Shown here piece after piece: positions 1-64,000 of a stretch of 64,000 nt of DNA. Both the position numbers and the translations under genes were made by a program. The DNA is from Dokdonella sp. (GTDB taxonomy: Bacteria; Pseudomonadota; Gammaproteobacteria; Xanthomonadales; Rhodanobacteraceae), in the NCBI GenBank assembly GCA_016712865.1, contig JADJQH010000008.1, forward strand, positions 248,001 to 312,000, given 5' to 3'. The notes under the pieces are model-generated. The model was not told the origin of the DNA, searched no databases, and saw only the letters and a list, made by a program, of their open reading frames with translations. Position 1 is the stretch's first letter; each line of letters opens with the position of its first letter.

Positions 1-65
1 TGTCCCACGGTTTCGCCATCCACGTCGACCCGGGCTTCACTGACACGCTGGAGCAGGGCAATCAT
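1..65 (-). CDS. dtd: D-aminoacyl-tRNA deacylase, N-terminal fragment (cut by window start)
   Basis: Only the first 21 codons lie in the window. The reading starts MIALLQRVSEARVDVDGE, which matches the conserved N-terminus of bacterial Dtd (MIAxxQRVxxAxVxVxGE). The family hydrolyses D-aminoacyl-tRNAs in the cytoplasm and so keeps D-amino acids out of translation. An upstream CGGAG sits about 7 nt before the ATG. The gene is divergent from the beta-helix gene at 213. The catalytic part is outside the window, so the call rests on the N-terminal signature alone. Confidence 0.8.
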   Translation of the reverse strand, partial: MIALLQRVSEARVDVDGETVG

Positions 66-212
66 CGGCGGCTCCGGGAAGGGGAGCGGCAATCGTCGCG
101 CCGCCGGGTCGGGGCGGTCAATCGCGCGACGGCGTGTCCGGAATCCGGCCAAACCCCGTTTCCTGATCCGAGGGGTGCCGTGGGCGGCATCCGTATCTTC
201 GGAGGCACCACC

Positions 213-2708
213 ATGCGTAGCGTGAACATGCTGCTGTTCGTCGTCCTTCTGCTGGGCGCCCCCTGGCGCAACGCAAATGCCATTGAATACTGTGTTGGAA
301 CGGTGGCCGAGTTGACCGTGGCCCTGAATGATGCCGCGGGTGAGTCTTCGGAGCTGTTCACGACCACGGTCAAGCTCAAGCAGGGCACCTACCACATTGG
401 CGGTACACGTCTGACCCAGCCCAACCAGGCCTTCTTCCATGCCTTGGAGTTGCTGGGCGGCTACAACAGCGATTGCTCGGCGCGCGTGATCAAGCCCGAC
501 AACACGGTGTTTGATGCCGACGCTGCCGACATCGTCAGGATCCAACCGATCAATGATCTCCTCATCGAGGGTATTCGCTTCCAGAACGTTGGCAACTCCA
601 AACAAGTGCAGGTTTTGGCGGCTGCCGCCGGCGTTACTGCGAGCCTGCGCAACAATGCCTTTGTTGGCGTGAGCTCCTGGAATGTACCCGGGCCCACGCC
701 GGACAGAGGTTCGGCCTCCGACATGGCCATCAATTTCCTGAATAACCGGGTACATGGATTTCCCGGCTTTGCTTCGGTGAGTGCGGTCTACATGGGCGCC
801 ATGAGCAGCATTCGATTCACCGGCAACACCATTGTCGACAACCAGGGAGAAAGTGGGGTTTACATCTGTTCCAGCAGCAGCAACGTCTGGCTGCTCGACA
901 ACATTGCCTGGAACAACAACGGACAGGATTTCAGGGTCTACGAAGATTGCGGAGACACCGACCTTGGCGAAGCCCGTTTTCGCGCCAATCTCTACCAGAG
1001 CGCCCAGTTGACTCCGATTTCAGACTCGGGAGACAACCTGGTAGGCAGCGACCCGCAGTTCATCAATCCCGGCGCGGGCAACTACCGCATCCAGACCACC
1101 TCGCCGGCGGTCAATGCCGGTGTCGTAAGCAGCTCGTCCACGTCCGTGGATCTGGATGGCAACCCGCGCGTGGTCGGCTCGACGGTGGACATGGGGGCCT
1201 ATGAGTCAAGCGTGGATGACACCATTCCCACAACGCTCACAGTGACCAGCACCAGCGACAGCGGGCCGGGTTCGCTGCGCCAGGCCATCCTTGATGCCAA
1301 CGCCAACGAGGATTTCTCTTTCATCCGGTTCAACATTCCGGGCAACTGCCCGCGCGTGATCCTGAACTCGTCGGCCAACCTGCCGACCATCACCAACGGC
1401 GTGTTGATCGATGGCTGGAGCCAGCCCGGCAGCCGCTCCAACACGCGCAGCAAGGGTGACAACGCCTACCGCTGCATCCTGCTGGTCGGTGGCAACGGAC
1501 GCACCACGGGACTGGTGTTTGGCGGCAGCGGCAGCGAGCAATTCTGGCTGCAAGGCATGGCCTTCTCCGGATTTTCCACCACGGCGTTCGATGGCGAAGC
1601 CCTGCGCATTGCCGGGGGCGGTGGCAATCTCATCCGCGGCAACCAGTTTGGCGGAACCTTGAGCACCCCATCCGGGACGCTGGCCTTGCAACCCAGCGAC
1701 AACAACATCGTGCTCACCCAGTTTTCGGAAAGCACGGTCGGTGGTGACTTGCCTGCGCATCGCAATGTCATTGCCGACGCCCGTGCGGCAGGCGTGCTGA
1801 TCAACTCGGGCACGTTCGGGTCTTCGACCAACAACGAGATCACCAACAACCTGTTCGGCAGCTACGGCCTTGAAATCACCGCAGCCGGCAACTTTACCGG
1901 CATCAAGATCCAGACCAGCGGCAACACGGTAAGCGACAACACCATCATCAACAGTGGTCTCGATGGCGTGCTGATGGATGTGGCCGCCGCGTCCGGCAAT
2001 CTGGTCCAGAACAATCGCATCGGCATTGCCGACACCATTTGCATTGGCGATTTCTGCTTCGGTGGCTCGGCGCCCAACGGCCGCTTCGGCATCTACCTGT
2101 CGTTTGGCCCGCACGACAACATCATTTACCGGAACACCATCCGGTACAACACCAGCGCCGGAATCAGCATCGGCTCATCCGCAGGCGCGACCAGCCTGCG
2201 AAACTGGCTGGTTGCCAATTCGCTGTACAACAACGGCGCCCAGGGCACCTTGTTCAATGTCTACAACGGTGCCGACAACGATGCCTTGGCATCCAACCAG
2301 GACATGGCCAATCGCGGACTCAACTACCCGGAGGTCACCCGCGCCTATGGCGGCACGCGCAAGGGCTGGGTTGAAGGAAGGTTGCGCACCCTCAACGGCA
2401 GTTATCCGCTGGATGTCTTCAGCTCAGCCGCGCCGGATCCCGGTTTCCCGCGCGGCGAGGCTGAAGTGTTTCATCGCAGCTACTACAGCGTCGTCATCAA
2501 CAATGCACCCAACAACCAGAACGGCGTTGCAAATTTCCGCGTGTCGTTCAGTGCCAGTCCGGCGCAGAGCCTGGTCGGGCGCGTGGTGACGTTGACAGCG
2601 GCGGACGACGTGGGCAACACCTCGGAGTTGTCCGCGCCCGTGGCCTATCTGTGCGACGTGATCTATTCGCACAACATGGATGACACCTTGGGCGACCGCT
2701 GCCCGTAG
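213..2708 (+). CDS. Exported parallel beta-helix protein with choice-of-anchor Q and CSLREA-like segments
   Basis: Secreted 831-residue protein of unknown role. ATG 213 is chosen over GTG 180 because GGAGG (201-205) lies 7 nt upstream and the product then starts with a clean signal peptide ending ANA. Residues about 25-330 are Asn/Gly-rich beta-helix-like rungs ending in a choice-of-anchor Q type tail (SPAVNAG ... DLDGNPRVVG ... DMGAYE). From about residue 341 a CSLREA-like motif (TVTSTSDSGPGSLRQAI) opens a second helix. The C-terminus (CDVIYSHNMDD then a short Cys-containing tail) aligns position by position with the D-x-I-F-x-D-G-F-E tag of other exported proteins here. The next gene is a paralogue 10 nt downstream, probably in the same operon. 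Known: such folds are common in surface and adhesive proteins. Substrate unknown. Confidence 0.85.
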   Translation: MRSVNMLLFVVLLLGAPWRNANAIEYCVGTVAELTVALNDAAGESSELFTTTVKLKQGTYHIGGTRLTQPNQAFFHALELLGGYNSDCSARVIKPDNTVFDADAADIVRIQPINDLLIEGIRFQNVGNSKQVQVLAAAAGVTASLRNNAFVGVSSWNVPGPTPDRGSASDMAINFLNNRVHGFPGFASVSAVYMGAMSSIRFTGNTIVDNQGESGVYICSSSSNVWLLDNIAWNNNGQDFRVYEDCGDTDLGEARFRANLYQSAQLTPISDSGDNLVGSDPQFINPGAGNYRIQTTSPAVNAGVVSSSSTSVDLDGNPRVVGSTVDMGAYESSVDDTIPTTLTVTSTSDSGPGSLRQAILDANANEDFSFIRFNIPGNCPRVILNSSANLPTITNGVLIDGWSQPGSRSNTRSKGDNAYRCILLVGGNGRTTGLVFGGSGSEQFWLQGMAFSGFSTTAFDGEALRIAGGGGNLIRGNQFGGTLSTPSGTLALQPSDNNIVLTQFSESTVGGDLPAHRNVIADARAAGVLINSGTFGSSTNNEITNNLFGSYGLEITAAGNFTGIKIQTSGNTVSDNTIINSGLDGVLMDVAAASGNLVQNNRIGIADTICIGDFCFGGSAPNGRFGIYLSFGPHDNIIYRNTIRYNTSAGISIGSSAGATSLRNWLVANSLYNNGAQGTLFNVYNGADNDALASNQDMANRGLNYPEVTRAYGGTRKGWVEGRLRTLNGSYPLDVFSSAAPDPGFPRGEAEVFHRSYYSVVINNAPNNQNGVANFRVSFSASPAQSLVGRVVTLTAADDVGNTSELSAPVAYLCDVIYSHNMDDTLGDRCP

Positions 2709-2718
2709 GAGACAACTC

Positions 2719-4224
2719 ATGCGCATTTTCCAATGGGCGTGCACAGTCGGCGTGCTGTTCTCGACGTCGGCAATGGCTGCCACCTTTACGGTCAGCAACA
2801 CCAGCGATGCCGGTATCGGTTCCTTGCGTCAGGCCATCCTCGATTCAAATACCGCTGCGGGCTCGAACGAAATCCACTTCGCGATTCCCGGAATCGGCCC
2901 ACACACGATTGCCTTGCTCAGCCAGTTGCCGGGAATCACCAGCACGCTGACCATCGATGGCTATACGCAAAGTGGAGCTGCGCCGAACACGAATTCGACC
3001 AGCTCGGGTGGGCTCAATGCGGTGCTGCAGATCGAGCTGGTCGGAACGGGCGGTGTCTACGGCTTTTATACGGACAAGGCCAATGGCGTGATCCTGACCG
3101 TGCAAGGTTTGGTCATGCACGGCTTCATCGCCAACCTGTTCGGCGCCCCGGTTGCCGGAACCTCGCAATTGCGTGCGTTTGGCAATTATTTCTGCACCAA
3201 TGCGGACGGTACTGCGGCGGCTACCGGCCCGACCACGGGCCTGGGCGTCGGCACCAATGAGACGCCCGCGTTCGTTGGCGGTGATCTTGCCGCGCAGCGC
3301 AACCTGATTTCCGGATGCGGTTCCTCGGCAATCGACATTCGCAGCACGACCCAGGTGCGCGGTAATCTGATCGGAACCGATGCAACGGGCAGCGTCGCCA
3401 TACCAAATGGCCCGTCGGCCATTTCGATCACCAGCGACAGCGTCAATGTCGGCATTGGCGGTGCCGATGCGACCGCGCGCAACGTGATTTCCGGCAACCG
3501 CGGTTTTGCCATCCGGCTCGGCAACTTGTCCGCCGCCGCGCAATATGTCGGCTTGCAAATCCAGGGCAACTACATCGGTACCGACTGGACCGGCCTGGTT
3601 GCCCTGCCCAATGGTTCTGCCGACACGGCCCAAACCGCGTTCGGTGGCGGCATCCAGTTGTACAGCACCCAGACCGGAAGCTCCGTTGCGGTCATCGGCG
3701 GCTTTGGCGAAGGCGAGGCGAACCTGATTGCCTGGAACCAGGGCGTGGGCATCATTGCTGCCTCGAACAGGGCGAGCGAGGGATTCGACTCGCGCGGAAA
3801 CTGGGTCCACCACAACCGGGCGGTAGGCCGGGCCAACCTCGATATCGGCGACCTTGGCCCGACCCCGAACGATGCCGATGATGCCGATACTGGCGCCAAC
3901 GGCCAGCAGAACTGGCCCGAAATTATCGCCGCGAGCCAGGTTGGCGATCAGCTCAGCGTCACCTATCGGGTTGATACCGCAAGCACCCACGCGGGCTATC
4001 CGCTGCGCATCGACTTTTACGCCAATGCAATGGGCGGCAGCGGCCTGTGGCTGGCCCAGGACAGCTACGGCGTGGCCGATGCGCAGCAGGCGCGCACGGT
4101 CACCTTGACCGTGCCGCCCGGTGCCAAAGCCCTTCCCTGCGTGGCCACTGCAACCGACACCGGCGGCCAGGGCAGCGAATTCTCGCCCGCGTTCGATGTG
4201 CTGTTCGAGGACGATTTTGATTGA
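2719..4224 (+). CDS. Exported beta-helix protein, paralogue of the preceding gene
   Basis: 501-residue protein. ATG 2719 is preceded by AGGAGA (2707-2712) and starts a signal peptide ending SAMAA. The mature protein opens with a CSLREA-like motif (TVSNTSDAGIGSLRQAI, residues about 22-40), nearly the same as the motif in the middle of the upstream protein. It continues with repeated GNxIGTD rungs typical of right-handed beta-helices (GNLIGTDATG, GNYIGTDWTG). It ends FDVLFEDDFD, a variant of the D-x-I-F-x-D-G-F-E tag, followed directly by the stop. The 10-nt gap to the upstream gene suggests co-transcription. Function unknown; extracellular or surface location inferred from the signal peptide. 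Confidence 0.85.
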   Translation: MRIFQWACTVGVLFSTSAMAATFTVSNTSDAGIGSLRQAILDSNTAAGSNEIHFAIPGIGPHTIALLSQLPGITSTLTIDGYTQSGAAPNTNSTSSGGLNAVLQIELVGTGGVYGFYTDKANGVILTVQGLVMHGFIANLFGAPVAGTSQLRAFGNYFCTNADGTAAATGPTTGLGVGTNETPAFVGGDLAAQRNLISGCGSSAIDIRSTTQVRGNLIGTDATGSVAIPNGPSAISITSDSVNVGIGGADATARNVISGNRGFAIRLGNLSAAAQYVGLQIQGNYIGTDWTGLVALPNGSADTAQTAFGGGIQLYSTQTGSSVAVIGGFGEGEANLIAWNQGVGIIAASNRASEGFDSRGNWVHHNRAVGRANLDIGDLGPTPNDADDADTGANGQQNWPEIIAASQVGDQLSVTYRVDTASTHAGYPLRIDFYANAMGGSGLWLAQDSYGVADAQQARTVTLTVPPGAKALPCVATATDTGGQGSEFSPAFDVLFEDDFD

Positions 4225-4344
4225 GGCTGCGCTGAAAAAGTGCAGAATCCGGATGCTTGGTGGCGACGACGTCGGGTTCAGGATCGCCCCGCGCTGGTCC
4301 TTTCGAGCTGATGAATGCAGCGCGTGAATTTCGCCAGGAGGATT

Positions 4345-4705
4345 TAGGGCAACGCTGAACAAGGGGCACAACCGTCATGGTGCCCAGAAGGTTCGCCAGT
4401 CGTGCTGCGCGGCGATGGGAAGGCTGGTTGCCTTTCCGAGACACGCGGTGCGACTGGAGAACCTTTTGGGCGCCACCCGATTCCATGAAAATCAAATGCT
4501 TGGGCAGAGCCTGTCCTGAGCCTGACGAAGGACCTGTCTGTGCGCAGCTCATTGGCGCGCTGCCTTGAAGCGACTGCATGGATGCAGGAGGTAGAGCAAC
4601 GCAAGGAGCAGTTGCCGAGACGGCCAGTCCATCTGCGACATCGCGCCGCGATCTGCACACAGACAGGTGTCGTGACGGCTGCGCCACTTGATCAGAGTTG
4701 CCCTA
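4345..4705. mobile_element. 361-bp MITE-like element with 18-bp imperfect terminal inverted repeats
   Basis: The gap 4225-4770 is mostly filled by this element. The left end tagggcaacgctgaacaa (4345-4362) and right end ttgatcagagttgcccta (4688-4705) are inverted copies differing at 2 positions. Inside, 4378-4401 (ggtgcccagaaggttcgcc) and 4449-4472 form a further imperfect hairpin, and 4507-4530 resembles a widespread cctgagcctgacgaagg repeat. No transposase reading frame is visible. Related ends occur at 17791-17906, 20598-20614, 37024-37041, 53702 onward and in the 218-bp array. Non-autonomous mobility is inference. Confidence 0.6.
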
Positions 4706-4770
4706 GCACGTGATCTGCAATTCGCCATGTCGTTCGGATTCAGCCTGTTGCCCGGGCCGGGAGGTGTCGC

Positions 4771-7479
4771 GTGAATGAGCGTTCGGGTGATCCGCTTTTC
4801 TCTGCGCAGCGCTGGGCGCAAGTGCGCGCAAGTCTGGATGAGCTTGAAGCGCAGCCGCCCGATGTCCGCCAGGCGCGGCTGCAGGAAATCGCCGGCAGCG
4901 ATGCGGATCTGGCCGCCAGCTTGCAGCGCCTGTTGACCGGCCCGGAACCTGCAGCGGCGCAGCAGACAGACGCTTTTCTCGATCCCGCATGGGCGCCCGC
5001 CGACGCGATGCCGGAACGAATCGGCCCGTTTCGCCTTCGTCAGCGCATTGGTGTCGGTGGCATGGGTGTGGTCTATCTTGCCGAACGCGAGCATGCCGAC
5101 TTCACGCAGCGCGTTGCACTCAAGCTTCTGGATGCAGGCGCCAGCAACCTGGCGCGGCTGGCCGCGCGCGAACGCAGGATCCTCTCCGCGCTCGCCCACC
5201 CGAACATCACCGCGCTGGTCGATGCCGGTGTGGATCAGGGTCGGGCCTGGATTGCCATGGAGTATGTCGATGGCGATTCGCTGCTGGATCACTGCCGCAA
5301 TCTCAAGCGTGGCCTGCGCGAACGCGTGCGCCTGTTCGACCAGGTGTGTGCGGCCGTGGCGCATGCCCATGCGCAGCTCATCGTGCACCGCGATCTCAAG
5401 CCTTCGAACGTGCTGGTCAACACGGCAGGCAATGCCAAGCTGCTGGATTTCGGCATTGCGCTGGCGCTGGAATCCACCGACGAATCGGCGCCGGCCACGC
5501 GCGTCTTCACTCCCGAGTACGCCGCGCCCGAGCAATTGCGCGGCGAGCGCGTCACCACCGCCACCGACGTGCATGCGCTGGGATTGATCCTCTACGAGCT
5601 GGTGTGCCAGCGCCGCCTGCCGGTGCTGGAGCGCGGCTCGCACAACGAAGAATGGACAGGCGCGGAGCTTGCGCGCATGGCTTCCACGCATCCGGCGACC
5701 ATTGCCCAATCGGCAACGAGTGACGCCGCATTCAACTTCAGGGAAATCTCGGCGGCATTGCGCGGTGACCTGGGTCGCATCATCGCGCATGCGCTCAACC
5801 CCGAGCCGGGGCAGCGCTACGCATCCGTGGCGCTGCTGCGCGAAGACCTCGCGCGCTGGCTGGACCATCGCCCGTTGACCATCGTGCGGCCAAGTGCGCT
5901 GTATGTGGTACGCCGGTTTGCGCGACGCCATCGACTGGGCATGGGACTGGCTGCGGCGGGTCTGCTTGCAATTTTCGGCCTGGCCGCTGCCGCCCTATGG
6001 CAGGCGCGTGCAAAAGGACTCGAGGCAAGCCGTGCGCAAGTGGCACTGCGTCAGTCCGAGGCCACGCGCGACTTTGTCAGTTCCATGTTTCTTGCCGCCG
6101 ATCCCTATCTCGGCAAGGGCCTGCAAACCACCGCCGCCGACCTGCTGAGTTCCGCGCGCAAGCGTGTCGATGCCGAACTGGCCGACGAACCCGAGGTCGC
6201 GACGGCATTGCTCAGCCAGATCGCCAGCGTCTACGTGTCGCAAACCGACAACGCAGCCACCCGCGAGGTGCTCGGCAAGGTACTCGAGTACAACGCGCGA
6301 AGCGCGCAGCCGTCGTTGAAACTTGAGGCGGCCAGCAAGGCCCGTCTTGCCTTCATCGATTATCTTGAATTCCACCAACCCGAAAAGCGGGAAGCGATTG
6401 ATGCGGCGGTTCGCAACTTGCGCGAACTGGGGGCGGATGCCCATGTAGAGTTGGGGCGGGCGTTGGTCATGCATGCCAATCTGCTGCTGGGGGAAGATCA
6501 GCAGGATGCCGCTCTTGCCGCCTCCACCGAAGCCGTGCAGCTGTTGAGACCGTTGGCGCGGGAGCATGCTTTCGATTACCTGTGGGGATTGCTGGCGCAT
6601 GCCGACCTGATGGCGTCGCTGGATCGCAACGAGGAGGCCGTTGCTGCAGCTGATGAAGGATTGGCCACGCCCCAGGCCCAGCAGCCGGACTACACTTCCG
6701 TTCGGCTCGAACTGCTGGGTGCGCGAGCGCGTGGCCTGGCGGGTTTGTTGCGCTATGCGGAAGCCGAGCCCGTCTTTGCGCAAATCGTCGACATGAACAA
6801 GGCGGCATTTGGATTCGAGAGTCCACAGTCGCGCTATTGGCGCTACCAGCGCGCGCAGTTGATGGACTGGATGGGGCAACTCGAAGAGGCCCATGCCGAG
6901 ATCGAGCGCCTGCTGAATGTGCCTGCAAGCGGGGCAGAGCACCCGATGGCGTCGATTGCGGCTCGAGTCGAGTTGTTGAGGATCGAGAATCAGCAGCGCG
7001 TTACCGACTTGTCGCAAGTCCTGAGCCAGGCCAAGTCGGCTGCCTGCGGTGAAGGCGGCGCGCCACAGCTTTGCGCCAAGGTCAAACTGATCGATGTCGA
7101 GAACCTGTTGCGTTCCGGTCGCACTGCGGATGCTCGCGTACTGCTGGCGGCACTTGGCGAGGACGCAGCGTTTGGGCAAGCCCCCAGCCTGGCCGCGCAA
7201 CTCCTGCTGTTGCGTGCAAGATCAGACCGTCTGCAGGGTCAATTTGAAGCGGCCGGCCAATTGCTCGCCGAAGCCCGCTCGAAGGCCGCCACCAACAAGG
7301 AGATCATCGCCGAAGTTGATGTCGAGCAGGGCTATCTCGCATTGGCCACGGGAGATCGTATCGGCGCCGTTGAAGCCTTGAGTCGTGGCGGCACCTTCAT
7401 TGCTGCGCTGCTGAAGACGCCAACGCCGCAAGTGCGGGAGATTGACGCGGCGATTGCGCGCGCAAAGCGCGAACCCTGA
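4771..7479 (+). CDS. Membrane Ser/Thr protein kinase with TPR-like C-terminal region
   Basis: 902-residue Hanks-type kinase. GTG 4771 is preceded by GGGAGGTG (4759-4766). Kinase landmarks: P-loop GVGGMGVVYLAER (94-106), ATP-binding Lys in ALKLL (K118), HRDLKPSN with catalytic D208, DFG at 226-228, and APE-like AAPEQL (251-256). All are intact, so it should be active. One transmembrane helix follows at about 389-411. The remaining 490 residues are alpha-helical and TPR-like (repeated A-rich helices, LLR/ADAR motifs), likely periplasmic or for protein binding. In this order such kinases often sit beside an ECF sigma factor gene; none is seen here because a repeat element lies directly upstream. 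Targets unknown. Confidence 0.9.
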   Translation: MNERSGDPLFSAQRWAQVRASLDELEAQPPDVRQARLQEIAGSDADLAASLQRLLTGPEPAAAQQTDAFLDPAWAPADAMPERIGPFRLRQRIGVGGMGVVYLAEREHADFTQRVALKLLDAGASNLARLAARERRILSALAHPNITALVDAGVDQGRAWIAMEYVDGDSLLDHCRNLKRGLRERVRLFDQVCAAVAHAHAQLIVHRDLKPSNVLVNTAGNAKLLDFGIALALESTDESAPATRVFTPEYAAPEQLRGERVTTATDVHALGLILYELVCQRRLPVLERGSHNEEWTGAELARMASTHPATIAQSATSDAAFNFREISAALRGDLGRIIAHALNPEPGQRYASVALLREDLARWLDHRPLTIVRPSALYVVRRFARRHRLGMGLAAAGLLAIFGLAAAALWQARAKGLEASRAQVALRQSEATRDFVSSMFLAADPYLGKGLQTTAADLLSSARKRVDAELADEPEVATALLSQIASVYVSQTDNAATREVLGKVLEYNARSAQPSLKLEAASKARLAFIDYLEFHQPEKREAIDAAVRNLRELGADAHVELGRALVMHANLLLGEDQQDAALAASTEAVQLLRPLAREHAFDYLWGLLAHADLMASLDRNEEAVAAADEGLATPQAQQPDYTSVRLELLGARARGLAGLLRYAEAEPVFAQIVDMNKAAFGFESPQSRYWRYQRAQLMDWMGQLEEAHAEIERLLNVPASGAEHPMASIAARVELLRIENQQRVTDLSQVLSQAKSAACGEGGAPQLCAKVKLIDVENLLRSGRTADARVLLAALGEDAAFGQAPSLAAQLLLLRARSDRLQGQFEAAGQLLAEARSKAATNKEIIAEVDVEQGYLALATGDRIGAVEALSRGGTFIAALLKTPTPQVREIDAAIARAKREP

Positions 7480-7585
7480 TCGTGACCGCAATGCCGATTG
7501 CCCCGGGCCTTGCGCATGGCTTGTGAAAGAGCCCCGGGCGGTTTCGAGCCGCTAGAATCCGGGTTTTCCACCAGAATCCGAGTCG

Positions 7586-8485
7586 ATGACCTGGTCGATG
7601 CGTTTGCTCTATGCCCTGCTTTGGCTGGGTGGTCGCCTGCCGCTGCGCGTGCTGCATGCCTTGGGTGGGGCGTTCGGGCACTACGCGTGGTGCTTTCGCA
7701 AGCGCGATCGCCGCAACACCATCGTCAACCTGAACCTGCTCAAGTTGCATGAGCCTGGATTGGCAAGTCGTTTCGATGCGCGGCAGGCGCTCGTGGAGAT
7801 GGGCAAATCGCTGTTCGAGGTGGCCAAGGTGTGGTCGGGCAGACCCGAACGGGCGCTTGCCATGGTTCGCGAGGTCGAGGGTGCCGGGCATTTCGAGCAG
7901 GCGCTGGCAAGCGGCCAGGGCGTGATTATCGCCGCCCCACACCTGGGCTGCTGGGAACTGCTGAGCTACTGGCTGGCCGAGCGCACGCCGCTGGCCATTG
8001 TCTACAAGCCGCCACGCAATCAGGCGCTGGAACCCTTGCTGATAAAAGCGCGCGGTGCATCCAAGGTGGAGCAGATTCGTGCTGAAGGCGCAGGTGTGCG
8101 CAGCATCTACCGGCGACTGGGTGCGGGTGGCGTGGTTGGCATCCTTCCCGATCAGCAGCCGCGCAAGGGCGAGGGCGTGTTTGCAACGTTCTTTGGCATC
8201 GATGCGCTGACCATGGTGCTGGTGCCGCGACTGGCCGAGCGCACCGGCGCCACTGTGCTGTTTGCCTTTGCCGAACGCCTGCCGCAGGCAGCGGGATTTC
8301 GCATTCACATCCGGCCAGCGCCGGAAGGCATCGCGGATGCCGATCTGGTGGTGGCATGCACGGCGATGAACCGCGGTGTCGAGCAATGCGTGCGCATCGC
8401 GCCCGAACAATATCAATGGCACTACAAGCGCTATTCGATCAGCCCGCCCGGACCCAAGCGGAATTTCTACAAGAGCTGGGAATAG
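7586..8485 (+). CDS. LpxL/HtrB-family lysophospholipid acyltransferase
   Basis: 299 residues, the usual length for the LpxL/HtrB/MsbB family, which transfers acyl chains to lipid A precursors at the inner membrane. An N-terminal hydrophobic segment (MRLLYALLWLGGRLPL) is followed by the HX4E acyltransferase motif HLGCWE (H119, E124). Then come YKPPRN, the GAGGVVGILPDQQP region, and the C-terminal HYKRYS motif usual in the family. A TAGAAT box at about 7553 is a possible -10. The start could also be ATG 7598, 4 codons in, as neither has a clear Shine-Dalgarno. Whether it acts on lipid A or another acceptor cannot be told from sequence. Confidence 0.85.
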   Translation: MTWSMRLLYALLWLGGRLPLRVLHALGGAFGHYAWCFRKRDRRNTIVNLNLLKLHEPGLASRFDARQALVEMGKSLFEVAKVWSGRPERALAMVREVEGAGHFEQALASGQGVIIAAPHLGCWELLSYWLAERTPLAIVYKPPRNQALEPLLIKARGASKVEQIRAEGAGVRSIYRRLGAGGVVGILPDQQPRKGEGVFATFFGIDALTMVLVPRLAERTGATVLFAFAERLPQAAGFRIHIRPAPEGIADADLVVACTAMNRGVEQCVRIAPEQYQWHYKRYSISPPGPKRNFYKSWE

Positions 8486-8792
8486 GGAATGGGTGGAGCC
8501 GGGATTGGAAATTCGAGATTCGAGATTCGGGGAAATGGATTTCATGCCGTTCCGCCTCTCCCGCTGGCGTACCCGAAGGGCATGAAGGAGAGGCCGACGC
8601 GCAGCGGCGGGTGAGGGAGGTGCTTCGACACCTGTGCTCCACCCTCACCCCAACCCTCTCCCGCCAGCGGGAGAGGGAGGCAAGAAGTGCTGCGGGGATC
8701 GGGGATCGGGGATGCGAGAAGCCTGCTCTTCCCCCTGATCTCGGATCTCCGATCTCGTCCCTATTGCCCACCGCGTCCCGAATCCCGACCAT
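8486..8792. repeat. Intergenic simple-repeat and REP tract
   Basis: Between the acyltransferase and rho stops. It holds short iterations of gattcga (8515-8535), an inverted pair around ccctctcccgccagcgggag (about 8650-8680), and gggatcg iterations (8696-8712). The ccctctcccgccagcgggagaggg palindrome is a repeat type common in xanthomonads. No gene is seen. Two plus-strand genes and minus-strand rho converge here, so the hairpins may also serve as a bidirectional terminator (inference). Confidence 0.6.
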
Positions 8793-10571
8793 TTACCTCT
8801 TCATCGCCGTGAAGAACTCGTCGTTGGACTTGGTGTTCTTCATCTTGTCGAGCATGAATTCCATCGCCGCCAGCTCGTCCATGGGATGCAGCAGTTTGCG
8901 CAGGATCCAGATCTTCTGCAGCATGTCCGGTTCGATCAACAATTCCTCGCGGCGGGTACCGGAGCGGTTGATGTTGATCGAGGGATACACGCGCTTCTCC
9001 GAGATGCGGCGGTCCAGGTGCACTTCCATGTTGCCGGTGCCCTTGAACTCCTCGTAGATCACCTCGTCCATCTTCGAGCCGGTTTCGACCAGCGCGGTGG
9101 CGATGATGGTCAGCGAACCGCCTTCCTCGACGTTGCGTGCGGCGCCAAAGAAACGCTTCGGTCGCTGCAGCGCATTGGCGTCGACACCGCCGGTGAGCAC
9201 CTTGCCGGATGACGGGATCACCGTGTTGTAGGCGCGGGCGAGACGGGTGATGGAGTCGAGCAGGATGACCACGTCCTTCTTGTGCTCGACCAGGCGCTTG
9301 GCGCGCTCGATGACCATCTCGGCGACCTGCACGTGGCGCGTGGCAGGTTCGTCGAACGTGGAGCTGATCACCTCGGCGCGCACGCCGCGCTGCATTTCGG
9401 TGACTTCCTCGGGACGCTCGTCGATCAAGAGGATGATCAGGTGCACATCCGGATGGTTGTGCACGATGGCCTGGGCCACGTTTTGCAGCATCATGGTCTT
9501 GCCGGCCTTGGGCTGGGAGACGATGAGGCCACGCTGGCCACGACCGATCGGAGCGACCAGATCGAGGATGCGCCCGGTGATGTCCTCGGTCGAACCGTTG
9601 CCTCGCTCAAGGCGGAATGCCTTGCGCGGGAACAGGGCGGTCAGGTTCTCGAACAGCGCCTTGTTCTTGGAGGCCTCGGGCGGTTCACCGTTGATGTGGT
9701 CGACCTTGAGCAAAGCGAAGTAGCGCTCGCCTTCCTTGGGCGGACGGATGCGCCCGGCGATGTAGTCGCCGGTGCGCAGGTTGAAGCGGCGGGTCTGCGA
9801 GGGCGAGACGTACACATCGTCCGGGCCGGCCAGATAGGACTGGTCCGGTGTGCGCAGGAAGCCAAAGCCATCCTGCAGGATTTCCAGCACGCCCTCGCCG
9901 TAAATGCCGCCGCCGGCGCGGGCGTGCGCCTTGAGGATGTTGAAAATGACATCCTGCTTGCGTGCGCGGGCGATGCCTTCCTGGATGCCGAGCGTTTCCG
10001 CCAAGGCTATCAATTCGTTGGCGTTCTTGCGCTTGAGTTCGTTGAGGTCGATCAGCGGGCCGTTGTCCTTGCTCGGATCGTATTCCTCGTCGTCGCGTGG
10101 CAATCCACGGTGGGCGTGATTCTGCTGGCGGTTGCCACCACCACCATTGCGATTGCGGTCGCGATCCCGATCGCGCCGGTTGCGCTGACCCTGGCGTTGA
10201 CCCTGACCCTGGCCCTGGCCCTGCTGCGGGTTGCGCTGCTGAGGGTTGCCCTGACGCTGTTGCGGATTGGCGTCTTGGCCATCGCCTGCCGACTGCGCGC
10301 CCTCCGATCCGCGGGGTTCGCCGCCGGAATCCGTGTGGCCGGAAAAGTCCGCTTCGGGTGCGTTCCGGTAGCTCGCGTTGTCCTCGGCGGAGGGTGCAGA
10401 GAATTGCGGGTTTGACGCGGGAGCGGCAGATGCGGTTTCCGACTGCACGTTGCCCGCCGGGGCTTTCTCGCCACGTCCGGCGCGTGGCGCGCGGGACTGG
10501 CGTTGGCGGGGTTCGCTGGTAGCAGCGGGCGTGGCGCTTTCGCCACCGTCGGGAGTTTCGATATCGGACAC
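8793..10571 (-). CDS. rho: Transcription termination factor Rho with long disordered N-terminal insertion
   Basis: 592 residues; E. coli Rho has 419. GTG 10571 is chosen because GAGG lies just upstream and the product begins [10 protein letters not shown]; the open frame extends further without a signal. Residues about 1-170 are low complexity, including a Q/N/G/R-rich block at about 100-150 (NPQQ repeats, [16 protein letters not shown]). The standard Rho body then starts with the [12 protein letters not shown] helical domain, the RNA-binding domain (DGFGFLR...[11 protein letters not shown]), P-loop QPKAGKT and the Q-loop/R-loop region ([25 protein letters not shown]). Rho is the hexameric RNA helicase that ends untranslated transcripts. 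It sits downstream of trxA, the gene order known from E. coli. Confidence 0.95.
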
Positions 10572-10889
10572 GGACGGACCTCGTTGGGTGCCGTTAGGGG
10601 AAAGGAAGATCGCGGGGGGATGCGGCAGGATGAGGAGCGGCTGCGCTCCAGACTGGCTCACCTAACTTAACACTGTGTTTTGCGGGCGGCAAGGATTGAA
10701 AGCTGGGAATGGGGAATGGGGAATGGGGAATGGGGAATGGGGAATGGGGAATGGGGAATGGGGAATCGCTTTGGAGCCGGGAGCCGGGAACGGGGGATCG
10801 GGAATCGTAAAAGCAGAATCTGGTGAGGGTGTGGCTCGCCGCGCTTCGCTCCATCTATTCCCGATTCCCCATTCTCGATTCCCGGCCTT
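10572..10889. repeat. Rho leader region with GGGGAAT heptamer microsatellite
   Basis: The 318-bp gap between rho and trxA. At 10705-10768 the heptamer ggggaat is repeated about nine times without error. Flanking sequence (10769-10885) holds degenerate copies (gggaacggggg, gggaatcg, cgattccccattc). On the minus strand this is the likely rho leader, where E. coli rho carries an autoregulatory attenuator; no such structure can be claimed here. Copy number of such a tract should vary between strains. Confidence 0.8.
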
Positions 10890-11219
10890 TCAGGCAATCG
10901 CGCTGTCGATGAGTTGGGTCAGCTGGGATTTGCTGACCGCGCCGATTTGGGTGGCCTCGACCTTGCCGTTCTTGAAGATCATCAGGGTCGGGATGCCACG
11001 CACGTTGTAGCTGCGCGGGGTGTGCTGGTTGTGGTCGATGTTGACCTTGGCCACCTTCAGGCGGCCACTGTAGGCCGAGGCAAGTTCGTCCAGGATGGGG
11101 GCGATCATCTTGCAGGGGCCACACCATTCGGCCCAGAAATCAACCAGGACAGGTTCGGATGATTGCAGGACTTCGGCATCGAACTGGTCGTCGTTGACGT
11201 GGGCAATTTGCTGGCTCAC
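10890..11219 (-). CDS. trxA: Thioredoxin 1
   Basis: 109-residue thioredoxin, the usual length. The active-site motif WCGPC is at residues about 32-36 (DFWAEWCGPCKM), and the cis-Pro motif GIPT is present. GTG 11219 is chosen because GGAGG sits 8 nt upstream; the longer open frame to 11249 would put that signal inside the gene. It is the cytoplasmic protein disulfide reductase fed by thioredoxin reductase. Divergent from rhlB and followed by rho in the same direction, as in E. coli. Confidence 0.96.
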   Translation of the reverse strand: MSQQIAHVNDDQFDAEVLQSSEPVLVDFWAEWCGPCKMIAPILDELASAYSGRLKVAKVNIDHNQHTPRSYNVRGIPTLMIFKNGKVEATQIGAVSKSQLTQLIDSAIA

Positions 11220-11447
11220 GTGAAACCTCCAAAAGCTGGTGAGTGTCAAGGATGGTGGCGGATTGTGAGCGTGCGCAGATGGCTTCCGCTACACTTGTCC
11301 GGTTTCGAGGGATGGCAGGGTCTGCGATTCGACCGTGGTGCCGTTCCATATTCAGCCCAATCGGCTGTCCTGCGCAAGTTGGGGGCGGATCAGATCCGCA
11401 CAAGGCCGCGGTTCAACCGCGCTGCCGCCACCAGAGATTCCTTTTGA

Positions 11448-13127
11448 ATGACACATCATCAACCGCTTACCGACACCGTATTTGAAAGTTTCGACCTGCA
11501 TCCGAGCTTGCTGGCGGGCTTGAACGAAGCCGGATTCATCCGCTGCACGCCAATCCAGGCCATGACCCTGCCGTTTGCCCTTGCAGGGCGCGACATCGCC
11601 GGGCAGGCACAAACCGGAACCGGCAAGACCGCGGCCTTCCTGGTTGCCGTATTGAACCGCTTGCTGACGCGACCGGCGATGACCGAGCGCAAGGTCGGTG
11701 ACCCGCGTGCCGTCATCCTGGCGCCGACGCGCGAGCTGGCCATCCAGATCGAGAAGGATTTCCGCAACATCGGCCGGCACACCGGGTTGACCTCCGCGCT
11801 GATCTACGGCGGCGTGGATTACGACAAGCAGCGCGAGATGCTGAAGGCCGGCGTCGATATCGTGATCGCAACGCCTGGTCGCATCATCGATTATCTCAAG
11901 CAGCATGTGGTGTCGTTCCGTACCGTGGAAGCGGTGGTGCTGGACGAAGCGGACCGCATGTTCGATCTCGGCTTCATTGCCGACGTGCGCTTCCTGCTCA
12001 GGCGCATGCCGCCGCGCGAACAGCGCCAGGGCATGCTGTTCTCGGCCACCCTGAGCCATCGCGTGCTTGAGCTCGCCTATGAGCACATGAACGAGCCGGA
12101 AAAACTCACCGTCGAGGCCGATTCGGTCACCGCCTCGCGCGTGCGCCAGTTGGTGTATTTCCCGGCCAACGAGGAAAAGATTCCGCTCCTGCTCAATCTG
12201 CTGGGAAAACTCGACAACCACCGCAGCATTGTCTTCATCAACACCAAGGCCATGGCCGAGCGCGTGACGCGCTCGCTGGAACGCCAGGGCTATCGTGTCG
12301 CCACGTTGTCGGGCGACGTGCCCCAGGCCAAGCGCGAACGTCTGCTGGCGCGCTTCCAGAAAGGTGACATCGAGTTGCTGGTGGCGACCGACGTGGCCGC
12401 GCGCGGCCTGCACATTCCGGCGGTCTCGCATGTGTTCAACTTCGACTTGCCGCAGGATGCCGAGGACTACGTGCACCGCATTGGCCGTACCGCGCGCCTG
12501 GGTGCCGAGGGCGATGCCATCAGCTTTGCCTGCGACCGTTACGCGATGGGCTTGCCGGACATCGAGGCCTACATCGAGCAGAAGATTCCAACCGCCTCCG
12601 TCACTGCCGACCTGCTGGTCGTGCCTCCGGCGCGCGTGCGCAGCGGTGAGCCGTTGGTCTTCGATGCCGAGGCCGAAGCGGCCGATGATGCGCGCAATAC
12701 GGCCGGTGCGCCGCCGGCCAAGGGCAAACCGAATTCGCGCTCTGGGTCGCGCACGCAGGCTGCCCGCGGTTCGGGCAAGCCGGGCGCTCCCCGTCGAAGC
12801 CAGGCCGCGCCCACGCAGACTGCGGCGCCATCAGTCGCCGCCAACCACAGCGCTGCTGGCGATGCGCCGTCTGCCGACACTGCCAATCGCAAGCGCCGCC
12901 GTCGCGGTGGTCGCGGGCGTTCCCGTCGCGAGCAGCCCGAGGTCATCGCCAATGCAAGCGGCAGCGCGACCGTCAGCCACGAATCACCCAAGCGCGAACG
13001 CAAGCCGCGGCGCGAACACGCCAGCACGGTTCCCACGGCGAACCCGGCAAGCAATGTTGCCGCCGAGCATGCGCCACCGAAACCGGGGTTCCTGCGGCGC
13101 ATCGCGCGGTTCTTCACCCACCGCTGA
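11448..13127 (+). CDS. rhlB: DEAD-box RNA helicase RhlB
   Basis: 559 residues. Its N-terminal half closely follows E. coli RhlB (FxxFxLHPxxxxxLxxxGFxxCTPIQA, [12 protein letters not shown], PTRELAx[27 protein letters not shown]). All helicase motifs are intact. From about residue 400 a 160-residue Ala/Arg/Pro-rich disordered tail follows ([15 protein letters not shown]), longer than in E. coli; such tails bind RNA and RNase E. RhlB works in the RNA degradosome. Placement opposite trxA-rho is the conserved arrangement and supports the name. Confidence 0.92.
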
Positions 13128-13180
13128 GAGCGGGGCATTTGCTACAGTCTGGGCTGGCTTCAGGTCGGAACAAGCCGCGC

Positions 13181-14107
13181 ATGTTGAGTCGCCTGCAAAA
13201 CCCCGGCTGGTCGCGAGCCGGAACCGAGCGCTGGTCGTTGCTGGGCGCACGCCTAGTCTGCGCGCTTTTGCTGCTGGGTTTGCTGTGGTCGATGGCGCGC
13301 ATGTTCTGGCTGCTGGTACCGGCGGGTGAGGGAACGGACAGCATCCCGGCGCGCGCCGCAGTGAGTGCTTCCGGCAATTCACCGCCACTGTCGATTGCCA
13401 AGTGGCACCTGTTCGGCGCAGCCAGCGTGCAGGCGCGCGGCAGCCAGAGTGCGGCGGCAACCACCCTGGATTTGACCTTGCGCGGAACCCTGGCAGATGC
13501 GGATCCGAAACTCGGCATGGCCGTGATCGCCAACGCGCAGGGCGAAGAGCGCGTGTGGCAGGTGGGCGAGGAAGTCACCGCCGGTGCAACGCTTGATGAA
13601 GTTCTGGCTGATCGCGTGGTGCTGCTGCACGCTGGCGTGCGCGAAGAATTGCGCCTGCCACGCGAGGCCGACGCCGCAAAGCCGACCCCCATTCCCGCCG
13701 CGCAGCGCGGTGGTTTTGCACCCCGCAACACGGCGATGGAGGCCAAGCCGGGCGCCTTGTCGACCTTCGAGCCCCCGCGCATGGCGCAAGGTGCGCTCGA
13801 TTGGCAGAAGACCATGGAAGCCATAGGTGGCAGCCCTGCGGATGTCGCCCGCAATGTCCGCATCGATCCGGTGTTCAATGAAGGGCGCATTTCCGGCGTG
13901 CGCGTTTCCTCGGCCAATGGCGATGCCGCCTTGCTCGGCAAGCTCGGCTTGCGCCCCAGCGATATCGTCACCGCCGTCAATGGCGTGCCGGTGGATTCCA
14001 TCGAGCGCGGCCAGCAGATCCTGCAAAGCCTGAAGAATGCCCAGGACGTGCGAGTCACCGTGACCCGCGACGGCACGCCTGCTGAAATCACCGTGCGCTT
14101 GCAGTAA
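13181..14107 (+). CDS. gspC: Type II secretion system inner-membrane protein GspC
   Basis: 308 residues. A short cytoplasmic N-terminus is followed by one transmembrane helix (ARLVCALLLLGLLWSMARMF). Next is the GspC homology region starting WHLFGAASV and containing LTLRGTLA...A-IAN-GEE-VW-VGEEV. A PDZ domain ends the protein (GLRPSDIVTAVNGVPVDS). GspC links the inner-membrane platform to the secretin GspD. ATG 13181 is used; the open frame runs 14 codons upstream without support. TACAGT at 13143-13148 may be the -10. First gene of a gspC-gspD-gspE run. Confidence 0.9.
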   Translation: MLSRLQNPGWSRAGTERWSLLGARLVCALLLLGLLWSMARMFWLLVPAGEGTDSIPARAAVSASGNSPPLSIAKWHLFGAASVQARGSQSAAATTLDLTLRGTLADADPKLGMAVIANAQGEERVWQVGEEVTAGATLDEVLADRVVLLHAGVREELRLPREADAAKPTPIPAAQRGGFAPRNTAMEAKPGALSTFEPPRMAQGALDWQKTMEAIGGSPADVARNVRIDPVFNEGRISGVRVSSANGDAALLGKLGLRPSDIVTAVNGVPVDSIERGQQILQSLKNAQDVRVTVTRDGTPAEITVRLQ

Positions 14108-14257
14108 GGGATGTCTGGCGCAGTCCAGAGCAGCAATCGGCGCGCTTTGCTACGCTTGGCCGCCCCGTCCACACGGGGTTCCCTGGACCTGTACGTGTCG
14201 CCGCGTGGCTGGCGATGTGCATGTAGCAGCCGCAACCTGAGCCAAGAGTCCGAACCG

Positions 14258-16303
14258 ATGAAGTCTGCTTCCGCGTTGCATTTCCTCGTCCTGTGCGCCT
14301 GTCTGTTCGCATCGCCGGCATTTGCACAAGGCTCGACCACGCCATCGTCAGTTGCCGCCGATGGCCGCCACACCTTGAACCTGAAGGACGCCGATATCCA
14401 GGCGCTGATCGCCACGGTGTCGGAAATCACCGGCAAGAATTTCATCCTCGGGCCGAACGTGCAGGGCAAGGTCACGGTGATTTCGGCCAAGCCCATGAAA
14501 CCGGATGAAATCTACGATGTGTTCCTGTCGGTGCTGCGCGTGCACGGATACGCCGCCATTTCCCAAGGCAGCATGATCAAGATCGTGGCCGAGGCCATGG
14601 CCCAGCAGGATGGTTCGGCATCCTTGAACGGCGACCGCGTGCATTCGACCGACGAGCTGATCACCCAGATCGTGCCGGTCAAGCATGTTGCGGCCAACGA
14701 CCTCATCCAGATCCTGCGTCCGCTGATGCCGCAGGGCGGGCAACTGGTTGCGCACGCTTCGTCCAACTCGCTGGTGATCTCCGACCGCGCCGGCAACGTC
14801 GCGCGGCTGGTCAGCATCATCCAGCGCATCGACACCGTTTCCGATGCCGAGGTGGAAGTGATTCCGCTGGCGCATGCCAATGCGGCCGAACTGGCGCGCA
14901 CCCTGACTGCGCTGGCCGACGACAAGACGGCCCAGGTCAACGCGCAGGCGCCCCGCGTGTTTGCCGATACCCGCACCAATTCGGTATTGCTGGCCGGAGC
15001 CAAGAATGCGCGGCTCAAGCTGCGCGCCCTGATTGCGCACCTGGACACGCCGTTGCAGAACGGTGGCGATACCCAGGTGGTGTACCTGCGCAATGCCAGT
15101 GCCAAGGATCTGGTGCCGATCCTGCAAGGCGTGGCCGCGACCCTGACCGGCGATGCGCCGCCCTCGCCGCCGAAAGACGGGGCATCCGGCGCCTCCGGCG
15201 GCTCATTGATCGCCACGATCCAGGCTCATGAGGCCACCAACGCACTGATCATCAGCGCACCGCCGGCCGTGTTCCGCTCGCTGGCTGCCGTTGTTCGCCA
15301 GCTCGATGTTCGTCGCGCCCAGGTGCTGATCGAGGCCATCATTGCCGAAGTCGGCGATTCCACGGCGAGCGAGATCGGCGTGCAATGGTTCACCGCGCCG
15401 CAGCGCAGTGATGGCAGCCTCGGCCAGGGCATCATCGGTGGCACCAATTTCCCGGGGCCCAACGGCAATTCCGCCTTGACTTCGTTGGCAACCAATCCGC
15501 TCGGCTTGTCGGGTCTGGGTGGCCTTTCCCTGGGTTATATCGACGGCACCATCAACATTCCCGGCACCGACACGCCACTGTTGAACCTCGGTGCCCTGGC
15601 GCGCGCATTGCGCGGCGATGGCACCACCAACATCCTGTCCACGCCATCCATCCTCACCCTCGACAACCAGGAAGCCGAAATCAAGATCGCCAAGGAAGTG
15701 CCGTTCCTGACCGGCTCCTACACCAACACCGCGAGCAGCGGCCAGAACGGCCAGGTGACCAATCCGTTCCAGACCATCGAGCGCAAGGATGTCGGACTGG
15801 TATTGAAGGTGACGCCGCACATCAACGAAGGCGATGCGGTGCGCATGGAAATCCACCAGGAAGTTTCTTCGCTGGCGCCACCGGTGACCGGTGCCGTGGA
15901 CCTGGTCACCAACAAGCGCGAGCTGTCCACCAATGTGCTGGTGTCCGACAACTCGCTGCTGGTGCTGGGCGGGTTGAGCGACACCAATGTCAGTGACAAC
16001 AACAGCAAGGTGCCGGGCCTTGGCAGCATTCCGGTCATTGGCAACCTGTTCCGCTACCGCTCAAACAAGAACGAGAATCGCGAGCTGATGATCTTCATGC
16101 GGCCGAAGATCCTGCGCGACGCGGCCACCGAAGCGGCGGTTTCGAGCGAGAAATACAACTACATGCGCACCGAGCAGTTGCGCCTGCGTGAGGATTCGGC
16201 GCCGCTGACGCCACGCGGCGAGCGCCCGCTGCTTCCCGAAGTGCACGACTTCCTGAGCGACCCGGGCCCCGCCGCAAATGCACCGACGCGGGATCGGCAA
16301 TGA
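14258..16303 (+). CDS. gspD: Type II secretion system secretin GspD
   Basis: 681 residues with a signal peptide (ending SPAFAQ). An N0 domain (LNLKDADIQALIATVSEITG) and N1-N3 modules follow (VIPLAHANAAELARTL, VVYLRNASAKDLVPIL). The secretin core ends with VPGLGSIPVIGNLF and the typical RELMIFMRPKIL. It forms the outer-membrane pore through which folded exoproteins leave. ATG 14258 gives a proper signal peptide; the frame is open upstream to 14111. The stop overlaps the gspE start by ATGA. Gap of 150 bp from gspC. Confidence 0.95.
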   Translation: MKSASALHFLVLCACLFASPAFAQGSTTPSSVAADGRHTLNLKDADIQALIATVSEITGKNFILGPNVQGKVTVISAKPMKPDEIYDVFLSVLRVHGYAAISQGSMIKIVAEAMAQQDGSASLNGDRVHSTDELITQIVPVKHVAANDLIQILRPLMPQGGQLVAHASSNSLVISDRAGNVARLVSIIQRIDTVSDAEVEVIPLAHANAAELARTLTALADDKTAQVNAQAPRVFADTRTNSVLLAGAKNARLKLRALIAHLDTPLQNGGDTQVVYLRNASAKDLVPILQGVAATLTGDAPPSPPKDGASGASGGSLIATIQAHEATNALIISAPPAVFRSLAAVVRQLDVRRAQVLIEAIIAEVGDSTASEIGVQWFTAPQRSDGSLGQGIIGGTNFPGPNGNSALTSLATNPLGLSGLGGLSLGYIDGTINIPGTDTPLLNLGALARALRGDGTTNILSTPSILTLDNQEAEIKIAKEVPFLTGSYTNTASSGQNGQVTNPFQTIERKDVGLVLKVTPHINEGDAVRMEIHQEVSSLAPPVTGAVDLVTNKRELSTNVLVSDNSLLVLGGLSDTNVSDNNSKVPGLGSIPVIGNLFRYRSNKNENRELMIFMRPKILRDAATEAAVSSEKYNYMRTEQLRLREDSAPLTPRGERPLLPEVHDFLSDPGPAANAPTRDRQ

Positions 16304-17793
16304 ATCAGGCGGTCGTTACCGAGCCGCGACCCGCACGACCCGGATTCGGCTTTGCGCGGCGGCATGGTGTTGCGCTGACCACCTGGCATGCGGATTTCGC
16401 GGAGATCGCCTGCCGCCAGGGTGTGCGCCCGGAAGTGCTGGCGGAACTCAGGCGACACCTCGGCGTTGAACTCAAGCTGACGGCCCATGAGCCACCGGCC
16501 TTCGAGCGTCTGTTGCGCGAGCTTTACGAACAGGGCGATGACGCGCGCTCCATGGTTTCGGACCTGGATGAACATCTCGATCTCAAGGCGCTGGCGGACG
16601 ACCTGCCGGAACCCGAAGACCTGCTCGAATCCGATGACGATGCGCCGATCATCCGCCTGATCAATGCCCTGCTTACCGAAGCGGTGAAGGAAGGCGCCTC
16701 CGATATCCACGTCGAGCCCTTCGAGAGTCGACTGGTCGTGCGCTTTCGCATAGACGGCGTGCTGCGTGAGGTACTGGCACCACAGAAGGCCATCGCCAAT
16801 GCCGTGGTCAGTCGCATCAAGGTCATGGCCAAGCTCGATATCGCAGAGAAGCGCCTGCCGCAGGATGGGCGCATCGGTTTGCGCATTGCCGGGCGTCCGG
16901 TCGACGTGCGCGTGTCGACCATTCCGGCGGGCCATGGCGAGCGCGTGGTGCTGCGTTTGCTGGACAAGCAGGCCGGTCGACTCGATCTCGTGCAACTGGG
17001 CATGGATTCCGCTTCGCGCAAGCGCCTCGAAGCGATGATCCAGCGTCCGCACGGCATCCTGCTGGTGACCGGACCGACCGGCTCTGGCAAGACCACCACC
17101 CTGTACGCGGCCCTGCTCAAGCTCAACGATTCCTCGCGCAACATCATGACCGTCGAGGATCCCATCGAGTACTACATCGACGGCATCGGCCAGACCCAGG
17201 TCAATACGCGCGTCGACATGACTTTCGCACGCGGCCTGCGCGCCATCCTGCGCCAGGATCCGGATGTGGTGATGGTCGGCGAGATCCGCGACCTCGACAC
17301 CGCCGAGACCGCGGTGCAGGCCTCGCTGACCGGACATCTGGTGCTTTCCACCCTGCACACCAATTCGGCAGTCGGTGCGGTGGCCCGCCTGCGTGACATG
17401 GGTGTGGAACCGTTCCTGCTCTCATCCAGTCTGGTGGGCGTGCTCGCCCAGCGTCTCGTGCGTGCACTCGATCCGGATCTGCGCGAAGCCTATCCGGCAA
17501 GCGCAGCGGAGCTGGCGGCCTTCAACCAGCCGACCGACGCCCAGGTCACCCTGTATCGTCCGCGATCGGATCTCGGCAGTCGTCACGCCGGCTACAAGGG
17601 ACGCACCGGAATCTATGAACTGGTGCCGGTCGATGAGCAGATGCGCCGCCTCATCCATGAAGGCGCTGCCGAAGCCGAGCTTGAGTGTCACGCGCGCCGT
17701 TCGGCGCCGAGCATCCTGGAAGACGGCTGGCAGAAGTGCGTCGCCGGAATCACCACGACCGAAGAAGTGCTGCGGGTAACGCGCGAAGGCTAG
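16300..17793 (+). CDS. gspE: Type II secretion ATPase GspE, tetracysteine motif missing
   Basis: 497-residue cytoplasmic ATPase that drives pseudopilus assembly. Visible: N1E-like domain, GASDIHVEPFESRLVVRFRID, Walker A GPTGSGKTT (258-266), Asp box (VEDPIEY), Walker B (ILRQDPDVVMVGEIRD) and the His box. The C-terminal zinc module usual in GspE (two CxxC pairs) is absent: LVRALDPDLREAY and YRPRSDLGSRHAGYKGRTGIYE occupy the places where cysteines are expected. ATG overlaps the gspD stop. No gspF or pseudopilin gene follows. The TAG stop is the first three bases of an inverted-repeat element. Confidence 0.92.
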   Translation: MNQAVVTEPRPARPGFGFARRHGVALTTWHADFAEIACRQGVRPEVLAELRRHLGVELKLTAHEPPAFERLLRELYEQGDDARSMVSDLDEHLDLKALADDLPEPEDLLESDDDAPIIRLINALLTEAVKEGASDIHVEPFESRLVVRFRIDGVLREVLAPQKAIANAVVSRIKVMAKLDIAEKRLPQDGRIGLRIAGRPVDVRVSTIPAGHGERVVLRLLDKQAGRLDLVQLGMDSASRKRLEAMIQRPHGILLVTGPTGSGKTTTLYAALLKLNDSSRNIMTVEDPIEYYIDGIGQTQVNTRVDMTFARGLRAILRQDPDVVMVGEIRDLDTAETAVQASLTGHLVLSTLHTNSAVGAVARLRDMGVEPFLLSSSLVGVLAQRLVRALDPDLREAYPASAAELAAFNQPTDAQVTLYRPRSDLGSRHAGYKGRTGIYELVPVDEQMRRLIHEGAAEAELECHARRSAPSILEDGWQKCVAGITTTEEVLRVTREG

Positions 17794-17906
17794 GGAAGAT
17801 CTGAACACGTATTGTCGCGAGCAAGCTCGCTCCCACCATTGCTTGATTTTGTGGGAGCGAGCTTGCTCGCGACGAATGAGTTCCGTACTTGTTCAGAGTT
17901 TCCCTA
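17791..17906. repeat. 116-bp palindromic repeat element starting in the gspE stop codon
   Basis: It begins tagggaagatctgaaca and ends with the inverted form ttgttcagagtttccct. The interior is a long hairpin: tcgcgagcaagctcgctccc and its inverted copy around a short tgcttgatt loop. The same core, at high identity, occurs four times in the 36095-36994 tandem array. The gagcaagctcgctccca palindrome is a REP type widespread in pseudomonads and xanthomonads. It abuts the next element, sharing CTAG. Confidence 0.8.
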
Positions 17907-18071
17907 GGAGCCTGCGCGGCAGAAGCCATCCGGCTGCAACGTCGCTGCCATCGATTGATTGGATCAATCGTCAGGCTTGCATAGTGCCCGCTATGCGCAC
18001 CCTCCGATTGATCCACTGAATCGCGTCAGCGCCGTTTCGCTTCGAATTCATTCTGCCGCGCAGGCTCCTAG
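17904..18071. mobile_element. 168-bp MITE-like element, copy 1, perfect 21-bp terminal inverted repeats
   Basis: The ends aggagcctgcgcggcagaa (17906-17924) and ttctgccgcgcaggctcct (18051-18069) are perfect inverted copies, each extended by CTAG. A second copy, about 93% identical by eye, is at 22394-22559. The centre contains gattgatcnnatcaatc-type sub-palindromes. It encodes no protein. The rest of the gap to 18201 shows no gene. Confidence 0.8.
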
Positions 18072-18201
18072 CGCTGGATGAGCGCCCGCAGGTGCGGTCG
18101 TTCCGCGAGGTGGAACGTCGTTTGTTCGTGCAGCGTCTCTGATCGCCCCTGAAGAGGTTCCTACGGATATTCCCGTCGGTGATCGCGGTTGCGCAGCCGG
18201 G

Positions 18202-18873
18202 TCAGCGCTTGCCGAACGCACCGAGCAGGCCGGAGCCGGCCTTCAGCAGGTCACCCAGATCCAGGTCGCCATCGCCGTCACTGTCGAGCACGCCACTGAG
18301 CAGGCCGCCGACGCCACCTTGCTCGATGCGCTGGTTTTCCTGGCCGAGCACGCTGCCCAGGCTGCGCGCATCGAGGCCTTTCTCGCGTGACATGTTGCCG
18401 AGCACGGACATCACCAGCGGCGCCAGCATGGCCAGCAATTGCGCGGCGCCGGCGCCGCCGAGGCCGCTGCTCTGGCCAAGCCCCTGCGCTGCGCGATCAC
18501 GACGGCCGCCAAAAATGTGGCCGAGGATGGCACCACCAGCGCCGGCATTGCTGCCGGATCCGCCACCGCCCAGAACCGAGCCGATCAAGCCACCCAGGTC
18601 GGGGCCGGAATTTCCGCCGCCAGCGCCGCCACCAAGAACTGAGCCGAGCAAACCGCCGATGTCCACGCCGCTGTGGTCGCGCTCCAGGGCGGCATGCAGC
18701 GCTCCGGCTCCTTGCGGCGAGGCCGAGTTGCGCGCCAGTCCGCCCAGCAGCAGCGGCAGGGCCTGTTGTACTGCCTGGCCCGCCTGGTCCGGACTCACGC
18801 CCAGTTGCCGTGCAATGGCATTGATGTGGGAAGAATCCAGTTGCGCCAGTACGCTGGAAGTCAGGTCACTCAT
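18202..18873 (-). CDS. DUF937 (YidB-like) protein with glycine-rich repeats and EF-hand-like loop
   Basis: 223 residues starting MSDLTSSVLAQL. ATG 18873 is used since the upstream frame only offers TTG. The N-terminal third matches the DUF937 pattern (IARQLGVSPDQAGQAVQQALPLLLGGLARN). The middle holds three copies of a GGLLGSVLGGG-like Gly-rich unit. The C-terminus carries DSDGDGDLDLGDLL, which has the spacing of a calcium-binding EF-hand/dockerin loop. No signal peptide. Function of the family is not established; it stands alone between a repeat cluster and a divergent Hpt gene. Confidence 0.8.
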   Translation of the reverse strand: MSDLTSSVLAQLDSSHINAIARQLGVSPDQAGQAVQQALPLLLGGLARNSASPQGAGALHAALERDHSGVDIGGLLGSVLGGGAGGGNSGPDLGGLIGSVLGGGGSGSNAGAGGAILGHIFGGRRDRAAQGLGQSSGLGGAGAAQLLAMLAPLVMSVLGNMSREKGLDARSLGSVLGQENQRIEQGGVGGLLSGVLDSDGDGDLDLGDLLKAGSGLLGAFGKR

Positions 18874-19048
18874 GAGGGGTCTCTGCAAGGTGGGTGGGGG
18901 TTTGCCACGCTACCACCATGCGCGGCTCCGGCTTCATGTTCCGCATGCGGATTCGGTCAAACTTCGTGACGGACAGGCCAATGGACGAGCACAGGAGTAG
19001 CCTCGACTTACAGCAGCCTGCCGCGGATGGGTGAACGGGAGATCCCGG

Positions 19049-19390
19049 GTGGAAGCAATCAATATCCAGTTTTCAGTCCTGCAGGACCGGTATCGCAACA
19101 CCATGCCCGACAAGCGCGTGGTGCTGGAACGCGCATGGGAGCGGATGCGCACCGCCCCGCAAGATCCCGCGGGACTGAAGGAGTTGTTTCCCCTGGTGCA
19201 TCGGCTGGCCGGCTCGGCCAGCAGCTATGGTTTCGAAGATCTGGGCGACGCGGCCCTGCGCGTGCATGACACCCTTGATCGGCACCGCGTGCGCAGCGGG
19301 CAACTTGAGCCTGCCGATGCATCGGCGCTCGTGCACGAATTGAAACCGCAAATGGAACAGTTGATCCGGGCGCTGGAATCGGCGCGATAG
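19049..19390 (+). CDS. Hpt (histidine phosphotransfer) domain protein
   Basis: 113-residue stand-alone protein. The motif LVHRLAGSASSYGF is the Hpt signature, with H51 as the likely phosphorylated residue. Helical pattern and length fit a single four-helix Hpt domain, which relays phosphoryl groups between a hybrid kinase and a response regulator. GTG 19049 is preferred over GTG 19031 because GGGAG (19037-19041) lies 7 nt upstream. No kinase or receiver gene is adjacent; the nearest signalling gene is the GGDEF protein at 20835, so partners are unknown. Confidence 0.8.
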   Translation: MEAINIQFSVLQDRYRNTMPDKRVVLERAWERMRTAPQDPAGLKELFPLVHRLAGSASSYGFEDLGDAALRVHDTLDRHRVRSGQLEPADASALVHELKPQMEQLIRALESAR

Positions 19391-19477
19391 CAATCCCCCA
19401 TACGGAAATTCCGCATCGGGTGGCCATGCCGCAGGCCCGACGCTATGCTTTGCGCTTTCCCCGCGAAGCCTCATCCC

Positions 19478-20398
19478 ATGCCCACGCACAACCGCATTTC
19501 CCTGATCGGCGCGCCCACCGACATTGGCGCTGGCCATCGCGGCGCATCCATGGGTCCCGAGGCCTTGCGTGTTGCCGGCATTGGCGAAGCCTTGCTTGGG
19601 CGCGGGTTCGACGTGGTGGATCTCGGCAACCTGAACGGACCGATGAATCCCTGGACTTCGCCGGTGGATGGCTATCGGCACCTGTCCGAGGTGGTGGCCT
19701 GGAACCGACTGGTGATGGATGCCGTTGCGGCCGAGCTGGGCAAGGATCGCCTGCCGATCCTGCTCGGTGGCGATCACTGTCTGGCCATTGGATCCATCAC
19801 GGCGGTGGCGCGGCATTGTCGCGAGCGCAATCGCAAACTGCTGGTTTTGTGGCTTGATGCGCACGCCGACTTCAATACCAGCGCGGTCACGCCATCCGGC
19901 AACATCCACGGCATGCCCATGGCGTGCCTGTGTGGACTGGGTCCCCACGAATTGACCGGCCTGGGTGGAAGCGCACCGGCGATGAGCCCGGATCGAATCC
20001 GCCAGGTTGGCATCCGCTCGGTCGACCTTGGCGAAAAGCGTCTGGTCAGGGACGCCGGGCTCGACATTTACGACATGCGCTACATCGACGAGATCGGCAT
20101 GAAACGGGTCATGGAGGAGGCGCTCGCGGACATCGACGACGACACCCACGTCCATGTCAGTTTCGATGTCGATTTCCTTGATCCGGACATCGCGCCCGGA
20201 GTCGGCACCACCATTCCGGGCGGGCCGAACTACCGCGAGGCGCAGCTGTGCATGGAGATGATTGCCGACCGCGGCAATCTCGGCTCGCTGGACATCATGG
20301 AACTGAACCCGGCATTCGACGACCACAACCGGACTGCCGTGCTCGCGGTGGATCTCGTTGAAAGCCTGTTCGGCAAGAGCACCCTGATGCGCGATTGA
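19478..20398 (+). CDS. rocF: Arginase
   Basis: 306-residue ureohydrolase that converts L-arginine to ornithine and urea. Manganese ligands are all present: GGDHC, DAHADFNT and SFDVDFLDP. Substrate-contact motifs SGNIHGMP and the C-terminal DIMELNP also fit arginase rather than agmatinase. ATG 19478 gives the start usual in the family; the upstream TATGCT (19443-19448) may be the -10. Monocistronic. Arginase versus another ureohydrolase is moderately secure. Confidence 0.9.
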   Translation: MPTHNRISLIGAPTDIGAGHRGASMGPEALRVAGIGEALLGRGFDVVDLGNLNGPMNPWTSPVDGYRHLSEVVAWNRLVMDAVAAELGKDRLPILLGGDHCLAIGSITAVARHCRERNRKLLVLWLDAHADFNTSAVTPSGNIHGMPMACLCGLGPHELTGLGGSAPAMSPDRIRQVGIRSVDLGEKRLVRDAGLDIYDMRYIDEIGMKRVMEEALADIDDDTHVHVSFDVDFLDPDIAPGVGTTIPGGPNYREAQLCMEMIADRGNLGSLDIMELNPAFDDHNRTAVLAVDLVESLFGKSTLMRD

Positions 20399-20834
20399 CG
20401 CAATGCTCGCGGCCTTGCGTGATCAATTTTGACAATTCGCGCTACCTGACAGCGCCATCAAGGCGCGGGATTCCGACCTGAAGCATCGGTCGAGCCACTG
20501 CTGTCATCCTCACGCAGTCGAGGATCCAGCGCCTTCAAGCGATTGAATAACAAGGCACTGGGTTCCCGCTTCCGCGGGAACGACGAACGAAGCAGGCTTG
20601 ACCAGCGTTGCCCTGCATCATGCAGAAACAAGCACCGAACCGCCGCCGCAGCATGGCACGCCGATTGCTTGAGTTTTGCAAGCTTGTCCTGAGTGGACAC
20701 TTTGCCCGTGAGTCCTGACCCGATTGGTTTTTGCCTGCCGCATTGCCGGATTGAATGCAGCGGCGTGCAGATCGCGGGGCTTTCGCTGGCGAGTGCCATT
20801 TGCCTGAAACAAGCAACAGGAGGCTTGCCGCCGG
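20399..20834. repeat. Intergenic region with REP hairpin and one orphan element end
   Basis: It contains a ttcccgcttccgcgggaa hairpin (20563-20580) inside a gaggatccag...ggaacgacg type repeat. The sequence ttgaccagcgttgccct (20598-20614) matches the right end of the 4345-4705 element at 15 of 17 positions; its left partner was not found. From 20615 to 20834 nothing recognisable is seen apart from the ribosome binding site of the next gene. No gene is supported. Confidence 0.55.
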
Positions 20835-22397
20835 ATGTCCGAGGTTCAGCGCAATCGCACCATGCACGCGGGTGACGCCTCACCGGTGACCGGGCTCGTG
20901 GCCGAACGCCGGCACGTTCGCACCGGCGTTCGCGTTGTGCTCGCGCTGTCGGTGATGGCCCTGGCCATCGGTGGATTTGCCGCGCAGTGGATCCCCCTGC
21001 ACTTGCTGGCATCGCTGCTTCTGGTGACTTGCGCAGTCAGCTGGATCCTTTGGCGGCGCAGCCACATCGGTCCACGCATTGCCGTCTCGGGTTTGTCCCA
21101 AGCCATCGAACCAGGCACCAGCCGCACGCAGGTGGCCGATGAAACCGTGTTTGCCTTGTTGCCGCTGCCTGCAATGCTGGTCGATGCCGTCAACGGCATC
21201 ATCCTCGATGCGAATGCTGCGGCGCTCAAACTCTATGGATGCCCAGTCGATGCCGTGCGTGGCAGCCCGTTCGCCATCCTCGGAGCGGATGCAAGGGACG
21301 GCGGCAATCCAGGTTCCTTCGGGGACGTGGGCACGCACAAGCGCGCGGATGGCAGCACGTTTCCGGTCGAGCTGGCAATCCGGCCCTTCGAGCATGGCAG
21401 TCGCGCCATCCAGATGGTTGTGATCCGCGACCTGACTTCCGACCGTGCGCAGGCCAGCGCGCTGGAACTGAGCGAACGACGTTACGCGGAACTGATCCAG
21501 CTCAGCCTCGGCATGGTTTTCGAGCATGATCTGGATGGGCGCCTGGGCAAGGTCAATCCCGCGTTCGCCTGTGCGCTCGGTTACCCGGAATCCGAACTGA
21601 TCGGACGCAACCTGGGTGAATTCGTCGTCGCCCGCCAGCGTGATGCCTTCCATCGTTACCTGCTGGAGGTAAGTCGCAATGGCAGTTGTTCGGGGCTCGT
21701 GCATGTCGTTGATTCGGCCGGCGACGAAAGACTGTGGGAATTCCGTCATCGCCTGAGGTCTGGCGCCGACGGCAATGCGCAGGTGATCTGCTCGGCAATC
21801 GACCTCAGTGAGCGCAGTCAGGGTGAGCGGCGCCCGCGCGAAACCGCGCGCCGGGATGCGCTGACAGGTTGCTACAACCGGCGCCAGCTGGAGTACGTGC
21901 AGGCCGAGGCCGGAAGTTCAGCGCGCTGGGCCTGCGTGGTTGTCGATATCGATTCGCTGAAGCGCACCAACGACACCTACGGACACGCGGCGGGAGACCA
22001 GGCCATTCTGCGGCTTGCACGCTTTCTTGAGCGCATCGTGCACCAGCGCGACGTGATCGTGCGCCTGGGTGGCGATGAATTCGCCATTCTCATGCCTGAG
22101 CATGATCGGCAGGCGCTGGAGGCCTACGTCTCACGCCTGCAGGCTGCACAAGCCACCCAGGAAACGACGCCGTTCTCGTTCGGCTTTGCCTTGCGCAAGG
22201 ACAACGAGGATCTGGAACACACCATCCAGCGCGCCGACCACCAGATGATCGAGCGGCGCCTCATCGAGCGCATCAGCATCCGACTTGACTCACCGGGGTC
22301 GCCACGTCAGGCCGAGGTCCACCAGCCGGTCCTGCACTTGCACCCTGGGCCGGGCGCGGATGTCATCGACATCAAACGCGCCGCCGATCAGTCCTAG
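20835..22397 (+). CDS. Membrane PAS-PAS-GGDEF diguanylate cyclase
   Basis: 520 residues. Two transmembrane helices (about 32-50 and 53-70) are followed by two PAS-like sensor domains (about 95-205 and 210-330). A GGDEF domain (about 340-480) ends the recognised part. The active motif GGDEF (412-416) is intact, so synthesis of cyclic di-GMP from GTP is expected. The inhibitory I-site just upstream reads HQRD instead of RxxD, so product inhibition is probably lost. AGGAGG (20818-20823) precedes the ATG. The stop TAG lies in the CTAG end of the second 168-bp element. Signal sensed is unknown. Confidence 0.9.
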   Translation: MSEVQRNRTMHAGDASPVTGLVAERRHVRTGVRVVLALSVMALAIGGFAAQWIPLHLLASLLLVTCAVSWILWRRSHIGPRIAVSGLSQAIEPGTSRTQVADETVFALLPLPAMLVDAVNGIILDANAAALKLYGCPVDAVRGSPFAILGADARDGGNPGSFGDVGTHKRADGSTFPVELAIRPFEHGSRAIQMVVIRDLTSDRAQASALELSERRYAELIQLSLGMVFEHDLDGRLGKVNPAFACALGYPESELIGRNLGEFVVARQRDAFHRYLLEVSRNGSCSGLVHVVDSAGDERLWEFRHRLRSGADGNAQVICSAIDLSERSQGERRPRETARRDALTGCYNRRQLEYVQAEAGSSARWACVVVDIDSLKRTNDTYGHAAGDQAILRLARFLERIVHQRDVIVRLGGDEFAILMPEHDRQALEAYVSRLQAAQATQETTPFSFGFALRKDNEDLEHTIQRADHQMIERRLIERISIRLDSPGSPRQAEVHQPVLHLHPGPGADVIDIKRAADQS

Positions 22398-22559
22398 GAG
22401 CCTGCGCGGCAGAAGTCATCCGGCTGCAACGACGCTGCCATCGATTGATCGGATCAATCGTCAGGCTTACATAGTGCCCGCTATGCGCGCTTTCCGATTG
22501 ATCCGCTGAATCGCGTCAGCGCCGTTTCGCTTCGAATTCTTTCTGTCGCGCAGGCTCCT
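22394..22559. mobile_element. MITE-like element, copy 2, starting in a stop codon
   Basis: Second copy of the 17904-18071 element. The left end ctaggagcctgcgcgg... provides the TAG stop of the GGDEF gene. The right end ttctgtcgcgcaggctcct (22541-22559) has one mismatch to a perfect inverted repeat. Body identity to copy 1 is high, with scattered substitutions. It fills the gap to the convergent protease gene and may act as its terminator. Confidence 0.8.
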
Positions 22560-22580
22560 GGCCCTGAATCAGCGCGACAT

Positions 22581-23897
22581 TCATTCGAAACCGTTGGCGA
22601 AGATGAGGTCATTGCCTTCGCTGAGGCAGCTCGGCGTATTGGCGGCAATCCGGGCAAGCAAACGGGTGATCTGCGTGGGATGGAATTGCAGCACGTTCTG
22701 GTTGCATCCATTCTGGTTGCAGTAGCTCATCACGCTGCCACGCGGTGCGCCAGGCCCTGAAACCGGGCAACTGGTCGGGCCCGTGTAGCAGCCGCTGCCG
22801 ACATTCGAACACAAGTCGATGGTGTTGCTGCCGGTTGGATAGTTACCCGTGCTGACATTGGTGCAATGGGTATGCGCTGCACCGAAGTTGTGCCCCAACT
22901 CGTGTGCCACCAGGGTTGCGCTGAGCAACACGCCGATTCCAGGATTGGTGAATACCTGGTTGATGCTGTAACTGCCGCCGTTGCCGGAGGTGAGGCAATA
23001 GACATCCAGCCATGCAATGCCTGCCGCGGAGTTTCCGCTGGTGGAATTGCCGGACAGCAGCATGGCGAAATCGCGGTTGATCGCGGCGTAGTTCGCCTGC
23101 CAGTAGTTGCCGAACTCGACCAGGGTGGCTTGATCGGCTGGGAAGGTTGTATTCGCGTATGGATCCGTGGTCGTGCGCAGAAACGTGTCGCCAACCTGCA
23201 ACTGCACGTTGAGATCGTTTTCGTAACCGATGTTCATCTGGGTGAACAGGTCGGCAATCCAGCTGGTGGCCTGCGCGGTGTTGTTGGAAAAACGCTCACT
23301 CATGAAGCTGACATCGGTATCCACCGCGATGCGCGCGTAACGCAGCGATCCCTGTGGTCCCGGGGTGTCGGGGAGCAGGTGATCGAAGGCAGCGGCGGGC
23401 GTGCTGGCCAGCGCAATGGCATCGTCGAGACCCGCGGTTTCCGGTTTGACTCCGCGTGGCAAAGCCGCTTCCGGACTGAGGGCTTCGAGCTGCCAGGCAT
23501 CCCCCTTGCGGGCAGCTTGCACGACAAACCCGCCGGCAGGACCCGAACCTGTTGCCTGTGGCGGCGTGGAAAGATCCGGATCAAACGACAACGCAATCCG
23601 TGAAAGGCCATCCCGGCTGTATCCGAGCAGGTGCACGCGTGGGCTGCGTGCAATCTCGTGCTGGCCGCTGCCGTCGATGACAAAGACGCGCGCGCCGGGC
23701 GCATAGATCTCGATGCGGCGGAATTCGTAGGCACTGACCAGGCCGGGGCCGGCGGGAAACGCTGCGACGGAAAGCGACTGGCCGGGCGAGAGATTTCCCA
23801 GTTGGCGCAGTGTGGCGCGTTCAAGCGAGACAGAACCCGGCGTCGCCAGGGCATGGCTGGCGCACATCAACACAAACAGCGTGATCAGCCCGCGCAT
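22581..23897 (-). CDS. Secreted zinc metalloprotease (metzincin), tagged C-terminus
   Basis: 438 residues with a signal peptide (ending SHALA). The zinc site HELGHNFGAAH (H332, E333, H336, H342) is the full metzincin HExxHxxGxxH motif. A Met-turn-like GSVMSYCN follows about 50 residues later. An N-terminal pro-region of about 180 residues precedes the catalytic domain, which has many cysteines. The last residues are NDLIFANGFE, the shared tag. Probably an extracellular protease exported by Sec then T2SS (inference). It lies 204 nt downstream of a related protease gene in the same direction. Confidence 0.9.
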   Translation of the reverse strand: MRGLITLFVLMCASHALATPGSVSLERATLRQLGNLSPGQSLSVAAFPAGPGLVSAYEFRRIEIYAPGARVFVIDGSGQHEIARSPRVHLLGYSRDGLSRIALSFDPDLSTPPQATGSGPAGGFVVQAARKGDAWQLEALSPEAALPRGVKPETAGLDDAIALASTPAAAFDHLLPDTPGPQGSLRYARIAVDTDVSFMSERFSNNTAQATSWIADLFTQMNIGYENDLNVQLQVGDTFLRTTTDPYANTTFPADQATLVEFGNYWQANYAAINRDFAMLLSGNSTSGNSAAGIAWLDVYCLTSGNGGSYSINQVFTNPGIGVLLSATLVAHELGHNFGAAHTHCTNVSTGNYPTGSNTIDLCSNVGSGCYTGPTSCPVSGPGAPRGSVMSYCNQNGCNQNVLQFHPTQITRLLARIAANTPSCLSEGNDLIFANGFE

Positions 23898-24048
23898 GGG
23901 CGACGTCCTCGTTCAAGGTTTCGCGCACATGATCCGGGGATTGGCCGAGGGCATCAGCGGCCCAGCGCACGAAACGGCGAATCAAGTGTGCGCCCGCGCG
24001 CGGCGCCGGGCAATGGCGAGGAGCTGGGCCGTTTGCCCCACGCTACGG

Positions 24049-24084
24049 CATCGATGCGGCCCCTGCGTGCAGTCCGCATCGATG
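24049..24084 (-). terminator. Inverted repeat downstream of the 24102 protease gene
   Basis: Perfect 11-bp arms catcgatgcgg (24049-24059) and ccgcatcgatg (24074-24084) lie just after the stop of the minus-strand protease gene. No T-run follows, so intrinsic termination is uncertain; it could also stabilise the mRNA 3' end. Confidence 0.4.
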
Positions 24085-24101
24085 ATTCGGACGGGCGGAC
24101 C

Positions 24102-26090
24102 TCAGGGCGCGGGAGAGTCCGGTATTTCGAAACCGTCGGCGAAGATGAGATCGGGCCCAACGATGGTGAAATTGCCCGGATTGAGCGCAAAGAAGATGTT
24201 GTTCGCGCAGCGCACGCGCACGCGCGCGGTCGTCGACTGCATGTTCGGCACGTTGACCACGGCGCTGCCGTTGTTGGGAATGCCCTGGGCGAGCACGGCG
24301 GTGCTGAGGCCAAATCCGCCACCGGTGTAGACGTCGATATCAACAGCAGGGCAGGAGACGGGCGCAAGGTCGGTGCCCGCAACATTCCAGCTCACGGTTT
24401 CCGTTGCATTGATCGAGGCATCCCAGGTGGCGGCAGCAACCGGGGCCGTTACCGCGAAGGGTCCAGCGGCAGAACTCACTTGAAATGCGATGTCCTGGCT
24501 GGAGGAGGTGCCGCCGCCTGCCACGTTGTCGAAAACGGTCAGGCGGAAATTGAGGGCGCGCGTGGTGGTCGGCAGGATTTCACCGATGGTGCTGCCGCCG
24601 TTCAGCAGGTTGTTGAGGTTGGGCACCGTGCGGATGCCGGTGGTCGTGGGCGAGAAGGAGCGGATGATGGGACCGTTGCCCGGATCCACATTGATGTTGG
24701 CCGTCTGTGCGCCCAGGTTGTACTGCTCCCAACCGTAGCGCAGCTGCGCGCCCACGGCGGTACTCGAAGCAACCCCACTCAGGGCGAATGGCGTCGATGC
24801 CGGAATCGTGAAGCCGCCCGTGAACGCAGCAATTTGCGGGGCGTCATTGTTGGTTTCCGTCGCTGCGCAGGCGCCGCCGGAACCATCGGTGAACTGGTCG
24901 ATCTCATCCAGGCTCTTGGCGTGGAAATAGGGGTCCGAGTGGGGTTGCAGGTTGGGGGAACACACGCCGGCATAGCCCATGATGGTAGAGCCGCTGCCCG
25001 GTTCGTAGGCGGCGGATGGCTCACGATTGCCGCTGCAACTGTTGTTGAAGGTGTGGTTGCCGCCGAACTGGTGGCCCACTTCATGGGCGACAAAGTCGAT
25101 GTAGAAGGTGTCGCTGACCAGTTCGGCAGGGTTGCTCAATCCGGTGGTGCCGCGGCCCTTGCCGCTGCCACAGACCACGCCAAGGCCAGCCACGCCGCCA
25201 CTGCCGGTGGTGAACACATGGCCGATGTCGTAGTTGGCGCTGCCGATCACTGCATTGAGATTGGCGGTGTTCTGGTTGAGGGCTCCACCACCGTTGGAAT
25301 AGGGGTCGGTCAGCGCATCCGGATAGATGACCAGGTCATTGTTGGGGACCAGGCTCATGTGGATCGAGAGATCGTTCTCGTAGACCTCGTTGACCCGGTT
25401 CACCGCCGCGACCACTGCCGCGAGACCGAGCGCAACGGTGGGAGGATTGGCCCCGGAAATGGCTGCAACGTAGTTGTGGTTGGCGGCAAACGCGGCGCGG
25501 TAGTTGCGCTTGATGGTGCCGGTGGTGGTTGCTGGTGCGGTGGGGCGAGGAATGACCGGATCCAGGCTGGTGTGCGTGCCGCAGACAAAACCCGGCGCCT
25601 GCGCGGCAACATCCGCTCGACTGAAGCTCACATACTCGCGGCCTTCGCCAAAACTGACCGGGCGCACCAGCCAGACGTTGGCGCCCTCGAACACCATGGC
25701 ATTGAGGCCAAGTGGCGAGATGTCGATGCGGGCGTGGCGTCCGTTGGCGTCGCTGGCGACGAAGCTGCGGATCTGCGGATAGCGGGCAGCCAATTCCGCT
25801 GGCATCACGCCGGAATCCGACAGCACGAACTCGGCAAATCCGCCGTTCGGCATGGGCAGGGACAGACTCTTGCCGATGCCGCCTTGCAGGTCATTGCGCA
25901 GGGCTGTGAAATCCAGATCCAGTGGGCGATAGTGGTCGGGAACCTGGTGGACACCGGCCAAGGCCCGGCCCGGCGTGTCTTGCCAGTAGCCGGATTGGGC
26001 GGCGATGGCCAGGGCGGGCAGCAGCCCGCAAAGCAGTACTGCGAAAACTGCGCCAAGGCGGGCGCAAAGGCGCGGCTGGAAATCGTTCAT
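24102..26090 (-). CDS. Secreted reprolysin-like zinc metalloprotease, tagged C-terminus
   Basis: 662 residues. ATG 26090 is preferred over ATG 26096 because GAGGA then sits at workable spacing. Signal peptide ends LAIAAQ. The zinc motif HEVGHQFGGNH (H336, E337, H340, H346) is complete and a Met-turn candidate (STIMGYAG) follows. After the catalytic domain comes an Ig/fibronectin-like beta region (about 420-640). The C-terminus PDLIFADGFE is followed by eight residues, so the tag is near-terminal here. Domain order pro-region, catalytic, beta-sandwich matches secreted bacterial reprolysin-like proteases. Probably degrades extracellular protein. Confidence 0.9.
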   Translation of the reverse strand: MNDFQPRLCARLGAVFAVLLCGLLPALAIAAQSGYWQDTPGRALAGVHQVPDHYRPLDLDFTALRNDLQGGIGKSLSLPMPNGGFAEFVLSDSGVMPAELAARYPQIRSFVASDANGRHARIDISPLGLNAMVFEGANVWLVRPVSFGEGREYVSFSRADVAAQAPGFVCGTHTSLDPVIPRPTAPATTTGTIKRNYRAAFAANHNYVAAISGANPPTVALGLAAVVAAVNRVNEVYENDLSIHMSLVPNNDLVIYPDALTDPYSNGGGALNQNTANLNAVIGSANYDIGHVFTTGSGGVAGLGVVCGSGKGRGTTGLSNPAELVSDTFYIDFVAHEVGHQFGGNHTFNNSCSGNREPSAAYEPGSGSTIMGYAGVCSPNLQPHSDPYFHAKSLDEIDQFTDGSGGACAATETNNDAPQIAAFTGGFTIPASTPFALSGVASSTAVGAQLRYGWEQYNLGAQTANINVDPGNGPIIRSFSPTTTGIRTVPNLNNLLNGGSTIGEILPTTTRALNFRLTVFDNVAGGGTSSSQDIAFQVSSAAGPFAVTAPVAAATWDASINATETVSWNVAGTDLAPVSCPAVDIDVYTGGGFGLSTAVLAQGIPNNGSAVVNVPNMQSTTARVRVRCANNIFFALNPGNFTIVGPDLIFADGFEIPDSPAP

Positions 26091-26249
26091 GCTCATGTCC
26101 TCTGGAGTTCCCCGTGACGATCGCGCTTCGCGTGGACTCGAAACGCAAGCCGCCGATGGTCGCATGCTCGAGGGGTCGGCGCATGGGTCTTGAGGGGGAT
26201 TGGCTGGCCATTCGGAGCCGGGGTCGGGGCAGGGCTTTTCGCAGACTGC

Positions 26250-26281
26250 AAAAGGAAAAGGGCCTTGACGAATCAAGGCCC
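26250..26281 (-). terminator. Rho-independent terminator
   Basis: On the minus strand GGGCCTTGA, loop TTCG, TCAAGGCCC (26281-26260) is a perfect 9-bp stem with a stable tetraloop, followed by TTTTCCTTTT. It lies 24 nt after the stop of the 26305 gene and separates that gene from the protease downstream. Confidence 0.9.
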
Positions 26282-26304
26282 CGGATTGCAAAGAGCAATT
26301 TCCT

Positions 26305-27165
26305 TCAGCGATAGCGCGGCGGCGGATCAGCCACGAAACCGTTCGGGAACGGGTCGGGTTGGTAGCGCGCAATCGGCGTGCGCACGATGATGCCGCGGGC
26401 TACCAGGTTGGGATAGCTGTCGTACCAGATCGCCAGCGACTCGGCGGGGCGCGAACTGGCACGCCGGAACTGCGTGGTTTCCACCTGCGACCATTCGCGA
26501 TCACCATGGCCGGTGCCCAGGCGCTGTGCCATCGACTTGCTGCGGCTTGACTCGCTTTCCATGGCACCTGCAGCGGGTGCGGGCGGAGGCGCGGACGCCA
26601 GGGCGGGCGATTCGGCAGAGGCAGCAGGTGCGGCTTCACGTGCCATGCTGTCCGCTGCGCCTTGCTCTTGCTTGGCCCACGGGCGCGGCGCCGGGTTGAT
26701 GATTTGCGGCGGCTGCGGGCGATGCCAAGTGCGCTCGGTGAATACGGCTACACCAATCACGCCCACATTGTCCGGGCGACCGGTACGCGCGGCATAACTG
26801 TTGGGCAGGGAGGTGAAATTGAACTGGGCAATCTCGTCCAGGTTCTTGCGCCAGCCATTGATCTCGGTGGACTCCCACGCATCCAGCACGTAGCCACTCT
26901 GGCCTGTGCTTGCGGTTTCGCCGCTGACTGCATTGACGCCATCCACGGAAAGCACGGCCAGCACGCGTGCGCCGGTGCGGTTGGTCAGGCGCACGGCATA
27001 GCGATGGCCAGGTGCTCCGGCAACATACAGCCTGCCGTCCTGCATGTAGGTGATCAGGGTCTCGCCAGTATCCCGATCGACGACCGCCAGATCCAGCAAA
27101 TTGCCGGCACGGGCCGGGAAGGAAAGGGTCAGGGCCAGCAGGGCGGAGCAGAGCAGGGCACGCAT
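26305..27165 (-). CDS. Exported protein of unknown function
   Basis: 286 residues, not recognised. A signal peptide ends FPARA, and GGAGG precedes the ATG. Residues about 20-150 look like a compact beta domain (LLDLAVVDRDTGETL, RYAVRLTNRTGARVLAVLSVDGVNAVSG). Then comes an Ala/Pro-rich linker (about 165-205) and a short conserved-looking C-terminal part (WSQVETTQFRRASSRP ... IWYDSYPNLVARGII). Periplasmic or surface location is inferred. It has its own terminator, so it is not in operon with the proteases. Confidence 0.75.
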   Translation of the reverse strand: MRALLCSALLALTLSFPARAGNLLDLAVVDRDTGETLITYMQDGRLYVAGAPGHRYAVRLTNRTGARVLAVLSVDGVNAVSGETASTGQSGYVLDAWESTEINGWRKNLDEIAQFNFTSLPNSYAARTGRPDNVGVIGVAVFTERTWHRPQPPQIINPAPRPWAKQEQGAADSMAREAAPAASAESPALASAPPPAPAAGAMESESSRSKSMAQRLGTGHGDREWSQVETTQFRRASSRPAESLAIWYDSYPNLVARGIIVRTPIARYQPDPFPNGFVADPPPRYR

Positions 27166-27257
27166 GGAACACCTCCAGTTTGGTTGCGCGGAGGGTTCAA
27201 CGCAGCCGATATCGAATCGGGGTTAAGTCCTGCTTGTCCAGAGCGCATCGAAGGATG

Positions 27258-27345
27258 GGCACTTGGTGTCCTGATTCCGTTCATGGTTCGACGGGCTCAC
27301 CACGAACGGGCTTGGGAGCTCACCACGAACGGAATCCACTAGATC
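27258..27345. repeat. Dispersed ggttcgacgggctcaccacgaacgg repeat
   Basis: Upstream of trpS, gttcatggttcgacgggctc and accacgaacgg units occur twice with variation. The same family is greatly expanded at 60205-60570. It is a non-coding palindromic repeat. Confidence 0.6.
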
Positions 27346-27419
27346 ACTGTTGCCTTGGGCGAAGCAGGGGCGAGGCGTTGGATTCGCTAAACTAGCGACT
27401 GTCCCGCACTTGTCCTGGC

Positions 27420-28799
27420 ATGACCGCAATGATCCGCACCCTTACCGGCATCACCACCAGCGGTACTCCGCACCTGGGCAACTATGTCGGCGCCATCCGG
27501 CCTGCCATTGCCGCCAGCCGGCGCGCGGATGTGGAGTCGTTTTATTTCCTTGCCGACTACCATGCCCTGGTCAAATGCGAGGACCCGGCGCGGGTGGCAC
27601 GTTCGCGCCTGGAAATCGCCGCCACCTGGCTTGCTCTGGGCTTGGACACCGACCGGGCTTTCTTTTACCGGCAGTCCGACATACCCGAGATTCCCGAACT
27701 CACCTGGTTGTTGACCTGCGTCACCGCCAAGGGTTTGCTCAACCGCGCGCATGCCTACAAGGCGGCGGTGGATCGCAATGTCGAGGAAAACGAAGATGCC
27801 GATGCCGGAGTCAATGCCGGTTTGTTCATGTACCCGGTGCTGATGGCCGCCGACATCCTGGTGTTCAACGCGCATCGGGTTCCGGTCGGCAAGGACCAGA
27901 TCCAGCACATCGAGATGGCGCGCGACATCGGCCAGCGCTTCAACCATCTGTATGGAGCTGCGTATCGCGCGGTGACCGCAGGCGACGAGGATCCTTTCGT
28001 GTTGCCGGAAGTGGTGATCGAGGAGAACGTGGCAACCCTGCCGGGCCTCGACGGGCGCAAGATGTCCAAGAGTTATGACAATACCATTCCGCTGTGGCTG
28101 CCTTCGGCGCAACTGAAAAAGGCCTTGCTCGGCATCCTCACCGATTCGCGCGCGCCGGGCGAGCCCAAGGACACCGAAGGCTCCAACATCTTCTCCATCT
28201 ACCAGGCGTTTGCCACGGCGGAGGAAACCAACGCGATGCGCGTGGCCTTTGCCGAGGGCATTGCTTGGGGTGATGCAAAGCAGCGCCTGTTCGAGCGCAT
28301 CGACGCGGAGTTGTCCGAACCGCGTGAACGCTACGACGCCTTGATGGCGCGACCGGACGAGATCGAGGATCGCTTGCAGGTCGGCGCGCGCAAGGCGCGC
28401 GAACGCAGCGCGCCGTTCCTGGCTGCATTGCGCGAGTCGGTGGGCCTTTCATCACGTGTCCCCGCAGCAAAGGGAAACACGCCGAAATCAAAGACCGCCA
28501 CTGCCGCCCCGCTGTGGAAGCGTTATCGCGAAAAGGACTCGCGTTTCTACTTCAAGCTGGTGGATGGCGAAGGCGTAGTGCTGTTGCAGAGCGGCGGTTT
28601 CGAGCGTCCCGACGAGTGCGGTCGCCTGATCGATACGCTGATGAACATGGCCGCCAACGCCGGGTCAGATCAGGCCGCCGATTGGAGCATGCAGGGCAAG
28701 GTCGAGGTGTTGGCATCGACGCAAGATGTGAAATCGGCGCTTTCCGCGCTTGCCGCGATCCAGGCGGAAAAGCAGGCGGCCAAGGCGTCCGCGAACTGA
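27420..28799 (+). CDS. trpS: Tryptophanyl-tRNA synthetase with C-terminal extension
   Basis: 459 residues; E. coli TrpS has 334. It charges tRNA-Trp. The HIGH-type motif PHLGN is at 17-21 and KMSKS at 214-218 (GRKMSKSYDN). The core is standard to about residue 340. An additional 110 residues follow: a charged linker, then WKRYREKDSRFYFKLVDGEGVVLLQS, which resembles the DUF1508/YegP fold, then a helical tail. The extension is in the same frame with normal codon use, so it is a genuine fusion and not a read-through. TAAACT at about 27389 is a possible -10. Confidence 0.95.
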   Translation: MTAMIRTLTGITTSGTPHLGNYVGAIRPAIAASRRADVESFYFLADYHALVKCEDPARVARSRLEIAATWLALGLDTDRAFFYRQSDIPEIPELTWLLTCVTAKGLLNRAHAYKAAVDRNVEENEDADAGVNAGLFMYPVLMAADILVFNAHRVPVGKDQIQHIEMARDIGQRFNHLYGAAYRAVTAGDEDPFVLPEVVIEENVATLPGLDGRKMSKSYDNTIPLWLPSAQLKKALLGILTDSRAPGEPKDTEGSNIFSIYQAFATAEETNAMRVAFAEGIAWGDAKQRLFERIDAELSEPRERYDALMARPDEIEDRLQVGARKARERSAPFLAALRESVGLSSRVPAAKGNTPKSKTATAAPLWKRYREKDSRFYFKLVDGEGVVLLQSGGFERPDECGRLIDTLMNMAANAGSDQAADWSMQGKVEVLASTQDVKSALSALAAIQAEKQAAKASAN

Positions 28800-28956
28800 C
28801 CGCTCCGGATCACGCTCAAGCGCGGTTTGTCCGAAACCGTGATCTGCTGCGCGTTGCCTGCGTGCACCGCGCACATTCCCTGACTGCAGGGGGAGTATCG
28901 TGTTTCGACCTTGCTTCGCAGTGCAGCCTTCAACGGTGAATACCCGCAACTCCAGC

Positions 28957-29850
28957 ATGAATCGGCTTTTCGTAGCGCTGATGCTGCTTGTCTTGTGCCA
29001 TGGCACGGCAAAGGCGACCACGACCGGCCAGCTCCCCGCGTGGGTATGCGAGGTGCCCGATGCCATCTTCATCGACGGATTCCAGCCGGCAGCGGCACGA
29101 GTGAGCCTGCCCTCGAACGGATCGGGCGGTGCCGTCGGCAACGTCACGCGAGTCGTGAATGTGCCCGGATACGGATCGCGCACGGTTTATCTGCGAGTGC
29201 CGCCTTCCTACTCGCCTTCGCGACCGATGCCACTGGTATTGGCTCTGCATGGACAAGCCGGAAGCCCGGCGGCAGCAGACAGCGAGGCGCTGCGGGCACG
29301 CAATACGTGGGCGGGAATCGCCGATGCGGAAGGATTCATCGTCGTCGCTCCGGTGGGTACCGAGAGCACCGGAGGCTGGATCGTTCCTCCGCCCAATCCG
29401 AGTGACTACAACCTGTTTGCCTCCGCCATGGCCGATGCCGAAGCGGCCTACAACATCGATCGCTCGCGTCGCATCGGTTGGGGCTATTCCGCCGGTGGAC
29501 ATGTGTTGCACGACATCATGTACAACGATTTCGGTGCGCCGATTTCGATCGACGATTTCGCCGCCTATGCGGTCAGCGCAGGCGTGCTGCAGGGGTTGGC
29601 TTGCAACAGTCCATCCGCGTGCAGCGCATTGCTCGGTACGGCCTCACGCCATGTTCCGCTGGATATTCACATCGGCAACAGCGATCCGCTGGTCTCGTAT
29701 GCCCAGCAGGATCGTGATGCATTCGTCGCCAACGGCTGGGTGCTCGGAGATGATCTGTGGTTCAGTCCGTTTGTCGGCGGGCACAACTACACGGCCAGTC
29801 ACCTCGACACCATGTGGCAACGCTTGTGCCCGTTCCAGGCGTTGCCTTGA
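28957..29850 (+). CDS. Secreted alpha/beta hydrolase (PHB depolymerase/feruloyl esterase-like), tag near N-terminus
   Basis: 297 residues from ATG 28957, which gives a signal peptide ending TAKA. The oxyanion region LALHGQAG, nucleophile motif GYSAG (S178), an Asp region (IGNSDPLV) and a late His (GGHNY) fit a serine esterase of the LpqC/PHB depolymerase type. The shared tag appears as DAIFIDGFQ at residues 35-43, just after the signal peptide instead of at the C-terminus. Its last 25 bp are duplicated exactly at 32314-32338. Substrate unknown. Confidence 0.85.
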   Translation: MNRLFVALMLLVLCHGTAKATTTGQLPAWVCEVPDAIFIDGFQPAAARVSLPSNGSGGAVGNVTRVVNVPGYGSRTVYLRVPPSYSPSRPMPLVLALHGQAGSPAAADSEALRARNTWAGIADAEGFIVVAPVGTESTGGWIVPPPNPSDYNLFASAMADAEAAYNIDRSRRIGWGYSAGGHVLHDIMYNDFGAPISIDDFAAYAVSAGVLQGLACNSPSACSALLGTASRHVPLDIHIGNSDPLVSYAQQDRDAFVANGWVLGDDLWFSPFVGGHNYTASHLDTMWQRLCPFQALP

Positions 29851-29851
29851 T
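29827..29851. repeat. 25-bp direct repeat, left copy
   Basis: Identical to 32314-32338 (core cccgttccaggcgttgcc). It spans the last codons and stop of the esterase gene. The two copies bracket a 2.5-kb segment with its own genes. Confidence 0.85.
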
Positions 29852-29890
29852 GTGGCCGCAGCAGCTTGTCATCGCATCCCCGCGCGTGTC

Positions 29891-30045
29891 GTAGAGCGGA
29901 GCTTGCTCCGCTTACTTTTTCCTGCAATGTCCCAAGCCGAGCAAGCTCGGCTCTACAAGAGCATATCGGTTCCCGTAGTCCCCAGCCGAGCAAGCTCGGC
30001 TCTACAAGAGCATGTCGGTTCCCGTAGAGCGGAGCTTGCTCCGCT
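29891..30045. repeat. Four REP units of the gagc-aagctc family
   Basis: In the gap 29851-30336. Palindromic units gtagagcggagcttgctcc... lie at 29891-29912 and 30024-30045, and agccgagcaagctcggctc... at 29935-29956 and 29984-30005, with near-identical spacers. The same family recurs at 62735-63022. Non-coding. Confidence 0.85.
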
Positions 30046-30081
30046 CATCGTTCCTTCCCGGTTCCCGCGTCACGCCAACAT

Positions 30082-30168
30082 TTACGCCGCCAGCGGCTGG
30101 GCATGTTCAAGCCCGTCGAAATAGTCGCGGGTCAGGCGCAACTGGGTCAGTGCGCATTCGGTGCAGTA
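30082..30168 (-). pseudogene. Remnant of a dus gene 3' end
   Basis: On the minus strand 28 codons read CTECALTQLRLTRDYFDGLE then HAQPLAA and a stop. They align with the last residues of the complete dusB in this window (DCAQTQMRLTRDYFDQLEQG then RPLAA). About 70% identity shows this is not a recent copy of that gene but another allele or paralogue. Nothing of dus lies upstream of it. It sits at the left edge of the 2.5-kb cassette, mirroring the dusB 3' end at the right edge. Confidence 0.8.
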
Positions 30169-30336
30169 CGGGCGTGTTCATTGAAATGCTGGCTACAGGA
30201 CATTTCACTTCTATCGCGTCGGCTTGTGTCAGATGGAACATTCGTCGCACAGAATCAAGGATTTGCGTTGTCATTCTTGTATCCATGAATTCTCGGGTGT
30301 AGCTTGCCGGTTCGGATTCAGATAGATGGAACGCCC

Positions 30337-31683
30337 ATGAAACGACGTATCCTGCAGACAACCCTTCTTGCAATTCTTTGCGCTGCCGCTCCGCTGGCGC
30401 TCGTTCAAGCCGGCGTTGTGGTTGAGTCGTTCGGCCTAACGACTTTCGACCCGCAAGAGAATCTTTTCACCTCCATTGGCCGCCCTACGAGTCCCGGCCT
30501 GCTGGCTGGCGTTGGTGCCGCTGAGGAATGGCCGGTCAGCATCAATCTGGCGCGGCTGCAAACCCTTCCGGAAACCGTGGTGCTCAATCTGCCAGGTCAG
30601 GAGTCCGACACACTCATCAGACTTCGCGCCGAACCGCGGGCCGGCAACGGTTATCTGTGGACCGGCGGCGGCGAAGGTTGCAGCGCGCTGCTAAGCGCGA
30701 AACCGAACCAGTTCCGCGCGACGATTTCGTGCCTCAGCGGAAACTATGGAGTCGAGACCACATCCAGCGGTCCCCGCCTGACCCGTTACGTCTATGAACC
30801 GGCTCCGCTCGGCGCGGAAAACGATGTTGTCCTTCCTGCGAGCACGCCGACCAGCCCAAACATCCCGGCGAACACGGAAACCCATTCCCTGGATGGCCCG
30901 GCATCGCTCGATACCGAAATCGACGTCCTGGTTCTCTACACCGCCAACGTGCGCCAAGCGCTGCAAGCGGTTGGCATCGATGCGACAACATACATGCAGG
31001 ACACTCTCGCCGCTACGCAAATGGCCATGGATCGCAGCACCAGTCCGGGCGATGCGGTGATCGCGGAGTTGAATCTGGTGCATGCACAAGAAGTGGCGCA
31101 TGCCGAGTCCGGGCAATTTCTTGATGACCTGAACTATCTGCGGCTAGATAGTATTGCGGTCGGATTACGAAACACATATGCGGCGGACTTAGTGATGCTG
31201 ATTCGGGAAAGTTCGCCGCAACCGAATCAATGTGGACTTGCGTATGGACCGGGTATTTTGACTACTCCACCGCCAGGCCCAGGATTTGCGCCCTTTGCCG
31301 TTGCAGTGACGAAGCGCCAATGCTCGTTCTCGGCCTATCCATTCCAGCATGAGTTTGGCCACCTGTTTGGTGGTAACCACAATCCCGAGGACAACAGTAA
31401 TCCTACGCCATTACATCCCTGGGCCTTTGCGCATTGGGATAATGCACCGAATCCGGAAGACAGTGCACGAACCTTGCTTTCCTATCAAATTCAAACCTGC
31501 CATGGCAGTTGCCCGCAGGTGCTGAATTACTCGAATGCGGCGGTTACCTTGACCAAGCCTTGGAACTTCCGTACGGGTGTCATGGGGCAGCGCGAAAATG
31601 CCTTGATCATTGAGGAATTCGCCTCGATTACCGCACAGTACCGGTCCAGTCTGGATCGAATCTTTGCGGATGGATTCGAGTAG
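30337..31683 (+). CDS. Secreted zinc metalloprotease (metzincin), tagged C-terminus
   Basis: 448 residues with a signal peptide (ending LVQA). The zinc motif HEFGHLFGGNH (H338, E339, H342, H348) is complete. A 190-residue pro-region precedes a peptidase domain starting around EIDVLVLYTANVRQAL, typical of reprolysin-like enzymes. It ends LDRIFADGFE, the clearest copy of the tag. Codon use looks more AT-rich than neighbours (several ata, tta, aat codons around 31130-31210), suggesting acquisition. A small surface-protein gene follows after 9 bp. Confidence 0.9.
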   Translation: MKRRILQTTLLAILCAAAPLALVQAGVVVESFGLTTFDPQENLFTSIGRPTSPGLLAGVGAAEEWPVSINLARLQTLPETVVLNLPGQESDTLIRLRAEPRAGNGYLWTGGGEGCSALLSAKPNQFRATISCLSGNYGVETTSSGPRLTRYVYEPAPLGAENDVVLPASTPTSPNIPANTETHSLDGPASLDTEIDVLVLYTANVRQALQAVGIDATTYMQDTLAATQMAMDRSTSPGDAVIAELNLVHAQEVAHAESGQFLDDLNYLRLDSIAVGLRNTYAADLVMLIRESSPQPNQCGLAYGPGILTTPPPGPGFAPFAVAVTKRQCSFSAYPFQHEFGHLFGGNHNPEDNSNPTPLHPWAFAHWDNAPNPEDSARTLLSYQIQTCHGSCPQVLNYSNAAVTLTKPWNFRTGVMGQRENALIIEEFASITAQYRSSLDRIFADGFE

Positions 31684-31692
31684 GAGTGCGTC

Positions 31693-32283
31693 ATGCCCAC
31701 TCCGACGTGCGTTCTATTCGCTGTGCTCGCTTTATGGGCTGGGCTGGATGCTCGGGCAGAGGATCATGCGTCGGATATTTCCGTTCACTTGAGCGCTCAA
31801 CCGTCAACCGGCCTCGTGCCAGGACAGCCGATCGAATTCACGTTGAACATAACAAACCATGGGCCGGAACCAGTCAACCGTGTAACTCTGCTGAGCTCTG
31901 ATTTTTATGATCAATTCGACCTAGACTTCGGCACGACCGATTGTGAGAACTTCGTGGTGATCATCACGGACGGAGAGGTTTTTCACTACAACCTCGTTTG
32001 GTATCCGGCTGACTTCGTGGCATTGGAGGTTGGTGAAACTCGGGTTTGTCATTTCGCGTTAGCGTTGTCGAGCCAAGCGCCACCGATCTGGCCTTTCAGC
32101 TTCGGCCTCGCGACTATCGATGAAGATATCAATCCGGCAAATAATGTCTCCACGGTGATCCTGCGCCGAGGTGACATACCCCCGACTGCCCTGCCGATGA
32201 TTTCCCCAATCATCTCGCTGCTCCTGGCGTTAGGGCTCGCGACAGTTGCGTGCCTCGCGATTAGTCGAGTCCAGTGCGCTTGA
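31693..32283 (+). CDS. Exported DUF11/CARDB-like protein with hydrophobic C-terminal anchor
   Basis: 196 residues. Signal peptide (ending DARAE) followed by one beta-sandwich domain with the DUF11-type pattern (PGQPIEFTLNITNHGPEPVNRV ... ANNVSTVIL). A C-terminal proline-led hydrophobic helix (PMISPIISLLLALGLATVA) ends in a short basic tail, like IPTL-CTERM-type sorting tails. Only 9 bp after the metalloprotease, so co-transcribed. Possibly a membrane-retained partner of the protease (inference). AT content again above neighbours. Confidence 0.7.
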   Translation: MPTPTCVLFAVLALWAGLDARAEDHASDISVHLSAQPSTGLVPGQPIEFTLNITNHGPEPVNRVTLLSSDFYDQFDLDFGTTDCENFVVIITDGEVFHYNLVWYPADFVALEVGETRVCHFALALSSQAPPIWPFSFGLATIDEDINPANNVSTVILRRGDIPPTALPMISPIISLLLALGLATVACLAISRVQCA

Positions 32284-32313
32284 AGGCGCAGCAACAGAGT
32301 CAAACGGATCACC

Positions 32314-32338
32314 TGCCCGTTCCAGGCGTTGCCTTGAT
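32314..32338. repeat. 25-bp direct repeat, right copy
   Basis: Exact copy of the esterase 3' end (29827-29851) with no esterase gene in front. After it come simple repeats (ccccaatcccc, 32425-32458) and the dusB 3' end. Confidence 0.85.
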
Positions 32339-32466
32339 TGGGCCGGGAGTTCGGGATTCGGAAATTTGGATGGGTTCAAGCAAGCGCCAAAACAACACCG
32401 AAGCGCATTCTGCTGTTGCAAATCCCGAATCCCTAATCCCCAATCCCCAATCCCCGCTCCAACGCA

Positions 32467-33453
32467 TCACGCGGCCAGCGGGCGCCCTTGCTCTAGCTGA
32501 TCAAAATAATCCCGGGTCAGGCGCATCTGGGTCTGCGCACAATCGGTGGCGTTGACCACGTTGCGGAAAGCGGCATTCTCCGGGCGATCCTTGGCATACC
32601 AACCGAGGTGCTTGCGCGCGATGCGCACACCCGGCAGTTCGCCATAAAACGCATACAGATCTTCAAGGTGGCCAATCAGGATGTCGCGAACCTCGGTGGC
32701 AGTGGGCGCTGCGAGTCGTTCGCCGTGGCGAAGGTAATGGGCGATCTCGCGGAAGATCCATGGTCGCCCCTGCGCGGCTCGCCCAATCATCAGCGCATCG
32801 GCTCCGGTCTGGTGCAACACCCGCGCGGCTTTTTGCGGACTGTCGATATCGCCATTGGCAATCAGGGGAATGCGAATTGCCGCGCGAATGGCTGCGATGG
32901 TTTCGTATTCGGCTTCACCCTGATACTGGTCGGCACGGGTGCGCCCATGCACGGCCAGCGCCGTGATGCCGGAGTCCTGGGCGATGCGCGCGATGCGCAC
33001 GCCGTTGCGGTTGTCGCGGTTCCAGCCGGTACGGATCTTCAGCGTGACCGGCACCTCGACCGCGCGCACCACCGCCGCGCAGATGCGTGCCACCAGCTCC
33101 TCGTTCTGCAGCAGGGCCGAGCCCGAATACACGTTGCACACCTTTTTCGCCGGGCAGCCCATGTTGATGTCGATGAGTTGCGCGCCATGGTCGACGTTGT
33201 AGCGCGCCGCTTCGGCCAACATGACCGGGTCGTAACCGGCAATCTGCACACTGATGGGATCGGGTTCGCCGGCATGATCGCCGCGGCGCAGCGACTTGCG
33301 TGTGTGCCACAGGCGTGGATCGGCCGTGGTCATTTCGGACACGGCCAAGCCCGCACCCAGCCGCTTGCACAACTGGCGAAACGGCTTGTCGGTGACGCCG
33401 GCCATGGGGGCCAGGATCACGGGCGGATCAATGCGGTGCTTGCCGATCAACAT
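32467..33453 (-). CDS. dusB: tRNA-dihydrouridine synthase B
   Basis: 328 residues following E. coli DusB closely (LAPMAGVTDKPFR, VQIAGYDP, IDINMGCPAKKV with catalytic C100, HGRTR, ANGDI, DALMIGRAAQGRPWIF). It reduces specific uridines of tRNA using FMN. ATG 33453 is used; the annotatable frame extends upstream but a TACAAT -10 at 33461-33466 places the transcription start at about this ATG, giving a leaderless mRNA. In E. coli dusB is followed by fis; here the gene downstream is not fis. Confidence 0.93.
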   Translation of the reverse strand: MLIGKHRIDPPVILAPMAGVTDKPFRQLCKRLGAGLAVSEMTTADPRLWHTRKSLRRGDHAGEPDPISVQIAGYDPVMLAEAARYNVDHGAQLIDINMGCPAKKVCNVYSGSALLQNEELVARICAAVVRAVEVPVTLKIRTGWNRDNRNGVRIARIAQDSGITALAVHGRTRADQYQGEAEYETIAAIRAAIRIPLIANGDIDSPQKAARVLHQTGADALMIGRAAQGRPWIFREIAHYLRHGERLAAPTATEVRDILIGHLEDLYAFYGELPGVRIARKHLGWYAKDRPENAAFRNVVNATDCAQTQMRLTRDYFDQLEQGRPLAA

Positions 33454-33460
33454 GGCGCGC

Positions 33461-33466
33461 ATTGTA
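33461..33466 (-). promoter_or_regulatory. -10 box of dusB, leaderless configuration
   Basis: TACAAT on the minus strand, 7 nt before the ATG, so initiation would fall on or next to the start codon. No clear -35 was found. Divergent from a TAGAAT box at 33519-33524 serving the DedA gene. Confidence 0.5.
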
Positions 33467-33619
33467 GCGGGCCTGCCTGGACCCGGCTGGCAGGTCATCC
33501 TCGGGAAGGAGGGCGGGTTAGAATCCGCAGTACTCCGCCACAAGCCCAGACTGCTTGAATTCCGATATCCGCCCCAGCATGCGTTCGTCTTTCCAGCGGC
33601 TCCCGCACGGGGTTGGCTG

Positions 33620-34270
33620 ATGGGCCTGCTTGATTTCCTCATCGGGGTATTCACGGAGAACGGCTACCTTGCCGTCTTCACCATCCTGCTGATCTGCGGA
33701 TTCGGCGTGCCGATTCCCGAGGACATCAGCCTGGTCGCCGGTGGCGTGATCTCGGGCTTGGGCTACGCCAATGTGCACGTGATGTGCGCGGTCGGCATCA
33801 CCGGCGTGCTGGCGGGTGACTCCCTCATGTTCATGGTGGGCAGGGTGTTTGGCGAGCGCGCCTTGCGCCTGCGCTGGGTCGCCTATCTGCTCACGCCGCG
33901 TCGCTATGCCAAGGTCCAGGCCAAGTTCCAGCGCTACGGCAATCGCCTGATGTTCGTCGCGCGCTTCCTGCCTGGCCTGCGTTCACCCATTTATCTCACC
34001 GCCGGCATGACCCGGCGCGTTTCATTCTGGCGTTTCTTCCTGCTGGATGGATTGGCCGCGCTGATCAGCGTGCCGGTCTGGGTCTATCTCGGCCACTATG
34101 GCGCGTTGCACCGCGATTGGCTGATGACCTGGCTGGATCGCGGCAAGGTCGTGGTGATCCTGGTCGCGGCGGTCATCGTCGCGCTGGGGGTCGCCTGGTT
34201 CTGGCGACGCCGCGCGCGTCATCGCGCGCTGCTGACCCTGCGGCAAGTTCGCCGCAAGCGCGGGAATTGA
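33620..34270 (+). CDS. DedA-family membrane protein
   Basis: 216-residue polytopic protein. It carries the DedA/SNARE-associated pattern: GFGVPIPEDISLVAGG near the N-terminus, GDSLMFMVGRVFGER, then FQRYGNRLMFVARFLPGLRSPIYLTAG with the conserved arginine. About five hydrophobic segments. DedA proteins move lipids such as undecaprenyl phosphate or support membrane energetics. ATG 33620 is used; upstream open frame overlaps dusB on the other strand. TAGAAT at 33519-33524 is a plausible -10. Confidence 0.88.
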   Translation: MGLLDFLIGVFTENGYLAVFTILLICGFGVPIPEDISLVAGGVISGLGYANVHVMCAVGITGVLAGDSLMFMVGRVFGERALRLRWVAYLLTPRRYAKVQAKFQRYGNRLMFVARFLPGLRSPIYLTAGMTRRVSFWRFFLLDGLAALISVPVWVYLGHYGALHRDWLMTWLDRGKVVVILVAAVIVALGVAWFWRRRARHRALLTLRQVRRKRGN

Positions 34271-34316
34271 ACGCCGCGCAGTCGTTGGAGCGCAGCCCTC
34301 CCGTATCCAGATCGAA

Positions 34317-35321
34317 TCAGCACGGCTCCGGAAAGCGGGCCTTCACTTCGGCCAAGCTCGGCACGGCGAGCGCAGCGCCCACGCGTTCGGTACTCAGTCC
34401 CGCAACGCGATTGGCGTGACGCACGGCCTGCTGGAAAGCCGGTTCGGGTGATTGTGCGAGGCAGGCCACCAGTGCGCCATTGAAGGCATCGCCGGCACCC
34501 GTGGTGTCCACGCTCGTCACCCGCTCCGCCTGCATGCGATAGAAGTCGCGCGCATCGCCGCGACGCGTGGCGGAGTCGTGTGAAACAAAGCAACCCCGTG
34601 CACCCAGGGTGATCACCACGGTGGGCACGCCCAACCTGCGGCAGAGGGCGTGCAGGATTTCATCGGTGCTGTCGGCAATGTCATCCGCTGCCATGCGCTC
34701 GCCCAGGATGTTCGCCAGCAGCATGGAAAACTCGGTTTCGTTGGGCGTGATCACGTTGCACAGGGCAAGCAGTCCGGAATCAAGGCCCGCATGCATCGGC
34801 GCCGGATTGAGCACGCACAAAAGGCCATGTCGATTGCCCAGTGCCAGCGCGACCTGCACTGCATCCAGATTGTTTTCCAGTTGCACAAGCAGCACGCGCG
34901 CGGCGGCGAATGCGCTTTCGTGTTCTGCAATGAACGCCGTGCTCATCCGTTCATTGGCGGCCAGGTTGACCATGATCTGGTTGGAGCCTTCGGCATTGAC
35001 GATGATGCCTGCCGAGGCCGTGGCGACATCATCGAGAACCTGCCATGCGCAATCCAATCCTTCCCTTGCGGCATATTCGCGCGCCGTGCGACCCAGGCCA
35101 TCGTTGCCAATGGCGCCCAGGTAAAGCACATCGCCGCGCTGGCGGAAACAGGCAACGGCCTGGTTGAATCCCTTGCCGCCGGGGCCGGTGCTGAATGCCA
35201 ATGCACGACGGGTCTCGCCTGGTTGCGGGAAGCGGTCGGTAGACCAGACATGATCCTGCACATAGCTGCCGAGCACGATGGCGAGGTGCGCGCGCCCGTT
35301 TTGATCGCGGGAATAACTCAT
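34317..35321 (-). CDS. PfkB-family sugar kinase, ribokinase-like
   Basis: 334 residues with PfkB signatures: GGKGFNQAVA near the N-terminus and DTTGAGDAF (272-280, catalytic D278). Ribokinase is the best guess (phosphorylates D-ribose at O5), from the GPGGKGxNQA motif. No ribose transporter or rbsD is nearby, so the sugar is not certain. The start ATG overlaps the methyltransferase stop (ATGA), so translation is coupled. Confidence 0.85.
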   Translation of the reverse strand: MSYSRDQNGRAHLAIVLGSYVQDHVWSTDRFPQPGETRRALAFSTGPGGKGFNQAVACFRQRGDVLYLGAIGNDGLGRTAREYAAREGLDCAWQVLDDVATASAGIIVNAEGSNQIMVNLAANERMSTAFIAEHESAFAAARVLLVQLENNLDAVQVALALGNRHGLLCVLNPAPMHAGLDSGLLALCNVITPNETEFSMLLANILGERMAADDIADSTDEILHALCRRLGVPTVVITLGARGCFVSHDSATRRGDARDFYRMQAERVTSVDTTGAGDAFNGALVACLAQSPEPAFQQAVRHANRVAGLSTERVGAALAVPSLAEVKARFPEPC

Positions 35322-36058
35322 GATTGCAATCCCTGCGTAGCGACGGCCTGCCGGCTGTTGGCAGGAACGCCTTTGCCTTGATCAGGTCGATCAATCGGTG
35401 ATGGCTCGCCGTGATGGGCGACGATCAACCAGTTTTCGAACGGCAGGCGACCGCTCAGCGATTCGAAGCGGGCCTGCACGCCATGGCGGGCAAATCGCTG
35501 TTCCAGTTCCTCACGCACGGGATAGGCTTTTGGGCCGACATTCATCCAGCGCGCAATGCGTGCCATCCAGTCCACGCCGCGGGTAAAGCGCAAGCGCCAA
35601 CCAGGTCGGGCAAGACCGGTGCGCATGATCAGGACGGCACCCGTATCCAGGCAGGCAAGCGCCGATTCAAGCAGCGCATCCTGGGCGGCAGGCTCAAGAA
35701 ACTGCACGATATCGAGCAGGGCCACGCTGCCCCGGTGCTGCGGGAAGTCGCGGCTCAAGTCCATTTCACGGAATTGCGTTGCCTGGAGTCCGGCACGGTT
35801 TGCAGCGGCCGTGGCCGAGCGGATCTTGCCGCTGTCGACATCGACTCCCGAATAGGCGGCGGTGAAACCCTGGCCGCGCAGGACATGGGCCAGCAGGCCA
35901 ATACCGCAACCGACATCCAGCAATGGCCGATGCGTATCGATCAGCGCTTCGGCAACCACCCGATACAGCGGATCGGTGGCAAATTTGCTGCGGGCGTAAT
36001 AGTAGTGGGTTCGATGCGGCAGGTAGTGGCGGGCGATGTCACGCGGGGCAAAAGTCAT
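35318..36058 (-). CDS. Class I SAM-dependent methyltransferase
   Basis: 246 residues. Motif I LLDVGCGIG (46-54) and the following GVDVD acidic loop define a Rossmann-fold methyltransferase. The motif II/III-like VALLDIVQFL and GAVLIMRTG also fit. The substrate is not evident; the N-terminal YLPHRTHYYYARSKFATDPLY is reminiscent of lipid or small-molecule methyltransferases. First gene of a two-gene operon with the sugar kinase. The 218-bp array lies directly upstream of its start. Confidence 0.8.
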   Translation of the reverse strand: MTFAPRDIARHYLPHRTHYYYARSKFATDPLYRVVAEALIDTHRPLLDVGCGIGLLAHVLRGQGFTAAYSGVDVDSGKIRSATAAANRAGLQATQFREMDLSRDFPQHRGSVALLDIVQFLEPAAQDALLESALACLDTGAVLIMRTGLARPGWRLRFTRGVDWMARIARWMNVGPKAYPVREELEQRFARHGVQARFESLSGRLPFENWLIVAHHGEPSPIDRPDQGKGVPANSRQAVATQGLQS

Positions 36059-36094
36059 CGGCCGAGTGTAGCCCAAGCATCGGCGCTGAAGAGT

Positions 36095-36994
36095 CTCCTG
36101 CAAAATTCCGCCGCGATCCGCTTGGGGAAACTCTGAACAAGTACGGAACTCATTCGTCGCGAGCAAGCTCGCTCCCACAAAATCAAGCAATGGTGGGAGC
36201 GAGCTTGCTCGCGACAATACGTGTTCAGACCTTCCTTGGGGCGTCTCCAGGCGCTTGTCCCTTCTTCGGGGCGATGCGTTGTGCGTCGCGGTCTGGATCG
36301 CCCTTGAAAGGGCTCCTGCAAAACCCCGCCGCGATCCGCTTGGGGAAACTCTGAACAAGTACGGAACTCATTCGTCGCGAGCAAGCTCGCTCCCACAAAA
36401 TCAAGCAATGGTGGGAGCGAGCTTGCTCGCGACAATACGTGTTCAGACCTTCCTTGGGGCGTCTCCAGGCGCTTGCCCCTTCTTCGGGGCGATGCGTTGT
36501 GCGTCGCGGTCTGGATCGCCCTTGAAAGGGCTCCTAGAAAACCCCGCCGCGATCCGCTTGGGGAAACTCTGAACAAGTACGGAACTCATTCGTCGCGAGC
36601 AAGCTCGCTCCCACAAAATCAAGCAATGGTGGGAGCGAGCTTGCTCGCGACAATACTTGTTCAGACCTTCCTTGGGGCGTCTCCAGGCGCTTGTCCCTTC
36701 TTCGGGGCGATGGGATGTGCGCGATGTTTTGGATCGCCCTTGAAAGGGCTCCTGCAAAACCCCGCCGCGATCCGCTTGGGGAAACTCTGAACAAGTACGG
36801 AACTCATTCGTCGCGAGCAAGCTCGCTCCCACAAAATCAAGCAATGGTGGGAGCGAGCTTGCTCGCGACAATACGTGTTCAGACTTTCCTTGGGGCGTCT
36901 CCAGGTGCTTGTCCCTTCTTCGGGGCGATGCGTTGTGCGTCGCGGTCTGGATCGCCCTTGAAAGGGCTCCTACAAAACCCCGCCGCGATCCGCC
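36095..36994. repeat. Tandem array, four 218-bp units plus a partial fifth
   Basis: Unit starts fall at 36095, 36313, 36531, 36749 and 36967, an exact 218-bp period. Each unit contains tctgaacaagtacggaact, the tcgcgagcaagctcgctccc hairpin with its inverted copy, and then a block with ggatcgcccttgaaagggc. Units differ by only a few substitutions (about 36709-36728 is most divergent), so expansion is recent. Open frames through it are by-products of repetition. It separates the methyltransferase start from the aceE stop. Confidence 0.95.
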
Positions 36995-37023
36995 AGGAGT
37001 GCATTCAGCGGATGCTGCGGCCC

Positions 37024-37041
37024 TTGATCAGCATTGCCCTA
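37024..37041 (-). repeat. Element end overlapping the aceE stop codon
   Basis: On the minus strand tagggcaatgctgatcaa begins exactly at the TAG stop of aceE and matches the 18-bp end of the 4345-4705 element at 15-16 positions. The far end of the element was not identified; it may have been disrupted by the array. Confidence 0.6.
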
Positions 37042-39759
37042 CACCGTCAACGGGTTCGGCTTTTCCGGATCCAGCTTCCACTGCTTGATGGCGCGGGCGA
37101 CATCTTCCGGATTCATCTTGCCTTCGGCGGCAAGCGCGGCGATGGCGGCATGCGCGATCCAGTAGCGATCAACCTCGAAGAATCCGCGCAACTGGGCGCG
37201 TGAATCGCTGCGACCGAAACCATCGGTGCCCAGCGCAATGAACGGACGTCCATTCGGGATGAAGGCGCGGATCTGGTCGGCATAGGCGCGCACATAATCG
37301 GTGGCCGCGACCACCGGGCCTGCGTGGTCTTCGAGGCATTCGGCAACCCAGCTCTGACGCGGCTTCTTTGCCATCGGGTGCAGGCGGTTCCAGCGCTCCA
37401 CGTCGAATCCGTCACGACGCAATTCATTGAAGCCGGGACACGACCAGATGGTGCTGGCCACGCCAAACTCGGCTTCCAGCAGATCAGCAGCGGCAATCAC
37501 CTCGCGCAGGATGGTGCCACTGCCCAACAATTGCACGGTCGGCGCTTTGCTCTTGCTCTTGGCTTTCCCCGAATCCCCATTTCCCGAAACCGAATCCCGC
37601 AAAAGATACATGCCCTTGATGATGCCTTTCTCGGCGCCCTTGGGCATGTCCGGGTGCGCGTAGTTTTCGTTCATCAGGGTGATGTAGTAGTAGACATCCT
37701 CCTGCTCGCTGAGCATGCGACGCACGCCATCCTGCAGGATCACAGCGACTTCGAAGGAGAAGGTCGGGTCATAGCTGATGCAGTTCGGGATTGCGCCGGC
37801 CAGCAGGTGGGAATGACCGTCCTCGTGTTGCAGGCCTTCGCCATTGAGTGTGGTGCGCCCGGAGGTTCCGCCAAGCAGGAAGCCGCGTGCACGCATGTCG
37901 CCGGCCGCCCAGGCAAGATCGCCGATACGCTGGAAACCGAACATCGAGTAGTAGATGTAGAACGGCAGCATCGGCACGTTGCTCACCGAATAGCTGGTGG
38001 CAGCGGCCATCCACGAAGAGAACGCGCCGGGTTCGCTGATGCCTTGTTGCAGCACCTGGCCGGATTGATCCTCGCGGTAGTACATGAGCTGGTCCGCATC
38101 CATCGGCTTGTACTTCTGGCCGAACGGCGCATAGATGCCGATCTGGCGGAACATGCCTTCCATGCCGAAGGTGCGCGCTTCGTCGGCGACGATGGGCACC
38201 ACGCGCGGACCGATGGCCTTGTCGCGCAGCAGCAGGTTCATGCCGCGCACGAAAGCCATGGTGGTGGAGATTTCGCGCTCGCCGGTGCCCTTGGTCAACT
38301 GTTCCAGTGCCGACAGTTCGGGCGCGGGCAGCGACTCGGACTTGCGGCGACGATGCGGCAACGCGCCACCGAGAGCGGCGCGTCGTTCCAGCATGTACTT
38401 CACTTCCGGCGAATCCGCACCGGGGTGGTAGTAGGGCACGCTGGGCAGGTCCGTATCGGAAACCGGGATATTGAAGCGGTCGCGGAAGGCGCGGATCGCG
38501 GTGTCATCCATCTTCTTCTGCTGATGGGTGATGTTTTGCGATTCGCCCGCATGGCCCATGCCGTATCCCTTGACGGTCTTGGCCAGGATCACGGTCGGCA
38601 TGCCTTGCGTGTTCACTGCCGCGTGGTAGGCGGCGTACACCTTGTGCGGATCGTGGCCACCGCGATTCAGGCGCCAGATGTCGTCGTCCGACAGGCTGGC
38701 CACCATCTGCGCGGTTTCCGGATACTTGCCGAAGAAATGCTCGCGCGTGTAGGCGCCGCCGAATGCCTTGCAGTTCTGGTATTCGCCGTCGACGGTTTCC
38801 ATCATCAGCCTGCGCAGCATGCCCTTGCTGTCGCGGGCCAGGAGTGGATCCCAGTAGCTGCCCCAGCACAGTTTGATCGCATTCCAGCCGGCACCGCGGA
38901 ACACGCCTTCCAGTTCCTGGATGATCTTGCCGTTGCCGCGCACCGGGCCATCCAGGCGCTGCAGGTTGCAGTTGACCACGAAGATCAGGTTGTCGAGGCC
39001 TTCGCGCCCGGCCAGGGAAATCGCGCCCAGGGTTTCCGGCTCGTCCGATTCGCCATCGCCGATGAAACACCACACCTTGCGGTCGCTGGGTGCGATCAGG
39101 CCGCGGTGCTCCAGGTACTTCATGAACTGGGCCTGGTAGATCGCCTGCAAGGGACCAAGGCCCATCGACACCGTGGGCACCTGCCAGTAATCCGGCATCA
39201 GCCACGGGTGCGGATACGAGGAGAGGCCCTTGCCCTTGCCAGCCACTTCCATGCGGAAGTTGTCGAGTTGCTCCTCGCTGATGCGACCTTCGAGGAAGGA
39301 GCGCGCGTAGATGCCGGGGCTGGAATGGCCCTGGTGGAAAATCAGGTCGCCCGGGTGACTGTCGCTGGGCGCACGCCAGAAATGATTGAAGCCGACGTCA
39401 TACAGGGTGGCGCTGGAAGCAAAACTGGCAATGTGGCCGCCGAGATCGCCCGGCTTGCGGTTGGCGCGGATCACCATGGCCATCGCGTTCCAGCGGATCA
39501 GTGAGCGGATGCGCCATTCCATGGCCGCATCGCCCGGCGACTTGGCTTCCTGATGCGCAGGAATCGTGTTGACGTATTCGGTGGTCGGGCGGAACGGCAG
39601 ATGGCCGCCGGCGCGACGGGTTTCATCGACCATGCGCTCCAGCAGGTAGTGCGCGCGCTCGGTGCCATCGTGCTGGATGATCGATTGCAGTGATTCGGTC
39701 CACTCACGGGTTTCGGTGGGGTCCAGGTCCTGGTCGAGGATGTCGTTGAGCGGGTTCAT
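37039..39759 (-). CDS. aceE: Pyruvate dehydrogenase E1 component, homodimeric
   Basis: 906 residues, the AceE type. It decarboxylates pyruvate with thiamine diphosphate and passes acetyl to E2 lipoyl groups. The ThDP motif GDGESDEPE starts at G234 and ends near VVNCN. Early motifs GGHIASFASSATLYDVGFNHF and HQGHSSPGIYARSFLEGR are typical. An atypical Ser/Gly/Lys linker (SVSGNGDSGKAKSKSK, about residues 714-731) is encoded by 37547-37602, which reads as a degenerate copy of the genome's gggaatggggattcggg simple repeat. No aceF or lpd follows. GGAG lies 10 nt before the ATG. Confidence 0.97.
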   Translation of the reverse strand: MNPLNDILDQDLDPTETREWTESLQSIIQHDGTERAHYLLERMVDETRRAGGHLPFRPTTEYVNTIPAHQEAKSPGDAAMEWRIRSLIRWNAMAMVIRANRKPGDLGGHIASFASSATLYDVGFNHFWRAPSDSHPGDLIFHQGHSSPGIYARSFLEGRISEEQLDNFRMEVAGKGKGLSSYPHPWLMPDYWQVPTVSMGLGPLQAIYQAQFMKYLEHRGLIAPSDRKVWCFIGDGESDEPETLGAISLAGREGLDNLIFVVNCNLQRLDGPVRGNGKIIQELEGVFRGAGWNAIKLCWGSYWDPLLARDSKGMLRRLMMETVDGEYQNCKAFGGAYTREHFFGKYPETAQMVASLSDDDIWRLNRGGHDPHKVYAAYHAAVNTQGMPTVILAKTVKGYGMGHAGESQNITHQQKKMDDTAIRAFRDRFNIPVSDTDLPSVPYYHPGADSPEVKYMLERRAALGGALPHRRRKSESLPAPELSALEQLTKGTGEREISTTMAFVRGMNLLLRDKAIGPRVVPIVADEARTFGMEGMFRQIGIYAPFGQKYKPMDADQLMYYREDQSGQVLQQGISEPGAFSSWMAAATSYSVSNVPMLPFYIYYSMFGFQRIGDLAWAAGDMRARGFLLGGTSGRTTLNGEGLQHEDGHSHLLAGAIPNCISYDPTFSFEVAVILQDGVRRMLSEQEDVYYYITLMNENYAHPDMPKGAEKGIIKGMYLLRDSVSGNGDSGKAKSKSKAPTVQLLGSGTILREVIAAADLLEAEFGVASTIWSCPGFNELRRDGFDVERWNRLHPMAKKPRQSWVAECLEDHAGPVVAATDYVRAYADQIRAFIPNGRPFIALGTDGFGRSDSRAQLRGFFEVDRYWIAHAAIAALAAEGKMNPEDVARAIKQWKLDPEKPNPLTV

Positions 39760-39810
39760 GGTGGTGAATCTCCGGGCGCTTTGGCCGTCTTCAGTCGATC
39801 GTATGCGTGT

Positions 39811-42108
39811 TCAGGTGCTGCTGCCGGCTTGCGCTGCGCGGATTTGTGCTTCCACCGCGGCGATGGCGGTCATGTTGACCACGCGGCGCACGGTGGCGGC
39901 GGGGGTAAGGATGTGCGCGGGTTTGGACACGCCCATCAGGATCGGGCCGAGGGCCACGCCTTCGGTCATCACTCGGGTGATGTTGTAGCCGATGTTGGCG
40001 GCATCCAGATTCGGGCAGACAAACAGGTTGGCGCGTCCCTTGAGGCGCGAGTTCGGGAACAGGCGATCACGCACTTCCTCGTTGAATGCGGTATCGGCGT
40101 GCATCTCGCCTTCGATCTCGAGGTCGGGCGCGCGTGCGCGGACGATTTCCAGCGCCTGGCGCATCTTCAATGCGGATGCGTCTTCGTGGCTGCCGAAATT
40201 GGAGTGCGAGAGCAGGGCGATCTTCGGCTCGACACCGAACAGGCGAAGTCGAATTGCAGCCTGCAGGGTGGCTTCGGCAATCTGCTCGGGAGTCGGGTCG
40301 AGTTTGACGTGGGTATCGAGGAAGAAGAACACGCCGTTGTTGTTGATCACCCCGGTCATGGCCGAAGGTGCATGCACATCCACATCGAGCGGCAGGATGT
40401 CGGTGATGTAACGCAGCTTCTTGTGATAGCGGCCAATCAATCCGGTCAACAGTGCATCGGCCTCCCCGCGATGCACCATCAAGGCGGCAATCACCGTCGA
40501 GCGCGAGCGCACCACTGCCTTGGCGCCATCGGGGGTGACGCCGCGGCGTTCGAGCAGGCTGTGGTAGAGCGTCCAGTATTCCTTGAAGCGCGGGTCGCTC
40601 TCGATATTGCAGATCTCGAAATGCTCGCCCGCCTTGATGCGCAGGCGCATGCGCGCGATGCGGGATTCGATCACGGCCGGACGGCCGATCAGTATCGGCC
40701 AGGCCAGGCGATCATCGGCAATGTGCTGGATCGCGCGCAGTACGGTTTCTTCCTCGCCTTCTGCGTAGACCACGCGCTTGAGATCGCTGCGCGCGCGTTC
40801 GAACACCGGCTTCATCAGCATGCCGGTGCGGAACACGAAGGTGTTGAGGCGTTCGCGGTAGGCGGCAATGTCGGTGATCGGACGGGTAGCCACGCCGGAT
40901 TCCATCGCCGCCAGCGCAACCGCCGAGGACAAATCGACCAGCAGGCGCGGATCGAAGGGCTGCGGAATCAGGTAATCCGGTCCAAACGAACGCGTCTGTC
41001 CGCCGTAAGCGCGCACCGCCACGTCGGACATTTCACGACGGGCCAGTTCGGCAATGGCCTTGACGCAGGCAATCTTCATGGCCTCGTTGATTTCCGTCGC
41101 GCCCACGTCCAGCGCGCCGCGGAACAGATAGGGAAAGCACAGGGCGTTGTTGACCTGGTTCGGATAGTCCGAACGGCCAGTGGCCACGATGGCATCCGCG
41201 CAAACTTCCTTGACTTGTTCGGGCAGGATTTCCGGCGTCGGGTTGGCGAGCGCAAAGATGACGGGTTGCTTGGCCATGCGCTTGACCATGTCCTGGGTCA
41301 GCACATTGGGTCCGGACAGGCCGACGAATACGTCGGCATCGGCGATGATGTCATCGAGGCTGCGCGCATTCGTTTCGCGCGCATAGCGTCGCTTGTTCTC
41401 ATCCAGATCCGTGCGGCCACTGTGGATCACGCCGTTGCGGTCAGCCACCCAGATGTTGGCCGGCGCAACGCCGAGTTGCACCAGCATGTCGAGGCAGGCG
41501 ATGCCGGCAGCACCCGCACCGGTATGCACGATCTTGACCTGGTCGGCGCGCTTGCCGATGACCGACATGGCATTGATGAATGCCGCTCCCACGATGATTG
41601 CGGTGCCATGTTGGTCGTCATGGAACACCGGGATGTTCATGCGCTCGCGCAGGCTGCGTTCGATCACGAAACATTCCGGCGCCTTGATGTCCTCAAGGTT
41701 GATGCCGCCGAAACTCGGTTCCAGGCTGGCAATGATGTCGATCAGCTTTTGCGGGTCGGGTTCGTTGATCTCGATGTCGAACACATCGATGCCGGCAAAT
41801 TTCTGGAACAGCATGCCCTTGCCTTCCATCACCGGCTTGGCGGCCAGCGGGCCGATGTTGCCCAAGCCGAGCACGGCGCTGCCGTTGGTGATCACCGCAA
41901 CCAGGTTGCCGCGCGAGGTCATTTCCGCCGCGGTGTTCGGATCGCGCACGATCTCTTCGCAGGCGTAGGCCACGCCGGGCGAATAGGCCAGCGAGAGTTC
42001 ACGCTGGGTCACCACGGACTTGGTCGGTACGACCTTGATCTTGCCTGCCGGCGCGCGGCGGTGGTAGTCGAGCGCAGCTTGCTTGAGCGGATCGGGATCG
42101 CTGGACAT
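39811..42108 (-). CDS. maeB: NADP-dependent malic enzyme with phosphotransacetylase-like domain
   Basis: 765 residues. N-terminal malic enzyme domain (SLAYSPGVAYACEEI, NGSAVLGLGNIGPLAAKPVMEGK, FHDDQHGTAIIVGA, GAGAAGIACLDML) converts malate to pyruvate, CO2 and NADPH. From about residue 440 a PTA-like domain follows, as in all MaeB-type enzymes; it is regulatory and not catalytic. Divergence from no neighbour: it is transcribed toward aceE with a 51-bp gap, so the two pyruvate-metabolism genes may share a transcript. A 13-bp inverted repeat brackets its likely -10. Confidence 0.95.
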   Translation of the reverse strand: MSSDPDPLKQAALDYHRRAPAGKIKVVPTKSVVTQRELSLAYSPGVAYACEEIVRDPNTAAEMTSRGNLVAVITNGSAVLGLGNIGPLAAKPVMEGKGMLFQKFAGIDVFDIEINEPDPQKLIDIIASLEPSFGGINLEDIKAPECFVIERSLRERMNIPVFHDDQHGTAIIVGAAFINAMSVIGKRADQVKIVHTGAGAAGIACLDMLVQLGVAPANIWVADRNGVIHSGRTDLDENKRRYARETNARSLDDIIADADVFVGLSGPNVLTQDMVKRMAKQPVIFALANPTPEILPEQVKEVCADAIVATGRSDYPNQVNNALCFPYLFRGALDVGATEINEAMKIACVKAIAELARREMSDVAVRAYGGQTRSFGPDYLIPQPFDPRLLVDLSSAVALAAMESGVATRPITDIAAYRERLNTFVFRTGMLMKPVFERARSDLKRVVYAEGEEETVLRAIQHIADDRLAWPILIGRPAVIESRIARMRLRIKAGEHFEICNIESDPRFKEYWTLYHSLLERRGVTPDGAKAVVRSRSTVIAALMVHRGEADALLTGLIGRYHKKLRYITDILPLDVDVHAPSAMTGVINNNGVFFFLDTHVKLDPTPEQIAEATLQAAIRLRLFGVEPKIALLSHSNFGSHEDASALKMRQALEIVRARAPDLEIEGEMHADTAFNEEVRDRLFPNSRLKGRANLFVCPNLDAANIGYNITRVMTEGVALGPILMGVSKPAHILTPAATVRRVVNMTAIAAVEAQIRAAQAGSST

Positions 42109-42126
42109 GTGGCGGAGGCGAGCCCC

Positions 42127-42171
42127 AAGGGCTGCGTGAAATAGGGCTTTGGACTATATCACGCAGCCCTT
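42127..42171 (-). promoter_or_regulatory. maeB promoter region with perfect 13-bp inverted repeat
   Basis: Arms aagggctgcgtga (42127-42139) and tcacgcagccctt (42159-42171) are perfect inverted copies separated by 19 bp. TATAGT on the minus strand (42153-42158) touches the upstream arm. No good -35 is seen, so an activator or a repressor bound to both arms is plausible. As RNA it could also fold into a leader hairpin. Confidence 0.55.
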
Positions 42172-42193
42172 CGCGAACTCCCGCAATGCCTGC

Positions 42194-43987
42194 TCAAGGA
42201 TCAGCAGGATCGAACGCCAGCAATCGACCTGTTGCGCAGCAGGCGGCACCGGCTTCGGTCGAACCACTGACGAAGTAGACACGACCATCGAGGGTGACGG
42301 CGGCGGTGCCATGCACCGGTACCGCCAGGTTTGGGCCAAGCGACCAGTTGCTGACTCCGGCGGCAATCATTTCCATGGATGGCACCAGTACACGAATGCC
42401 GCCGATGTTTTCGCCGCCGCCGATGATCAATTGCTGGCCGACCACGGTGGCGCCGAAGCCGCCGCGCGCACGATTCAGGCTGGGTCCCGCACGCCAGGTC
42501 TCGGTGGCCGGATCGTAAATCGACACACTTCGCGTTTCCGGCGAACGTCCGCCAATCAGCCAGATTTCGCCAAGGAAGGCCTGCACCTGGCCATGATCGC
42601 GTGCCGTGCTGTCGGGATTGTCGATGAAGCGCCTGATGCGCTGGCGCGGATCGTATTCGTACAGATCGCCGGATTCGACTCCAAAGAACACGCGACCATT
42701 GCTGACCGCTGCGCGGCTGCCGAATGTGAACGGCATTTCCGGGCGCGCCTCCCAGGTATTGGTGGGTGGGTCGTAGCGATATCCGGATGAGCCGGACTCT
42801 CCTCCACCCGAGGGCTCACCGCCGGCGTAGTAGATCCCGCCGTCAAAAGCGAATGCAGACAGGTGATGACGTCCTGATGGCAATGCTGGCAACACGCTCC
42901 ATTGCCCGCTTGTGGAATCGTAGCGTTTGAACCCGCGCGTATCGCCAAATCCGCCCAGTGCATACAGCTTGCCATCGAGAGTCGCTGCATCGAGTTCGCT
43001 TTGCGCAGGTCCGGGCATTGAGGCGACTTCACTCCAGCTGCCCTGGGTAATGGTTTGCGGGGTGCCGTCAATGCATTCGCTGCCAGCGAGGCGGCTCAGG
43101 CGGACTGCCGCATGCGACCCGCTGCCGTAGCCGGCAAGCACGGAATCGTGCGTGGCATTGAAATGCGTGCAATCGACAAAGGTGATGTCGAGCTGGCCCC
43201 ACAAGGTTCGTCGTATGTCTGCAGGATTGAACGCTGATCCAAACCGGGTGCCGTGGGAAACGTGCATGTTGTCGATGACCACGCGGTCGCCGACGCGGGC
43301 GCCAACACCAAGGAACCAGGCCGGATTGCCTTGTGGGTCATAGGTGAACCAGTAGACGACCAGGCGTTCATCCGGCAGTTCTTCGAGGAACCAACCCTCA
43401 CCGGATCGATTGGCTACGAACCACACTCCGCTGGTGGCGCGCAGTCCGGAAAGTGCGCGACTTCCGCTCGCGTTGATGTCACGTGGTCCTTGGCAGGTGA
43501 GCTGATCGATTGCGGTGAGGCGTTGCACGTTCATGCTGCCGCTGCCGTGGGATGCCGGCCCGGAGAATTGAACCGTGGCTTGATTGCAGTCCAGGAAGGC
43601 AAATTCAACGGTGCCCCACAGGGCGCGGGTGATCTGTGCAGGATCGAAGGCAGCACCCCAACGTCCGCCGCGGGTGGTGTAGACCTGATCGAAAACCAGA
43701 CGATTTCCCTGGAAGCGTCCTCCTTCGGCCATCAGCCAGTCCTGTTGGCCGGGTGCACCCACCGCGGGAAAGGTGAACCAGGCCATGATCACCGTGCCGT
43801 CAGGCATGTATTCAAGGATGAATCCCTCGCCGCTGCGGGAGGGGTCATACCAGGAGCCGCTCAGCGAAGGACCGGGCCAGAAGCTTTCCGCTGGCGGCGT
43901 TTCCTTGGTGTGCTCGCGTCCCATAGCCTGATCTGAAAATCCGAGGATCGGTCCCAGGAGCAACAGGACTGCAATGAGGATGCGCAT
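42194..43987 (-). CDS. Exported Kelch-repeat protein with duplicated N-terminal domain
   Basis: 597 residues from ATG 43987 (CGGAG upstream; signal peptide ending GFSDQAMG). Two tandem domains of about 120 residues start GSWYDPSRSGEGFILEY and GVWFVANRSGEGWFLEE; both share RSGEGxxxE, then FxPAxIxRxLWGxxxxxFxDC. They are followed by a Kelch beta-propeller of about five blades (LYALGGFGDTRGFKRYD, IYYAGGEPSGG, IWLIGGRSPETRSVSIYD, LIIGGGENIGG, VYFVSGSTEAGA). Likely periplasmic or secreted; ligand unknown. It lacks the D-x-I-F-x-D-G-F-E tail. Confidence 0.85.
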   Translation of the reverse strand: MRILIAVLLLLGPILGFSDQAMGREHTKETPPAESFWPGPSLSGSWYDPSRSGEGFILEYMPDGTVIMAWFTFPAVGAPGQQDWLMAEGGRFQGNRLVFDQVYTTRGGRWGAAFDPAQITRALWGTVEFAFLDCNQATVQFSGPASHGSGSMNVQRLTAIDQLTCQGPRDINASGSRALSGLRATSGVWFVANRSGEGWFLEELPDERLVVYWFTYDPQGNPAWFLGVGARVGDRVVIDNMHVSHGTRFGSAFNPADIRRTLWGQLDITFVDCTHFNATHDSVLAGYGSGSHAAVRLSRLAGSECIDGTPQTITQGSWSEVASMPGPAQSELDAATLDGKLYALGGFGDTRGFKRYDSTSGQWSVLPALPSGRHHLSAFAFDGGIYYAGGEPSGGGESGSSGYRYDPPTNTWEARPEMPFTFGSRAAVSNGRVFFGVESGDLYEYDPRQRIRRFIDNPDSTARDHGQVQAFLGEIWLIGGRSPETRSVSIYDPATETWRAGPSLNRARGGFGATVVGQQLIIGGGENIGGIRVLVPSMEMIAAGVSNWSLGPNLAVPVHGTAAVTLDGRVYFVSGSTEAGAACCATGRLLAFDPADP

Positions 43988-44086
43988 GATTGGCTCCGGA
44001 ATATGGACGACAACCATAGTACGACTACGCTCGTATGTTCAAGTCCGAATCGTGCAGAACATCGCGGTGGCTGCCATCCAGACTTT

Positions 44087-45349
44087 CTACACCGCCAGCA
44101 CCAGATCCTCGGCTTCGATGCGATCCAGGCGGATGCGATTGGCGAACAGGGAAAAGGCCAACATCGCGGCGAGGCCGTTGGCATGCCGGATCCAGCGCGG
44201 CAACCAGTTCGGGGCGTTGATGTAGCCGGAATCAAACTGCGCTTCGAGCGCCACCACGTCATGCAGGCTCATCTTGCCGGCAAACAGGTTTCTACAAAGG
44301 TTCAGCTTCTGGTGCTTGAGCGCCCAGCGAAAAAAGGTATGCACGGACAGCAGGCCGTGCAGGTAAACCACATCCTTGGTGAAGGCCGAACCGCCTTCCA
44401 CGGGTGAGCCGCGAAACACGCGTTGCGTCGATGAAAAACTGTCGGCTTCGGTCTGCCCGGCATCGAGGAAGTAGCGGAACACCTCGATGAAATTGGCTCC
44501 GTTGAGGGCCATGTCGATGGCGAGGATGCGCAAGCTGATGCGTTTGATGCGTTCGATGTCGAGGGAGCCGGTCATCAACTCGGCAAACACCGCGAGGCCT
44601 TCCTGGGTTGCGGTGATGCGCGGGGAGCTGAGTGCGAGCGAGGCCAGTTGCGGTTGTCGCCTGCCGTTCAACGCGGTCAAGGTGTGCACGAAGGCTTCGT
44701 GCTCCAGCAACTGGCTGCGGTCGTGTTCGCTGAAACAGGTAGCCGAGCGCAGACGGATGCGGGTGGCACCGGCTGCCGCCTTGGAAATCAACTGGTCGTC
44801 GACCTCGACACGCACCACCTCGCGGCCAAAGAAGGAATCCAGTTGCCCCTGCAATTCCTCACGCAGCACATCGGCGGGTATGCAGTAGTCGGCTTCGCGC
44901 GCCAGTACCTCGTGATCGAGCTCATCGGCAAGGCTGATGAAATGACGCGCCGCATCGGTGTTGCTCAATTCGCTGCCGGGAACGCGCGAGCCGGGTCGCC
45001 CGTACAGATCAATCGAGTGGCGCGTGAATTCCGCATCACCCACGGCGTCCAGCATCAAGGTCGCGGTTCGCCAGGAATCCGCGCTGCGGCGGATGTAGTC
45101 ACCGACCGGATGCGTTGCATCGGCGGCGGCGTGAATGGCCTCGATCTCTGCGCGCGCCTGGGCAAAACCGGGCCGCGCATAATCGATGGAGGGAAGGCGT
45201 GGATTGCCCTTGTGCCACTGGGCAAGGAATGCGCTCTGCACGCGGGCCGGCCAACTGACCATGCCGAGCACGCGGATGCCCTTGACCGCAGCGACCAGGC
45301 GCCGGTCAAGCTCCGTGCAGCGGGCGAGGGTGGAGGATTCTGCCGACAT
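44087..45349 (-). CDS. DUF1704 (QEGLA-motif) putative metallopeptidase
   Basis: 420 residues. HEAFVH (217-222) followed by ATQEGLA (247-253) is the DUF1704 hallmark, also known from proteins labelled flavohemoglobin expression-modulating QEGLA motif protein. The family is related to the eukaryotic MATCAP tyrosine carboxypeptidases, with HExxxH plus a downstream Glu as zinc ligands; all are present. No signal peptide, so cytoplasmic. Cellular substrate in bacteria is not known. Its promoter side faces the poly-G tract 70 bp upstream. Confidence 0.85.
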   Translation of the reverse strand: MSAESSTLARCTELDRRLVAAVKGIRVLGMVSWPARVQSAFLAQWHKGNPRLPSIDYARPGFAQARAEIEAIHAAADATHPVGDYIRRSADSWRTATLMLDAVGDAEFTRHSIDLYGRPGSRVPGSELSNTDAARHFISLADELDHEVLAREADYCIPADVLREELQGQLDSFFGREVVRVEVDDQLISKAAAGATRIRLRSATCFSEHDRSQLLEHEAFVHTLTALNGRRQPQLASLALSSPRITATQEGLAVFAELMTGSLDIERIKRISLRILAIDMALNGANFIEVFRYFLDAGQTEADSFSSTQRVFRGSPVEGGSAFTKDVVYLHGLLSVHTFFRWALKHQKLNLCRNLFAGKMSLHDVVALEAQFDSGYINAPNWLPRWIRHANGLAAMLAFSLFANRIRLDRIEAEDLVLAV

Positions 45350-45419
45350 GGCGAAGGCGACTATAAGCCCATGCCAATCCCAATCAAGACATATTTCTTG
45401 AATCCTGCTTCAATCCAGG

Positions 45420-45580
<161 letters not shown>

Positions 45581-45654
45581 GCATCAGTTCTGCAGGAGGC
45601 CATTCATGGCCGATGGGTGCGGTGGCAGGGAGTCCGTACTGCATAAAAGGCAAA

Positions 45655-46731
45655 TCAATGCCTGCCGTATTTTTCATCCAGGCGCTTGCCGAGTGCCTTG
45701 GTCAGAACGCGGGATTCGCTCTTGCGGCGCAGTTGTGCTTCCAGGCTCTCGGCAGCGGCTGCAAGTTCATCGCGAAGCTTGAGGTAGCTGTGCCAGCGCT
45801 CGGGGTCGAGGCGACCATCGTCGAGGGCGGCGCGCACGGCGCAGGAAGGTTCGGCGAGGTGACTGCAATCACCGAAACGGCATTCGCCTGCCAATTCCTC
45901 GATATCGTCGAACTGCCCGCCGTCGAAGGATTCATCCCCAGTCAGTTTCACTTCGCGCATGCCGGGTGTGTCGATCAGGCAGCCGCCGCTGGGCAACATG
46001 ATGAGCGAGCGGTACGTGGTCGTGTGTCGGCCACGGCTGTCATTGGCACGCACCGCCTGGGTTGATTGCCGCGCTTCGCCGAGCAGGGTGTTGGTGAGGG
46101 TCGATTTGCCGGCGCCCGAGGAACCCACCAGCACGGTGGAACTGCCAGGGCCCAGATGGGCGAGCAGGGCATCGACTCCGAAACCGGTCTTGGCATTGAT
46201 CGCGTGGATTTCCGTGCCAGCCGGCATGCGTGCCTTGAGCTGATCCGTCATGGCCTGTGCGTCAGCGGCAAGGTCCGCCTTGGTCAGCACCACCACGGCC
46301 TTCGCCCCGCTGCCCTCGATGAGCACGAAATACCGTTCGATGCGGGCCGGATTGAAGTCGCCATCCAGCCCGCACACCACCATGACCGTATCAATGTTGG
46401 TGGCGATCACCTGGCGCAGGTGTCGTTCGCCGGCTGCGCTGCGCGACAAGGTGCTCCGCCGCGGCAAGACCTGCTCGATGGTCGGTGGCACTGCGTTGCT
46501 GATCCACACGAAATCGCCAACGGCGGGTCGATCACCCGGATCAATGCCGGGTTTCAGGAAGCGGGGTGCGGGCTGTGCGGTGAAGGCGTGCTCGCCGTCG
46601 TGCAATTCATACCCTGCCCGATGCTGTGCGACCACGCGTGCGATGCGGCGGTGATCTGTTCCGGAATCGCTGGCGGGAATCTCGCCACGCCAGCCGATTC
46701 GAGAGAGCGCACTTGCCGGGGTTTCAGTCAT
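45655..46731 (-). CDS. rsgA: Ribosome small subunit-dependent GTPase A
   Basis: 358 residues, circularly permuted GTPase that acts in late 30S maturation. G4 TKAD (150-153) precedes G1 GSSGAGKST (203-211) and G3 DTPG. The zinc-binding tail C-x5-C-x-H-x5-C (CRFGDCSHLAEPSC) is complete. N-terminal OB-like domain with VGDFVW and LPRRSTLSR. The ATG lies 6 nt after a TAGAAT box, suggesting leaderless transcription in addition to any read-through from the upstream RND adaptor gene, 29 bp away. Confidence 0.95.
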   Translation of the reverse strand: MTETPASALSRIGWRGEIPASDSGTDHRRIARVVAQHRAGYELHDGEHAFTAQPAPRFLKPGIDPGDRPAVGDFVWISNAVPPTIEQVLPRRSTLSRSAAGERHLRQVIATNIDTVMVVCGLDGDFNPARIERYFVLIEGSGAKAVVVLTKADLAADAQAMTDQLKARMPAGTEIHAINAKTGFGVDALLAHLGPGSSTVLVGSSGAGKSTLTNTLLGEARQSTQAVRANDSRGRHTTTYRSLIMLPSGGCLIDTPGMREVKLTGDESFDGGQFDDIEELAGECRFGDCSHLAEPSCAVRAALDDGRLDPERWHSYLKLRDELAAAAESLEAQLRRKSESRVLTKALGKRLDEKYGRH

Positions 46732-46737
46732 TGCCGG

Positions 46738-46743
46738 ATTCTA
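46738..46743 (-). promoter_or_regulatory. -10 box of rsgA, leaderless configuration
   Basis: TAGAAT on the minus strand, 6 nt before the ATG. There is no Shine-Dalgarno between box and start codon. No consensus -35 at 17 bp. Confidence 0.45.
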
Positions 46744-46760
46744 CCGGCAGAGGCAATCAA

Positions 46761-47879
46761 TCAGGTTCCGCCCTCGCCACCACCGGCCGCCGCCATGCGG
46801 GTCTGCGCGGTTCGCGCGGCATCGTCCGACTCAAGAACCTGCACCAGTGCGCCATCGCTGAGTCCGGCCTGGCCCATGGTGACCACTTCGTCGCCCGCGA
46901 CAATGCCGTCCAGTACCTGGATGCTGGTGCCATCGCTGAAGCCGGTGCGGATCGGCGTGCGCACCGCCTTGCCATCCTTGACCTGGAAGACAACCGCCGC
47001 ATCGGACTTGCCGAACAGCGCCGCCTTCGGCAGCAGCACGGCGTCGGCTATGTGCTTGAAGGCGATGTCCATGCGCGCGAACAGACCGGGGCGCAACGTG
47101 CCGTCGCGGTTGTCGATGCCGATGGTCACCTTGACCGTACCGCTGTCGCCATCGACGATCGGCGCAACCCGCGTGATGCGGGCATCAAAGCGGCTGCCGC
47201 TCAGGGCATCAACGGTGAAACTCACCGGCTGGCCCGATGCCAGTGCGCTTGCATCGCGCTCGGGCACGCGCAGTTCCGCGCGCAGCTCGGAAAAATCGGC
47301 CATGTCGAACACCGGGGCATTGGCCGCCAGCAGCTGGCCCTGCTTGATCCAGCGACGGGTGACGACACCGGCAAACGGGGCGCGGATTTCCGCCTTGGCC
47401 ACGCTGACCCGCGCCAGCGCCACTTCGGCGCGGCGCACCGCATAGTCGGATTGCGCCTGGTCCTGGGTGGTGGCCGGGATCAGGCGGCGTTCGAGCAGCT
47501 TGTCGCCACGATCCACTTCATTGCGACGGCGCTGAAGGTCTGCTTCGGCCTCGCGCAGTTGCAAGCGACTGTGCGCTGCGTCGACGCGGGCCAGCACCTG
47601 GCCCTGCTGGACGCGATCACCTTCTTCGACCAGCAGCTCAAGCACGGTGCCGGCAACCTCACTGACCAGCTTGGCTTCACGTTCAGCCTGCAAGGCGGCA
47701 GTCGCTGCGTAGTGAGCGGTCATTTCGCCCTGGGCAACGCGCGCCGTTTCCACCGGCACGCCTTCTTCGGTCTTGGCGGCCTTCTCCGGCGCCTCCGTGG
47801 ACGCCGTGCTGCCGGAACAGGCCGACAGGGCGATGCACAGGCCGAGGGAAATGGCGGGAAAAGCGAGGCGGGACTTCAT
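46761..47879 (-). CDS. RND efflux periplasmic adaptor lipoprotein
   Basis: 372 residues of the membrane fusion protein (HlyD/AcrA) family. Lipobox LSAC puts the lipidated Cys at 21. Lipoyl half-motifs (GTVLELLVEEGDRVQQGQVLARVD and IRAPFAGVVTRRWIKQGQ) flank an alpha-hairpin (about 100-170), then beta-barrel and membrane-proximal domains. It should link an inner-membrane RND pump to an outer-membrane channel. No pump or channel gene is in the window; rsgA follows instead. AGGA precedes ATG 47879. A strong promoter with an operator-like palindrome lies upstream. Confidence 0.9.
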   Translation of the reverse strand: MKSRLAFPAISLGLCIALSACSGSTASTEAPEKAAKTEEGVPVETARVAQGEMTAHYAATAALQAEREAKLVSEVAGTVLELLVEEGDRVQQGQVLARVDAAHSRLQLREAEADLQRRRNEVDRGDKLLERRLIPATTQDQAQSDYAVRRAEVALARVSVAKAEIRAPFAGVVTRRWIKQGQLLAANAPVFDMADFSELRAELRVPERDASALASGQPVSFTVDALSGSRFDARITRVAPIVDGDSGTVKVTIGIDNRDGTLRPGLFARMDIAFKHIADAVLLPKAALFGKSDAAVVFQVKDGKAVRTPIRTGFSDGTSIQVLDGIVAGDEVVTMGQAGLSDGALVQVLESDDAARTAQTRMAAAGGGEGGT

Positions 47880-47898
47880 GTTCCTGAGCTCGTGATTG

Positions 47899-47938
47899 GT
47901 GTTGTAGGCAACTATAACACTAAAACGCAGTAAGTCAA
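47899..47938 (-). promoter_or_regulatory. Adaptor-gene promoter with operator-like palindrome
   Basis: On the minus strand TTGACT (47938-47933), 16-bp spacer, TATAGT (47916-47911): the best sigma-70 match seen here. Overlapping the -10 is the palindrome GTGTT-A-TAG-N4-CTA-C-AACAC (47899-47920), symmetric at 18 of 22 positions. This is where a TetR- or MarR-type repressor of an efflux operon would bind (inference). Confidence 0.65.
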
Positions 47939-48111
47939 GCATCGGATGGGGCGGGATTGTGTTGGCGTTGCCGGTTTGTTGCGCCTGCCAAAGGTCCCGT
48001 CACTACTGGGATGCATGCAGCAGGCGATTGGTTGCGTGCCGGGGCGGGAAGTTCCTGTGCACTGCATCATTGCTGCGGTTACCATGCGGAAATTTTTTTG
48101 CGCAGTCCGCC

Positions 48112-49359
48112 ATGCCCCAGCGACCCGTTCCTACCAGTTCCCGCCTCAACGAAGTCCGTTACGAGATCCGCGGCGCCCTCAGTCATCGGGCGCGTGACTT
48201 GGAAGCCGCAGGCCGCGACATCGTGCGCTTGAACATCGGCAATCCCGGCGCATTCGGATTCCAGACGCCTGCACACTTGCGCGAGGCCATGCGCGATTCC
48301 TTGCCGCGCAGCGAGGCCTATTGCCAGCAACAAGGCTTGCCGCAGGCGCGCGAAGCCATTGCCGCCCAGCAACGTGCACGCGGATCGGCAAGTGCCAGCG
48401 CGGAACGGGTGTTCATCGGCAATGGTGTCAGCGAGCTGATCGACCTGAGCTTGCGTGCATTGCTGGAAGCCGGTGATGAAGTGCTGATTCCCGCGCCCGA
48501 CTATCCCTTGTGGACGGCAGCCACCATCCTCAACGGTGGCAAAGCCGTGCACTATTCCTGTCCGGCGTCGCGCAATCATCTGCCGGACGTGGATCAGATG
48601 CGGGCGTTGATCACGCCACGCACGCGCGCCATCGTGCTGATCAATCCCAACAACCCGACCGGTGCCAGCTATCCGCGCGCATTGCTTGAAGCCATCGTCG
48701 AGTTGGCGCGGCAGCATCGCCTGGTCCTGCTCGCCGATGAAATTTATGACGGCATCCTGTTTGACGATGCCCGCTTCCAGCCGCTTGCCGTGCTGGCCGG
48801 TGATCATCCCTGCATCACCTTTGGGGGCTTGAGCAAGGTGCATCGCGCCTGCGGCTATCGGGTGGGCTGGTTGACGGTGTCCGGGCGCGAATCGCGCCTT
48901 GCCGACATGCTGCATGCGTTTGACCTGCTCGCCGCGCTGCGCCTGTGCGGCAACGTGCCGGGGCAGTGGACCATCCAGCCCGCATTGCAGGGGCCCGACA
49001 CCATCAGTGCGCTGACCGCACCCGGCGGACGCCTGCATGAATCACGGCGTGCAGTGCTCGATGCCGTTGCCAAAAGCGAGTTCCTCCAGGTCGTGGCGCC
49101 GGCGGGCGCGCTTTACGCCTTCCCCGGCGTTGACGTGAACAAACTGGAGAACTTCGATGATGGCGAGTTCGCGCTGGAGTTGCTGGAAAGCGAGAGCGTG
49201 CTGATCGTTCCTGGCAGCAGCTTCAACATCGACTACCGCAATCATTTCCGCGTCACCTTGTTGCCGGAAGCAGTCATGATCGGCGACGTGTTCGAACGCA
49301 TCGAGCGCGCGCTGTGCCGCAGCGCGGAGCGTCAGCACCGCTCGCGCCAGGTTGCCTGA
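48112..49359 (+). CDS. alaA: Alanine aminotransferase AlaA-like
   Basis: 415 residues, class I/II PLP aminotransferase. It follows E. coli AlaA through most of its length (LNIGNPxxFGF, IGNGVSELI, VPAPDYPLWTAA, NPNNPTGA, DEIYDGILFDDA). The PLP lysine is K242 in FGGLSKVHRACGYRVGW. It makes alanine from pyruvate and glutamate. ATG 48112 matches the family N-terminus. Divergent from the RND adaptor gene. Confidence 0.92.
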   Translation: MPQRPVPTSSRLNEVRYEIRGALSHRARDLEAAGRDIVRLNIGNPGAFGFQTPAHLREAMRDSLPRSEAYCQQQGLPQAREAIAAQQRARGSASASAERVFIGNGVSELIDLSLRALLEAGDEVLIPAPDYPLWTAATILNGGKAVHYSCPASRNHLPDVDQMRALITPRTRAIVLINPNNPTGASYPRALLEAIVELARQHRLVLLADEIYDGILFDDARFQPLAVLAGDHPCITFGGLSKVHRACGYRVGWLTVSGRESRLADMLHAFDLLAALRLCGNVPGQWTIQPALQGPDTISALTAPGGRLHESRRAVLDAVAKSEFLQVVAPAGALYAFPGVDVNKLENFDDGEFALELLESESVLIVPGSSFNIDYRNHFRVTLLPEAVMIGDVFERIERALCRSAERQHRSRQVA

Positions 49360-49372
49360 ATCAATTACGCAC

Positions 49373-49984
49373 ATGGCGGCCTCGTTCCTTGCCCTGGGCG
49401 ATTCCTACACCATCGGCGAAGGTGTCGATGTGCAACTGCGCTGGCCGGCACAACTGGCAACCCGACTGCGCGAGGAAGGTCATTCCTTCGACCCGGTCGA
49501 TGTCATCGCCACCACCGGCTGGACCACGGATGAACTGGCGGGCGCGTTGCAGGGCGCGCAACTTCGCGATCACTACGATCTAGTTTCCTTGTTGATCGGG
49601 GTCAACAACCAGTATCGCGGACGCGACCTCGAGAACTACCGCATCGAATGTGCCGGACTGATCGACTTTGCCATCGGCAAGGCGAATGGCCGTGCGCAGC
49701 GGGTGATGGTGCTATCCATTCCCGATTGGGGCGTGACCCCGTTTGCCGCCGCCCAGGGTGCGGATGCAGAACGCGTAGCCGCGCACATCGACCACTTCAA
49801 TGCCATTGCCCGCGAGTTGTCCATCGCGCGTGGAACGGCGTGGATCGACGTGACGGATATTTCGCGCGGAGCGGGGCGGGACATGCTGACGGAGGACGGA
49901 CTGCATCCCTCGGCTGAGCAGTATGCGCTGTGGGCTGAGCGTGTGTTGCCCGCTGCGCGAGCTGTTCTTGGACAACCCGCCTGA
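49373..49984 (+). CDS. SGNH/GDSL hydrolase
   Basis: 203 residues. Block I LALGDSYTIGEG with nucleophile S11, block III GVNNQYRG, and block V DGLHPS (catalytic Asp and His) are all present. No signal peptide, so a cytoplasmic esterase or deacylase; substrate unknown. It starts 13 bp after alaA and is probably in the same transcript. Followed by two hairpins (50012-50032 and 50049-50075) where it converges with the OmpA-like gene. Confidence 0.88.
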   Translation: MAASFLALGDSYTIGEGVDVQLRWPAQLATRLREEGHSFDPVDVIATTGWTTDELAGALQGAQLRDHYDLVSLLIGVNNQYRGRDLENYRIECAGLIDFAIGKANGRAQRVMVLSIPDWGVTPFAAAQGADAERVAAHIDHFNAIARELSIARGTAWIDVTDISRGAGRDMLTEDGLHPSAEQYALWAERVLPAARAVLGQPA

Positions 49985-50090
49985 GGCTCAATCTGCATCC
50001 AGTCACTTGGCCCCTGCCTTCGCAGGGGCGACGCCAAACACTGGCACCGCCATCCCCGCACAAGACAGGGATGGCCAGTACCGACAGTGA

Positions 50091-52103
50091 TTACGGCAGG
50101 AGTTCCCAGACAATCACGCTGACCGTTGCCTTGGCGGTGCCGCCGCGTCCATCGGAAATCGTGTACTCGAAGGTGTCGACGCCGGCAAAACCGTGGATGG
50201 ACGTGTAACGCACCGTTCCATCCGGATTGATTGAAAGTTCCGCAAGTCCCGGACCGGTGTGTTCCACGGCAACCACGGTCAGCGGGTCACCGTCCGGGTC
50301 GGAATCGTTGCCCAGCACGTTGATGTCGGTCTGGTAACCCTTGAGCACGCCACCATCGTCGTTCACCGCAATCGGCAACTGGTTGGATTCCTCGGCGGTG
50401 TTGACCGTCACGTTCACGGTGGCCGTGGCCGTGGCGCCGTTGCCGTCGCTGATCGTGTAGGTGAAGCTGTCGGCGCCGGAATAGTCCGCGGCCGGAGCAT
50501 AGGAAACGACACCGCCGGAAATGGTGGCGACGCCGTGGGCAGGTGCCCCGACTGCGGTGATCGTCAGGGCATCGTTGTCCGGATCGCTGTCGTTGGCGAG
50601 CACATCGATGGGCGTGCCGCTGGAATTGAAGTCCACCGTGGCCTGGTCGTTCTGTGCCAGCGGCACGCCATTGAGATAGACGCGCGGGCCGAGCGTGGTG
50701 GTGCTGGACTCGGTTTCAAAACGATACACATCCACCGTGCGCTTGTGCTCGGCCGGGTTGCGCAAGGCGCGTTCGATCCAGGCCGGGTTGGCCTTCACCG
50801 GCTCGCGTACCCATTCGACCTTGTCCTCGGCTGCGGCAGCGGGTGCCGGAACCGTGGTTTCCTCGATGGTCAGGAATTCCACGTCGACGCGGCGATTCTT
50901 CTGGCGGTTTTCGGCGGTGTCATTCGGGAAGCGCGGATTGAGCTCGCCCTCGCCGCGGATATCCACCTGGTCGGCGGGAATGCCGCGGCTGACCAGATAC
51001 GCCTTGGCATTGGCCGCGCGGCGTTCGGACAGGGCCTGGTTGTAGGCCTCCGGTCCCACCGCATCGGTATGGCCAACCACGCTGACCCGGCTGACGCGGG
51101 ATGCGGAATTGAGCTTGGCAACCAGTTCATCGAGGGCAGCTACCGCGTCCGGACGCAGGTCATCGCGGTCGAAATTGAAGAAGGCATCGCCATCAAGGCG
51201 GGCTTCGTTGCGGATCACCTGCGGTTCGCCCGCAGAGGCGCTGTCGGCGTCACTGGCCGGGGTGCGCACTTCAACCATGCGGAACGGTTCGCGTGCGCGG
51301 AAGTTCTCGCCGAACTCGTAACGCAGCAGCAGCCAGCCGCGCGTATCCGACTTGTCGATCTCGAAATCGCCGGATTTGCGGGCGTGTTCACCCTGCAGAG
51401 TGAGACTGAAAGGACTGTTGCGGAACAACTTGTCGATGCCGAGCGAGATCGTCGACTGGCTGGAATCGAAATCACCGCGTTCGTAATCGAGGCCGCCGCG
51501 CACGCGCAGCAGGGGATCATCGAAATAACCACCAAAGCGCAGGCCGACACCGTTCTCGTAGGGGTGTTCAAAGGCGCGGATCAGGGTGTCGATGGTCTGG
51601 GTCTGGGTGTAGGCGCCGTTGGCATCGGTGCCGGTCAGGGTGGTCGTGTTGCTGGTCAGGGTGGTGTTGACCAGGCGGGTGCCCGAGGTGGCGTGGCTGA
51701 AATAGCCGCTGAAGAACAGGTCATCGCGCTCCCAGCCGATGCCGACGCTCGCCTTGCGATCCTTGAAGGCGTTCTGGTCGGCGGCGGCGAACACCTTCCA
51801 CACGCTGGCCTTGTCCGAATCGGGTGCGCCGCGCAGGAAGTTGTAGCCGACTTGCACGCCACCGGCGCCTCCCTGGCCCAGCCAGATCTCGCCCAGCCAG
51901 GCCGAATCGTCGTCCTTACCGAGGATGGCGAGGATTTCGCCGAGGACATCGCCGTCGTCATTGATGCCGAGCGAAACGCGCGCATTGGAGCCGATCCAGG
52001 TCAGTGGAATCGTCGGATCGTTGGCGGCGGATTCTGCCGGTGACTGTGCATTTGCGGTGGCGCCCAGTGCAAATGCGATGCAAAGCGGCAAGCTGCGGAT
52101 CAT
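50091..52103 (-). CDS. Outer-membrane protein: beta-barrel, OmpA domain, two cadherin-like repeats
   Basis: 670 residues. ATG 52103 is chosen since GAGGGG then has 7-nt spacing. A signal peptide (ending ANAQS) is followed by about 240 residues of alternating beta strands (barrel). An OmpA-C peptidoglycan-binding domain follows (FNFDRDDLRPDA, VVGHTDAVGPEAYNQALSERRA, NRRVDVEF; about 300-425). Two repeats of about 85 residues end it (VLANDSDPDNDALTI ... DSFTYTISDGNGATAT and VLGNDSDPDGDPLTV ... DTFEYTISDGRGGTAK). Known families usually end at the OmpA domain; here adhesion-type repeats follow it, which is unusual. Topology inferred only. Confidence 0.85.
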   Translation of the reverse strand: MIRSLPLCIAFALGATANAQSPAESAANDPTIPLTWIGSNARVSLGINDDGDVLGEILAILGKDDDSAWLGEIWLGQGGAGGVQVGYNFLRGAPDSDKASVWKVFAAADQNAFKDRKASVGIGWERDDLFFSGYFSHATSGTRLVNTTLTSNTTTLTGTDANGAYTQTQTIDTLIRAFEHPYENGVGLRFGGYFDDPLLRVRGGLDYERGDFDSSQSTISLGIDKLFRNSPFSLTLQGEHARKSGDFEIDKSDTRGWLLLRYEFGENFRAREPFRMVEVRTPASDADSASAGEPQVIRNEARLDGDAFFNFDRDDLRPDAVAALDELVAKLNSASRVSRVSVVGHTDAVGPEAYNQALSERRAANAKAYLVSRGIPADQVDIRGEGELNPRFPNDTAENRQKNRRVDVEFLTIEETTVPAPAAAAEDKVEWVREPVKANPAWIERALRNPAEHKRTVDVYRFETESSTTTLGPRVYLNGVPLAQNDQATVDFNSSGTPIDVLANDSDPDNDALTITAVGAPAHGVATISGGVVSYAPAADYSGADSFTYTISDGNGATATATVNVTVNTAEESNQLPIAVNDDGGVLKGYQTDINVLGNDSDPDGDPLTVVAVEHTGPGLAELSINPDGTVRYTSIHGFAGVDTFEYTISDGRGGTAKATVSVIVWELLP

Positions 52104-52335
52104 GTCCATTCCCCTCGTGGTAAAGCCCCTGAACGGCGCATTATCCGGTTTTTCCGCGAGCCGAGGTACTCCCGCGGTCGGCGCGTTGCCCCAGGCCAGC
52201 GCCAGGAAATGATCGGCAACCCTTGTGAGTTGGGCCAGGCAGACCCACATCGGACCCGTTCGATCCGCTTGCGCAGGTTTTGCCAGCGCCGGGTCCGCCA
52301 GTTGCAAATCCCATCCATTGTCCGAGGCTTTTTCC

Positions 52336-53259
52336 ATGTCCGAGTCCACCGACGTCCGCCTGCGCATCGAGGCGATCCTTGCCGATCATCCGGTGGTGCT
52401 GTTCATGAAGGGAACCCGCGAAGCGCCAAGCTGCGGGTTCTCCGCGGCCACCGTGGGTGCCCTCAACGACCTGCTGGAGAACTACCACACGGTCAACGTG
52501 TTGGCCGATGAGGCGATCCGCCAGGGCATCAAGGAATTCGGAAACTGGCCAACCATTCCGCAGTTGTACGTAAAGGGTGAGTTGGTCGGCGGCGCGGACA
52601 TCGTGCGCTCCATGGTGACCAGTGGCGAGATGCATGGACTGCTGGGCGTGCCGGCGCCGGATCGCACGCCGCCGGACATCAGCATCAGTGACACCGCGGC
52701 ACAGCAGATACGCGCAGCTCTCGCCGATGCGCAGGGCATGGGGTTGTTTCTCGCCATCGATGCGCGCTTCCATCCGCAATTCCAGTTGCGCGAGATCGAC
52801 GGTACGGAGATTCGTGCGCAGGCCAATGGCATCGAAGTGCTGTTCGATCCGGCCAGCGCCAAGCGCGCCCGCGGTGCGCATATCGGTTGGGCGGAAACCG
52901 CCCAGGGCGAAGGCCTGTCCATCGACTTGCCGGCTGCGCCGCCACGGGTCCGCGACATCGATGTCCACCGCCTCAAGCAGATGCTCGACGAAGGCACCAT
53001 CACGGTCATCGACGTGCGTTCCGCCGCCGAGCGCGAGCTTGCCCCGTTCGCCGGTGCCGAGGTGCTGGATGCTGCTTCGCACGAACGCCTGACCGGCCTG
53101 CCCAAGGATTCCGCATTGGCGTTCCTGTGCCATCACGGCAATTCCAGCCGAACGGCGGCCGAGCATTTCCGTGAACGCGGGTTTCGCGTCGTGCACAACG
53201 TGGAAGGCGGCATCGACGCCTGGTCACGCGAAATCGATTCGGACGTTCCGCGCTACTGA
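52336..53259 (+). CDS. Monothiol glutaredoxin fused to IscA-like and rhodanese domains
   Basis: 307 residues in three parts. Residues 1-105 are a Grx4-type monothiol glutaredoxin (KGTREAPSCGFS, C33; WPTIPQLYVKGELVGG) that handles iron-sulfur clusters. Residues about 113-205 resemble an A-type carrier (ISISDTAAQQIRAAL, IDARFHPQF) but have none of the three cluster cysteines. Residues about 212-307 are a rhodanese domain with active site CHHGNSSR (C265). The combination suggests sulfur transfer and cluster delivery in one chain. Divergent from the OmpA-like gene. Confidence 0.9.
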   Translation: MSESTDVRLRIEAILADHPVVLFMKGTREAPSCGFSAATVGALNDLLENYHTVNVLADEAIRQGIKEFGNWPTIPQLYVKGELVGGADIVRSMVTSGEMHGLLGVPAPDRTPPDISISDTAAQQIRAALADAQGMGLFLAIDARFHPQFQLREIDGTEIRAQANGIEVLFDPASAKRARGAHIGWAETAQGEGLSIDLPAAPPRVRDIDVHRLKQMLDEGTITVIDVRSAAERELAPFAGAEVLDAASHERLTGLPKDSALAFLCHHGNSSRTAAEHFRERGFRVVHNVEGGIDAWSREIDSDVPRY

Positions 53260-53366
53260 TATTGCGCTGCGGCGCAGCGTGGGTTGTATCCAGCGCCTGC
53301 CTATAATCCTTGCACGCCGCGGGATTTCCGGCTTGGCGCGGCGCAACCGAAGGCCAGGGTCAGCTC

Positions 53367-53705
53367 ATGTCGAAGCGCATGTTCCTCATCGTTGCGATCC
53401 TCCTGCTTGCAGCCTGCTCCGGCGGCGGCCGGGTTGACCTGGCGATCGACACTTGCATGGGTGAAGTCGCAAAGCGCCTGGAAGGCAAGTCCTTCGAGGT
53501 GGATCGGGCCAAACTGGCGGCCAGCGGCGCAAACCAGGATGCCGGCAAGGAAACACTCGATCTGTCGGCTCCCATCGTCTTCGATCGCGGCCTGGCGTCC
53601 GAATTCACGCAAACGCTGCGTTGCACGGTGCGCTTCGATGGCCAGGCGGCCAGCATCATCAACCTGCAATTCCTCTGGGACCTCGGCGAACTGAAAAAGC
53701 CCTAA
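53367..53705 (+). CDS. Small lipoprotein
   Basis: 112 residues, not otherwise recognised. The lipobox LLAAC gives Cys17 after a short hydrophobic signal. The mature part has two more cysteines (DTCMGEVAKRL, TLRCTVRF), possibly a disulfide. ATG 53367 is used because the upstream frame lacks a signal peptide. TATAAT at 53301-53306 is a plausible -10. Its TAA stop is part of an inverted-repeat element that begins there. Confidence 0.75.
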   Translation: MSKRMFLIVAILLLAACSGGGRVDLAIDTCMGEVAKRLEGKSFEVDRAKLAASGANQDAGKETLDLSAPIVFDRGLASEFTQTLRCTVRFDGQAASIINLQFLWDLGELKKP

Positions 53706-53870
53706 GGAAATTCTGATCAACCACAGTTTTCGTCGCCCCGGCGTACGCCGGGGTCCAATTTGACCTTGATTCCATTGGAACAAGATCAAGATGGGTTCCG
53801 GCTTGACCAGCCATTCGGCTGTTGTAAATCGCCTCGCCGGAATGACGAGCAAAATCAGGGTTTCCCGAAT
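53702..53870. repeat. Inverted-repeat element starting in a stop codon
   Basis: Begins ctaaggaaattctgatcaac and ends near caaaatcagggtttccc (inverted, imperfect). The interior has gccccggcgtacgccgggg (hairpin, 53735-53753) and a ggaatgacgagc type repeat. The TAA stop of the lipoprotein gene is its second to fourth base. It lies before fadE. Confidence 0.5.
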
Positions 53871-53959
53871 GACCACGGCGCGCTGCGGCGGGTGCCGTGG
53901 GCCGGGGTCGCAATGCGCATGGCGCATAATCCACGGCATTCGTCCGCGGAGAATGTCGC

Positions 53960-56374
53960 ATGTGGCTCCCCATCACTCTCGCCGTGCTCGTGTTTCTTGC
54001 GCTTGCCTTTCGCGGTCTCGGTCTGCTCGCCTGGACCGCATCGGCGGCGGTGATCCTGATCGGTTGGCGGCTGACGGGCGTTGCCATGCCGCTTGCGTTC
54101 ATGACCACGGCCGGCGCGCTGATTGCTCTTGCCGCCGTGTTCGGTATTCCGCTCATCCGGCGGCATCTGGTTTCGCGTTTCATCATGCCGATATTTGCCA
54201 AGGTCCTGCCGCGGCTTGGCGACACCGAGCGCGTGGCGCTGGAGGCCGGCACCGTGTGGTGGGATGCGGACCTGTTTTCCGGCATGCCCGAATGGCAGAA
54301 ATTGCTGGACTTCAAACCGCAGCCATTGAGCGCGGAGGAGCAAGCCTTTCTCGATGGACCGGTCAATGATTTCTGCCGCGCCATCGATGACTGGGAGGTT
54401 TACCAGCAGAGGGATCTTTCGCCCGAAGTCTGGGCACTGATCCGCAAGCACCGCCTGTTCGGCATGATCATCCCCAGGCAGTACGGAGGACTTGGCTTCT
54501 CCGCCATTGCCCAGTCGCGCATCATCACGCGCATCTCCAGTCGCTCGATCACTGCCGCCGTAACGGTGATGGTGCCGAACTCGCTCGGCCCCGGCGAACT
54601 GCTTCTGCACTATGGAAGCGAAGCACAAAAGCTGCGCTACCTGAAACGCCTGGCGGATGGCGAGGAAATTCCCTGCTTCGCACTCACCGGCCCGGAAGCC
54701 GGCTCGGATGCGGCGGCCACGCAATCCGAAGGCATCGTGGAAAAGCGCGTGATCGACGGCAAGGAAGTGCTCGGCCTGCGCTGCAACTGGAAAAAGCGCT
54801 ACATCACCCTGGCGCCCGTGGCGACCCTGATCGGGCTTGCCTTCCGCATCAAGGACCCGCACAAGCTGATCGGTGACGAGGAAGACCGCGGAATCACCTG
54901 CGCGTTGATACCGCGCAACACGCCGGGCGTGGAAATCGGCCTGCGTCACGATCCGATGGGCGTGCCTTTCCACAATGGGCCCATCGTCGGCCACGACGTA
55001 TGGATTCCCATGGAAGCCGTCATCGGCGAAATGGATGGAATCGGCAAGGGCTGGCGCATGCTGATGGAATCGCTGGCCGCCGGACGCTCGATCTCGCTGC
55101 CGGCCTTGAGCGTGGGCGCGGCGCAGATGGCAACGCGCATCTGCGGTGCCTATGCCACCGTGCGCGAACAGTTCGACACGCCCATCGGCCGCTTTGAAGG
55201 CATCGAGGAACCGCTCGCGCGCATTGCCGGCATGACCTACCTGATGACCGCCACGCGCACCCTGACCTGCGCCGCGCTGGATGCCGGCGAAAAGCCGGCG
55301 GTGATCGGTTCCATTGCCAAGGCCTATCTCACCGACAGCATGCGCCAGGTGGTTTCCGATGCCATGGATATCCGTGCCGGCAGCGCCATCCAGCGCGGTC
55401 CGCGCAATTCGCTCTCGCGCGCCTGGGACGCGGTGCCGATCGGCATCACCGTGGAAGGCGCCAACATCCTTACCCGCTCCATGATCATCTACGGACAAGG
55501 CGCGATCCGCTGCCATCCCTTCGTGCAAAAGGAAATCGATGCGATCGCCCACAAGGATCTCAAGGCGTTTGACCTGGCCATCTTCGGCCACGTCAATCTG
55601 ATCGTGACCCGCTCCGTGCGCGCGGTGCTGCTTGCGCTCACGGGTTCTCGCCTGGCCGGCGCACCGCGCACGGAAGACACCGCACGCTATTACCAGCACC
55701 TGTCGAGACTGTCGGCGGCGTTCACCATTCTTTCCGACACCGCCATGGGCACGCTCGGAGGATCACTGAAACGACGCGAGAAGATTTCCGGTCGCCTTGC
55801 CGATGCCTTGGCGTACCTTTTCCTCGCTTCGGCAGCGCTCAAGCGTTATCACGACGAAGCCAAGACCACGGCGAATCACGCGTTGGTGCGCTGGTCCGTG
55901 GAGCTGTGCCTGTATCGGACCCAGGAGGCCATACTCGGCGTTCTGGAAAACCTGCCGACCCGGCCCGCGGCGTGGCTGCTCGGTTGGCTCATCTTCCCGC
56001 TCGGCGCGCGCTTCCGGCCACCGGCGGATCGCATCGGCACGCGCGTGGCGCGCGACATTCTGGAAGACCGCCAGACCCGCCACGACCTCACTGCCGACGT
56101 GTTCATTCCTGCCGGCGACCAACCGGGGCTTGGCATGCTGGAAGCCGCGCTGGACAAGGCGGTGGCAGCGCTGCCAGTGGAAACCAAGCTGCGCGACGCG
56201 GTGCGTGCGGGAACCCTCGACCGTGCGCCCGGACACATGCTGGATGACCACGGACTCGCCGCCGGCGTCATCAGCCAGGAAGAATACGACCGGCTCAACG
56301 AAGCACGCGATCTGCGCGATGAAGTCGTGCAGGTCGATGCCTATGATCCCGAGCAGTTCAAGTCGATGCGCTAG
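53960..56374 (+). CDS. fadE: Acyl-CoA dehydrogenase FadE
   Basis: 804 residues, close to E. coli FadE (814). Two N-terminal membrane helices (about 1-65). The acyl-CoA dehydrogenase core follows with ALTGPEAGSDAA (FAD/substrate region), ITLAPVATLIGLAFR, SLPALSVGAAQ, RAGSAIQRGPRN and GANILTRSMIIYGQGAIRCHP. The FadE-specific C-terminal helical region is complete. It carries out the first oxidation of fatty-acid beta-oxidation. CATAAT at 53927-53932 may be the -10. The TAG stop opens another element-like repeat. Confidence 0.93.
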   Translation: MWLPITLAVLVFLALAFRGLGLLAWTASAAVILIGWRLTGVAMPLAFMTTAGALIALAAVFGIPLIRRHLVSRFIMPIFAKVLPRLGDTERVALEAGTVWWDADLFSGMPEWQKLLDFKPQPLSAEEQAFLDGPVNDFCRAIDDWEVYQQRDLSPEVWALIRKHRLFGMIIPRQYGGLGFSAIAQSRIITRISSRSITAAVTVMVPNSLGPGELLLHYGSEAQKLRYLKRLADGEEIPCFALTGPEAGSDAAATQSEGIVEKRVIDGKEVLGLRCNWKKRYITLAPVATLIGLAFRIKDPHKLIGDEEDRGITCALIPRNTPGVEIGLRHDPMGVPFHNGPIVGHDVWIPMEAVIGEMDGIGKGWRMLMESLAAGRSISLPALSVGAAQMATRICGAYATVREQFDTPIGRFEGIEEPLARIAGMTYLMTATRTLTCAALDAGEKPAVIGSIAKAYLTDSMRQVVSDAMDIRAGSAIQRGPRNSLSRAWDAVPIGITVEGANILTRSMIIYGQGAIRCHPFVQKEIDAIAHKDLKAFDLAIFGHVNLIVTRSVRAVLLALTGSRLAGAPRTEDTARYYQHLSRLSAAFTILSDTAMGTLGGSLKRREKISGRLADALAYLFLASAALKRYHDEAKTTANHALVRWSVELCLYRTQEAILGVLENLPTRPAAWLLGWLIFPLGARFRPPADRIGTRVARDILEDRQTRHDLTADVFIPAGDQPGLGMLEAALDKAVAALPVETKLRDAVRAGTLDRAPGHMLDDHGLAAGVISQEEYDRLNEARDLRDEVVQVDAYDPEQFKSMR

Positions 56375-56595
56375 AAAAACCCCGATCAACCGCCGACTAC
56401 GTCATTCCCGCGAAGGCGGACTGCGCAGGCAGGATGCCGGAGCGAACATCGGCATAGCCGATGGCCCAACGGGCAAGCCGCAGGAGCGGCGAGTCAATCC
56501 AGTGCCTCCTGGCAAGCAACTGAAAAGCGAAGGCTCTGGATCCCGGATATCGCTTTGCGATTCCGGGATGACAAGCGAATCATGAGTTTCCGAGG
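56371..56595. repeat. Repeat tract between fadE and the isomerase gene
   Basis: Begins ctagaaaaaccccgatcaac in the fadE stop and ends near gaatcatgagtttccgag, loosely inverted. The interior has a cattcccgcgaaggcgg and gattccgggatgac repeat pair, common REP sequences. The end overlaps the GAGGA ribosome binding site of the next gene. Confidence 0.45.
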
Positions 56596-56601
56596 AAAAC
56601 C

Positions 56602-57231
56602 GTGCCTCCGATCTGGTATTTCGATTTCATCTCGCCGTTCGCCTTCCTGCAATTGCCGCGCGTGCGTGCGCTTGCCGGGCGCTGGGCCATCCAGCCGCGC
56701 CCGATCCTGTTCGGCGCGGTGTTGGCACATCACCGGCAACTTGGTCCTGCGGAAATCAAAGGCAAGCGCGAATTCACCTATCGCATGGTGCAGTGGACGG
56801 CCGATGCGTCCGGCGTCGAACTCAAGTTCCCGCCGGCCCATCCGTTCAACCCCATCGCCGCCTTGCGCCTCTGCATCGCCGCTGGTTCAGGCTGGCAAGC
56901 GGTCGATGCGATTTTTGCGCACATCTGGAAACATGGATTGGCGGGCGACAGCGCCGAATCCCTGGCGGCGTTGTCTGCACCCCTGGGTATCGCCGACATT
57001 GAGCACGCAATTGCCTCGGCCTCGGTCAAGGAGGAGTTGCGCGCCAATACCGAAGAAGCCATTGCCAGCGGCGTATTCGGCGTACCCACGCTCAAGCTCG
57101 GCGATGAGCTGTTCTGGGGCAACGATGCAACGCCCATGGCCGAATGCTTCCTTGAGAACCCGGCCGTATTCAGCGAAGGCGAATACGCGCGCATTTGCGC
57201 ATTGCCGGTTGGCGTGAAGCGAAAAATCTGA
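56602..57231 (+). CDS. DsbA-family 2-hydroxychromene-2-carboxylate isomerase-like protein
   Basis: 209 residues. N-terminal YFDFISPFAF has the S-P pattern that replaces CxxC in kappa-class GST/HCCA isomerases (likely active S11). Later AAxRLCIAAG and the cis-Pro GVFGVPTLKLGDELFWGND fit the family. Known members isomerise naphthalene-pathway intermediates using glutathione; no aromatic pathway is nearby, so the true substrate is open. GTG 56602 follows GAGGA (56592-56596). Confidence 0.85.
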   Translation: MPPIWYFDFISPFAFLQLPRVRALAGRWAIQPRPILFGAVLAHHRQLGPAEIKGKREFTYRMVQWTADASGVELKFPPAHPFNPIAALRLCIAAGSGWQAVDAIFAHIWKHGLAGDSAESLAALSAPLGIADIEHAIASASVKEELRANTEEAIASGVFGVPTLKLGDELFWGNDATPMAECFLENPAVFSEGEYARICALPVGVKRKI

Positions 57232-58821
<1,590 letters not shown>

Positions 58822-58921
58822 TGCGGTTTTCGATCGGAGAAACCCGAGTCGTTGACCGATCAGAAGCAAGCCATCCCATCCACATCAAGATGGGTATTCC
58901 CCCAACCTGAAGGAGATTTCC

Positions 58922-59320
58922 ATGGCAGCCCCAGTCATTTCCGGTGACGGCATTTTCTCGCATGTGTTCATTGGCGCTTCCGACGTACAGAAATCCGCTG
59001 CGTTCTACGACGCCGCATTGGGTGCGCTCGGCATCAAGAACCTCGGTCCATTCGGCAGTGCGGCCGTGTTGTATGGGCGGGACAAACCGGCCTTGCTGGT
59101 GGGTCGCCCCGGCAATGGCCAGGCGCCTTCGAGCAATGGCGTGACCCTGGGATTCGCCGCGAGCACTCCTGCCGAAGTGGATGCATTCCATGCGGCGGGC
59201 GTTGCTGCTGGCGGCAGCGATGAGGGCAAGCCCGGCCCGCGCAGCCATTTGCCCGGGGCTTATGCCGCCTATCTGCGTGATCCGGCCGGCAACAAGGTTT
59301 GCGCCTATACCTTCGTCTGA
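58922..59320 (+). CDS. VOC-superfamily (glyoxalase-like) protein
   Basis: 132 residues in two beta-alpha-beta-beta-beta halves: HVFIGASDVQKSAAFYDAALGALG and the closing AAYLRDPAGNKVCAYTFV. AAGGAGA lies before the ATG. Members bind metals for dioxygenase, lyase or resistance functions; this subtype is often placed beside frmA and may act on glutathione adducts (inference). Confidence 0.85.
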   Translation: MAAPVISGDGIFSHVFIGASDVQKSAAFYDAALGALGIKNLGPFGSAAVLYGRDKPALLVGRPGNGQAPSSNGVTLGFAASTPAEVDAFHAAGVAAGGSDEGKPGPRSHLPGAYAAYLRDPAGNKVCAYTFV

Positions 59321-59559
59321 GCGCAGTCCTGCATTGGAGTCGGATTCCGGAGCGAGAACGCTGGAACCCGATTCCTTGCCGTCAGTGGATCCAGTCATGC
59401 CGATGATCTCCTGCAACGGGTGATTGCAATATCCCGAACAGTTTGGGCATTCTCGCCTGCGTCCATTGCGCGGTGCCTCGTGCCGACCGCGCAGGTTGCA
59501 CGCATGATGCGCCCGCAGGCACGGGCATTTGAATTGTGATTGAACGGAGCATTTCCCCG

Positions 59560-60129
59560 ATGATGTTGAAGCTGGCCATCCTCGCGACCGGTCTTGTTTG
59601 CGCCGCCCAGGTCGGGGCAACGGAGATCCCGCTGAAGAATGCGGATTTCGAACAGGCGATCAAGGGTCCGCGTATTCCGGGTTGGTCGCGGACGCAACAC
59701 GCGGGCGTGGGTGCCTATGAAGTCAGCAGCGATACGGCGAGTTTTTCGCAGGGCAAGCAAAGCCTGCGCATGCGTCGCACCACCGAACAGGTGTATGGCT
59801 TGATCATGCAACGAGTCGAGAGCGACTCCCTCGCGGGAAAGCAGGTCGAGCTGGTGGCATCGCTCAAGACCGCCAAGGTCGGCAAGAAGGGCTGGGTCAT
59901 GCTGCTCAATTTCAAGAATCACAACAACGTGATTGACCAGGTGCGCGCAGCGCCGCTTGTCGGCAACACCAAATGGAAGGACGTCACCATCCGCAAACTC
60001 GCGCCACCCAATACGACGGCGATAGAAGTCGGCTTCATGCTGCTTGATGGCGGCACCGGATGGATCGACAACGTCCGCTTGCGCACCGTCGATGAAGCCG
60101 CGAAGGACGCCAAGGCGGGCAAGAAGTAG
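59560..60129 (+). CDS. Exported carbohydrate-binding-like (jelly-roll) protein
   Basis: 189 residues. A signal peptide (ending AQVGA) is followed by one galactose-binding-like beta-sandwich: LKNADFEQAIKGPRIPGWS, GKQSLRMRR, DGGTGWIDNVRL. That pattern (xNxxFE...GW...G..S...W.DNV) is typical of CBM-type domains. A short charged tail follows. Start ATG 59560 is preferred to GTG 59536 by ACGGAG spacing and signal-peptide form. Ligand unknown. Confidence 0.75.
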   Translation: MMLKLAILATGLVCAAQVGATEIPLKNADFEQAIKGPRIPGWSRTQHAGVGAYEVSSDTASFSQGKQSLRMRRTTEQVYGLIMQRVESDSLAGKQVELVASLKTAKVGKKGWVMLLNFKNHNNVIDQVRAAPLVGNTKWKDVTIRKLAPPNTTAIEVGFMLLDGGTGWIDNVRLRTVDEAAKDAKAGKK

Positions 60130-60204
60130 CCGGCCGCCGACAAACAGCAATCGTTGCCGTGAGCGCCTGGGATGGCTCAAGGGGGGCTCCGGACGACACG
60201 GCCA

Positions 60205-60570
60205 GGTCCGTTCATGGTTCGACTGGCTCACCACGAACGGAGTAGGGGAAGCTCACCTCGAACGGAGTAGGGGAAGCTCACCACAAACGGAGTAGGGGAA
60301 ACTCACCACGGACGGGATGGTGGGTTCACCATGGACGGAACACATTGGCGCAGCCTGGATGCAGCGCAGCGGAATCCGGGAAAGCATCCGGCGCGAGTCC
60401 GTTCATGGTTCGACTGGCTCACCACGAACGGAGTAGGGGAAGCTCACCACGAACTGCATGGTGGGCTCGCCACGAACGGGATGGTTGGTTCACCGCGAAC
60501 GGAGTAGGGGAAGCTCACCACGGGCGGAGTAGGGGAAGCTCACCACGAACGGGATGGTGAGCTCAGTACA
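60205..60570. repeat. Array of accacgaacgg / gaagctcacc palindromic repeats
   Basis: Most of the gap 60130-60722. About a dozen variants of ctcaccacgaacggagtagg occur in irregular tandem, twice led by gttcatggttcgactggctc. One divergent family member lies upstream of trpS (27258-27345). Non-coding. From 60571 to 60722 there is nothing but a possible -10 (TACACT, 60690-60695) for the next gene. Confidence 0.8.
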
Positions 60571-60722
60571 GACGGATTTCAGGAACTTGCCACATACGGC
60601 ATGCGGGCTGACCGGGGTGCGGCAGGGGCGGTCGATCTGGCCCTTTCGGTGTGCGGATTCCGTTTACCCAATCGGAAGCCGGTGTTGCCATACACTGGCC
60701 GCATTCAATCGGGGGTTACATC

Positions 60723-62660
60723 ATGTTGCAGTCGCTGCGAATGGCGTTCGTGTTTCTTGCTGCCCTTGTTGCCTCATCCGTCTCGGCGGCCTGGCGTGCC
60801 GAAGGTCCGGCACTTGGCAATGTGTCGCGCATCGCGGTGGCGCCATCGAAACCCGATGTCGTGTACGCCGCAACTTCGGGAGGCGGGGTCTGGCGCAGCG
60901 ATGATGGTGGCGATTCCTGGAGCCTGCCCGGCGACGGGATGACCAGCCGCAACGTGGAATGGATCGTGGTCGATCCGAGTGATGCCACTTCGGTGTGGGC
61001 TGGTTCCGGCGGCATTTGGCGTTCCACCGATTCAGGGGTGACCTGGAAAATGCTTTCCGGTTCGTATCCCGGCGGGCTGTTGCGACCGGTGGGCTACCCG
61101 GTGGCGTTTGCGCCCACGCAGCCAAAAACGATTTTCCTGCCCTCCACCAACCTGCACTATCGCTCGGATGATGGCGGCAAGACCTGGCGCGACTTTCGCG
61201 TACCCAACCAGGATGCCTATGTCATGGCGGTTGATCCGGGCAATCCGAAAATCGTCTACGCCGGTGGGCGTGGCGATTCGCTCAATCTCTCGCGCTCGAC
61301 CGACGGCGGCAAGACCTGGCGGCAGACCGGCATCGGACTCGGCAAGACCAGCCTGAAAACCCTGTTGATCGATCCCAGGCGCACGAGCACCTTGTACGCG
61401 GCAGGCGGGGTGTTCACGTCGGTATTCAAGAGCACGGATTCCGGCGACAACTGGAGCGAGCTGAAACTTCCGGTCGGCGGCACCAGTGACCTCTACGAAC
61501 TGTCGATGGATCCGGTCAACGGCACTACGCTGTGGGCGGCCACCGAAGATGGATTGCTGGTCAGCCGCGACGGCGGCGAAAGCTGGCAGCAGTCGGACCG
61601 TGGCACGGGCAATTATCTGGCCAAGTCGGTTGCATTCGATCCGCGCAACAGCGAGCACCTGATAGCCGCAACCGGCGGGACCGGCGTCTACGCCAGCGTC
61701 GATGGCGGCGATTCGTGGTCGCAGTCCTCGCGTGGCATGTCGGGTGGCAGCGTGAAGCAGATCTGGGGCGCTCCGGGCAATCCACTGCTCCATGTGCAGA
61801 TGTCGGTGGGCCTGTTCAGCGTCGATGGCGAAGGGCCGTGGGCGGAAGTCGTGGAGCCGTTTGCAAGCGGCCGGTCCGCCGAGTTGAACGGCATCCTGTT
61901 CGAGTCCGCGGCAGGGCAGATTGCTTATGCGTTCAACGGCGGCAATGCCTATTGGCGATCCACCGATGGCGGCAAGCGTTGGCAGGTGATCGCGCAGAAG
62001 GAGCCTTCCATGCGCGACATGATGAAGGGCAGGCTGGAGCAGGCTCAGTTCTCCAGCCTGGCGCAGGATCGCGGCAATCCGAAGATGCTCTACGCAGGCT
62101 CCCGGTCCAATGATGAGCCAGGCGGTGCCATCTACAAGACCATCAACGCCGGAAAATCCTGGGCGCCCTCAGGCAATGGCTTGCCCAGCGAGACCGTCAA
62201 CATGCTGCGTGCCGGTGCGCCTGGAAACGTGCTCGCCGTGGTCGACAATCGCACGCTTCATTTCACAGTGAATGCGGGCGAGTCCTGGACTGCCGCTACC
62301 GGATTGCCGGCCGCGAAGATTCACGGTGTCGTGGTGGATGAAAACGATCCCTCGCGCGCATTTGCGGCAACCGAGAAGGGCTTGTTCCGCAGCACCGATT
62401 CCGGGGCGAATTGGTCCCGCACCGCCACTGGATTGGAAGACGAGGAAATCACCTCGGTCGTGATCGATCCGGCCAACAGCGCCATTTTTGCTGGTGGTTT
62501 CCATGGCGTGTTCCGCAGCGCGGATGGTGGCGCAAGCTTCCAGCCCATGCGCGAAGGCCTCAGCAACCAGGATGTGCGTGCACTGGCGATAGCCGGTGAT
62601 CCCGGGCGGCTGTGGGCCGGCACCAATGGCGGTGGCGTGTACTCGACCGAGATACCTTAG
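60723..62660 (+). CDS. Exported BNR/Asp-box (sortilin-like) beta-propeller protein
   Basis: 645 residues. Signal peptide ends SSVSAA. At least eight Asp-box motifs of the form S-x-D-G-G-x-S/T-W are spread along the chain (RSDDGGDSW, RSTDSGVTW, RSDDGGKTW, RSTDGGKTW, KSTDSGDNW, VSRDGGESW, ASVDGGDSW, RSTDSGANW). This gives one or two six- to ten-bladed propellers, as in VPS10/sortilin-like and photosystem-assembly-like proteins. No catalytic sialidase residues are evident. Function unknown; no C-terminal tag. The stop is followed at once by a gggctgttgaaaaac repeat. Confidence 0.85.
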   Translation: MLQSLRMAFVFLAALVASSVSAAWRAEGPALGNVSRIAVAPSKPDVVYAATSGGGVWRSDDGGDSWSLPGDGMTSRNVEWIVVDPSDATSVWAGSGGIWRSTDSGVTWKMLSGSYPGGLLRPVGYPVAFAPTQPKTIFLPSTNLHYRSDDGGKTWRDFRVPNQDAYVMAVDPGNPKIVYAGGRGDSLNLSRSTDGGKTWRQTGIGLGKTSLKTLLIDPRRTSTLYAAGGVFTSVFKSTDSGDNWSELKLPVGGTSDLYELSMDPVNGTTLWAATEDGLLVSRDGGESWQQSDRGTGNYLAKSVAFDPRNSEHLIAATGGTGVYASVDGGDSWSQSSRGMSGGSVKQIWGAPGNPLLHVQMSVGLFSVDGEGPWAEVVEPFASGRSAELNGILFESAAGQIAYAFNGGNAYWRSTDGGKRWQVIAQKEPSMRDMMKGRLEQAQFSSLAQDRGNPKMLYAGSRSNDEPGGAIYKTINAGKSWAPSGNGLPSETVNMLRAGAPGNVLAVVDNRTLHFTVNAGESWTAATGLPAAKIHGVVVDENDPSRAFAATEKGLFRSTDSGANWSRTATGLEDEEITSVVIDPANSAIFAGGFHGVFRSADGGASFQPMREGLSNQDVRALAIAGDPGRLWAGTNGGGVYSTEIP

Positions 62661-62734
62661 CGGGCTGTTGAAAAACGACCTGCGTTGCCAATGCATCGTT
62701 GGTAGCAGGCACGAGTCGTTCAATTTCACCGCCA

Positions 62735-63022
62735 CAAGTAGAGCCGAGCTCGCTCGGTTGTGTTTCTTGAATGGTGAGCCGAGCTTGCTCGGCTGTATTT
62801 CTTCAATGTAGAGCCGAGCTTGCTCGGCTGCGAGCAAGCGACAACAGTCAAGCGGAGCAAGCTCCGCTCTACGTGAGGAGATTTGCGGCAGAAGCGAGCT
62901 TGCTCGGCTGTATTTCTTCAATGTAGAGCCGAGCTTGCTCGGCTGTATTTCTTCAATGTAGAGCCGAGCTTGCTCGGCTGCGAGCAAGCGACAACGGTCA
63001 AGCGGAGCAAGCTCCGCTCTAC
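62735..63022. repeat. REP array with a tandemly duplicated block
   Basis: Fills the gap 62661-63072. At least seven gagccgagcttgctcggct palindromes; a 63-bp block (gtagagccgagcttgctcgg ... aagcggagcaagctccgctc) occurs at 62810-62872 and again at 62957-63020 with one or two changes. Same family as 29891-30045. Confidence 0.85.
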
Positions 63023-63072
63023 CCGAGGAGATTTGGAGTGAATGGATTCAGCACATGAACCGGGAGGCAATC

Positions 63073-64000
63073 ATGCAAAGACAATCGTTCCGGATGATTT
63101 GGGTGTTGCTTCTGCAACTGACCCTGGCGGGAGCGGCGCTCGCCAGCTTGCCGGAGATCGAGGATGCCGAACGCGCCATTGCCGCGGGTCAGGTGGACCC
63201 CGAGCGCGACATCCGGCCTCTGCTGGATGCGCTGGCCACCTCGGATTCGGTGGATGAAAAGCGCGAGCTGGTGAATGCGATTGCCGATCTTGGCGAGGCC
63301 GACGGCGAGGCACCCAACGCGGTCAAGAAATTCCTCGGCGAAAACGCACCGGCGGTACTGTTGGATGTCATTGAACACGGCGCCAACAATTTCCTGCAAG
63401 GCGATGCGGTCCACGCCTTGCGTGGTATGAACGTGCCGCGTTCGGTTCTGGTGGAGGCGGCGGACATTGCCGAGGCGTCGTCCGATTCCTACGTGCAGAG
63501 CCGTGGCGAGATCCTGCGCAACTACATCCGTGGTCTGCCCGAGGAATCCGCGCAGGCAAGCATTCGACCGGCGGATGCGAGCAAGGCCGAGTCGGGCACT
63601 GCCTATCTCGACAAGCGCGGCATCACGATTTCGACGCAGGCCTTGCGCGATGCCGCGCTGCGCGCCGATCCTCAGGCCGTGAAGGCGTTGCTGGATGCGG
63701 GTGTTCCGGTTGACACCGGTGCCACCGACTTGAACCAGACGCCGATCTACTTCGCCGTCGGCGTGGGCTGCCACAGCCAGGGCGAGGAAACTGACTGGCT
63801 GATTGAAACCATCCAGTTGCTGGTGCGCGCAGGCGCCGACGTCTCGCGTGTCGACGGCAACCGCAACACGGTGCTGATGAGCGCCGCGCAGTATTGCGGC
63901 GCACGCACCATCAATGCCCTGGTTGCCGGTGGCGCCAGGATCGACGTGCGCAATGGCTCGGGGGTCACGCCGCTGGCGATGGCCCTGATCATGAGCCGCT
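63073..64000 (+). CDS. Exported ankyrin-repeat protein, C-terminus outside window
   Basis: 309 codons without a stop up to the window end. GGGAGG (63062-63067) precedes ATG 63073 at 5 nt. Signal peptide (RMIWVLLLQLTLAGAALA). Residues about 25-180 are an alpha-helical, acidic region. From about 190, ankyrin repeats appear: DAALRADPQAVKALLDAGV, TPIYFAV ... TIQLLVRAGADVSRVDGN, TVLMSAAQYCGARTINALVA, GARIDVRNGSGVTPLAMAL. Periplasmic or secreted ankyrin proteins serve protein binding; partner unknown. Confidence 0.85.
   Translation, partial: MQRQSFRMIWVLLLQLTLAGAALASLPEIEDAERAIAAGQVDPERDIRPLLDALATSDSVDEKRELVNAIADLGEADGEAPNAVKKFLGENAPAVLLDVIEHGANNFLQGDAVHALRGMNVPRSVLVEAADIAEASSDSYVQSRGEILRNYIRGLPEESAQASIRPADASKAESGTAYLDKRGITISTQALRDAALRADPQAVKALLDAGVPVDTGATDLNQTPIYFAVGVGCHSQGEETDWLIETIQLLVRAGADVSRVDGNRNTVLMSAAQYCGARTINALVAGGARIDVRNGSGVTPLAMALIMSR

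Follow-up and report, generated by a model that had tools for sequence, protein, structure and literature searches.

The C-terminal sorting domains of the T9SS of Bacteroidota provide a common signal for many unrelated proteins per genome and serve one outer-membrane secretion machine; each is a whole folded domain. CTERM tails have three parts, a motif, a membrane helix, and a basic end, as described for PEP-CTERM (PMC1569441), and the GlyGly and MYXO tails are reported to be cut by an intramembrane protease. Among T2SS substrates, PelI is described as having an exposed loop of 9 residues that serves as one signal (PMC7949064). The C-terminal PDZ domain of GspC is reported to be needed for some substrates in other species, and Vibrio cholerae does not secrete VesB without that of EpsC (PMC12369372).

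Here we describe a tag of nine residues, with the consensus D-x-I-F-x-[DN]-G-F-E, in Dokdonella sp. and other genomes of its order. The window, meaning the whole stretch of DNA that was analyzed, is 64,000 nucleotides long. An earlier note on this DNA had listed six exported proteins with such a motif, and all six tails are present (Table 1); the tag of the 24102 gene is followed by 7 residues, not 8. The hosts had been called six unrelated proteins, but the window holds three unrelated folds, with many more genome-wide. The products of the 22581, 24102, and 30337 genes are all M12/reprolysin-like, and part of the 2719 gene lies within a region that shows homology to residues 349 to 616 of the 213 gene product.

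Table 1. Tags and second T2SS genes in the window.
Feature	Position	Strand	Protein and remarks
C-terminal tag DLIFANGFE (NDLIFANGFE-stop)	22584..22610	-	M12-like metallopeptidase 22581-23897
C-terminal tag DLIFADGFE (PDLIFADGFE), then 7 residues to stop	24126..24152	-	M12-like metallopeptidase 24102-26090, likely start 26090
C-terminal tag DRIFADGFE (LDRIFADGFE-stop)	31654..31680	+	Metzincin 30337-31683
N-terminal tag DAIFIDGFQ, shortly past signal peptide	29059..29085	+	Esterase 28957-29850
Degenerate C-terminal tag DVLFEDDFD (FDVLFEDDFD-stop)	4195..4221	+	Exported protein 2719-4224; 6.9 bits, weak alone
Degenerate tag DVIYSHNMD (CDVIYSHNMD), 8 residues from end	2655..2681	+	Beta-helix protein 213-2708; recognized via homologs
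gspC, second T2SS	13139..14107	+	T2SSC (HR) domain and, at the C terminus, a PDZ domain; proposed tag reader
gspD, T2SS secretin	14111..16303	+	TIGR02517, 544.5 bits (cut-off, 351.35)
gspE, T2SS ATPase	16300..17793	+	TIGR02533, 683.6 bits (cut-off, 630.25)

Taken singly, four of the six cases are strong and one is weak; the sixth is a degenerate copy recognized through its homologs. When scored with a matrix built from tags outside the window, the three C-terminal tags of the metallopeptidases gave 29.4 to 32.7 bits and the esterase tag gave 22.6 bits, versus a best score of 14.8 bits in a null set of 20 × 873 shuffled frames. FDVLFEDDFD scored 6.9 bits, a value that shuffled frames reach roughly once per window if any place in a frame is allowed, and CDVIYSHNMD scored −7.4 bits; because these scores are low, neither is significant alone. 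A 27-base degenerate pattern with at most one mismatch allowed gave four matches in the window, three of them exact, versus none in 100 shuffles. Among 12 loci retrieved for the family of the 213 gene, seven tails were readable, the window's own included. The other six tails, all near the end of the protein, are CDTIFAHGFD, CDQIFGHGFD, CDQIFAHNLD, DDRIFKDGFD, SDVIFANGFD, and KDLIFRSTFE, and they support CDVIYSHNMD as a putative copy of the tag. In the esterase family, a tag-like motif lies near the mature N terminus of all 14 members read, again counting the window's own, and is weak (5.8 to 10.2 bits) in 5 of them. A second N-terminal case, L171, is unrelated to that family. These cases bear out the tolerance of position proposed from the window.

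The tag is far more frequent in the genome than could be seen from the window. Its pattern matched 26 sites in the whole Dokdonella sp. genome versus none for the reversed-pattern control, and 25 of the 26 sites were 0 to 7 residues from the stop. We also chose 40 stretches in 11 further genomes, and there 57 of 59 tag sites were no more than 15 residues from the stop; the two exceptions were one member of a tandem pair and one tag directly after a signal peptide. Among 165 tagged frames, many of them picked by a pattern demanding a stop right after the tag, 163 have 0 to 11 residues following it. Of the remaining two, one is N-terminal and the other (L031 minus) has 90 residues after the tag, the last of which form a separate helix-plus-basic stretch. 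As the earlier note had stated, these are not tripartite CTERM tails: the PEP-, GlyGly-, MYXO-, and IPTL-CTERM types were all rejected, because the motif does not lead into a hydrophobic helix and a basic cluster. In 291 genomes sampled outside the order, there was at most one match to the tag per genome. Across 84 tag sites, third positions vary at every codon (glycine, GGC 29, GGT 29, GGG 15, GGA 11; isoleucine, ATT 36, ATC 35, ATA 13; glutamate, GAA 44, GAG 40). Because this variation is free, selection on the tag acts at the level of the protein.

We scanned 77 tagged proteins for known families, having omitted 12 of 64 family representatives (mostly short fragments, plus L171) and one frame of the Dokdonella genome at a contig end (L040). 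The 77 proteins matched 59 Pfam and 48 NCBIfam families. Among the matches listed (25 per database) were mainly peptidases, glycosidases, a nuclease, and beta-helix, FG-GAP, and propeller families, some of them with names that refer to a dependence on rhombosortase, myxosortase, or the T9SS; the 25 of 48 NCBIfam families listed included no T9SS tail model. A choice-of-anchor Q domain was present in 8 of the 77 proteins. One of the 77 matched the model for the aminopeptidase LapA, which is reported to be T2SS dependent in Legionella (PMC5904407). A check for cytoplasmic hosts, which had been suggested earlier, covered the families listed: none of the 25 of 59 Pfam families is plainly cytoplasmic, and the 25 of 48 NCBIfam families listed are of the same kind.

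The signal peptides claimed for the six window proteins were all called, albeit by our own lax heuristic, which also calls some genes of cytoplasmic families. Of 42 tagged frames, 35 passed its lower threshold and 23 its higher one; of 185 untagged neighbors, 57 and 35 did so. Shared ancestry of whole hosts was rejected, as single-linkage clustering divides the 139 tagged frames of other genomes into 66 families. Every invariant column in an alignment of the 77 hosts falls within the tag, but because the search pattern fixes the tag residues, this is no evidence. What was found is one short motif, in a fixed place, on many unrelated exported proteins per genome, as is general for sorting or secretion signals.

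The window also carries gspC, gspD, and gspE of a second T2SS. Assignment of positions 13139 to 17793 to a T2SS is based on GspD and GspE, both above their cut-offs (Table 1), and on the match of GspC to PF11356 (97.4 bits; cut-off, 27); GspC fell just under the cut-off of TIGR01713 (98.3 versus 101.6) and below that of NF041515 (105.1 versus 150). The PDZ domain of GspC is homologous to those of OutC, PulC, and EpsC. Further genes of the second set were found elsewhere in the genome, GspF at C8:334409 (467 bits) and GspG at C8:509943 (188 bits); both lie away from the set at C8:564-574k. A third strong copy of the GspF family, one of the three copies being presumably PilC, was present in 10 of 10 tag-positive genomes tested but in 0 of 3 without the tag; for a second type of GspG, the counts were 10 of 10 and 0 of 5. 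The order has another type of GspD, and the window's GspD falls in a separate clade from it. A search for the GspD family matched 79 of 80 genomes and had no discrimination by itself; discrimination appeared only after the secretins were split into two types by a quick tree; 8 rows of this tree were off-frame and were later mended for the second type only.

It had been suggested from the window that the motif is a sorting or secretion tag, perhaps for a T2SS, and that a gene tracking its presence be sought. We found that the second T2SS, with its PDZ-bearing GspC, tracks the tag. Among 249 genomes of the order, 79 had both the tag and PDZ-GspC, 5 had the tag alone, 8 had GspC alone, and 157 had neither; the corresponding numbers by genera were 29, 2, 3, and 46, and stratification by family gave a Cochran-Mantel-Haenszel (CMH) chi-square of 85.7. 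The cut-offs (tag count of ≥3 and GspC E value of ≤1e−6) were both chosen after the tables were seen. The variant pattern behind the 249-genome table was likewise composed after variants had been seen, and consequently the table is not independent of the variant finding. Before the variant pattern was used, GspC was present in 42 of 43 genomes with the tag versus 7 of 37 without it, in a set of 80 genomes that we picked from the 249 by tag count. A prediction was then checked, and 5 of the 7 GspC-positive genomes with zero canonical tags carry variants of the tag: IFxDRFE (G009 and G036), IFxHGFE (G059), and other C-terminal forms (G006 and G016).

There were exceptions on both sides. The patterns used did not find the tag in six GspC-positive genomes (G073, G080, G180, G197, G207, and G220), and in four of these (G073, G180, G197, and G207) GspC still ends in an apparent PDZ domain. 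Many tags and no GspC match were found in G109 (39 tags, 94% complete) and G047 (9 tags, 90% complete), and three further genomes without a GspC match have 4 tags each. On a tree made from the GspD of the other T2SS in 59 genomes, which we picked from the 80, the GspC state changes four times, and the tag changes with it. In 200 pairings of independent pairs, the tag changed in the same direction in 4 of 4 in nearly all pairings and in 3 of 4 in the rest, and never in the opposite direction; with four independent changes, the sign test gives only P = 0.125. Thus, as with sorting signals, the presence of the tag tracks a machine across genomes, both in the 79/5/8/157 table and in the four concordant changes. 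Co-occurrence is correlation, however, and any gene lost together with the second T2SS would fit equally.

Because the users of the tag are nearly the same genomes as the owners of the second T2SS, the tag may be the address label of this machine. What was observed is the tag, where it lies, its conservation as protein, the hosts that carry it, and how it co-occurs with the second T2SS. We consider it probable (roughly 0.7) that the tag acts as a linear signal by which proteins are recruited to this T2SS. A tagged protein with a signal peptide would cross into the periplasm and fold there. Its tag would then protrude as a free peptide from one end of the mature chain, in most cases the C terminus, sometimes the new N terminus, and sometimes doubled. 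The second T2SS, including the GspC, GspD, and GspE encoded in the window, would then recruit such proteins through the tag. We infer both that secretion may depend on the tag and where the tagged proteins may finally be located. The T2SS substrates studied so far are described as having composite, fold-dependent signals (PMC7949064), which counts against a linear tag.

A broader proposal, which we put at somewhat less than even odds, is that this transferable nine-residue peptide, placed at either end of a folded protein, would be a general ticket for a dedicated T2SS, bound by the PDZ domain of GspC. Peptide and reader would have changed together from clade to clade, giving the forms DGFE, DRFE, and HGFE. 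As to the reader itself, the PDZ domain of GspC is a tentative candidate, slightly more doubtful still. Classical PDZ binding requires a free C terminus, and Glu at the ligand end, as in the tag, is unusual for PDZ ligands; the tag can have as many as 11 residues behind it and is found at the N terminus too, both of which argue against a PDZ reader.

An unlikely alternative is that the tag signals surface retention or processing: once the protein has left by the T2SS or another route, a putative anchor or sortase at the outer membrane would bind or cut the tag, and that the T2SS correlates with it only because anchor and machine travel together. Some hosts do match families that have anchoring tails elsewhere (MYXO-CTERM, rhombosortase dependent, and choice-of-anchor Q), and the casein-degrading activity of Wenzhouxiangella AB-CW3 is reported to be cell bound and absent from the supernatant (PMC7691419); this strain probably belongs to the clade with the DRFE variant, through its inferred identity with our genus g31. 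Yet the tag occurs at both ends of proteins and lacks the membrane helix and basic end of tripartite tails, and on the tree its gains or losses accompany those of the second T2SS. Furthermore, no dedicated anchor or sortase stood out among the 23 neighbor clusters found in at least 4 loci, which were judged by eye and of which some were identified; those that could be placed were kinase-like, ECF-sigma-like, and housekeeping genes.

That the tag is instead a structural element without a receptor, for example a strand capping or stapling the last domain of secreted folds, would suit the many hosts of beta-rich families (beta-helix, FG-GAP, and propeller). We consider this very improbable, as the tag is found on many unrelated folds, at either end, and in tandem, and is nearly absent where the second T2SS is missing. 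A translated DNA element, such as a mobile or regulatory repeat, would suit the position at gene ends but was rejected as having next to no likelihood, since it is contradicted by the variation of every third codon position at the 84 sites and the tag recurs near the start of mature proteins.

If the tag is indeed a recruitment signal for the second T2SS, the cargo of this machine could be listed from sequence alone; the candidates number 12 to 76 per genome in 62 of the 84 genomes with at least 3 tags. Recognition would be testable with one peptide and one small domain, the tag would offer a portable secretion tag, and the clade variants DGFE, DRFE, and HGFE would be a natural experiment in the coevolution of signal and reader. 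We found no description of the tag in the open-access literature, which was searched for the tag letters, for C-terminal tags or motifs in the order or with a T2SS, and for T2SS background; 18 papers that matched the letters seem, judging from their titles, to have done so fortuitously.

Like the signals of the GlyGly-CTERM/rhombosortase, PEP-CTERM/exosortase, and MYXO-CTERM/myxosortase systems, the tag is a short, mostly C-terminal signal on many exported proteins per genome, with a many-to-one pairing with a machine across genomes, and some host families are common to both. Unlike CTERM tails, it consists of nine soluble residues, can be at either end or doubled, and pairs with a T2SS. The T9SS likewise has one C-terminal signal on many unrelated proteins, but the tag is only nine residues long. 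Recognition by GspC-PDZ (the VesB Ig-fold by EpsC and the PelI Fn3 domain by OutC) involves, as here, a GspC with a C-terminal PDZ domain; those signals sit within folded domains of single substrates, unlike the tag, which would be a shared linear signal for a T2SS.

Searching the window for a DNA pattern of the tag (consensus D-x-I-F-x-[DN]-G-F-E) gave four matches, one with a mismatch, and none in 100 shuffles. Scored with a matrix trained on tags outside the window, three of the C-terminal tags and the esterase tag near the N terminus reached 22.6 to 32.7 bits, far above the shuffled maximum of 14.8 bits (20 × 873 frames). The six tails claimed in the earlier note are all present in the window sequence; by themselves, the scores of FDVLFEDDFD (6.9 bits) and CDVIYSHNMD (−7.4 bits) are insufficient. 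We accept CDVIYSHNMD as a tag because the homologs of its beta-helix host, P0001, show tag forms. Among 12 loci with homologs, seven tails were readable, the window's own included, and the other six have CDTIFAHGFD, CDQIFGHGFD, CDQIFAHNLD, DDRIFKDGFD, SDVIFANGFD, and KDLIFRSTFE near the end. In this family two cysteines frame the tag (CDxIFxHGFD...C), perhaps forming a disulfide-closed version. The hosts had been described as six unrelated proteins; unrelated folds are indeed among them, but there are three folds, not six (three M12/reprolysin-like peptidases, two related beta-helix-type proteins, and one esterase). The 2719 gene overlaps a stretch that matches P0001 residues 349 to 616.

Locations of features near tags and of second type II secretion system (T2SS) genes
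Feature	Location	Remark
gspC-gspD-gspE of T2SS	window 13139-17793	from annotation of tag surroundings
gspF, second T2SS	C8:334409	~70 kb from window genes
gspG, second T2SS	C8:509943	~250 kb from window genes
Cysteine-framed tag, P0001 family	window 2652-2705	homologs L310, L318, L319
Small protein with C-terminal hydrophobic stretch	window 31693-32283	directly after tagged metzincin; weak DUF11 match
Small protein with C-terminal hydrophobic stretch	L031 3162-3765	directly after tagged metzincin
Protein with internal IFQDGFE	L031 4122-5378 (−)	
F510_1955-type glycosylhydrolase, untagged	window 60651-62660 (+)	

The canonical pattern, IFx[DN]GFE, occurs at 26 sites in the 3.75 Mb of the Dokdonella genome, and the reversed pattern at none. 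A stop codon follows within 0 to 7 residues at 25 of the 26, counting one 39-residue frame at a contig end (L040). The exception is the L031 minus-strand protein, whose tag precedes 90 residues that terminate in a hydrophobic helix with basic residues; by eye this tail resembles the IPTL or exosortase type, so the protein may combine two sorting signals. In 40 stretches that we picked from 11 other genomes, the tag lay ≤15 residues from the stop at 57 of 59 sites. The remaining two were the first copy of a tandem pair and L171, in which QPIFADGFEQ directly follows the signal peptide. Tandem pairs were seen repeatedly (L177, L178, L179, L187, L193, and L196); they belong to Marinicella-type genomes and have a period of ~10 residues, e.g., the C-terminal DLIFSNGFESDVIFKDGFE. 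Third codon positions varied freely across 84 tag sites.

The position tolerance proposed earlier from a single esterase is also seen in the family members read and in L171. Of 14 tag-positive genomes searched, 13 contain members of this esterase family, versus none of 8 tag-negative ones, and all 14 members, the window's own counted, have a tag-like motif near the mature N terminus (5.8 to 30.5 bits, five at ≤10.2).

We collected 165 distinct tagged frames, 26 from the Dokdonella genome and 139 from other genomes; the latter fell into 66 single-linkage families. As the earlier note had suggested checking, signal peptides were enriched, in 35/42 tagged frames versus 57/185 untagged neighbors, by a lower-threshold heuristic that gives some false calls and with counts covering two of three planned groups. 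When 77 tagged proteins were scanned, they matched 59 Pfam and 48 NCBIfam families. Among the best 25 of the Pfam families were M12, M14, M28, M64, and S8 peptidases, GH5, GH44, endonuclease I, arylsulfotransferase, beta-helix, FG-GAP, and Calx-beta. A choice-of-anchor Q domain was present in 8 of the 77 proteins, and the best 25 NCBIfam families included rhombosortase-dependent M36, myxosortase-dependent M36, T9SS-dependent M6-like, MXAN_5453 (MYXO-CTERM), and aminopeptidase LapA. Because hosts match families named for other sorting tails, the tag stands where other lineages have such tails. It is also optional inside a family, since two tagged proteins elsewhere match the family of the untagged F510_1955-type glycosylhydrolase. 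Stretches that hold tagged genes repeatedly include, by eye, Ser/Thr kinase-like genes (cluster 1, 23 loci) and ECF-type sigma factor-like genes (cluster 5, 11 loci), a possible regulatory pair; L060 and L105 are examples. Genes for the small hydrophobic-tailed protein (cluster 18) occurred in four loci.

Across 249 genomes of the order, canonical tags were absent from 166, numbered 1 to 4 in 22, and numbered 6 to 73 in 61. A phylum sample of 299 genomes included 8 inside the order; among the 291 others, 24 had a single match and none had two. Scanning the collection with a stricter pattern gave at least 114 stretches. The 80 matches listed were nearly all named as Lysobacterales, Gammaproteobacteria, or Pseudomonadota, with genera including Marinicella, Dokdonella, Tahibacter, Pseudofulvimonas, Pseudomarimonas, and one Wenzhouxiangella assembly; one each was labeled Chromatiales, Alcanivoracaceae, and Bacillota, the last a 13-residue frame.

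Of 43 tag-rich genomes, 42 have GspC of the window type, G047 being the exception, versus 7 of 37 tag-zero genomes; two more tag-zero genomes had weak partial matches. Two of the seven belong to a genus that is probably Wenzhouxiangella. Before searching with one mismatch allowed, we predicted that these seven would have variant tags. Matches numbered 42 in G036 and 21 in G009 (mostly IFxDRFE), 19 in G059 (mostly IFxHGFE), 8 in G006, 5 in G016, 1 in G073, and 0 in G180. Of the sites read in context, 11/12 in G059 (of 19) and 10/11 in G006 and G016 (of 13) were 0 to 2 residues from the stop. In G036 and G009 (three sites read in each), 4/6 were 1 to 6 residues from the stop and the other two 94 and 489 residues before it; the single G073 site was not stop-proximal. 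Thus, five of the seven genomes carry variant tags. G036 also has an internal DLIFADRFE 489 residues before the stop (L249), and one G009 protein (L250) has GGIFCNEFE and DLIFSDRFE, 94 and 6 residues before the stop. The one-mismatch search also covered GspC-lacking genomes and gave 19 near-matches there, of which 18 were read. None of the 18 combined a frame length of ≥100 residues with a stop ≤10 residues away; two had frames only 15 and 19 residues long.

The earlier note had called for a gene whose presence tracks the motif, and the second-T2SS GspC is such a gene. With the pattern IFx[NHD][GR]FE, written after the variants were seen, and GspC at E ≤1e−6, the 249 genomes divided into 79 with both, 5 with the tag only, 8 with GspC only, and 157 with neither (Fisher P = 7e−49, a statistic that ignores kinship). 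One-mismatch variants explain two of the eight GspC-only genomes (G006 and G016). The genus-level split was 29/2/3/46, and the Cochran-Mantel-Haenszel chi-square stratified by family was 85.7. PDZ-bearing GspC without a tag by the patterns used was seen in G180 (L290), G207 (L292), G073 (L293), and G197 (L291). On a tree built from 59 GspD sequences of the other system, one per genome and rooted arbitrarily, GspC changed state four times and the tag six times; G006 and G073 had GspC and lacked the pattern. The nesting suggests that the changes are losses, with the caveat that the rooting is arbitrary. In four independent pairs the tag was concordant in 4/4 for nearly all of 200 pairings and 3/4 in the rest, and never opposite; four pairs give P = 0.125, so significance is out of reach by pairs alone. 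G018, from the family that holds Marinicella, has no GspD match, no canonical tag, and one match to the wider pattern, which adds one more concordant case to those on the tree.

In a set of 80 genomes chosen from the order, 77 had a GspD of either type above the cutoff, and the secretins of the two systems form separate clades. The second system has further parts of its own: a third strong GspF-family copy occurred in 10/10 tag-positive versus 0/3 tag-negative genomes, and a second GspG type in 10/10 versus 0/5. Its genes are dispersed in Dokdonella; in Marinicella (L282) gspC, gspD, gspE, and gspF lie together, adjoining apparent ftsE and ftsX genes (by eye).

In the favored reading, a tagged protein would be exported and then fold with its terminal tag left free; a periplasmic part of the second T2SS would bind the tag, and the protein would pass out through GspD. 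The window GspC combines a T2SSC domain with a PDZ domain at its C terminus, the latter resembling those of OutC, PulC, and EpsC. Canonical ligands of PDZ domains are extreme C termini. VesB depends on the PDZ domain of EpsC, which also captures a fusion derived from VesB (PMC12369372). On these two grounds the GspC PDZ domain is the first candidate for a putative reader; N-terminal tags and the residues allowed after the tag argue against the classical PDZ mode. Protease activity of Wenzhouxiangella AB-CW3, reported as cell-bound (PMC7691419), would fit surface retention of tagged proteins.

We rate the tag as a terminal sorting signal, itself a known kind. A linear T2SS signal, if confirmed, would have no precedent known to us or present in the literature searched. 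No description of the tag was found in the open-access literature searched. T2SS substrates are reported to lack a common sequence (PMC10128026), and known T2SS signals are composite (PMC7949064). The tag resembles CTERM tails in the logic of its discovery (PMC1569441) and differs from them in its anatomy.
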